Assembly (NCBI GenBank): GCA_020630715.1
Contig: JAHDIQ010000011.1
Span: 1-34,092, forward strand
DNA length: 34,092 bases
Reading direction: 5' to 3'
Source: Nonlabens sp.
GTDB lineage: Bacteria; Bacteroidota; Bacteroidia; Flavobacteriales; Flavobacteriaceae
In this document: positions 1 to 34,092 of the stretch, in pieces
How the letters are laid out: each line of letters starts with the position of its first letter
How positions within the stretch are numbered: position 1 is the first letter of the stretch
Translations under genes and position numbers: made by a program
The notes under the pieces: generated by a model
Told to the model about the DNA's origin: nothing
What the model saw: only the letters and a program-made list of their open reading frames with translations
Database searches by the model: none

Positions 1-35
1 ACTGCTATTTTGTGGGAGAGTATGTCGCCGCCTTC
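1..35 (+). rRNA. rrf: 5S ribosomal RNA, 3' end only
   Basis: The first bases read like the last third of a flavobacterial 5S rRNA: an ACTGC stretch, then GTGGGAGAGTATGTCGCCGCC, which is close to the GGGAGAGTAGGTCGYCGCC end common in this group. A strong terminator follows within a few bases, as expected at the end of an rrn operon. The 5' part lies outside the window, so the pairing of the terminal helix cannot be tested; the 3' end is placed approximately. Confidence 0.8.
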
Positions 36-39
36 TTTT

Positions 40-73
40 AAACCCTTACTTTTAAATAAGTAAGGGTTTTTTT
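40..73 (+). terminator. Rho-independent terminator of the rRNA operon
   Basis: A perfect 12-bp stem (40-51 with 58-69, AAACCCTTACTT pairing with AAGTAAGGGTTT), a 6-nt loop and a run of seven T form a textbook intrinsic terminator on the plus strand, directly behind the 5S fragment. Confidence 0.9.
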
Positions 74-121
74 ATGTCTTATTTTTAGTTGGTAAACTCT
101 ATTTGATTGCAAAGATTAAGC

Positions 122-139
122 GTAACAAGCGCTTGTTAC
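122..139. repeat. 18-bp perfect palindrome GTAACAAGCGCTTGTTAC
   Basis: Two 9-bp arms are perfect complements with no spacer. The site lies in the gap between the rrn terminator and the end of the acyl-CoA dehydrogenase gene. It has no T-run, so it is not an obvious terminator; it could be a protein binding site. No second copy was noticed in the window. Confidence 0.6.
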
Positions 140-191
140 TCGAATAATGAACAAGTAGAATCAATTAATAATCGTAAGTCAAACTTTTGAC

Positions 192-222
192 AAAAAAAAA
201 CAGCCACTCTTTAAGTGACTGT
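192..222 (-). terminator. Terminator of the acyl-CoA dehydrogenase gene
   Basis: Read on the minus strand this is a hairpin (200-209 with 213-222, with two G-U pairs) followed by nine T. It lies about 30 nt past the stop codon of the gene at 251-1393. Confidence 0.85.
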
Positions 223-250
223 CTCTATATATTGTAGTTATGTATTATTG

Positions 251-1393
251 CTAATCGCGCAACAAATCCCTGCTGATTACTATCTTCTGAATTTCTGAAG
301 TACCCTCGTAAATCTGCGTAATTTTTGCATCTCTCATAAGTCGCTCTACATGATATTCTTTTACATAACCGTTACCTCCATGTATTTGTACAGCTTCAAT
401 GGTGGTGTCCATAGCTGTTTGTGACGCCATTAATTTAGCTGAACACCCTGCAACATTGTATTCTAGATTATTGTCCTTCATCCAGCCTGCATGCATGATC
501 ATATGCCTTGAAGCATCAATGCTTACTTTCATATCAGCTAATTTAAATGCTATCGCTTGATGATTACATATTTCAGTACCGAATGCTTTACGTTGTTTTG
601 AATAGTCACGAGCTAGTTCAAATGCGCCACTTGCGATCCCTAGTGCTTGCGCAGCAATACCAATTCTCCCACCAGCAAGTGTTTTCATGGCAAACTTAAA
701 CCCAAAACCATCTTCGCCGATTCTATTTTCTTTAGGAACCTTCACATCGTTAAAATTTAAGGAATGTGTATCGCTACCTCTAATTCCTAATTTGTCTTCT
801 TTAGGCCCTAATTCAAAGCCATCCCAGGTTTTTTCAACAATAAAAGCATTTATTCCACGATGTGCTTTTTCTTTATCGGTTTGTGCAATTACTAAATAGA
901 AGTCAGCGCTATTGCCATTGGTAATCCAGTTTTTAGTACCATTTAAAATGTAATGATCTCCTTGATCTATTGCTGTCGTGCGTTGTGATGTCGCATCGGA
1001 TCCAGCTTCGGGTTCACTTAAACAAAAAGCACCTATGGATTCGCCTGTTGCTAGTTTTGTTAAGTATTTTTGTTTTTGCTCTTCTGTACCGTATTTCTCA
1101 ATCCCATAACAAACTAAAGAGTTATTTACAGATACGATAACGCTGGCACTAGCGTCAACTTTTGAAAGCTCTTCCATTACTAGTATGTAGCTAATAGTGT
1201 CCATGCCACCACCGCCGTATTTAGGATCTACCATCATACCTAAGAACCCTAAATCTCCCATTTTCTTAATTAGTTCTTTTGGAAAATGCTGTTCTTTATC
1301 TCTTTCTATTACACCAGGTAATAATTCTGTGCGAGCAAAATCGCGCGCCGCATCTCTAATCATTATATGTTCTTCTGTAAGATTGAAATCCAT
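251..1393 (-). CDS. Acyl-CoA dehydrogenase
   Basis: This 380-residue protein has the full length and layout of the acyl-CoA dehydrogenase family: an N-terminal helical domain, a middle beta domain with the FAD/substrate signature AFCLSEPEAGSD, and a C-terminal helical domain. The catalytic base is the Glu of QIYEGTSEIQ (about residue 363), the usual position in short-chain and butyryl-CoA dehydrogenases. It is a cytoplasmic flavoenzyme that oxidises acyl-CoA to trans-2-enoyl-CoA and passes electrons to ETF. Chain-length specificity cannot be read from the sequence; short-chain/butyryl-CoA is the likeliest. It is a single-gene unit with a canonical promoter and terminator, divergent from anmK. 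Confidence 0.95.
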   Translation of the reverse strand: MDFNLTEEHIMIRDAARDFARTELLPGVIERDKEQHFPKELIKKMGDLGFLGMMVDPKYGGGGMDTISYILVMEELSKVDASASVIVSVNNSLVCYGIEKYGTEEQKQKYLTKLATGESIGAFCLSEPEAGSDATSQRTTAIDQGDHYILNGTKNWITNGNSADFYLVIAQTDKEKAHRGINAFIVEKTWDGFELGPKEDKLGIRGSDTHSLNFNDVKVPKENRIGEDGFGFKFAMKTLAGGRIGIAAQALGIASGAFELARDYSKQRKAFGTEICNHQAIAFKLADMKVSIDASRHMIMHAGWMKDNNLEYNVAGCSAKLMASQTAMDTTIEAVQIHGGNGYVKEYHVERLMRDAKITQIYEGTSEIQKIVISRDLLRD

Positions 1394-1421
1394 GTAGTGT
1401 TTTTTTATTTGTTTTGATTTG

Positions 1422-1452
1422 CAAAAATAAGCTTATTTCTAGGTTATTTCAA
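1422..1452 (-). promoter_or_regulatory. Bacteroidetes-type promoter for acyl-CoA dehydrogenase
   Basis: On the minus strand a TTG (1452-1450), a 20-nt spacer and TATTTTTG (1429-1422) match the TTG-N(17-23)-TANNTTTG consensus described for Flavobacterium. Transcription would start near 1415, leaving a leader of about 20 nt before the ATG at 1393. Confidence 0.7.
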
Positions 1453-1465
1453 TATCTTTCATCCC

Positions 1466-2515
1466 ATGAATAGTAAGACCTATAACGTTATCGCTTTAAT
1501 GTCCGGCACCTCATTAGATGGTGTGGATATTTGTTACCTTTCGTTAGTTCGAGGTCGTAAATGGAGCTTTCAAATTCGTCTTGCAAAAACCATATCTTAT
1601 TCTAAAAAATGGAAAAGACTGCTTCTAAACGCTGTTGATTCACCTGACTTAACTAAGCTTAATCAAATATATACCAGTTACCTAGGAGAAATAATCAATA
1701 GTTTCATAAAAGAAAATGAGATCACAAATATTCTTGCTATCTGTTCGCATGGGCATACTGTGTTTCATGAGCCTAAAAAAGGTATTACATTACAAATAGG
1801 AAATTTACCGGATATTGCAAAAATCACTGGGATTAGAACTATATGTGATTTTAGAGTTCAGGATGTGTTTTTAGGCGGTCAAGGTGCGCCATTGGTGCCT
1901 ATTGGAGATCATTTATTGTTTTCTGAATATGATTACTGTGTAAACTTAGGTGGCTTTGCAAATTTAAGTTTTGAGCAAAACAATACACGAACCGCTTTTG
2001 ATATATGTCCTTTGAATGTGGTTTTGAATCATTATGCAGGTTTGCAAGGGCAAGATTTTGATGCTAGTGGCTCTTTCGCAAAAGCAGGAACTATCAATGT
2101 TGATGTGCTTAATCAACTTAATGATTTATCGTATTACAAAGCTAATGCTCCTAAATCGTTAGGTGTTGAATGGGTAGCAGATCATATTTTTCCAATCCTT
2201 TCAGTTATTACAAGCCCTATTGATGCACTAGCCACATTCACAGAACACGTGGCGATACAAATTGCTAATGTGTTAACTGGATCTGGTACCGCATTAATTA
2301 CTGGTGGCGGAGCTTTTAATGAATATTTAATCCAACGAATTGAATCACTTACATCATCCCAATTAAGTATTCCTGATTCTCAAACCGTAGAATATAAAGA
2401 AGCAGTCATATTTGGTTTACTAGGTGTTTTAAGATTGAGGAATGAAAATAACTGTATGGCGTCTGTAACAGGAGCTGTTCGTGATCATTCTAGTGGTGAA
2501 ATCTACCTGCCTTAA
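1466..2515 (+). CDS. anmK: Anhydro-N-acetylmuramic acid kinase
   Basis: AnmK cleaves and phosphorylates 1,6-anhydro-MurNAc to MurNAc-6-phosphate in the cytoplasm, the entry step of peptidoglycan sugar recycling. The 349-residue protein begins with the family signature ALMSGTSLDGVD (phosphate-binding, ASKHA fold) and carries the second signature GGQGAPLVPIGD near residues 134-145, then NLGGFANLS and the late ITGGGAFN motif. Length is slightly under the approximately 370 of proteobacterial members but all motifs are present. It is divergent from the acyl-CoA dehydrogenase; a 64-nt gap separates it from the next gene, which seems to have its own promoter. No etherase partner (MurQ) is visible nearby. 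Confidence 0.95.
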   Translation: MNSKTYNVIALMSGTSLDGVDICYLSLVRGRKWSFQIRLAKTISYSKKWKRLLLNAVDSPDLTKLNQIYTSYLGEIINSFIKENEITNILAICSHGHTVFHEPKKGITLQIGNLPDIAKITGIRTICDFRVQDVFLGGQGAPLVPIGDHLLFSEYDYCVNLGGFANLSFEQNNTRTAFDICPLNVVLNHYAGLQGQDFDASGSFAKAGTINVDVLNQLNDLSYYKANAPKSLGVEWVADHIFPILSVITSPIDALATFTEHVAIQIANVLTGSGTALITGGGAFNEYLIQRIESLTSSQLSIPDSQTVEYKEAVIFGLLGVLRLRNENNCMASVTGAVRDHSSGEIYLP

Positions 2516-2553
2516 GAAATTGTAAAATACTTAAAAAGTGACCTTGTGTTCAT

Positions 2554-2561
2554 TATATTTG
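2554..2561 (+). promoter_or_regulatory. -7 box TATATTTG before the amino acid dehydrogenase
   Basis: TATATTTG fits the Bacteroidetes -7 consensus TANNTTTG exactly and lies 18 nt before the ATG at 2580. No clear TTG is found at the right distance upstream, so only the -7 part is supported. Confidence 0.5.
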
Positions 2562-2579
2562 TGAACTAACCGATACTGC

Positions 2580-3806
2580 ATGAAAGAACTTTTAAAGCGT
2601 TATGAAAACGCATCCCCAGAAATTGTTTTTCACTGGAATGATCCAGAAACAGATGCCGAAGGATGGACTGTTATTAACAGTTTACGCGGTGGCGCAGCCG
2701 GAGGAGGAACAAGAATGCGTGTAGGGTTAGATAAAAATGAAGTATTGTCACTCGCAAAAACGATGGAGATCAAATTCACCGTCTCTGGTCCAGCAATAGG
2801 TGGCGCAAAAAGTGGAATCAATTTTGACCCAAAAGATCCACGAAAGAAAGGCGTTCTAGAACGATGGTATAAAGCAGTTTCTCCACTACTTAAAAGTTAT
2901 TACGGAACTGGTGGTGATTTAAACGTGGATGAAATTCACGAAGTAATTCCTATTACAGAGGATTGTGGAGTATGGCATCCACAAGAAGGAGTTTTTGCAG
3001 GTCATTTTTCTCCTTCTGAGGCAGATAAGATTAATCGTATAGGTCAATTACGTCAAGGCGTGATTAAAGTGATTGAAAACCCTATTTACTCTCCAGATGT
3101 GACACGTAAATATACTGTTGCAGATATGATTACAGGTTACGGTGTGGCAGAGGCTGTCAAACATTACTATGATATTTATGGCGGTGATGTTAAAGGAAAA
3201 AAAGCCGTAGTTCAAGGATTTGGTAATGTAGGAAGTGCAGCAGCTTATTATCTAGCTCAAATGGGTGCAAAGGTAGTAGGTATTATAGATCGTGTAGGCG
3301 GTTTAATTAAGGAAGAAGGCTTTAGTTTTGAAGAAATCACACAGTTGTTTCTAACTAAAGATGGGAATACCTTAAACGCTTCAAATTTAATTCCCTTTGA
3401 AGAAGTAAATGAAAAGATATGGTCTTTACAGACGGAGATTTTTGCTCCTTGTGCGGCTTCTCGTTTAATTAGCCAGCAACAGATAGATCGTATGATTAGT
3501 TCTGGATTAGAGGTTATATCTTGTGGTGCTAACGTGCCGTTTGCAGATCAGGAAATCTTTTTTGGCTCTATTATGGAACATACAGATCAACAAGTAAGTC
3601 TTATACCAGATTTTATCTCAAACTGTGGTATGGCCCGTGTTTTTGCTTACTTTATGGAACGACGTGTGCAAATGACAGATGAAGCGATCTTTAATGATAC
3701 TAGTATGACCATACGCAATGCCATTCAAAACACATTTAATAATAATAGTTCTCGTAATCAAATTAGTGCTACTGCATTTGAGATTGCTTTAAAACAACTT
3801 GTTTAA
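2580..3806 (+). CDS. Glu/Leu/Phe/Val dehydrogenase family protein
   Basis: This is an NAD(P)-dependent amino acid dehydrogenase, 408 residues, which interconverts an amino acid with its 2-oxo acid and ammonia. The N-terminal catalytic domain shows GPAIGGAKSGI with the probable catalytic Lys77, and GTGGDLNVDE with the paired Asp113. The C-terminal Rossmann domain starts at VQGFGNVGSAAAYYL (GFGNVGS at 213-219). The sequence alone does not separate glutamate from leucine/valine substrates, so no symbol is given. The nhaB ATG follows one base after its stop codon, so the two are almost surely co-transcribed. Confidence 0.9.
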   Translation: MKELLKRYENASPEIVFHWNDPETDAEGWTVINSLRGGAAGGGTRMRVGLDKNEVLSLAKTMEIKFTVSGPAIGGAKSGINFDPKDPRKKGVLERWYKAVSPLLKSYYGTGGDLNVDEIHEVIPITEDCGVWHPQEGVFAGHFSPSEADKINRIGQLRQGVIKVIENPIYSPDVTRKYTVADMITGYGVAEAVKHYYDIYGGDVKGKKAVVQGFGNVGSAAAYYLAQMGAKVVGIIDRVGGLIKEEGFSFEEITQLFLTKDGNTLNASNLIPFEEVNEKIWSLQTEIFAPCAASRLISQQQIDRMISSGLEVISCGANVPFADQEIFFGSIMEHTDQQVSLIPDFISNCGMARVFAYFMERRVQMTDEAIFNDTSMTIRNAIQNTFNNNSSRNQISATAFEIALKQLV

Positions 3807-3807
3807 T

Positions 3808-5295
3808 ATGTTCAAATATTTTTTAGGAAATAGCCCGTCATGGTTCAAGTGGACCATCGTCTCATTTTTAGTCTTTAATGTGATCGCTTTCTTTGCAGTA
3901 AGTGGTACCGTAATGGGATGGATATTTATAGCCGAATTCATTTTCTGCCTTGCTATGGCATTAAAATGTTATCCATTACAGTCCGGTGGACTGCTTGCTA
4001 TTCAGGTATTAGCCTTAGGACTTACAACTCCTGGAGGACCTAGTATAGACCACGGTGTTTATGCAGAGGTGAGTAATAATCTAGAGGTGATTTTACTGCT
4101 GGTATTCATGGTAGCAGGAATCTATTTTATGAAGCCATTGTTGATGTACATTTTTGTAAAGCTTTTTACAAAGGTTAAATCTAAGCTCGTTCTGTCTGTG
4201 TTCTTTGTGACAATAAGTGCTGTTTTATCTGCATTTCTGGATGCGTTAACCGTAACTGCGGTACTAATAAGTGTAGGCTTAGGTTTTTATAATGTATATC
4301 ATAAGATACATTCTAGTGATTCTGATTTAGATGATGACCATACATTAGACCGCAAACAAATGAGTGGTGAAACTTTAGAGCAGTTTAGATCATTCCTACG
4401 TAGTCTTGTCATGCATGGTGTTGTAGGAACAGCTTTAGGTGGTGTATGTACCATAGTAGGTGAACCACAAAATTTATTGATAGGTAGTAAAATGGATTGG
4501 GAATTCTTAGAATTTTTCCTAAAGATGGCGCCGATTACTATACCGGTATTTTTTGCTGGTATCCTTACGACTGTTGTACTAGAAAAAACAAAAATCTTTG
4601 GATTTGGTCAGACCATGCCACCTGTTGTGAGACAAATTATTGAGGGATGGATGGATAAACGTGATCAGGAACGTACTGATAAAGAGAAATTTGCTTTGAT
4701 TATTCAAGGTGTCGCGGCGATATTATTAATTGCTGCTCTAGCCTTACATATTGCTCCTGTAGGATTTATAGGTTTAGGATTAATCGTAATCCAGACTGCT
4801 TTTATGGGAATTATTGAAGAACACAGTCTAGGTAAAGCCTTTGAGGAAGCATTGCCGTTTACGGGATTACTTGTTGTGTTTTTTGTGATTGTAGCGATGA
4901 TTCATGATCAGCATTTGTTTAAGCCTATCATTGACTGGGCACTTGCACAAGATCCAGCCAGCCAGCCAGCGATTTTTTATTTGGCAAATGGTGTGTTAAG
5001 TATGATATCTGATAATGTATTTGTTGCTACCGTATACATAGGAGAAGTAGAAGCTGCCTATAATGCTGGGAAGATTACTAAAGAAACTTATGAGCATCTA
5101 GCCATTGCAATTAATACAGGAACTAATCTACCTAGTGTAGCAACGCCTAATGGTCAGGCAGCGTTCTTATTTTTATTGACATCATCACTGGCGCCTGTGA
5201 TTAATTTGTCCTACGGTCGTATGGCAAAAATGGCGCTTCCGTACACTATCGTTTTGACTTTGGTAGGACTAGCTTGTGTGATGTATTACTTATAA
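3808..5295 (+). CDS. nhaB: NhaB-type Na+/H+ antiporter
   Basis: An inner-membrane antiporter of about 495 residues with roughly a dozen hydrophobic segments; it exports Na+ in exchange for H+. It can be followed along its whole length against gammaproteobacterial NhaB: AEFIFCLAMALKCYPL, MVAGIYFMKPLL, SAFLDALTVTAV (Asp146 matches the essential intramembrane Asp of Vibrio NhaB), GTALGGVCTIVGEPQNLLIG, SDNVFVATVYIGE and NTGTNLPSVATPNGQAAFLF. A TTG at 3799 would extend the frame by three codons into the previous gene, but the ATG at 3808 is preferred: it gives the N-terminus MFKYFLGNSPSWFKW, which aligns with the start region of known NhaB. It follows the dehydrogenase by 1 nt. Confidence 0.93.
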   Translation: MFKYFLGNSPSWFKWTIVSFLVFNVIAFFAVSGTVMGWIFIAEFIFCLAMALKCYPLQSGGLLAIQVLALGLTTPGGPSIDHGVYAEVSNNLEVILLLVFMVAGIYFMKPLLMYIFVKLFTKVKSKLVLSVFFVTISAVLSAFLDALTVTAVLISVGLGFYNVYHKIHSSDSDLDDDHTLDRKQMSGETLEQFRSFLRSLVMHGVVGTALGGVCTIVGEPQNLLIGSKMDWEFLEFFLKMAPITIPVFFAGILTTVVLEKTKIFGFGQTMPPVVRQIIEGWMDKRDQERTDKEKFALIIQGVAAILLIAALALHIAPVGFIGLGLIVIQTAFMGIIEEHSLGKAFEEALPFTGLLVVFFVIVAMIHDQHLFKPIIDWALAQDPASQPAIFYLANGVLSMISDNVFVATVYIGEVEAAYNAGKITKETYEHLAIAINTGTNLPSVATPNGQAAFLFLLTSSLAPVINLSYGRMAKMALPYTIVLTLVGLACVMYYL

Positions 5296-5331
5296 GAAAT
5301 GTGTAATATTGTATAAATGTTGAGTTAGTAT

Positions 5332-5345
5332 GCTTTCGCGAAAGC
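5332..5345. repeat. Palindrome GCTTTCGCGAAAGC, copy 1 (intergenic)
   Basis: Perfect 14-bp palindrome in the 135-nt gap between nhaB and exbB, followed by GTAAT on its right. It lies about 85 nt before the exbB ATG. No intrinsic terminator or clear promoter was found in this gap. Confidence 0.9.
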
Positions 5346-5430
5346 GTAATTAAAACAACCCATTAGTTAAAACAACAATTTTAAATTCATAGAGGCGTTA
5401 TCCTCATACAGTACTTTAATAATCTAACCT

Positions 5431-6117
5431 ATGATCCAAGAAGTAACAGAAGCTCAAGAAGCAGCACAACCGCTGGTAGAGGAAAAAACATTAACCCTAT
5501 ATGATTTAATTTTTAGCGGTGGACCTGCAGGTAGCGTCGTTATAGGAATCTTGATCGTTTTATTAGCAGTTGCCTTGTATATTTATTTTGAACGCTACTT
5601 TAAAATTAAAGGAAGTTCAAAGATTGATAAAAACTTCATGTTGCAGATTAAAGATCATGTTGCAAATGGTCGCATTGATGCGGCAAAAATCCTGTGCGCT
5701 CAAGAGAACTCACCAGTAGCTAGACTTACGGAAAAAGGAATAAGTCGTATAGGTTCACCGTTAGATGATATCAATGGCGCTATCGAAAATGCCGGAAGAT
5801 TAGAGATTTATAAATTAGAAAAAAACGTAAGTGTACTAGCAACTATTGCTGGTGTAGCACCTATGATAGGATTTTTAGGAACGGTTATAGGAATGGTACT
5901 TGCCTTTCATACACTAGCAACCAGTGAAGGTCAAGCAGAGATGGGAACACTGGCCGAAGGTATTTATACCGCGATGACTACTACGGTAGCAGGATTAATT
6001 GTAGGTATTATTGCTTACATGGGTTATAACCACCTTGTAGTAAAGACAGATAAAGTAGTGCACCAGATGGAATCTAATGCCATGGATTTCCTAGATCTTT
6101 TAAACGAACCTGCTTAG
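5431..6117 (+). CDS. exbB: ExbB/TolQ/MotA-family proton channel
   Basis: The 228-residue inner-membrane protein has three membrane segments: one near residues 33-53, and two in the C-terminal half, including LATIAGVAPMIGFLGTVIGMV and the GIYTAMTTTVAGLIVGIIAY stretch, which are the proton-channel signature of the family. With ExbD it uses the proton motive force to drive a TonB-type protein that powers outer-membrane receptors. The next gene starts 1 nt after its stop codon, and the order exbB-exbD-tonB is the standard Bacteroidetes one. TolQ is the alternative name; the TonB-like third gene argues for ExbB. Confidence 0.92.
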   Translation: MIQEVTEAQEAAQPLVEEKTLTLYDLIFSGGPAGSVVIGILIVLLAVALYIYFERYFKIKGSSKIDKNFMLQIKDHVANGRIDAAKILCAQENSPVARLTEKGISRIGSPLDDINGAIENAGRLEIYKLEKNVSVLATIAGVAPMIGFLGTVIGMVLAFHTLATSEGQAEMGTLAEGIYTAMTTTVAGLIVGIIAYMGYNHLVVKTDKVVHQMESNAMDFLDLLNEPA

Positions 6118-6118
6118 T

Positions 6119-6511
6119 ATGAATTTAAGAGGTAGAAATAAAGTTAGTCCAGAATTTTCAATGTCGTCCATGACAGATATTGTATTCTTACTGTTAGTAT
6201 TCTTTTTATTAACATCACCGTCTATAACGCCAGAAGCTCTAGATTTAATATTACCTAAAGCCAGCGGTAAAAGTTCTAATGTGCAAAATGCATCTGTAAG
6301 TATTTCAAAAGATGGACTGTTTTTTGTAAATGCAAAAGAAGTAGAAGAGACAGATCTTGAAAACCAAATACAACAAGTGATGGAAGGAAATGAAGATCCT
6401 ACCATCATGTTGCGAGCAGATGGTGATATCGCTTTAAATAAAGCAGTTAAAGTTATGGATATTGCAAATCGCAATAAGTTTAAAATTATCCTTGCGGTAA
6501 AACCTAACTAA
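6119..6511 (+). CDS. exbD: ExbD/TolR-family biopolymer transport protein
   Basis: A 130-residue protein with a short cytoplasmic start, one membrane helix (about residues 20-38) and a periplasmic domain. The helix contains the proton-carrying Asp20 in SMTDIVFLLLVFFLL, the counterpart of Asp25 of E. coli ExbD. The periplasmic part ends in TIMLRADGDIALNKAVKVMD, typical of the family. It lies 1 nt after exbB and 2 nt before the TonB-like gene, so the three are translated from one transcript. Confidence 0.92.
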   Translation: MNLRGRNKVSPEFSMSSMTDIVFLLLVFFLLTSPSITPEALDLILPKASGKSSNVQNASVSISKDGLFFVNAKEVEETDLENQIQQVMEGNEDPTIMLRADGDIALNKAVKVMDIANRNKFKIILAVKPN

Positions 6512-6513
6512 TT

Positions 6514-7335
6514 ATGGGCTATTTAGATACTAATGAAAAACGTAAAAGTGCTATCATTACTGGTAGTATAATGGCGGTTTTATTGTTGTTTTTCACCTTT
6601 GTATCAGTGCTTACTGAATTAGAAGAGCCAGAGGAAAGTGGTATTGCCATTAATTTTGGGAATACCGCCGTAGGTAGTGGACCAGTTGAAACAGCTAGAA
6701 CCACCAGAGTAAGTCCACCATCAAATCCAGAACCGCAAACACAACCTACACAGCAATCAGATAATGTGGCAACACAAGATAATACAGATGCACCAGTCAT
6801 CAATTCTGATCCTACGAATGACCGTCCAGTAGAAAAACCAGTGGAGAAACCGGTAGAAAAACCTGTAGAGAAAAAACCAGACCCTAAACCAGATCAAAAT
6901 GTGCTAGACGCATTAAATAGTGTCACAGGAGCAGATCCTGTAGATGGTGATACAGATACTGGAGAAGGACCAGGTGATGGACCAGGAAACAAAGGAGACA
7001 TTAATGGTGATCCTTATGCTAATACCTATTACGGTGATCCAGGAACTGGGCAAGGAGGAAAAGGATATGGCCTTAAAGGTCGTTCTAGAATAGGATACAC
7101 AGGTGTTTTACCTACCTGTGATGAAGAAGGAACTGTTGTAGTAGAAATTACCGTAAATAAGTTAGGTAAAGTAGTTAAAGCGGTGCCAGGTAAAAGAGGA
7201 ACTACTAATAGAGTTCAGTGCTTACTGGACGCCGCACGACAAACAGCCGAATCTTATAAATTTAGTCCTGCACGTGATGCGCGTAATGACTTTCAAATAG
7301 GATTTGTAGAAGTGATCTTTAAAGTAGGTGAGTAA
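6514..7335 (+). CDS. TonB-like energy transducer
   Basis: The 273-residue protein has the three-part TonB plan. A membrane anchor lies at about residues 14-34. A long Pro/Glu/Lys/Gly-rich periplasmic linker follows; it includes four VEKP units coded by four 12-bp near-repeats at 6826-6873, and a Gly/Asp-rich stretch. The C-terminal domain (about 190-273) reads CDEEGTVVVEITVNKLGKVV and ends in FKVGE, like the TonB C-terminal fold of Bacteroidetes. Position directly after exbB-exbD supports the role. It would carry energy from the inner-membrane ExbBD motor to TonB-dependent receptors. It is annotated without symbol because flavobacteria carry several such proteins. Confidence 0.85.
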   Translation: MGYLDTNEKRKSAIITGSIMAVLLLFFTFVSVLTELEEPEESGIAINFGNTAVGSGPVETARTTRVSPPSNPEPQTQPTQQSDNVATQDNTDAPVINSDPTNDRPVEKPVEKPVEKPVEKKPDPKPDQNVLDALNSVTGADPVDGDTDTGEGPGDGPGNKGDINGDPYANTYYGDPGTGQGGKGYGLKGRSRIGYTGVLPTCDEEGTVVVEITVNKLGKVVKAVPGKRGTTNRVQCLLDAARQTAESYKFSPARDARNDFQIGFVEVIFKVGE

Positions 7336-7338
7336 CCA

Positions 7339-8556
7339 TTGAATTATCAAGAGACTTTAGAATGGATGTTCCAGCAATTACCTATGTATCAACGCGTGGG
7401 GAAAGTCGCGTATAAACCTAATTTAGATAGAACCATAAAGCTAGATAACCATCTAGGAAATCCACATGAATCATACCCTACGATTCATGTGGCTGGAACT
7501 AATGGTAAAGGCAGCACCTGCCACATGATTGCTAGTGTCTTACAAGCTGCTGGTTATAAAGTAGGGTTGTATACGTCACCACATTTAAAGGATTTTAGAG
7601 AGCGTATACGCGTGAATGGCGAGGTATTTGAACAAGAATATGTCACTCAATTTATAAAAACACATAAATCCTTTTTTGAGCATGAAAAGCCATCCTTTTT
7701 TGAAATGACTGTAGGAATGGCATTTCAGTATTTTAAAGAGCAGCAGGTAGACATTGCGGTGATAGAAACTGGTCTAGGTGGTCGGTTAGATTCTACTAAT
7801 ATTATTACACCGCTAGTTTCTGTAATTACTAGTATTGATAAAGATCACACCGCAATATTGGGAAATACACTGGTGAAAATCGCCCGTGAAAAAGCAGGTA
7901 TTATTAAAAACAATATTCCTGTGGTTGTAGGTGAACGTAGAAGCTGGTTGAGATCTCGCTTTCGCGAAAGCGCAATACTCAAAAGCGCATCCTATCATCA
8001 AGTAAATCATCGCGTCACAGCACCACAGACTGATTTGAAAGGAAGCTACCAAAAGTATAATGCTAGAACAGCCTTTGAAGCGTTACAAGTGTTAAAAACG
8101 TCAAGTAAGTTCACGTTTACTCAAGAGCAATTCCAGTTAGGCATGCAACAAGTGGCTAAAACCACAGGATTAAGAGGTCGTTATGAACTATTGCAAGAAA
8201 ACCCTAGAATTATAGCAGAAACAGCGCACAATATCGTAGGAATAAAAACCTTATTGAGCCAACTCAAGAGTGAAACTTATAAACGATTACATATCGTAAT
8301 AGGAATGGTGTCTGATAAAGATGTTGACGCTGTGGTAAAATTATTACCTAAAGACGCGAACTATTATGTTACCGCACCAGATGTAGTCAGGGCAATGCCA
8401 GTAGAAAGATTAGAGGAGTTTTTTCAGAAATACGGATTGCAATTTTCTAGTTATGATCGTGTTAAAGAGGCCTTAGATGTAGCAACAAGACAAGCAAAGG
8501 ACAAAGATCTTATTATCGTCACAGGAAGTATGTTTGTAGTGGCAGAAGTTATTTGA
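7339..8556 (+). CDS. folC: Bifunctional folylpolyglutamate synthase/dihydrofolate synthase
   Basis: FolC adds glutamate to dihydropteroate and then extends the polyglutamate tail of folates in the cytoplasm. The Mur-ligase P-loop is HVAGTNGKGST (residues 50-60), followed by GLYTSPHLKDFRERI, the ETGLGGRLDSTN motif and VSVITSIDKDH. The start is a TTG at 7339, 3 nt after the previous stop codon: the encoded MNYQETLEWMFQQLPMYQRVG matches the usual N-terminus of flavobacterial FolC, and the first ATG would remove part of it. A copy of the dispersed palindrome lies inside the gene (7958-7971) and is translated as RFRES in a variable segment. Last gene of the exbB operon. Confidence 0.92.
   Translation: MNYQETLEWMFQQLPMYQRVGKVAYKPNLDRTIKLDNHLGNPHESYPTIHVAGTNGKGSTCHMIASVLQAAGYKVGLYTSPHLKDFRERIRVNGEVFEQEYVTQFIKTHKSFFEHEKPSFFEMTVGMAFQYFKEQQVDIAVIETGLGGRLDSTNIITPLVSVITSIDKDHTAILGNTLVKIAREKAGIIKNNIPVVVGERRSWLRSRFRESAILKSASYHQVNHRVTAPQTDLKGSYQKYNARTAFEALQVLKTSSKFTFTQEQFQLGMQQVAKTTGLRGRYELLQENPRIIAETAHNIVGIKTLLSQLKSETYKRLHIVIGMVSDKDVDAVVKLLPKDANYYVTAPDVVRAMPVERLEEFFQKYGLQFSSYDRVKEALDVATRQAKDKDLIIVTGSMFVVAEVI
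7958..7971. repeat. Palindrome GCTTTCGCGAAAGC, copy 2 (inside folC)
   Basis: Perfect copy, with outer C and G making 16 bp. In the folC frame it reads CGC TTT CGC GAA AGC (RFRES), a different frame from the copies inside xrtF and the arginase-like gene. Confidence 0.9.
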
Positions 8557-8573
8557 TTTTTTATAAAAATATA

Positions 8574-8604
8574 TTTGGATGTTATGATAAACGCTTTATA
8601 TTTG
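8574..8604 (+). promoter_or_regulatory. Promoter of tRNA-Val
   Basis: TTTG (8574-8577), 19 nt, then TATATTTG (8597-8604) is an almost ideal Bacteroidetes vegetative promoter. The tRNA begins 12 nt after the -7 box. Confidence 0.8.
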
Positions 8605-8616
8605 CATCCGCTTTTA

Positions 8617-8691
8617 GGGCGCGTAGCTCAGTTGGTTCAGAGCACTTGGTTTACACCCAAGGGGTCAGGGGTTCGAATCCCTTCGCGCCCA
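8617..8691 (+). tRNA. tRNA-Val (anticodon TAC)
   Basis: All four arms fold: acceptor GGGCGCG (8617-8623) with CGCGCCC (8684-8690); D arm GCTC/GAGC; anticodon stem CTTGG (8645-8649) with CCAAG (8657-8661), loop TTTACAC giving anticodon TAC at 8652-8654; T arm AGGGG/CCCTT around TTCGAAT. The discriminator is A at 8691, and CCA is not encoded. Anticodon TAC reads GUA and related Val codons. Confidence 0.97.
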
Positions 8692-8694
8692 CAG

Positions 8695-8726
8695 AAAGGT
8701 CTTCAGGAATGAAGACCTTTTTTTAT
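8695..8726 (+). terminator. Terminator of tRNA-Val
   Basis: A perfect 10-bp stem (8695-8704 with 8711-8720), a 6-nt loop and a T-run lie directly after the tRNA. Confidence 0.9.
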
Positions 8727-8799
8727 TTCCTTAGTTTTTGTTTTTTAAAAGTGATACTTTCTTTTTTTCAATGTAACCACATTTCACTAGCTTAGCATC

Positions 8800-9819
8800 A
8801 TGAAAATATTAGTAACAGGTGGTTTAGGATTTATAGGTTCGCATGTGGTGGTAGATTTATTACAACGTGACTATGAGGTATGTATCATTGATAATCTCTC
8901 TAATTCCTCTTTAAAAGTATTAGATTCTATTAAGACCATTACTGGTAAATCTCCTCATTTTGAAGAATTGGACTTGCGAGAGCGTGACAATGTAAGAGCT
9001 TATTTTAAAAGGCATCAGGATATTAACGGTGTGATTCATTTTGCAGCTTCTAAGGCAGTAGGAGAAAGTGTTGAAAATCCATTATTGTACTATGAAAATA
9101 ATGTGGGAACACTGGTGTACATCATGCAGGAATTAAGTAAGTTGGAGCAACGGCACTTGATTTTCAGTTCTTCATGTACCGTTTATGGTCAGGCAGATGA
9201 GCTTCCTATTACAGAAAATGCACCCGTAAAACCAGCCGAATCTCCTTATGGCAATACAAAACAAATAGGCGAAGAAATCATTAAAGACGTCTGTAAGGTG
9301 CAGCCAGATTTCTGTGCTATTGCATTACGATATTTTAATCCTATAGGCGCTCACAAAAGTTCTTTAATAGGTGAACTACCATTAGGGACACCTCAAAATC
9401 TTGTGCCTTATATTACCCAAACCGCTATGGGAATACGTGAGCAGTTATCTGTATATGGGGATGATTATCCTACTAGAGATGGAACCGCAATACGTGATTA
9501 TATTCATGTAGTAGATTTAGCAGCAGCTCATGTAGTAGCTTTAGAACGACTGATTCACAAAAAATCCAAAGCAAATTTTGAAACCTTTAATGTAGGAACT
9601 GGAACAGGTTCAACCGTTCTAGAAGTGGTTCAGGCTTTTCAAAAAGCCACTGGAGAATCTTTGAATTATAGAATTGTAGATCGTAGACCTGGTGATGTCA
9701 CTGCTGCTTATGCAGATACTACAAAAGTAAATTCAGAGTTAGGGTGGAAAGCTCAGTATTCACTAGAGGATTCGTTAGAAAGTGCCTGGAATTGGGAAAA
9801 AGCAGTGCGTAAGGAATAA
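8800..9819 (+). CDS. galE: UDP-glucose 4-epimerase
   Basis: GalE interconverts UDP-glucose and UDP-galactose (or the GlcNAc/GalNAc pair) in the cytoplasm, feeding galactose use and surface polysaccharide synthesis. The 339-residue SDR protein has the NAD-binding TGGLGFIGSHVV (6-17), the SSSCTVYG segment, the catalytic Tyr150-x3-Lys154 in SPYGNTKQIGEE, and GTAIRDYIHVVDLA near the C-terminal substrate domain, all typical of GalE. It sits alone after the tRNA-Val terminator. Its stop codon directly abuts the stop codon of the convergent gene on the other strand. Confidence 0.93.
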   Translation: MKILVTGGLGFIGSHVVVDLLQRDYEVCIIDNLSNSSLKVLDSIKTITGKSPHFEELDLRERDNVRAYFKRHQDINGVIHFAASKAVGESVENPLLYYENNVGTLVYIMQELSKLEQRHLIFSSSCTVYGQADELPITENAPVKPAESPYGNTKQIGEEIIKDVCKVQPDFCAIALRYFNPIGAHKSSLIGELPLGTPQNLVPYITQTAMGIREQLSVYGDDYPTRDGTAIRDYIHVVDLAAAHVVALERLIHKKSKANFETFNVGTGTGSTVLEVVQAFQKATGESLNYRIVDRRPGDVTAAYADTTKVNSELGWKAQYSLEDSLESAWNWEKAVRKE

Positions 9820-10338
9820 CTATTTGTCAAAAGGAATTTCTACAGTTTCATTTGGTATCCTGGCGTCTACTAAATTAGTTTTTAATACCGTAGCAACTTG
9901 CTGTGCTGTCTTGAAACCTTGTTCAGGATCGTCAAAATAGAATAATTCAATGTGCCTGATTTTATCATACCACAAATTCATTTCAAAATTAAATTTACCA
10001 TTTTTAAGTGGTTGCCTAAAAATTGATATATAGTCTGGTCTTGGTAAGATTTTCCATTTTCCTATAGAGAGTGGACCTAATCGATATCCTTTTTGATATG
10101 TGTTTTTTGTTAAGTCTATTTGTAGCTGTTGCGTAACTACTGGTTTTACCGCCGTTGTTCCTACTATTATTGCTACTGTAATCCATGAGGCAAATCCTCG
10201 CCAGCCATTATCTTGTGTAAAATCAGTCGTAGCAAAAGCTAAATAAATCATAGTAATTAACACCATAATGCCTACAGCTGCAATAAGGTTGAAAAATAAA
10301 GCTGGCGCCTTATCACGTATGACAATTTTATCTGTCAT
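9820..10338 (-). CDS. Small membrane protein of unknown function
   Basis: Not recognised. The 172-residue product has two hydrophobic segments (about residues 14-35 and 47-66) followed by a soluble domain with beta-rich character that includes PRPDYISIFRQP and LWYDKIRHIELFYFDDPEQG. It looks like a membrane-anchored domain facing one side of the inner membrane. It lies 3 nt after the GAF-domain gene on the same strand, so the two are probably one transcript. Confidence 0.7.
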   Translation of the reverse strand: MTDKIVIRDKAPALFFNLIAAVGIMVLITMIYLAFATTDFTQDNGWRGFASWITVAIIVGTTAVKPVVTQQLQIDLTKNTYQKGYRLGPLSIGKWKILPRPDYISIFRQPLKNGKFNFEMNLWYDKIRHIELFYFDDPEQGFKTAQQVATVLKTNLVDARIPNETVEIPFDK

Positions 10339-10341
10339 TAT

Positions 10342-10797
10342 CTAGATAATAGAAGCCACTTGAGCATTTACCCATTCCAGGAACTTTTCATCTTTATCGT
10401 CAAAGGCATCAATTGTATTACTATCAATGTCGATTTGTCCTATGTTTTTACCATTTTTAAACAATGGGATGACCACTTCACTTTTCACATGAATACTGCA
10501 AGCAATATAATTATCTTGAGCGTGTACATCAGGCACTACAAAGTTTTGATTAGAAACCGCAACCTGACCACAAATCCCTTTACCAAAAGGTATGACTTTA
10601 TGATCTGTAGGTATCCCAGCTTGAGATTTCAAATGTAAGGTAGGCTCTGATGGATGCGCCATGTAAAATCCTACCCAATCGTAAGTGGATACTTTTGCTT
10701 GAAGCAACTCACAAATCGATTGCATTTTCTCATCATTGTTGTGATGGTCGTTATTGATAATTGATGTTACTTCTGGTTTTAACAATTCTAATTCCAT
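10342..10797 (-). CDS. GAF-domain protein related to free methionine-R-sulfoxide reductase
   Basis: A single GAF domain fills this 151-residue cytoplasmic protein. The segments YDWVGFYM, IPFGKGICGQVA, VVPDVHAQDNYIAC and SEVVIPLFKNGKNIGQIDIDS match the fRMsr (YebR/MsrC) family, which reduces free methionine-R-sulfoxide. Compared with E. coli fRMsr, the cysteines equivalent to Cys94 (here Cys76) and catalytic Cys118 (here Cys100) are present, but the one equivalent to Cys84 is a His (His66). It may resolve its disulfide differently, or be a ligand-binding relative. Activity is therefore inferred. It shares a transcript with the downstream small membrane protein. Confidence 0.82.
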   Translation of the reverse strand: MELELLKPEVTSIINNDHHNNDEKMQSICELLQAKVSTYDWVGFYMAHPSEPTLHLKSQAGIPTDHKVIPFGKGICGQVAVSNQNFVVPDVHAQDNYIACSIHVKSEVVIPLFKNGKNIGQIDIDSNTIDAFDDKDEKFLEWVNAQVASII

Positions 10798-10845
10798 GTG
10801 CTTATTATAAAATATAAAAGTACAGACTTGAATTATTTTAATAAG

Positions 10846-10853
10846 TAACTTTG
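10846..10853 (+). promoter_or_regulatory. -7 box TAACTTTG before xrtF
   Basis: TAACTTTG fits TANNTTTG and lies 16 nt before the TTG start at 10870. A TTG at 10828-10830 is only 15 nt upstream, shorter than the usual 17-23 nt, so the -33 part is doubtful. Confidence 0.45.
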
Positions 10854-10869
10854 TGATAAACTTGATAGT

Positions 10870-11403
10870 TTGAATAAACTGCGTCCATATTATCCTATTT
10901 TTAAATTTGTAGCCGTTTTTGGAGGTGTTTACCTACTGCTTTCTATGTGCTACTACTTCTATTTGAATCAGGATTATAGAGGTCTTAATTATCCAGATCC
11001 AGTGACTTCGCAAGTAGCTTATCAAACACAACAGCTTCTTAATCTTACCAGTTATGAAGCTCATATTTTTAACACTTCTGGGCATCCATCTGTTTTTATG
11101 TATGTAAATAAACAAGGCGTTTATAGGGTCATAGAAGGTTGTAACGCGATGAGCGTAATGATTCTATTTGTTAGTTTTGTTCTCGCTTTCGCGAAAGCGT
11201 GGAAAAAAACAGCTCTATTCATTCTATCCGGTTTAATACTAATTTATATTGTCAACGTACTAAGGCTCGTGGCTCTTGCCATTATTAAGTACGAATATCC
11301 AGAATACGATCATATATCACACGAAATTTTATTTCCAGTAGTGATTTACGGAATGGTCATTTTATTGTGGTTATACTGGATTAAATCACCTATAAAGTCA
11401 TGA
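10870..11403 (+). CDS. xrtF: Exosortase family protein XrtF
   Basis: Exosortases are multi-pass inner-membrane transpeptidase-like enzymes that process C-terminal sorting signals. This 177-residue protein has a first membrane helix at about 12-29 and three more in the C-terminal half. The three expected catalytic residues are in place: Cys91 in VIEGCNAMSVMILF, Arg132 in VNVLRLVAL, and His151 in HISHEILFPVVIYG. Length and motifs fit the flavobacterial XrtF subfamily, as does the partner gene that overlaps it by 4 nt. The start is a TTG at 10870, placed just behind a -7 box; the first ATG would remove the first membrane helix. A palindrome copy lies in the gene (11185-11198), translated as AFAK. 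No protein in the window shows a PEP-CTERM-like C-terminus. Confidence 0.88.
   Translation: MNKLRPYYPIFKFVAVFGGVYLLLSMCYYFYLNQDYRGLNYPDPVTSQVAYQTQQLLNLTSYEAHIFNTSGHPSVFMYVNKQGVYRVIEGCNAMSVMILFVSFVLAFAKAWKKTALFILSGLILIYIVNVLRLVALAIIKYEYPEYDHISHEILFPVVIYGMVILLWLYWIKSPIKS
11185..11198. repeat. Palindrome GCTTTCGCGAAAGC, copy 3 (inside xrtF)
   Basis: Perfect copy within xrtF, read as GCT TTC GCG AAA GCG (AFAKA) between two membrane helices. Confidence 0.9.
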
Positions 11404-11846
11404 CCATTCAGCGCATTTTTTCTACTATAGCGACCGTTGTTTTGGTCATAGGAATTGTACTGATACGTTATTTTGAAGTATCATTATTTCAAGATCCGTT
11501 GAATGATTATTTTCATTCAGATTTTCAAAACTTTCCTATTCCTGATATTGACTTATGGAAAACTGTATTTTCCACGAGCTTGCGGTTTTTAATGAATATG
11601 GTGCTATCCTTATGGATTCTTTGGTTCTTATATAAACGAGAAGACTACCTCAAAGCATCGTTATGGGTATTCCTATTTGCATTTATAATTCTAATGTTAG
11701 CATTTATAACACTAGTACAATTAGATGGTCAATGGGTTAAAATGGCATTATTCTATGTACGTAGATTTTTAATTCATCCGCTATTGCTGTTTATTTTGGT
11801 AGCAGGATGTTACTTTTTAAAAACTAGAAATAAGAAACTGACTTAA
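11400..11846 (+). CDS. Exosortase F system-associated protein
   Basis: A 148-residue membrane protein with about four hydrophobic helices (roughly 5-23, 58-78, 85-107, 125-141). Conserved-looking polar features inside the membrane region include SLRFLMNMVLSLWILWFLYKR and the YVRRFLIHPLLLF stretch. Its ATG overlaps the xrtF stop (ATGA), and small membrane proteins of this type are the known fixed partner of XrtF in flavobacteria. The function is not known; a chaperone or subunit role for XrtF is only inferred. Its TAA shares the four bases TTAA with the stop codon of the convergent sulfatase-like gene. Confidence 0.82.
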   Translation: MTIQRIFSTIATVVLVIGIVLIRYFEVSLFQDPLNDYFHSDFQNFPIPDIDLWKTVFSTSLRFLMNMVLSLWILWFLYKREDYLKASLWVFLFAFIILMLAFITLVQLDGQWVKMALFYVRRFLIHPLLLFILVAGCYFLKTRNKKLT

Positions 11847-13297
11847 TCTACTTTCTGTAGAACAGACTTATTTTGATCATCGTAATATTTGTAGACACCT
11901 TTTTCAGATCCGTGTTTAATGATCTGGTAAGAACTATTATCTCTATCTGGAATACTAGAGTCACTTAAAGAATTGAACAACCTAGGGAATAAATTAATAC
12001 TGGTGTCAGGTAAAGAATCAGATGTAACCGTATATGGGATTTTAATGGCGTACAAACTGCCAAATATTGCTTGTTTTAACTTGATGTCCTTAGTAGTAGA
12101 AATCATGGATTCTTCTGTATAATTATATCCTACATAACCGCCATGATCTGCTGCTATAATGATGATAGCTTTTGGGTCACGTTGTTCTATATTAGTTACT
12201 AATTCTAGTAATTGTGAGTTGGTGTACTGAAGCTTTTTGATATAATTATTACGCTCTTTAAATTGATCAGAGTTTGCGTTTTTCTTACCTGTGATGTGGC
12301 TAGGTTCAAGAATTTCGATAAAATAAAATTGAGGGTTTTGATTAGCTTTACTCATTAATTGTTTTAAATCGCCTAGATAATCAGCATTGTAATGATAGTT
12401 AGGTAATGCTGTTAAATCTGTGGTTTCAATGTTGATGCGATCATAAAATACTTCTGGATGGTTTAATAATAGGTAGCGGTGCTGTAGGATTGCTGTAGTA
12501 TAATATCCGTTGTTTTTTAAAAGGTTTAATACTGGATTTTTACCCATTATTAATTCTCGGGCTTCAGGTAATTCACTTTCCATATTCCCATTATTATAGT
12601 AATGATGTTGCGCCGTGAATAAGGTAGCATTAGAAGTCAATGTAGAACCATAATTACTTCGGTAATCGTGATTAAACATAAAACCTTTTGTACTTAATGC
12701 ATTATAAAATGAGCTGTTGTTAAACTTGTAATACTCATTTTCTAAAGCAACTTTACTTGCATAGCCATCTGGCTGTATAAAGTAAATGTTAGGTTTTTGC
12801 TTTAGTTCTATATTATCAAATACGCTAATATCTACCCAATTATTTGAATTACTGGATTGAGTGATGTAAGTAAAACCAAATTTTACCACACTAAAAACAA
12901 TCATTATACCCAGAAGTACTATAAACTTCTTATAGTGCTTTCCTAGAAACCAACTCAACCCTAAAATAATTACTCCAGCTAGGATTAGTGCTTTCCATCG
13001 CCAGCCCATATAAATTACAACAGATAAATTGATGGCCGTAAGAATGAAAAATAGGCTAGAATAAATGAAATTCTTGAGTTGATCACTTTGCTTTTTAATG
13101 AGTATGGAAACACCTAGAATCATTAAAGATGGTACTACCATCATCCATAAAATAAACCTAGAAAATTGATACCATGAATTAACTAGGTAATAATTCTTTG
13201 TATACAAATAAGTGATTGCATATAAGCCTGGTAGTAAGCTTATGAGCCACCAGTAGTGCTTATTATTGTTAAGATATGTAATGATCTTAGTTCTCAT
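11843..13297 (-). CDS. Membrane-anchored sulfatase/alkaline-phosphatase-fold enzyme
   Basis: The 484-residue protein begins with five hydrophobic helices (about 16-33, 47-66, 77-96, 102-118, 124-144) and continues with an exported sulfatase-like domain. That domain has an early metal-ligand motif NIYFIQPDGYAS (Asp177), a candidate Ser/Thr nucleophile region NYGSTLTSNATLF (about 215-227), and the late metal-ligand motif IIIIAADHGG (Asp384, His385). This plan resembles lipoteichoic-acid synthase and phosphoethanolamine transferases, which move head groups onto surface polymers or lipids. There is no Cys-x-Pro-x-Arg formylglycine motif, so a true sulfatase is unlikely. It overlaps the upstream methyltransferase gene by 11 nt. 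The substrate is unknown. Confidence 0.8.
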   Translation of the reverse strand: MRTKIITYLNNNKHYWWLISLLPGLYAITYLYTKNYYLVNSWYQFSRFILWMMVVPSLMILGVSILIKKQSDQLKNFIYSSLFFILTAINLSVVIYMGWRWKALILAGVIILGLSWFLGKHYKKFIVLLGIMIVFSVVKFGFTYITQSSNSNNWVDISVFDNIELKQKPNIYFIQPDGYASKVALENEYYKFNNSSFYNALSTKGFMFNHDYRSNYGSTLTSNATLFTAQHHYYNNGNMESELPEARELIMGKNPVLNLLKNNGYYTTAILQHRYLLLNHPEVFYDRINIETTDLTALPNYHYNADYLGDLKQLMSKANQNPQFYFIEILEPSHITGKKNANSDQFKERNNYIKKLQYTNSQLLELVTNIEQRDPKAIIIIAADHGGYVGYNYTEESMISTTKDIKLKQAIFGSLYAIKIPYTVTSDSLPDTSINLFPRLFNSLSDSSIPDRDNSSYQIIKHGSEKGVYKYYDDQNKSVLQKVD

Positions 13298-14654
13298 TGC
13301 GTTGCAATAAGTATAGGGTTCTATGTGATCCTTTAATTTCTTGACGTTTTAAAATCTTAAAATGATCCAGATATACTCGTTCAAAATCTGCCTTGTTATA
13401 ACCGTCAAAAAGAGATCTAGCTTCTCGTTTGCTATCCAGTAAGAAATTTACCCAACTGTCATTTCTGTCTGGAAATTCTATAATCAGATACTCGCTTAGT
13501 GATGTAAAAAATGGAGCACTCATTTCAAAAGGTACATTGCCAGAAATGGTTAGATGATGGATGATGGCTAGTGCCATGTGCACATCTGCTTTGTAATCTT
13601 TTAGTCTGTTTATGAATGCGTCTCGTTCCTTATTGTTAAATCCTATCGCAGCTACAGGTTGTAACAAGTCTATTACTAGGCTAGTCATTTTATGACCTTT
13701 AAGCGATTTTTTATAGCTTGCATCAATCGCGCTTTGATCTATATCACATATAAGTGCCTGATCTATCTGATCAATGATTTCATTACAAAAGGTTCCGTCA
13801 TTACCACCTAAATCAACCACCTTTTTTGCCTGAAGATCATGGATCCATTCTTTAATCAAGCTTTTTTTAGCAGTGAAAGATGTATCATCATAATTAGTTT
13901 GCTGGTAATAGTGACTCCATTGCGTATTTTCTTTAAGCTCTAAATTTCCTATATATTGATCCAGCGATTTTAAAATTTTTAATTGACCAACTTTACTTAG
14001 TTGTTTTTTAGAATCTGTTGTTTTTTTACCTGTAGTAGTGTTCTGTTGTTTACCTAGATAATGAATGTGTGCATAAATCGTAGGATTTAATTTGCTATGC
14101 CATGGTAATAAAGTGGCAGCATCTTTAAGAGGTAACCCATTAATATGATGTTGCAATGTTTTTAAATGTTGACTTCCGTAGTATTTAGATAGAATTAGTG
14201 GTGCTAGAAAATGCTCATTAAATTGCTGAAGTGCTTTCCATGGTTCACCGTCTTTATAAGTTTCAATACTTAAAGTGTCTATAAAAATCGCTTTCCCTTT
14301 TTGAAAAGTTACATTAAATGCGCTAGCATCTTTTAGGCAAAATCCATGTTCTAGCAATAACATTTGAATACGTAAAGTGAGTTGGGCAGCATGCTTATAC
14401 GCTGTAAAACTCCACTCGTATGGATAGGTTATAAACTCTAATTGTTCTGGTTTTAATATAATTTCATGCTCATTTCTATATATCTCTTCATGTGGAATGA
14501 GCCATTTTTTACTCCATAACAATTCATAAACTTTTGCGGTAACTATAGCATCATATTCATTAAAGTAACTAGGTGTTATCTTTCTATAAATACGATCATC
14601 TTCTTTGTAGATATATCCAGATGGATCGCGGTAAGAGGCAGGATGCCTTTTCAT
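13287..14654 (-). CDS. Two-domain protein: kinase-like N-terminus and SAM methyltransferase
   Basis: This 455-residue cytoplasmic protein has two parts joined by a polar linker (about 202-222, rich in Thr, Lys and Ser). The C-terminal part has a class I SAM-binding motif, VVDLGGNDGTF (279-289), with an acidic strand ICDID (302-306), and resembles methyltransferases of the NoeA-like nodulation group. The N-terminal part has GFCLKDASAFNVTFQKGKA and then FIDTLS: Asp109 and Asn114 keep the D-x4-N spacing of a kinase catalytic loop and Asp126 sits where a metal-binding DFG Asp would be. A kinase-like fold there is my inference. The gene starts on the last base of the upstream stop codon and overlaps the sulfatase-like gene, so all three work from one transcript. 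Confidence 0.78.
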   Translation of the reverse strand: MKRHPASYRDPSGYIYKEDDRIYRKITPSYFNEYDAIVTAKVYELLWSKKWLIPHEEIYRNEHEIILKPEQLEFITYPYEWSFTAYKHAAQLTLRIQMLLLEHGFCLKDASAFNVTFQKGKAIFIDTLSIETYKDGEPWKALQQFNEHFLAPLILSKYYGSQHLKTLQHHINGLPLKDAATLLPWHSKLNPTIYAHIHYLGKQQNTTTGKKTTDSKKQLSKVGQLKILKSLDQYIGNLELKENTQWSHYYQQTNYDDTSFTAKKSLIKEWIHDLQAKKVVDLGGNDGTFCNEIIDQIDQALICDIDQSAIDASYKKSLKGHKMTSLVIDLLQPVAAIGFNNKERDAFINRLKDYKADVHMALAIIHHLTISGNVPFEMSAPFFTSLSEYLIIEFPDRNDSWVNFLLDSKREARSLFDGYNKADFERVYLDHFKILKRQEIKGSHRTLYLLQRNEN

Positions 14655-14848
14655 TAATCCTGATTTAAGTCTTGATCATCATAGGTAGAATCAAAATCTG
14701 ATTCATCCTTCTTCTTAGAAATGCCTAACCAGCCTTTTACAGTTGCAAGTGCATTTTTATAAAATAATACAAATCCAGCAGCAGCGGCAAGTGCTGCTTG
14801 CGCAATCATCATTCCTATGGAAGGATCTATGTAGTACATTAAATTCAT
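14654..14848 (-). CDS. 64-residue membrane protein with YIDP motif
   Basis: The small protein starts MNLMYYIDPSIGMMIAQAAL, has one membrane helix (about 10-31), a basic stretch and an acidic C-terminal tail (about 47-64). Short proteins with a YIDPxxG start followed by a helix recur near surface-polymer genes; that is from memory and was not searched. It is the first gene of a three-gene unit, overlapping the next by 1 nt. It is probably a small subunit or adaptor for the methyltransferase or the sulfatase-fold enzyme. Function unknown. Confidence 0.75.
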   Translation of the reverse strand: MNLMYYIDPSIGMMIAQAALAAAAGFVLFYKNALATVKGWLGISKKKDESDFDSTYDDQDLNQD

Positions 14849-14880
14849 GTGGGCAAGATAATCTATTAACTGCTAAACAT

Positions 14881-14915
14881 AAAAAAAACAGCCCATCTAG
14901 ATGATGAGCTGTTTT
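14881..14915 (-). terminator. Terminator downstream of the metalloprotease gene
   Basis: On the minus strand a 13-bp stem (14903-14915 with 14885-14897, one G-U pair) with a 5-nt loop is followed by a T-run. It lies about 50 nt past the protease stop codon and separates that gene from the three-gene membrane module. Confidence 0.88.
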
Positions 14916-14929
14916 GTTGTTGTGATTAT

Positions 14930-14943
14930 GCTTTCGCGAAAGC
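14930..14943. repeat. Palindrome GCTTTCGCGAAAGC, copy 4 (intergenic)
   Basis: Perfect copy between the protease stop codon and its terminator, so it would be transcribed as a short hairpin in the 3' untranslated region. Confidence 0.9.
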
Positions 14944-14964
14944 GAAATATCTAAAACCTCATTA

Positions 14965-17436
14965 CTACTTAGGATCTAGAATCATATCAATACGTTCTGC
15001 TAAATCTTCTAAATGAATCTTAGACATCGTGTCGCTGGTGCGACTAGTTGCTCTACGAGTATCACGTAGTAATTGCTTTAATTCTGCTCTTACGATAGGT
15101 CTGATATCACTTTGCTCTACATCAATAGAACTACCGCCAAATCTCGCACGAGGTTGCTCATTATTCATAATGAATTCTAAACGTTCTACATAAGCACGCT
15201 GTAAATTACGACGGTAACGATCTATGGTTTTACCTCTGGATAGTTCACTAAATAAACCTTTACGCAAATCTTGCATCATTTCTAGTAGTCCGTAAGCAGT
15301 ACTACCGTTAACTTCTTCGTTTTCCATCAAACGTGCCATACGTCCAAAATCAAGTACACTGTTCAAAGAACGCACCTGAACACCACGTAAACGTTCAATA
15401 GCACCATCACTTTCAAATTTGTTAAAGATATTCTGGTCTATTAACCATTCTGGTGTGGTGAATAATTGCTCTTGTAAGAATTTCATCGCTCTAGTTTGCT
15501 TATCACGAGATGCATGTTCATAAACAGCACCTTCCTGGCCGTAAGCCTTATAAGTCTCTTTTACTCCACCTATGTTGCCAGCTACATGACCCATGTATCT
15601 GTTGTACTGTCCTAATACCTGACCGTACATCGTTTCTAGATCATCATAGTTTTCTCCTTCTTTCCCAGTCCACTTGATAAGGTTAGGGACAATACGCTTT
15701 AGATTACGGATACCATAGTCGCTGGCGCGCATGGAATCATCTCCTAAATCTTCTGTTTGACTTGTGTGGTCTATTACACCAAATTGCTGACGACCGAAAC
15801 GGTACATAGGGTCACCGGCTTTTTCCATAATCCACTGATCTAGAATAGGTTTTTCTTCTTCGGCAGTTTTATCTAAAATAGGCTTGTAACCCCACATGAT
15901 GGAATATTTATCATACGGTCCTATATTAGGCATTAATGCAACATCTCCATCACCTGGTTGTGCAACATAGTTAAAACGCGCATAGTCCATTATAGAAGGA
16001 GCGGTTCCATACTTTTTAGTAAATTCAGGATCGCGTAGATCTTCTACAGAATATGCTACAGAGCTTCCCATGTTGTGAGGTAATCCTAATGTGTGACCTA
16101 CTTCATGTGAACTTACAAAACGGATTAATCTTCCCATTACTTCTTCGTCAAATTCAGTAGACTGTGCATCTGGATTAATAGCTGCAGTTTGTACAAAGAA
16201 CCAATTACGTAGTAAAGTCATTACGTTATGATACCAATTGATGTCAGATTCTAAAATCTCACCACTACGAGGATCACTTACGTGTGGTCCATTTGCATTA
16301 GGAATAGGTGAAGCTAAATAACGTACTACACTGTAGCGTACATCTTCTGGACTCCAGTCTGGATCTTCTTCCTTGCTAGGCGGATCTGCAGCGATGATTG
16401 CATTTTTAAATCCTGCTGCTTCAAAAGCAACTTGCCAGTCTTCAATACCTTGTTTGATGTACTTACGCCATTGCATAGGTGTTGCAGGATCGATGTAATA
16501 CACGATCTGTTTTTTAGGCTCTACTAACTCGCCACGTTCAAAGGCTGCGCGATCTTCATCTTTAACTTCCAGTCTCCATCTGTCTAGATAGCGTACTGTT
16601 TTTGTCTCCTGTGCATCTAAACCATAGTCCTGTTGTCCACGAGCAAACCATCCTACACGCTGGTCAAAATAGCGACGCTTCATAGGTTCTTTAGGAAGTA
16701 ATATCATAGAATTACTCATTTCTAAAGTAATAGATCCTGTGCTAGAATTAGATGGAGGAGAACTTGCTAAATAAGTTTTTACGTGTCTAGATTCTATGTT
16801 CAATGGGTACGAACGTAAGGTGTCAATATAAGAACGTTTGTCATCTAATCTACTAGCTTTATATCTAGTACGTGCTCTTTTAGGAAATCCTATGGATGGT
16901 ACATCTTTAGAAAAGAAATCTGTAACATCTATCACAAGATTATTATTGCTATTTACAGTATCCTTTTTAATTGCTTTAATAGGGAACGAGTAAAGAATAG
17001 GTTCAAAATTTGAATTTTCTACAGCCATGCTTACAGGTAGAGAATCTGCAGCAACTACCTGATGGGAGACCACTCTTAATAAGATGTTGTCATTTTTACG
17101 TTGCCATCTCAAAACCTCTGTGTTTTGTTTTCCACCACCGAAACCTAATCCAGATGCAGTTTTTGCAATACGAGTTACCATTAACATTTCACGATCTAGT
17201 AAAGAGTCTGGTATCTCATAAAAATAATTCTGATCTACCTGGTGTACCGTAAATAATCCTTCATCACTTTTAGCTTTTTTAGTGATTACTTTAGCATAAG
17301 GTTGGATACCACCTTTCTTTGGTTTTTTCTTTGCCGCAGCAGCGGTAGGTGCTTTTTTACTCGATTTTTTTGCTCCACAGCTCACAGTGATTGTCGCAGC
17401 AAAAAGCAGTAAAAAACAAATTTTAATTAATTTCAT
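14965..17436 (-). CDS. Zinc-dependent metalloprotease lipoprotein (DUF5117/DUF4953 type)
   Basis: The 823-residue protein has a lipoprotein signal peptide ending in ITVSC (Cys20), then a Lys/Ala-rich stretch (22-41). A long beta-rich domain is followed by a metzincin-like zinc site SHEVGHTLGLPHN, with His444, Glu445, His448 and His454 all intact. The Met-turn is probably Met483 in SIMDYARF. Domain order and length match the large Bacteroidetes metalloproteases annotated with DUF5118, DUF5117 and DUF4953. It should be a surface- or periplasm-facing protease; its substrate is unknown. It has its own terminator; no convincing promoter was seen in the gap before it. Confidence 0.88.
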   Translation of the reverse strand: MKLIKICFLLLFAATITVSCGAKKSSKKAPTAAAAKKKPKKGGIQPYAKVITKKAKSDEGLFTVHQVDQNYFYEIPDSLLDREMLMVTRIAKTASGLGFGGGKQNTEVLRWQRKNDNILLRVVSHQVVAADSLPVSMAVENSNFEPILYSFPIKAIKKDTVNSNNNLVIDVTDFFSKDVPSIGFPKRARTRYKASRLDDKRSYIDTLRSYPLNIESRHVKTYLASSPPSNSSTGSITLEMSNSMILLPKEPMKRRYFDQRVGWFARGQQDYGLDAQETKTVRYLDRWRLEVKDEDRAAFERGELVEPKKQIVYYIDPATPMQWRKYIKQGIEDWQVAFEAAGFKNAIIAADPPSKEEDPDWSPEDVRYSVVRYLASPIPNANGPHVSDPRSGEILESDINWYHNVMTLLRNWFFVQTAAINPDAQSTEFDEEVMGRLIRFVSSHEVGHTLGLPHNMGSSVAYSVEDLRDPEFTKKYGTAPSIMDYARFNYVAQPGDGDVALMPNIGPYDKYSIMWGYKPILDKTAEEEKPILDQWIMEKAGDPMYRFGRQQFGVIDHTSQTEDLGDDSMRASDYGIRNLKRIVPNLIKWTGKEGENYDDLETMYGQVLGQYNRYMGHVAGNIGGVKETYKAYGQEGAVYEHASRDKQTRAMKFLQEQLFTTPEWLIDQNIFNKFESDGAIERLRGVQVRSLNSVLDFGRMARLMENEEVNGSTAYGLLEMMQDLRKGLFSELSRGKTIDRYRRNLQRAYVERLEFIMNNEQPRARFGGSSIDVEQSDIRPIVRAELKQLLRDTRRATSRTSDTMSKIHLEDLAERIDMILDPK

Positions 17437-17526
17437 TTTATATAGTTTTTTGATGAAGCCAAGATATTGCCATTTGCCGTTTTATTATCTTAAGGTTAGG
17501 TTAAGGCGTTTAGGTTGATTTAATGT

Positions 17527-17540
17527 GCTTTTACGAAAGC
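17527..17540. repeat. Degenerate palindrome copy GCTTTTACGAAAGC
   Basis: Twelve of 14 bases match the dispersed palindrome; the two changed bases are in the centre. It lies between the groEL terminator and the protease gene. The gap 17437-17564 otherwise shows nothing I can name. Confidence 0.5.
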
Positions 17541-17563
17541 AACATTCAAGAGCAATGAAACAT

Positions 17564-17593
17564 AAAAAAAGCCACCTCAATTGAGATGGCTTT
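17564..17593 (-). terminator. Terminator of groES-groEL
   Basis: On the minus strand a 13-bp stem with one mismatch (17581-17593 with 17568-17580) is followed by a run of T. It lies about 28 nt after the groEL stop. Confidence 0.88.
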
Positions 17594-17620
17594 ATTATCA
17601 TTTATTACGTTAAAAGATCT

Positions 17621-19303
<1,683 letters not shown>

Positions 19304-19335
19304 TTAATTAATACTTTAAACTAACTGTTGAGTTA

Positions 19336-19611
19336 TTAAACAATCGCTAGAATATCATCCTCACGCATCATTAGATAATCGTTACCATCTAGTTTTAATT
19401 CTGTACCGCTATACTTACCATATAGCACGGTGTCACCTATTTTAACGGTCATCTCGTGATCCTTTTTTCCTTTTCCTACAGCAACCACTTTACCTTGTTG
19501 CGGTTTTTCCTTTGCAGTGTCTGGAACATAAAGACCAGATGCTGTTTTAGTTTCTGCTGGTGCTGGTTCAATAAGCACTCTGTCTGATAAAGGTTGAATA
19601 TTTAATGCCAT
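19336..19611 (-). CDS. groES: Co-chaperonin GroES
   Basis: GroES is the 10-kDa lid of the GroEL chamber. The 91-residue protein shows [22 protein letters not shown], the mobile loop region (about 15-35), and the terminal pattern [32 protein letters not shown]. It is the first gene of the groESL operon. No CIRCE operator and no clear vegetative promoter was found in the approximately 85 nt between it and the secG terminator, so its heat-shock control is not explained by what I can see. Confidence 0.97.
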
Positions 19612-19691
19612 TTTAAAATGTATTTGATATGATTAATTTTAATGCCGTGTTTCCATAAATGTGCCATAGCTTCATTGCTGACAAAACTTCC

Positions 19692-19729
19692 TAAAACAAA
19701 AATATCCAACTCATGGAGCTGGATATTTT
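19692..19729 (-). terminator. Terminator of the miaB-secG operon
   Basis: A 14-bp stem with one mismatch (19699-19712 with 19716-19729) and a 3-nt loop is followed on the minus strand by a T-rich stretch. It lies about 23 nt after the secG stop. Confidence 0.85.
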
Positions 19730-19751
19730 GTCAGTTAAATATGTGTTTTAT

Positions 19752-20108
19752 CTACTCTGGACTGTCAGTTTCTGTCGCATCTGCCGCTGGCGTTGCTGCA
19801 GGTGGAGTAGATAGTGCTGCTGGCGCAGATACGTTGTTTTCATCAATGATATCATTTACCGCAGAGTTTCTGTCTAAAACTACGGTACCAGCCAGTAGGA
19901 TTAAAACTAACAATAGAGTAGAAAGAACCCAAGTGCTTTTATCTAAAAAATCTCCTGTTTTCTTTACTCCACCTAGTTGCTGTGTTCCACCACCGCCAAA
20001 ACTAGATGATAATCCACCACCTTTAGGGTTTTGTACCATGATAACTATAACTAGTAAGAATGATACTAGTAAACTAAGACCTAAAAGGATATAAAATGTT
20101 GTGCTCAT
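19752..20108 (-). CDS. secG: Preprotein translocase subunit SecG
   Basis: SecG is the small inner-membrane subunit of the SecYEG channel. The 118-residue protein has two helices (about 3-24 and 57-79) joined by the family signature IVIMVQNPKGGGLSSSFGGGGTQQLGG. A longer Ala/Pro/Thr-rich acidic tail (about 85-118) is usual in Bacteroidetes. It is the last gene of the miaB operon and starts directly after the upstream stop codon. Confidence 0.93.
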   Translation of the reverse strand: MSTTFYILLGLSLLVSFLLVIVIMVQNPKGGGLSSSFGGGGTQQLGGVKKTGDFLDKSTWVLSTLLLVLILLAGTVVLDRNSAVNDIIDENNVSAPAALSTPPAATPAADATETDSPE

Positions 20109-20912
20109 TTATGTATTGCTTTGTAACTTCTTGATTTCTCGAATTTGGTCTGCAAAGAAACCACTTTTTTCTGGATGGTGCAATTTTAATATCTCATAAG
20201 CCTGTATGGCTTTATCATAGTTTTTTTGTGCCGCATATACTTGTGCTAGTGTCTCTGTCATAAGTTGAGACTTAGGATTTTGTAAATCTGCTAGGTTTTT
20301 TGAAACACCTGTTTTTTTGACTGGTTTTATTTTGGGTTTTTCTGCTAGAAATTGATCTATGATATCCATCGTTTTATGAGTAGCAGTTTTGTGATCTTTA
20401 GTCTCCACCTGATGGCTACGTTTGATAGGTTTAAGAGTGGTTAGTTTTAACCATTCACTAAAACTGTAGGCATCCTTAGTTGTAAAATCAATAGGTTGAG
20501 GAACTGGATGATCTGCCCTTAAGAATAAATCTTTTTTTAATGTATTACTATGGTCTACTGAATCATTGAGCTCTATTTCTCGAGTACCTTGGACATCCTC
20601 TGTGACTACAGGTAACGAGTCTATAAATTCTTGTTGCTCTTTTATTTGCTTTGAAACCTGATGCTGTGTGAATTCTATGGATGTAATGTAATCAAAAAGA
20701 ACACTACGATCTGCAGTATGCGTTGCTGTTGCTTGCAGTTCTTTGTTATATAAAGGACTGCTTTCATCCTTTAATAGTTTTAAATAGACACTACGAGCGG
20801 CCTGAAACCATGGATAGGTAGCACATACTTGATCTAGTAGTCGTAAATCATCGTGATTTAAGGAGTTAGAATCTTCTAAGATGGAATTGATGCGTTCTAC
20901 GTTTACTACCAT
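20109..20912 (-). CDS. TPR-like protein of unknown function
   Basis: A 267-residue soluble protein. The N-terminal part (1-65) contains LRLLDQVCATYPWFQAARSV, and the C-terminal part has at least one TPR-like helical pair, LAQVYAAQKNYDKAIQAYEILKLHHPEK (about 221-248). The middle is variable and polar. Proteins of this shape recur between lptE and secG in Bacteroidetes as I recall, but no function is assigned. It overlaps lptE by 7 nt and abuts secG, so it is translated within that operon and may help envelope export. Confidence 0.75.
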   Translation of the reverse strand: MVVNVERINSILEDSNSLNHDDLRLLDQVCATYPWFQAARSVYLKLLKDESSPLYNKELQATATHTADRSVLFDYITSIEFTQHQVSKQIKEQQEFIDSLPVVTEDVQGTREIELNDSVDHSNTLKKDLFLRADHPVPQPIDFTTKDAYSFSEWLKLTTLKPIKRSHQVETKDHKTATHKTMDIIDQFLAEKPKIKPVKKTGVSKNLADLQNPKSQLMTETLAQVYAAQKNYDKAIQAYEILKLHHPEKSGFFADQIREIKKLQSNT

Positions 20913-21418
20913 CGCATTAGTGTTTCATTAATAATGTCCTGAACGATCTGGTCATAAATCACCTCTAAAGCGGTGTCTAAAGAACTGCCTGTAAGTTGCT
21001 GGCTCGCTGGATAGTCAAAAAAGAAACTGAATGGCTTTTCAAAACTGTTTTCATCATCTTTAGTATCTGTAAATCGCACATTGATAGCGATAGTAAGCCT
21101 GTTTTGTGATGCCGTATTATCTGCGGTAGCAGTCATAGGTGCTATAAAATACCTGGTAATTTCACCTTGATAAATATAATCGCCATTTTTATTAACCAGG
21201 TCTAAACTGGTTTGATTTAGAATTTGTTCTTGTAACTCTAAGGTGAAAGTACGCTCAACTCCTGGCTCTATCAATGGTGCTTGATTCCCAAAGAAATCAA
21301 CTTGATAGGTTTTTACATTACTAGGAATAGTGACACCACTTAAACTATAGATACCACAGGATGTTATTGCTGTGCATAAAAAGATAAGAATGATGATTCT
21401 AAAATTACTGTAGGTCAT
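20906..21418 (-). CDS. lptE: LptE-like LPS-assembly lipoprotein
   Basis: The 170-residue protein has a lipoprotein signal peptide ending in AITSCGIYS (Cys21), then the LptE-like beginning YSLSGVTIPSNVKTYQVDFF. The rest fits a small alpha/beta outer-membrane lipoprotein, the plug partner of LptD in LPS export. It overlaps the sigma-54 regulator gene by 14 nt and the next gene by 7 nt. Sequence similarity among LptE proteins is low, so the name rests on size, lipobox, N-terminal pattern and operon position. Confidence 0.8.
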   Translation of the reverse strand: MTYSNFRIIILIFLCTAITSCGIYSLSGVTIPSNVKTYQVDFFGNQAPLIEPGVERTFTLELQEQILNQTSLDLVNKNGDYIYQGEITRYFIAPMTATADNTASQNRLTIAINVRFTDTKDDENSFEKPFSFFFDYPASQQLTGSSLDTALEVIYDQIVQDIINETLMRW

Positions 21419-22703
21419 ATTGTTTTATTTTACGGTACAACGTACGTTCAGAGATTCCTAGATCATCTGCTGCTGCTTTACGTTTACCTTTATGACGTTC
21501 TAACGATTTTTTTATCAATTCTATTTCCTTATCTATTAAAGAAAGTGATTCTTCTTCTTCAATTTCTTGTGCAAAATCATAACGATCATTGCTAGAAGTT
21601 ACTTCTGTATAACTAGGTTCTGGTTGTGCCTCATAGCTAGTAGGAGTAGTGTCTACTTGTGTCACTTCATAGGCGTCATCTATCACATTTTCATAATCAT
21701 CTGCTTTATCGTTCTCACCATAAATACGCTGAATCAAATTTTTATTTTCTTCCCGCACGTCACCTACATTACCATTAGCCATTAACTCATTAGTTAATTT
21801 TTTGAGATCATTGAGGTCGTTTTTCATATCAAACAAAACCTTATATAATATCTCACGCTCATTGCCAAAATCAGATTCTGATTTCCTCGAGCTGTTAACC
21901 ACTGCTGGTAGATTCTTACCAGCATCCGGCAGGTAATTACGTAAAGTGGTTGCGGTGATTTGTCGCTCTTTTTCTAGTACACTTATCTGTTCTGCGATGT
22001 TGCGTAACTGTCTGATGTTACCACTCCAGCGATAATTTTCTAGCATTGCTACCGCATTATCATCTAGTCTTAACGTCGGCATTTTATATTTCATAGCAAA
22101 GTCTGATGCAAACTTGCGGAATAGTAAATGAATATCACCTTTACGTTCTCTTAATGGTGGTAATGCTATGTCTACAGTACTTAAACGATAGTATAAATCT
22201 TCTCTAAACTTACCTTTTTCAATGGCTTCAAACATTTTTACGTTTGTAGCAGCTACGATACGTACATCTGTTTGCTGGCTTTTTGAAGATCCTACCTTTA
22301 AGAATTCTCCATTTTCTAATACACGTAATAAACGTACTTGAGTAGGTAGTGGTAATTCACCTACTTCATCTAGGAATATGGTTCCTCCATCTGCTACTTC
22401 AAAATAACCACTACGTGTAGCAGTCGCTCCAGTAAACGCACCTTTCTCATGGCCAAATAATTCTGAATCAATCGTTCCTTCTGGTATAGCACCGCAGTTT
22501 ACCGCGATGTATTTTCCATGTTTACGATGTGATTGAGAATGAATGATTTTAGGAATACTTTCTTTTCCCACACCGCTTTCTCCCGTAACAAGGACAGAAA
22601 TATCTGTAGGAGCTACCTGAATCGCTTTTTGTATTGCACGATTAAAACCAGGATCGTTTCCTATAAGTTCAAAACGTTGTTTTACAGCCTGTACACTTTC
22701 CAT
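21405..22703 (-). CDS. Sigma-54-dependent transcriptional activator
   Basis: A 432-residue bacterial enhancer-binding protein that uses ATP to open sigma-54 promoters. It begins almost directly with the AAA+ domain: Walker A GESGVGKE (41-48), the sigma-54 contact loop GAFTGA (88-93), Walker B GTIFLDE (107-113), and the [19 protein letters not shown] region (173-192). A Fis-type helix-turn-helix ends the protein ([20 protein letters not shown], near 410-428). There is no receiver, GAF or PAS sensor at the front. Instead a 60-70-residue, very acidic linker (about 325-395) lies between AAA+ and HTH. It overlaps lptE and follows miaB by one base. Confidence 0.93.
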
Positions 22704-22704
22704 A

Positions 22705-24177
22705 TTAATCGTTTTCTATAGTAAGTGGTCCAGCCATATCACTATATCCTACGGCTTCACCTATTAACGTAGCGCTAGTACAATCTGTAACTTTTACCAT
22801 TACAAATTCACCTACTTTATAATCATCTTTAGGGAAAATAGTCATGTAATTTTGGGTGTTTCTACCAGCCCAATGTTGGTCAGATCTTTTAGACTCTTTT
22901 TCAATCAATACTTCAACCGTTTTACCTAAAAAGAATTGAGCTCTTTCTAATCCTGTACGGCGTTGCACATCTATAATTTCATTAAGACGTCTTTTCTTCA
23001 CGTCTTCAGGAACATCATCTTCCATTTTACGAGCAGCCATAGTTCCAGGACGCTCACTGTAGGCAAACATAAAGCCGTAATCATACTTTACGTATTCCAT
23101 AAGGCTTAAGGTGTCCTGATGATCTTCTTCTGTTTCTGTAGGGAATCCAGAGATCATATCTTGAGAAACCGCACAGTTAGGAATAATAGCATGAACGCGA
23201 TCTATCAGTGCCATGTATTCTTCACGAGTATGAAGACGATTCATTTCCTTTAATATTCTGTTGCTACCAGATTGAACCGGTAAGTGAATATAGTTACAAA
23301 TATTACGATGTTGTGCTATGGCATGCAACACATCATCACTAATATCTTGTGGATTACTAGTAGAAAAGCGTACGCGTAAATTAGGTTGCGCCGCTGCTAC
23401 CATGTGTAATAATTGCGCAAAGTCTACCGCAGTAGCTTGTTGCATAAGACTTGCTTTTTTGAAATCTTTCTTTAAGCCACCACCATACCATAGGAATGAA
23501 TCTACATTCTGTCCTAAAAGTGTTACTTCTTTAAATCCTTTACTTACTAAATCTGCTATTTCTTCAAGAATACTTTGTGGATCACGACTGCGTTCACGTC
23601 CACGAGTAAAAGGGACTACACAAAAAGTACACATATTATCACAACCACGAGTAATAGAAACAAACGCCGTTACACCATTTGAATTTAAACGTACTGGCGC
23701 AATATCTCCATAAGTCTCTTCTTTAGAAAGAATTACATTCACAGCGTCGCGTCCTTCATCAACTTCGGCAACTAGGTTAGGTAAGTCCTTGTAAGCATCT
23801 GGTCCTACGACCATGTCTACAATTTTTTCTTCTTCTAGAAATTTTGCCTTTAAACGCTCGGCCATACAGCCTAGAACGCCTACTTTCATATTAGGATTTT
23901 GCTCGCGCTTTACACGATTGTATTTCTCTAATCGCTTACGCACCGTTTGCTCTGCTTTGTCGCGTATAGAGCAAGTATTTACTAGCACTAAATCTGCTTC
24001 TTCCAGACGGTTTGTGGTGTTAAAACCTTCTTTAGCCAGAATAGAAGCTACGATCTCACTATCAGAAAAATTCATCTGACAGCCGTAACTTTCTATAAAT
24101 AACTTACGAGTATTTGACGCCTTTGACTCTAGTTTAAGTGTCGTTCCTTGTTTCTCTTCTTCAATAATCTTTTCCAT
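22705..24177 (-). CDS. miaB: tRNA-2-methylthio-N6-dimethylallyladenosine synthase MiaB
   Basis: MiaB is a radical-SAM methylthiotransferase that makes ms2i6A at position 37 of tRNAs. The 490-residue protein has the N-terminal UPF0004 domain with the auxiliary iron-sulfur cysteines Cys33 (SYGCQMN), Cys69 (VNTCS) and Cys104 (GCMAE). The radical-SAM CxxxCxxC motif is Cys179/Cys183/Cys186 in [10 protein letters not shown], and a C-terminal TRAM domain follows (about 418-485). First gene of the miaB-secG operon, with a -7 box just upstream. Confidence 0.97.
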
Positions 24178-24202
24178 GTATTCTTAAGCAGTAAATAGCG
24201 TG

Positions 24203-24210
24203 CAAAGATA
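24203..24210 (-). promoter_or_regulatory. -7 box TATCTTTG of miaB
   Basis: On the minus strand TATCTTTG fits TANNTTTG and lies 25 nt before the miaB ATG. No TTG was found at the expected -33 position. Confidence 0.45.
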
Positions 24211-24290
24211 GTAATTTCATTAATTTAATGACATATTGGCAGTAAAGTTGTTTTAATCAGACTTTTTCGTTTAATGATTAGGTGGTTGTT

Positions 24291-24316
24291 TATTACGCTT
24301 TCGCGAAAGCGTAATA
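24291..24316. repeat. Palindrome GCTTTCGCGAAAGC, copy 6 (extended to 26 bp)
   Basis: The 14-bp core (24297-24310) is extended on both sides by TATTAC and GTAATA, making a perfect 26-bp palindrome with no spacer. It lies near the middle of the miaB-topA gap, away from both -7 boxes. Confidence 0.92.
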
Positions 24317-24511
24317 CAAAAAGAAGTTTACCTCATTATACAATTGAATAAAGCAAAATCATTCATAAAAACGCACCTTAGATATCTAATCTAAATATAA
24401 ATGATTATTGTCCTTAATATATAACCAGCAGTAGTTAAGAGGATTATGAATACTAATAAAGTTTTAAAACATTGATTTACAACGATTTATAGTATTAAAA
24501 AAAAATACGCA

Positions 24512-24519
24512 TACCTTTG
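24512..24519 (+). promoter_or_regulatory. -7 box TACCTTTG of topA
   Basis: TACCTTTG fits TANNTTTG and lies 21 nt before the topA ATG. No good -33 TTG lies at the right distance. Confidence 0.5.
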
Positions 24520-24540
24520 CAATCTTCAAAAACAGCATGA

Positions 24541-27039
24541 ATGGCTAAGAATTTAGTAATCGTTGAGTCGCCTGCAAAGGCAAAAACCATAGAAAAGTTT
24601 TTAGGAAAAGACTTTAAAGTAGTAAGTAGTTTTGGTCACATTGCAGATCTTCCTGCAAAAGAGCTAGGAGTGGACGTGGATAAGGATTTCAAGCCTAAAT
24701 ATGTCGTTAACGCAGATAAAAAAGATCTGGTTAAAAAACTTAAGAAATTAGCTGCAGAGTGTGATATCGTATGGCTAGCTAGTGATGAGGATCGTGAAGG
24801 AGAAGCCATTGCATGGCACCTGGCAGAACAACTAGATCTAAAACCAGAGAATACAAAACGTATTGTTTTTAACGCCATCACAAAAAGTGCAGTACAAAAC
24901 GCTATTGATAATCCAGGCCATATAGACTATGATCTTGTAAATGCACAGCAAGCGCGTCGCGTATTAGATCGTATCGTGGGATATGAAATATCTCCTATAT
25001 TATGGAGAAAAGTAAAAGGTGGTGCCAGTGCTGGTCGTGTACAATCAGTTGCTGTGCGATTAATTGTAGAGCGCGAGAACGAAATCTTAAACTTTAAGAG
25101 TAAGAACTTTTTTAGAATAGATGCAGAATTTCTTGCAGATGGAAAAACACTTAAAGCTAAATTACCAGGTAACTTAGACTCTTTTAAAGAGGCTCAAGAT
25201 TTTCTAAATCTTAATAAAGAAGCTTCTTTTGAAGTTGCAGATCTGGTTAAAAAGCCTGCTAGTAAATCTCCAGCGCCACCATTTACCACTTCAACTTTAC
25301 AACAGGAAGCTTCTAGAAAGTTATTTTTTAATGTAAGTCGTACCATGCAACTTGCACAACGTTTGTATGAAGCTGGTCTTATTACATATATGAGAACAGA
25401 TTCTGTAAACTTAAGTAAGGAAGCAAAAAAAGGTGCGCAGGATGAAATAACAAATGCTTACGGTAATGAATACCATAAAGAGCGTAATTATAAAGGAAAG
25501 TCTAAAGGTGCTCAAGAAGCACATGAGGCGATACGTCCTACTAACTTTGCTGTGCATAGTGCTGGTGCAGATCGTGATCAGATTAGATTATATGAATTGA
25601 TCTGGAAGCGAGCGATCGCCAGCCAGATGAGTGACGCAAAATTGGAGCGTACTAATGTTACCGTTGCCGCATCTACACATGACAAGAATTTCACAGCAAA
25701 TGGTGAGATCGTAAAGTTTGAAGGATTCCTAAAAGTATATCTAGAAAGTACTGATGATGAAGATCTAGAACAACAAGGTTTATTACCACCACTAAGAATA
25801 GGGCAATCACTTTCTAAGAAAAAAATTACGGCTACAGAGCGTTTCACAAGACCACCTTATCGTTTTAGCGAGGCATCATTAGTAAAAGCATTAGAAGAAT
25901 TAGGAATAGGACGTCCATCTACCTATGCACCTACGATTACGACGGTGCAAAACCGTAAATATGTAGAAAAAGGAACTTCGCTAGGAACAGAACGCAGTTA
26001 TAAACAACTAGTTCTTAAAGATGCTACCATTGAAGAAAAAGAGCTGACAGAAAAAACAGGATCTGATAAAGGGAAATTGATTCCTACAGATGTAGGTCGT
26101 GTGGTAAATGACTTTTTAGTAGAGCATTTCGGGAACATCCTAGATTACAACTTTACCGCAAAAGTAGAGCAGTCCTTTGATAACATTGCAGAAGGAAAAG
26201 AGGAATGGACAGATATGATGAATCATTTCTATAAAGATTTCCATCCTAAAGTAAAAGACGTTGCAGAAAATGCAGAACGTGAAGTAGGAGAGCGCGTGCT
26301 AGGAACTGATCCAGCAACTGGTAAACCTATCAGTGTGCGTTTAGGACGTTTTGGTGCTATGGCACAAATAGGAACGGTAGAAGATGAAGAGAAACCGCAA
26401 TTTGCGAGTTTACTTCCTAGTCAGTCTTTAAATACCATTACTTTAGAAGAAGTGATGGACTTATTTAAATTACCTAGAACACTAGGAGAATACAAGGGTC
26501 ATCCAGTTGAGGTAAATCAAGGTCGTTATGGACCTTACGTAAAGTTTAATGAAAAAACCTTTGTATCACTAGAAAGCACAGATGATCCTATGACCATCAC
26601 TTTTGAACGTGCTGGTGAGTTGATCCAAATGAAAGAAAAAGCAGATGCTCCTATATATATGTATGATGAGCAACCAGTTACAAAAGGTGTAGGGCGTTTT
26701 GGCCCGTTTATTAAATGGGCGGGAATGTTTATCTCTGTAAATAAGAAATATGATTTTGATAATTTATCTAATGATGATATCGAGCAATTGATTAAAGATA
26801 AAATTCAGAAAGAAAAAGATAAATTAATTGTAGACTGGGAAGATGAAGGTATACGTATTGAGAAAGCGCGCTGGGGAAGACATAATATTATTAAAGGAAA
26901 AACAAAAGTAGAACTTGCAAAAACGGTAGATCCTTTAAAAATCACCCTAGAAAAAGCAAAAGAGTTAATAGCAAAAAAAGCTCCTAAGAAAAAAGCTACC
27001 CGTAAAAAAGCAACTAAAAAAACGACCAAGAAGAAGTAA
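24541..27039 (+). CDS. topA: DNA topoisomerase I
   Basis: TopA relaxes negative supercoils by cutting one strand. The 832-residue type IA enzyme has the TOPRIM domain with VESPAKAKTI and the metal-binding DEDREGE (82-88), the catalytic Tyr283 in GLITYMRTDS, and FTTSTLQQEASRK in the active-site region. The C-terminal third carries repeated GRFGPFIKW/GRYGPYVKF-type units and ends in a Lys-rich tail (about 812-832). There are no Cys4 zinc fingers of the E. coli type. The next gene begins directly after its stop codon (TAAATG). Confidence 0.97.
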   Translation: MAKNLVIVESPAKAKTIEKFLGKDFKVVSSFGHIADLPAKELGVDVDKDFKPKYVVNADKKDLVKKLKKLAAECDIVWLASDEDREGEAIAWHLAEQLDLKPENTKRIVFNAITKSAVQNAIDNPGHIDYDLVNAQQARRVLDRIVGYEISPILWRKVKGGASAGRVQSVAVRLIVERENEILNFKSKNFFRIDAEFLADGKTLKAKLPGNLDSFKEAQDFLNLNKEASFEVADLVKKPASKSPAPPFTTSTLQQEASRKLFFNVSRTMQLAQRLYEAGLITYMRTDSVNLSKEAKKGAQDEITNAYGNEYHKERNYKGKSKGAQEAHEAIRPTNFAVHSAGADRDQIRLYELIWKRAIASQMSDAKLERTNVTVAASTHDKNFTANGEIVKFEGFLKVYLESTDDEDLEQQGLLPPLRIGQSLSKKKITATERFTRPPYRFSEASLVKALEELGIGRPSTYAPTITTVQNRKYVEKGTSLGTERSYKQLVLKDATIEEKELTEKTGSDKGKLIPTDVGRVVNDFLVEHFGNILDYNFTAKVEQSFDNIAEGKEEWTDMMNHFYKDFHPKVKDVAENAEREVGERVLGTDPATGKPISVRLGRFGAMAQIGTVEDEEKPQFASLLPSQSLNTITLEEVMDLFKLPRTLGEYKGHPVEVNQGRYGPYVKFNEKTFVSLESTDDPMTITFERAGELIQMKEKADAPIYMYDEQPVTKGVGRFGPFIKWAGMFISVNKKYDFDNLSNDDIEQLIKDKIQKEKDKLIVDWEDEGIRIEKARWGRHNIIKGKTKVELAKTVDPLKITLEKAKELIAKKAPKKKATRKKATKKTTKKK

Positions 27040-28200
27040 ATGTCCCTAGAGTTTATTCAGCCAGTAAGTGATGTTGCTCAGGCACACGCCATGTTGCAAC
27101 CACAGCGTACCATAGGTAGAAGTATAAACATACATACCTCTCATACGGGAATGCCAGATCTTAAAAACGTGCAACTTGCATTGATAGGATTACTGGAAAA
27201 CCGTCGTGATGAAAATTCCTTACAACAGTTAAAATCTGTTGATCAGGTGCGTAAACAGTTTTATGAATTATATCCAGGGAACTGGACTTCATCCCTTGTT
27301 GATCTAGGAGATGTCCATGCAGGTGATCAGGTAGATGATACGTATTACTTAGTAAAAAACGTTACTACTCAATTATTAGTTAAGAACATCATCCCTATAT
27401 TTTTAGGCGGTAGTCAGGATCTTATGTATCCTATATATAGATCATTTGATGATATACAAAACATGATTAATGTGGTGAATATTGATTCTAGGTTTGATCT
27501 AGGAGATATTGAAGCTCCTATTAGCTCACGCAGTTATGTAGGTAAAATGGTTACAGATCAACCGTACAATTTATTTAACTATAGCAATCTAGGTTACCAG
27601 ACCTATTTTAATTCTCAAGATGAGATTGATTTACTAGATCGCATGTATTTTGATGCAATACGATTAGGTACCTTAGATGCAGATATCTCACTTTCAGAGC
27701 CTGTGTTGCGAGATGCAGATGTAGTAGGTTTTGATATAGGAGTGATAAAAGCAGGTGATACCGCTTTCGCGAAAGCGTATCCAAATGGCCTTACTGGTAA
27801 GAACGCATGCCGTTTATCGAGATATTCAGGAATCAGTGATCGATTAAAAGTATTTGGAATTTTTGAGATTCCGATAGATGAATCTGTGACGGGTTCTCAA
27901 TTGATTGCTGAGATGATTTGGTATTTCATCGAGGGATTTAACTATAGGTCGGGAGAATACCCGTTAATCATCGATGAAAGTTATGTTAAATATCGAGTTC
28001 CTATAGAAGATGAAGTGCTAACATTCTATAAATCAATGGAAACGGGAAGGTTCTGGATTGAATTGCCTTTTATTTCTCATGTTAATAATAAATTAAAACA
28101 AAGGACGTTATTACCTTGTAATCGCCAAGACTATGAAATGGCTTGTGATCAAATTATGCCTGATCGATGGTTAAAAGCGAGAAGAAAAAACGAAGTTTAA
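27040..28200 (+). CDS. Arginase/formiminoglutamase-fold protein with degenerate metal site
   Basis: The 386-residue protein aligns with the ureohydrolase (arginase, agmatinase, HutG) fold, and such proteins are usually annotated as formimidoylglutamase in flavobacteria. The three metal-ligand motifs are visible but altered. GG-D/N-H becomes GGSQD (His to Gln126). D-x-H-x-D becomes DSRFD at 149-153 (His to Arg151). The D-x-D motif becomes FDIG at 231-234 (second Asp to Gly234). Three of six ligands are therefore lost, so a classic binuclear Mn hydrolase is unlikely. It starts directly after the topA stop codon and lies 112 nt before gldK. A palindrome copy is inside it (AFAK). Confidence 0.85.
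   Translation: MSLEFIQPVSDVAQAHAMLQPQRTIGRSINIHTSHTGMPDLKNVQLALIGLLENRRDENSLQQLKSVDQVRKQFYELYPGNWTSSLVDLGDVHAGDQVDDTYYLVKNVTTQLLVKNIIPIFLGGSQDLMYPIYRSFDDIQNMINVVNIDSRFDLGDIEAPISSRSYVGKMVTDQPYNLFNYSNLGYQTYFNSQDEIDLLDRMYFDAIRLGTLDADISLSEPVLRDADVVGFDIGVIKAGDTAFAKAYPNGLTGKNACRLSRYSGISDRLKVFGIFEIPIDESVTGSQLIAEMIWYFIEGFNYRSGEYPLIIDESYVKYRVPIEDEVLTFYKSMETGRFWIELPFISHVNNKLKQRTLLPCNRQDYEMACDQIMPDRWLKARRKNEV
27763..27776. repeat. Palindrome GCTTTCGCGAAAGC, copy 7 (inside arginase-like gene)
   Basis: Perfect copy, read in frame as GCT TTC GCG AAA GCG (AFAKA), directly after the altered FDIG motif. Confidence 0.9.
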
Positions 28201-28245
28201 TCTAATAAATAGTGAACTTAAACGATTTTATTTGGCATAAAAAAG

Positions 28246-28276
28246 TTGTTTATAAGAAATCTTTTAAATAGGTTTA
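28246..28276 (+). promoter_or_regulatory. Possible promoter of the gldKLMN operon
   Basis: TTG (28246-28248), 20 nt, then TAGGTTTA (28269-28276) fits the Bacteroidetes consensus except for the last base. It would give a leader of about 30 nt before the gldK ATG. No terminator was found between the arginase-like gene and gldK, so read-through is also possible. Confidence 0.4.
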
Positions 28277-28312
28277 CGCCCTTAATTCATAAAGAAAATA
28301 TAAAATACCCTT

Positions 28313-29677
28313 ATGAAAAAGTTATTTGTCCTAGCAGCAGTAGTTGTATTCCTAGCTAGTTGCGGTCGTGGAGACCGTGGAATGGTAGTAGGAGCAAAAG
28401 GGAAAGCATGGCATCCTGAAAAGCCCTACGGTATGACTTTAGTCCCAGGTGGTGCATTTACCATGGGAAAAAGTGATGATGATTTTGCAGCAACAAACAA
28501 TGCTCCTGCAAAAACAGTTACAGTTCCTTCATTTTATATGGATGAAACTGAGATCACAAACGCAGAGTATCGTCAATTTGTTTACTGGGTAAGAGATTCT
28601 ATTTTTAGAACTAAACTAGCCATCATGGCAGATGATAATGGTGCTACTCCAGGAGATAATGGTATAGGTGAATTCGCATTCTTAGATGGTGAGGAAGGAG
28701 ACCTTACTCCTTGGGAGCAGTATTATCAAGATAATTATGCGGGAATGGGAGAGACTGGATATGAAGGACGTAAGCTCAATAAAGATGTGGATCTTATTTG
28801 GGATACCGAGGATATTCCTGATGAATTCTATGCAGAAATATATGACTCTATGTATATTCCTTTTGAAGAGGCGTATAATGGTCAGCGCACTCTTGATGTT
28901 CGTAAGTTAGTTTTTAACTATTCAGAAATGGATATTCAGGCTGCAGCGCGTAATCCAAAAAAGAGAAGAAGCGAGTTTATTACTCAAACTAAAGTTGAAA
29001 TATATCCAGATACTACGGTATGGATTCGTGATTTTAACTACAGTTATAATGAGCCTATGCATAATGACTACTTCTGGCATGAAGCGTATAGCGACTATCC
29101 GGTAGTAGGTGTGGACTGGATGCAAGCAAAAGCATTTTGTCAGTGGAGAACTTTATATCATAACTCATATAGAAAACAACGTGGTCGTCACAATGTGAAT
29201 GCCTACCGTTTACCATCTGAAGCAGAATGGGAATATGCAGCGCGCGGCGGACTCGATGGAGCAACTTACCCTTGGGGTGGTCCTTATGCAAAAAATGATA
29301 GAGGTTGTTTCTTGGCTAACTTTAAACCGCTACGTGGTGATTATGCAGCAGACCAAGCTCTTTATACAGTAGAGGCTCGCTCATATGAACCTAATGAGTA
29401 CAACTTGTATAATATGTCTGGTAATGTATCAGAATGGGTAGATTCATCTTACGATCCAGGATCTTATGAATTCATGTCGTCTATCAGTCCAGTGGTAAAC
29501 GATCCTACTAACATGCGTAAAGGTGTTCGTGGTGGTTCATGGAAAGATATTTCTTATTTCTTACAAGTAGGTACTCGTGATTATGAGTACGCAGACTCGG
29601 CAAGAAGCTATATCGGCTTCCGTACCGTACAAACTTACATGGGTACTGATGTGACCCTAAACGCAGCAACTAACTAA
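28313..29677 (+). CDS. gldK: Gliding motility / type IX secretion lipoprotein GldK
   Basis: GldK (PorK) forms, with GldN, the periplasmic ring of the type IX secretion system at the outer membrane. The 454-residue protein has a lipoprotein signal peptide with VFLASC (Cys17), then a formylglycine-generating-enzyme-like (SUMF1) domain with MTLVPGGAFTMG, VPSFYMDETEITNAEYRQF, YRLPSEAEWEYAARGG (near 298-313), NMSGNVSEWV, and GVRGGSWKD, ending GFRTVQT. In this family the domain is structural rather than enzymatic. First gene of gldKLMN. Confidence 0.96.
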   Translation: MKKLFVLAAVVVFLASCGRGDRGMVVGAKGKAWHPEKPYGMTLVPGGAFTMGKSDDDFAATNNAPAKTVTVPSFYMDETEITNAEYRQFVYWVRDSIFRTKLAIMADDNGATPGDNGIGEFAFLDGEEGDLTPWEQYYQDNYAGMGETGYEGRKLNKDVDLIWDTEDIPDEFYAEIYDSMYIPFEEAYNGQRTLDVRKLVFNYSEMDIQAAARNPKKRRSEFITQTKVEIYPDTTVWIRDFNYSYNEPMHNDYFWHEAYSDYPVVGVDWMQAKAFCQWRTLYHNSYRKQRGRHNVNAYRLPSEAEWEYAARGGLDGATYPWGGPYAKNDRGCFLANFKPLRGDYAADQALYTVEARSYEPNEYNLYNMSGNVSEWVDSSYDPGSYEFMSSISPVVNDPTNMRKGVRGGSWKDISYFLQVGTRDYEYADSARSYIGFRTVQTYMGTDVTLNAATN

Positions 29678-29712
29678 CCAAAATTTTTACACTTAACTAA
29701 ACCCTTATTAAA

Positions 29713-30372
29713 ATGGCACAGTCTAAAACAACAAAGAAATTATTTAACATGGCTTACGGTATCGGAGCCTCAATTGTAATTATAGGAGCACTATTTAAAA
29801 TCCTTCACTGGGAACTTGATTTAGGTTTCGCAAAACTTGGTGGTGGAACGCTTTTAGCAATCGGTCTGATTACAGAAGCAATCATTTTCTTCATTTCCGC
29901 TTTTGAACCAGTAGAAGACGATTTAGATTGGTCACTTGTTTATCCAGAACTAGCTGGTGGACAAACCATAGGTAAAAAAGGTAAAAAAGAAGAGCCACAA
30001 GATGCTCAAGGTCTATTGTCTAAAAAATTAGATGAAATGTTGAAAGAAGCTAAATTAGATGGTGAATTAATGTCTAGTTTAGGTGATAGTATTCGTTCTT
30101 TTGAAGGTGCCGCAAAAGGTATGGCTCCTACAGCAGAAGCGATGTCTTCAACTAAGAAATATTCTGAAGAAATGGCACTTGCTGCCGCGCAAATGGAATC
30201 TTTGAACAGTTTATATAAAGTGCAGGTAGAGAGTTCTTCTCGTCAGGCGCAGGCTAATGAGGCGATTGCAGAAAATGCAACGAAGCTACAAGAACAAATG
30301 GCTGGTTTAACTAACAATTTATCATCTCTTAACGGCGTTTATGGTAATATGTTAGGAGCAATGAAAGGATAA
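29713..30372 (+). CDS. gldL: Type IX secretion motor protein GldL
   Basis: GldL is the proton-driven inner-membrane motor part that powers GldM rotation. The 219-residue protein has two membrane helices (about 14-31 and 44-64) and a cytoplasmic tail with coiled-coil character. The polar residues known to matter in F. johnsoniae GldL have clear counterparts: Lys29 and His32 in GALFKILHW, and the intramembrane Glu55 in GLITEAIIFFISAFEPV. The loop between the helices is a few residues longer than in F. johnsoniae. It lies 35 nt after gldK. Confidence 0.95.
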   Translation: MAQSKTTKKLFNMAYGIGASIVIIGALFKILHWELDLGFAKLGGGTLLAIGLITEAIIFFISAFEPVEDDLDWSLVYPELAGGQTIGKKGKKEEPQDAQGLLSKKLDEMLKEAKLDGELMSSLGDSIRSFEGAAKGMAPTAEAMSSTKKYSEEMALAAAQMESLNSLYKVQVESSSRQAQANEAIAENATKLQEQMAGLTNNLSSLNGVYGNMLGAMKG

Positions 30373-30423
30373 TTAGCAATAATTATTTATACACTAAATT
30401 AATAACTAGCTAATTAAAATATT

Positions 30424-31962
30424 ATGGCAGGAGGAAAACAGTCCCCAAGGCAAAAGATGATTAACCTGATGTATCTTGTATTTATTGCAATGCTCGCATT
30501 AAATATGAGTAAAGAGGTTCTTCAAGCTTTTGGATTAATAGAAGAGAATTTGAGTTCAAGTAATGTCGCACTTGCAGATGTTAACGCTTCAGCTCTAGCA
30601 GACCTGAAACAAAGCGCTAAGGAGAAGCCAGCTCAATACGAAGTTGCAGCTCAAAAGGCGCAAACTGTATCTAGTTTAAGTAACGATTACAATAGTTATT
30701 TAGATGGATTGAAATCTAAACTAACGGCTTCAATTGAGCCTGGTTCAGAGAAAGATTATCAAGTACAAGACAAGACAGATATTTTTGATGAATTATTTTT
30801 TCAAGGTGATAAATTAACTGATGAAGGAAACAAGTTTAAGTCACAAATGGAATCTTACAAAAGTGGTATGATTGCAGCCCTAGGCGAAGGATATGATGAC
30901 ATTAAAGGCGAATTGAACAGTAAGTTTAATACTAACAAAGTAACAGATCGTGAAGGAATCGAGCGTGAGTATATGGAGTATAATTATAAAGGTTATCCTT
31001 TAATTGCTTCTAAGACTAAACTTACATTACTTCAGAATGAGTTACGCAACATTGAATCTGCTGTCATGAGTAAATTGGTTCAAGGTGAGTTGAAGCAAAT
31101 AGCATCAATGAATAACTATAAGTCAATTGTGAATCTAGATAAAACAGCATTCTTCAATGGTGAACAGGTTACAGGAACGGTTGTTTTAGGACGTTATGAT
31201 GATACTACTGTACCTAATAAAGTTGTCATTAATGGTAGAGAAATTCCGCAAAATGAAATAACAAATGGACAAATTCCATTGAAATTAGGTTCTGGTGGAG
31301 TTGGAGAAAAGAAGATCAAAGGATACATGGAATTTGTTGAGAATGATTCTACTATTACTATTCCTATTGAAGGAGAGTATGCAGTTATCCCTAAACCTAA
31401 CTCTGCAACGATTAAGGCAGATAAGATGAATGTGGTTTACCGCGGTGTAGATAACCCTATGACTGTATCGTTTGCGGGAATACCTTCAAATAAAGTAAAA
31501 GCTAGTGCACCTGGTTTATCGCCTAGTGGTAAAGGTTATATAATGAAACCTACTTCAGGTAAAGAAGTTACCATTACTGTTACAGGAACACTTCCAAATG
31601 GTGAAACGGTAAGAGATTCTGAGAAGTTTAGAATTAAAGACTTACCTAGGCCTATTGGTACGATCAGTAGAGAATTCCTGAATGTTAAGAAAAATAGATC
31701 TAACCTTCAAGTGTCTACTGTAGGAGCAACTTTTGGTGATGATTTTGATTTTGAGTTATCTCCTAGAGTTACAGAGTTTATCTTTAAAGTATCAGGTCAA
31801 CCATCTGTAAAAATAAGTGGTACTAAATTGAATGGTGCAGCTAAATCTGCTTTGAAAAAAGCACGTAAAGGTGATATCGTAAGATTTGTACAAATTAAAG
31901 CAACAGTTCCTGGTGTCAAACTAAAGGGTGTAACTGATGTTTCAGTAGAATTATTGGATTAA
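30424..31962 (+). CDS. gldM: Type IX secretion motor protein GldM
   Basis: GldM spans the periplasm as a dimer and passes motor force from GldL to the GldK/GldN ring. The 512-residue protein has the typical start MAGGKQSPRQKMINLMYLVF, a single membrane helix (about 13-30), a helical first periplasmic domain (to about 220), and later beta domains with NKVVINGREIPQNE and the C-terminal stretch that includes LPRPIGTISREF. Length matches known GldM of about 510-520 residues. Confidence 0.96.
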   Translation: MAGGKQSPRQKMINLMYLVFIAMLALNMSKEVLQAFGLIEENLSSSNVALADVNASALADLKQSAKEKPAQYEVAAQKAQTVSSLSNDYNSYLDGLKSKLTASIEPGSEKDYQVQDKTDIFDELFFQGDKLTDEGNKFKSQMESYKSGMIAALGEGYDDIKGELNSKFNTNKVTDREGIEREYMEYNYKGYPLIASKTKLTLLQNELRNIESAVMSKLVQGELKQIASMNNYKSIVNLDKTAFFNGEQVTGTVVLGRYDDTTVPNKVVINGREIPQNEITNGQIPLKLGSGGVGEKKIKGYMEFVENDSTITIPIEGEYAVIPKPNSATIKADKMNVVYRGVDNPMTVSFAGIPSNKVKASAPGLSPSGKGYIMKPTSGKEVTITVTGTLPNGETVRDSEKFRIKDLPRPIGTISREFLNVKKNRSNLQVSTVGATFGDDFDFELSPRVTEFIFKVSGQPSVKISGTKLNGAAKSALKKARKGDIVRFVQIKATVPGVKLKGVTDVSVELLD

Positions 31963-31981
31963 TCTAATTAAGGAATTTAAT

Positions 31982-32857
31982 ATGAATAAGTTAATTGTGT
32001 TTTCATTTATGTTTTTGTTTTCACTTGCTATGGTGAGTCAGAATAATATACTAAATGCAAAAGACCCTAGTCAGATCGGTGAAAAAACTGCTGATCAGTT
32101 GGAAAGTGATAACGACACTCCTTTGCCTTACGGTTACGTAGGTGATAGAGACTTATTATGGGGTAAAAATACTTGGGAGAAGATTGACTTGGACGAAAGA
32201 GTGAATTTTCCATTATACTATCCTGTGGATATCAGTTTTGTAGGAAAAGATCGTAGATCTTTATTCCATGTTATCTCAGAAGCAGCCCGAGCTGGTGAAT
32301 TGGATTTATATTCTGATTCATACTTCAACGAAAAGAGAGATTTTGCTGCGGTAGAAACATCTTTATCGCGTGTTGATACTTCAGAATATGGTATTGAACA
32401 ATTTAATGCAGAAGGTCGCGTAGATCCTGAATACATAACAACTACTTCTATTGGTGCAGATAATGTTTCTGCATACCATGTTCGTGGTTTATGGTATTTA
32501 GATACACGTCAAGGTGAAATGAGATACCGCGTTTTAGGTATTGCTCCTGTTACTCCAGATGTGAATGCTATGGATGATCCTCAAGGTATTGAGTTATTTT
32601 GGATCTATTATCCAGACGTACGTGAATTATTACATAACGCAAAAGCCTTCAATACGTTAAATAGTCTAAAACCTATCTCGTTTGATCATATTTTGAATTC
32701 CAGACGATTTAGCGGTATGATCTATAAGATGGAAAATGTCTATGGAGACCGGAAAATTGAAACTTATATCGCAGATAATTCAATGATGCAGTTGTTAGAA
32801 TCTCAACGATTACTTGATATTATCCGTAATAAGGAAATTGATATGTGGAACTATTAA
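31982..32857 (+). CDS. gldN: Gliding motility / type IX secretion protein GldN
   Basis: GldN (PorN) is the periplasmic ring partner of GldK. The 291-residue protein has a cleavable signal peptide (about 1-19, MNKLIVFSFMFLFSLAMVSQ) and the family features YGYVGDRDLLWGKNTWEKID, LDERVNFPLYYP, VRGLWYLDTRQGEMRYRVLGIAP and FWIYYPDVRELL. It follows gldM by 19 nt and closes the operon, with a terminator right behind it. Confidence 0.95.
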   Translation: MNKLIVFSFMFLFSLAMVSQNNILNAKDPSQIGEKTADQLESDNDTPLPYGYVGDRDLLWGKNTWEKIDLDERVNFPLYYPVDISFVGKDRRSLFHVISEAARAGELDLYSDSYFNEKRDFAAVETSLSRVDTSEYGIEQFNAEGRVDPEYITTTSIGADNVSAYHVRGLWYLDTRQGEMRYRVLGIAPVTPDVNAMDDPQGIELFWIYYPDVRELLHNAKAFNTLNSLKPISFDHILNSRRFSGMIYKMENVYGDRKIETYIADNSMMQLLESQRLLDIIRNKEIDMWNY

Positions 32858-32876
32858 GTTCTTTTCAGTAATATTT

Positions 32877-32907
32877 AAAACCTCATACTTAGTGTGAGGT
32901 TTTTTTA
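32877..32907 (+). terminator. Terminator of gldKLMN
   Basis: The stem AAAACCTCAT (32877-32886) pairs with GTGAGGTTTT (32894-32903, one G-U pair) around a short loop and is followed by a T-run, just after gldN. Confidence 0.88.
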
Positions 32908-32926
32908 TGCTTTGTAGTGAACAACG

Positions 32927-32934
32927 TACCTTTG
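32927..32934 (+). promoter_or_regulatory. -7 box TACCTTTG right before the FAD oxidoreductase ATG
   Basis: TACCTTTG fits TANNTTTG but ends only 4 nt before the ATG at 32939. Transcription would start at or next to the A of the ATG, so the mRNA may be leaderless. The nearest TTTG upstream is only 12 nt away, too close for a normal -33 element. Confidence 0.45.
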
Positions 32935-32938
32935 AATT

Positions 32939-33982
32939 ATGAAAGATATTTTGATCGTAGGGACTGGAATTGCAGGTTGCTCACTAGCATGGAAATACCA
33001 CTTAGCAGGAAAGTCTGTGGTGCTTCTAGGTGATCGTAAAAAGGGATCCAGTGCTGTTGCTGCTGGAGTTTATAATCCTACTATTTTAAAGCGATTTACG
33101 GCCGTGTGGAAAGCACAAGAGTTACTGGATTATATGTTACCATTCTATCAAGAAATAGAGCAAATCACTAAGCATAAATTACTTCACTCTAGCCCTATTT
33201 TAAGACGCTTTCACGATGAACGCGAAGTCAAAACATGGAATAAAAAAGCATTAAGACCTGAATTAGAACCTTTCATAAAACCCGTTACGGTTAAAAAAGA
33301 TATTAACGGTATTGATGCGCCGTACGGTTATGGATTAGTAGCTAGTGCGGGATGGCTAGACACAGTTGCTTTTATGAAAGCTACTTGTGATTTCTTTTTA
33401 AATGAAGATCAATTTATAGAGGAGCCTTTGGATCATGACGTATTACAGGTTCAAAAAGACTATATCAATTATAAAAGCATAAAAGCATCTTACATCATCT
33501 TTGCCGAAGGATATAAAATGCTTCAAAACCCATTCTTTAACGAGTTACCGTTACAAGGTAATAAGGGCGAAGTCATTACCATTAAAGTACCAGGCTTAAA
33601 ATTAGATCACACAATAAAATCGTCCGTTTTTATAATGCCTTATAAACAGGATTTGTTTTGGGTAGGAGCAACTTATAATCGGGACGAATTGTCAGATCAA
33701 CCTACTGAAGCGGCACACGAGTTTTTAACCTCACGGTTAGAGCGTTTTTTAACCTTGCCTTACGAGATTGTAGACCACAAATACGGCATCAGACCTACCA
33801 CAATAGATCGTAGACCATTTGTAGGACACCATCAACAGTATAAAAACGTATTTGTCTTTAACGGTATGGGAAGTAGAGCCGTGTTGCTAGCACCATGGGC
33901 AGCAAATGAGTTATATAATCACATGTATCATCAGCAAGAGTTGCATCCAGAGATTAATATCGCCCGTTTTAATAAGCCATAA
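32939..33982 (+). CDS. FAD-dependent amine/amino-acid oxidoreductase (DAO family)
   Basis: The 347-residue protein starts with a dinucleotide-binding Rossmann motif, ILIVGTGIAGCSLAW (GxGxxG at 8-13), followed by VVLLGD and AAGVYNPTILKRF. The C-terminal part ends in a DAO-like FAD motif, GIRPTTIDRRPFVGHH and VFVFNGMGSRAVLLAPWAANEL. The family oxidises amino acids or amines (glycine oxidase, D-amino acid dehydrogenase, the MnmC C-domain). The exact substrate cannot be told. It is separated from gldN by a terminator and seems to have its own promoter. Confidence 0.85.
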   Translation: MKDILIVGTGIAGCSLAWKYHLAGKSVVLLGDRKKGSSAVAAGVYNPTILKRFTAVWKAQELLDYMLPFYQEIEQITKHKLLHSSPILRRFHDEREVKTWNKKALRPELEPFIKPVTVKKDINGIDAPYGYGLVASAGWLDTVAFMKATCDFFLNEDQFIEEPLDHDVLQVQKDYINYKSIKASYIIFAEGYKMLQNPFFNELPLQGNKGEVITIKVPGLKLDHTIKSSVFIMPYKQDLFWVGATYNRDELSDQPTEAAHEFLTSRLERFLTLPYEIVDHKYGIRPTTIDRRPFVGHHQQYKNVFVFNGMGSRAVLLAPWAANELYNHMYHQQELHPEINIARFNKP

Positions 33983-34015
33983 CTTATTTAGCCTTAAATC
34001 TACTTTTGAGGAGTC

Positions 34016-34079
34016 GAGTCAGTGCGGAATCCAGTCAGTGCGCAATCCAGTCAGTGCGCAATCTAGTCAGGGCGGAATT
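34016..34079. repeat. 16-bp tandem repeat, four units
   Basis: Four adjacent units of the pattern NAGTCAGTGCGSAATC start at 34016, 34032, 34048 and 34064. The two middle units are identical; the first differs at two bases and the last at several. The array reaches almost to the window edge and may continue. It lies in non-coding DNA after the FAD oxidoreductase gene. Confidence 0.85.
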
Positions 34080-34089
34080 CATTCCGCCC
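34070..34089. repeat. Inverted repeat at the end of the tandem array
   Basis: GGGCGGAAT and ATTCCGCCC are perfect complements with a 2-nt spacer. The left arm is part of the fourth tandem unit. It could act as a hairpin; whether a T-run follows is outside the window. Confidence 0.75.
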
Positions 34090-34092
34090 AAA

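Follow-up and report, generated by a model that had tools for sequence, protein, structure and literature searches.

The 14-base perfect palindrome GCTTTCGCGAAAGC occurs 609 times in the whole genome, or once per 4.9 kb, and its reversed control does not occur at all. This 14-mer forms the core of a larger DNA site with dyad symmetry. Point substitutions give rise to new copies, and in several locations the site has been held against the drift of the silent positions next to it. Selection appears to act on the DNA itself to keep the palindrome, on which a DNA-handling protein probably docks; we infer that a protein with two-fold symmetry reads it as DNA. Our tentative interpretation is that the site is a bidirectional, Chi-like signal in the repair of double-strand breaks.

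Copies of the palindrome in the window

The window (the whole stretch of Nonlabens sp. DNA that was analysed, 34,092 nucleotides) contained all seven perfect copies that a sequence-only reading had listed, as well as its 12/14 copy at 17527. Three of the perfect copies are inside genes and are read, as had been claimed, as RFRES in folC (7958–7971) and as AFAKA in both xrtF (11185–11198) and an arginase/HutG-like gene (27763–27776). The folC and xrtF products passed their NCBIfam cut-offs; the third passed that of Pfam Arginase but missed the NCBIfam cut-off for hutG. The copy at 5332–5345 is located between nhaB (3799–5295) and a TolQ/ExbB-like gene (5431–6117), and the copy at 14930–14943 between two minus-strand genes (13287–14654 and 14965–17436). 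Another was found at 19280–19293, 19 bp upstream of a groEL-type chaperonin gene (17621–19261, minus strand), and the last one, at 24297–24310, separates a divergent pair formed by a radical-SAM/TRAM gene (22705–24177, minus strand) and topoisomerase I (24541–27039, plus strand).

Two copies had two mismatches: GCTTTTACGAAAGC, intergenic, at 17527–17540, which is possibly a remnant, and TCTTTCGCAAAAGC, at 2072–2085, a decayed copy within the anhydro-N-acetylmuramic acid kinase gene. A single 11/14 sequence match, with three mismatches, was present at 33368–33381 and may be due to chance. The number of copies is greater than chance would give, as had been proposed: at up to three mismatches, 0.67 matches were expected in the window, and 100 shuffles all stayed below 10.

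Several of these sites are found at the same place in other species. The folC site was perfect in six of 11 congeners, the xrtF site in five of eight species, and the site in the arginase/HutG-like gene in three of four. The kinase site is imperfect in the window, but 8 of 11 species have a perfect copy at the aligned position. A site follows nhaB at a similar distance in G019, G020, G017, G004, G022, and G010, and the site at 14930 had a counterpart at a comparable distance in G003, G008, and G019.

Abundance among genomes

The palindrome was present in all of the 23 Nonlabens genomes examined, with 288–857 copies per genome, in agreement with the idea of a genome-wide signal advanced in the sequence-only reading. 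In a sample of 402,649 bases (20 stretches plus the window), 79 copies were observed; Markov models of orders 1–4 expect at most 0.002 and order 5 expects 0.26. Orders 6 and 7 give higher expectations, 14.9 and 62.7, since the motif itself is absorbed into these models. The claim that selection acts on the DNA and not on the protein had been made to depend on an excess over a Markov model and on conservation in relatives; it is backed by the genome-wide counts, by this excess at orders 1–5, and by the retention of copies at orthologous places.

In a family sample of 397 genomes, six were motif-rich, 74 had 1–19 copies, and 317 had none. In this group of marine bacteria, a site occurs roughly every 4–8 kb in Nonlabens, in records titled Dokdonia, and in one further genus (G211), and a motif-poor relative (G108) belongs inside this motif-rich clade. 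No 14-base palindrome exceeded one copy among the real bases of 20-kb samples from 20 motif-poor genomes (one of these samples, G122, includes masked bases). In the folC tree (27 rows), contrary to the topoisomerase I tree, the motif-rich genomes were ungrouped, with four changes; the folC tree deserves less trust, since it places one Nonlabens row outside its own genus. In the open-access papers searched, we found no report of the 14-mer and none of highly iterated palindromes under the stem Flavobacteri-, and the 10-base core appeared in 10 papers, all on other subjects as judged by title and the start of the abstract.

Architecture and origin of the site

On both strands, the DNA 5′ of the core is T/G-rich and C-poor. 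The G+T fraction at positions −15 to −6, on the 5′ side of both strands, was 0.70–0.72 in Nonlabens in every context tested, 0.66–0.69 in G227, and 0.61 in G211; farther out it was 0.49–0.54. In the intergenic arms of Nonlabens, T recurred at every third base (0 of 5,000 shuffles were as high). Frames f0 and f2 showed this phase as well, as did G227; frame f1 (where 4,393 of 5,000 shuffles were as high) and G211 (1,958 of 5,000) lacked it. Covariation between the arms was not found at −6 to −30, and a slight excess was seen at −1 to −5 (9 of 500 shuffles as high).

The sites are evenly spaced. From the 79 copies, 48 are in genes, in all frames, and 31 (~39%) are intergenic; gaps between convergent genes hold only two of the 31. 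Nonlabens has few near-misses (12 to 79 and 7 to 83), and seven of 26 one-mismatch copies had the change at the first or last base. The nested hexamer TCGCGA, counted outside full sites, was at background in G000 (49 vs. 51.4 expected) and showed little excess in G004 (29 vs. 23.6) and G227 (31 vs. 29.1). A bias relative to the origin or terminus, a point raised by the sequence-only reading, did not emerge as a significant trend in 20 stretches of G004 (distance to parS, rho −0.36, p 0.12).

Where genes were aligned, copies matched species lacking them without gaps, and some copies persist at orthologous places despite scrambled silent positions around them. The motif also occurs on some phage contigs and on a mobile island for metal efflux. 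It was absent from two lytic Nonlabens phages whose genomes supply ERF and YqaJ recombination genes.

Possible functions of the palindrome

The sequence-only reading had named a nucleoid protein, a methyltransferase, and a repair system as possible users of the site; among these, we lean towards repair or recombination. An AddAB-like helicase-nuclease, or a partner factor, would reach the palindrome from either side and cease degradation there. Regardless of which strand survived, the remaining 3′ tail would be rich in T and G and poor in C as far as the site, and such a make-up would suit the loading of RecA, for which a preference for TGG repeats is described (PMC3763553, available in part). 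The even spacing would be accounted for if it matters that no break lies far from a site. We counted as favorable the strand-specific G+T flanks, the triplet phase of T, the even spacing, the motif on phage contigs and on the island, and its absence from the two phages with their own recombination genes, as well as the density, which resembles that of Chi in E. coli (1008 copies in 4.64 Mb; PMC1939737, available in part). An AddB-like nuclease was found in 28 of 28 genomes examined, with AddAB named from size and arrangement only. RecC was detected in 0 of 80 genomes, and RecBCD was rejected as the partner enzyme.

Other observations count against a Chi-like function. The AddB-like nuclease was equally present in motif-poor genomes, the three-base phase is missing in frame f1 and G211, and the intergenic share of copies is considerable. 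Known Chi sequences are polar words of 5–8 bases that act in one orientation; the Nonlabens site is a perfect palindrome of 14 bases, much stricter, whose single strand could fold on itself. We therefore propose, given the palindrome, that the site "works like" Chi and not that it "is" Chi. The complete picture, a bidirectional palindromic Chi-like element that provides T/G-rich, partly triplet-phased 3′ tails for RecA in both directions, is evenly set clade-wide, and is shared by some phages and mobile islands, is somewhat doubtful as a whole. In the AddB tree, motif-rich rows fell on one side of a branch (support 63/78); a replacement of AddB in the motif-poor G108, hinted at by this tree, was unsupported by the AU test (p 0.48 and 0.40).

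The main rival, rather unlikely in our judgment, is a nucleoid or anchoring protein that would bind at the sites in dimeric form and divide the chromosome into domains of ~5 kb. The dyad symmetry with extended flanks, the even spacing, the selection on single sites, and the lack of a significant dependence on parS distance would all fit such a protein, but by itself it leaves unexplained the strand-specific T/G-rich flanks and the sites on the island and phage contigs. The sole candidate class tested, an extra ParB/Noc paralogue, fails to track the motif: a second match to ParB_N turned up in 2 of the 16 motif-rich genomes and in 3 of the 24 motif-poor ones. The loose kinship with parS and Noc sites that had been suggested was not borne out: the TTTC…GAAA palindromic shape is shared, but the inner half-sites are two bases apart here and four there, the copies number hundreds without significant clustering by origin in G004, and separate parS pairs exist. 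The substitution origin and the presence in transferred DNA also fit a DNA uptake signal, in which site-bearing DNA is preferentially taken up, so that the site accumulates by molecular drive. Even spacing and an intergenic excess are reported for the uptake sequences of Pasteurellaceae and Neisseriaceae (PMC1939737, available in part), decaying variants are a further likeness, and ComEC was encoded in 32 of 32 genomes examined. However, ComEC is equally common without the motif, and the T2SS/T4P/Tad motor family exceeded the cut-off in no more than 3 of the 15 carriers and 3 of the 17 motif-poor genomes; with the motor below it in 12 of 15 carriers, uptake driven by a type IV pilus was rejected. 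In addition, known uptake sequences are non-palindromic, and one of them has more near-misses (947 to 438, for words of different length), according to the accessible part of PMC1939737, and we consider this function improbable.

Even less probable is a HIP1-type word, made or kept by a DNA methyltransferase together with mismatch repair, a model proposed for HIP1 (PMC4390886, available in part). The comparison with the cyanobacterial HIP1 made in the sequence-only reading holds in that both are perfect palindromes, iterated in and between genes of related genomes at very high copy, here far above the expectation from composition. It does not extend to a nested methylation site, given that TCGCGA lacks a clear excess, nor to the one-mismatch copies, which in HIP1 lie mainly at the first or last base (same source). 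The Nonlabens word, with 14 bases, is also longer than HIP1 with its 8, has extended flanks that are strand-specific, and is evenly spaced. The palindromic form, the many copies, and the intergenic fraction could recall a small mobile element of the REP/MITE type or an RNA hairpin such as a terminator; this is very improbable. Insertion was rejected on the gapless origin in aligned genes and the 48 copies within genes in all frames, and a hairpin or terminator on the scarcity of copies between convergent genes and the lack of covariation in the arms beyond the immediate neighbours of the core.

Significance of the repeated site

Chi, KOPS, and uptake sequences are iterated words whose function, once worked out, opened a mechanism in each case; that of HIP1 is still debated. 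The Nonlabens palindrome is longer, stricter, and evenly spaced, with evidence of selection at the DNA level. It is also open to tests, with carriers in Nonlabens and Dokdonia, the motif-poor G108 within the clade, and phages with and without the motif. Of the 43 copies in loci sampled from motif-poor genomes, 34 lay in loci with shared metal-efflux genes, and the palindrome may thus tag transferred DNA.

Abundance and strictness of the palindrome

The seven perfect copies of the 14-base palindrome that the sequence-only reading had placed in the window (at 5332, 7958, 11185, 14930, 19280, 24297, and 27763) were all recovered by pattern search, and weaker copies were found at 2072, 17527, and 33368. 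The whole genome (G000; 2,978,537 bases, 17 contigs, the window being G000:C12:1-34092) had 609 perfect copies, versus none for the reversed control. The suspicion that the word exceeds chance was borne out: a 402,649-base sample of this genome had 79 perfect copies, versus at most 0.002 expected under Markov models of order 1–4 and 0.26 under order 5. Orders 6 and 7 expect 14.9 and 62.7 because these models absorb the motif itself.

The same sample had 12, 7, and 8 copies with one, two, and three mismatches. Perfect, one-, two-, and three-mismatch counts were 83, 7, 0, and 16 in 400 kb of another Nonlabens genome (G004); 50, 7, 12, and 17 in 200 kb of Dokdonia sinensis (G227); and 26, 12, 12, and 26 in 200 kb of a further motif-rich genus (G211), where the word is therefore looser. 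A table in PMC1939737 lists exact versus one-mismatch copies as 1008 versus 8855 for E. coli Chi, 438 versus 947 for one uptake sequence, and 5648 versus 1830 for one form of HIP1, a rough comparison since word lengths differ. Outside full sites, half-sites were close to expectation or at most about twice it, and nested TCGCGA was close to expectation.

The 14-mer occurred in no paper of the open-access literature searched (subscription journals lay mostly outside it), and our searches found no description of the motif. HIP1 is nearest by form, but the 14-mer differs in length, strictness, and flanks and has no nested word in excess. It is placed as a variant among iterated palindromes, not as a Chi, uptake sequence, parS/Noc, or REP member.

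Flanks and symmetry

The symmetrised consensus preceding the core in G000 was A (0.73), T (0.80), T (0.74), A/T (0.79), and C (0.84); in G004, C was commoner at −2 and −3. Reading 5′ of the core on either strand, C was rare and T and G plentiful out to about −20. At −15 to −6, G+T reached 0.72 in intergenic Nonlabens sites (n = 64), 0.70–0.72 in each reading frame, 0.66–0.69 in G227, and 0.61 in G211, versus 0.49–0.54 farther out (−59 to −46). T recurred every three bases in the intergenic Nonlabens arms and in frame f0, a level that no shuffle out of 5,000 attained in either case. The same held for f2 (16 of 5,000 shuffles) and for G227 (37 and 17 of 5,000). Neither the f1 sites (n = 18; 4,393 of 5,000 shuffles as high) nor those of G211 (n = 26; 1,958 of 5,000) had this phase. 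No arm covariation was found at −6 to −30, and a slight excess was left at −1 to −5 (9 of 500 shuffles as high). Given this flank make-up and the lack of covariation at −6 to −30, the site looks as though a reader with two-fold symmetry recognises it at the DNA level, and not as an RNA hairpin.

Distribution, origin, and retention

All 23 Nonlabens genomes carried the motif, with 288–857 copies each (N. antarcticus, 611; N. ulvanivorans, 566; N. xiamenensis, 553; N. xylanidelens, 664; Flavobacteria bacterium BBFL7, 551). In a family sample of 397 genomes, 317 had none, 74 had 1–19 copies, and six were rich: four of the genus, G211 (408), and D. sinensis (857). Nine Dokdonia records, picked because they carry the extended motif, had 570–905 copies; Patiriisocius, Tenacibaculum, and Ulvibacter records had 19, 2, and 16. 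A scan requiring Nonlabens/Dokdonia-like flanks, and covering such flanks only, returned 47 rows, 42 of them Nonlabens or Dokdonia and two more BBFL7.

In the topoisomerase I tree (27 rows) the motif-rich genomes fell into a single clade (100/98), which also includes one motif-poor genome, G108; the five copies of G108 all lie within 22 kb. The starred branches of this tree force two changes, thus either a gain plus a loss or two gains. The folC tree did not recover the motif-rich genomes as one clade and gave four changes.

The folC site aligned without gaps to species lacking it, and G211 had its own folC site about eight bases away. The expectation that copies are held at the same places in relatives was upheld in part. 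Within the gene for anhydro-N-acetylmuramic acid kinase, 8 of 11 species had a perfect 14-mer, its third positions were 0.95 identical versus 0.45 gene-wide, and it beat 99.7% of windows; the copy of our own stretch (2072) has decayed. The site was perfect in 3 of 4 HutG-like genes (99th percentile), 5 of 8 xrtF genes (91st), and 6 of 11 folC genes (an unremarkable 67th). In part, therefore, individual sites are retained, and there is turnover as well.

Placement, spacing, and mobile DNA

Genes were taken as long open frames picked by script. Of the 79 copies in the G000 sample, 48 lay within genes, with every frame and either strand represented, and 31 between genes, though intergenic DNA is about 11% of the sample (49 and 30 with open-ended frames). 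Only two of the 31 were between convergent genes. The site seems to come to rest in protein segments that can tolerate it. Near the starts of some proteins, sequences showed AFAKA, from the motif in frame 0, at a would-be signal-peptide end (loci L016–L026 at C1 7540 and 104679; L035 at 1667).

On contig C1 (220 kb, 42 sites), none of 20,000 random placements attained either the gap coefficient of variation (0.455) or the smallest gap (1,394), whether or not an intergenic preference was imposed. Counts per 20 kb showed significant under-dispersion in G000 (p 0.006) as well as G227 (p 0.04); those of G004 (p 0.10) and G211 (p 0.21) leaned the same way but not significantly. Gaps in G004 went down to 109 bases, and its sites showed no significant trend with distance from the parS region (rho −0.36, p 0.12). 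Its one site-free 20-kb stretch (G004:C1:195001-215000), which is poor in G+C and strongly GC-skewed, is perhaps recently acquired DNA.

Twenty loci around copies were taken from 10 motif-poor genomes. Long homologous stretches (69–99% identity) were common to 15 of them, which held 34 of the 43 copies. In L043 these stretches encode efflux pumps and metal ATPases along with a copper oxidase. At one place the site was perfect in eight of nine spanning loci, with flank identity averaging 0.78 over the eight, and absent from L049. Choosing loci for their copies biases these figures upward. Across L036–L055, a metal-efflux and copper-oxidase gene region recurs in different genera with identity as high as 99%, a sign of recent transfer.

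Sixteen virus records, picked for at least one copy and several of them near-copies of each other, had 47 copies in 369,599 bases; motif-bearing contigs carried head, portal, or tape-measure genes (L294, L298) or a head protease (L107). Many other single matches, among the matches listed, may be chance. Two lytic phages of Nonlabens, P12024S and P12024L, annotated with ERF and YqaJ genes, had none in 71,352 bases versus about 15 at host density, so a phage does not require sites in order to infect.

Possible functions

We tentatively propose, short of even confidence, that the 14-mer is a bidirectional Chi-like signal, at which an AddAB-like helicase-nuclease would stop from either side and leave a T/G-rich 3′ tail for RecA. 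Such a signal would put the T/G-rich side 5′ on both strands and would allow a three-base phase, each RecA monomer holding three bases. It would also supply a reason for even spacing, and recombining DNA would benefit from carrying the site. Its weak points are the length and palindromy of the site, the phase missing in f1 and G211, and an AddB-like nuclease also present in motif-poor genomes; the AddB test was null.

Binding by a nucleoid or anchoring protein, a possible but doubtful reading, accounts for symmetry and spacing and leaves the strand-specific flanks and mobile DNA unexplained. A DNA uptake signal is unlikely: it fits how sites are spaced and placed and their presence in mobile DNA, but 12 of 15 carriers lack the motor. 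HIP1-type methylation is more improbable still, its nested-word signature being absent, and a hairpin or mobile element is scarcely credible, as placement, the lack of arm covariation at −6 to −30, and the gapless origin contradict it.

Other features

Three genomes, both motif-rich and motif-poor ones among them, had a second, longer ParB_N protein (599–616 aa frame; G006 C1 1269093, G017 C1 2891885, G042 C1 781633). In the window, adjacent minus-strand genes at 11843–13297 and 13287–14654 had no Pfam match at 1e-5, and a tRNA-like sequence was seen by eye at about 8640–8712, between folC and an epimerase gene.
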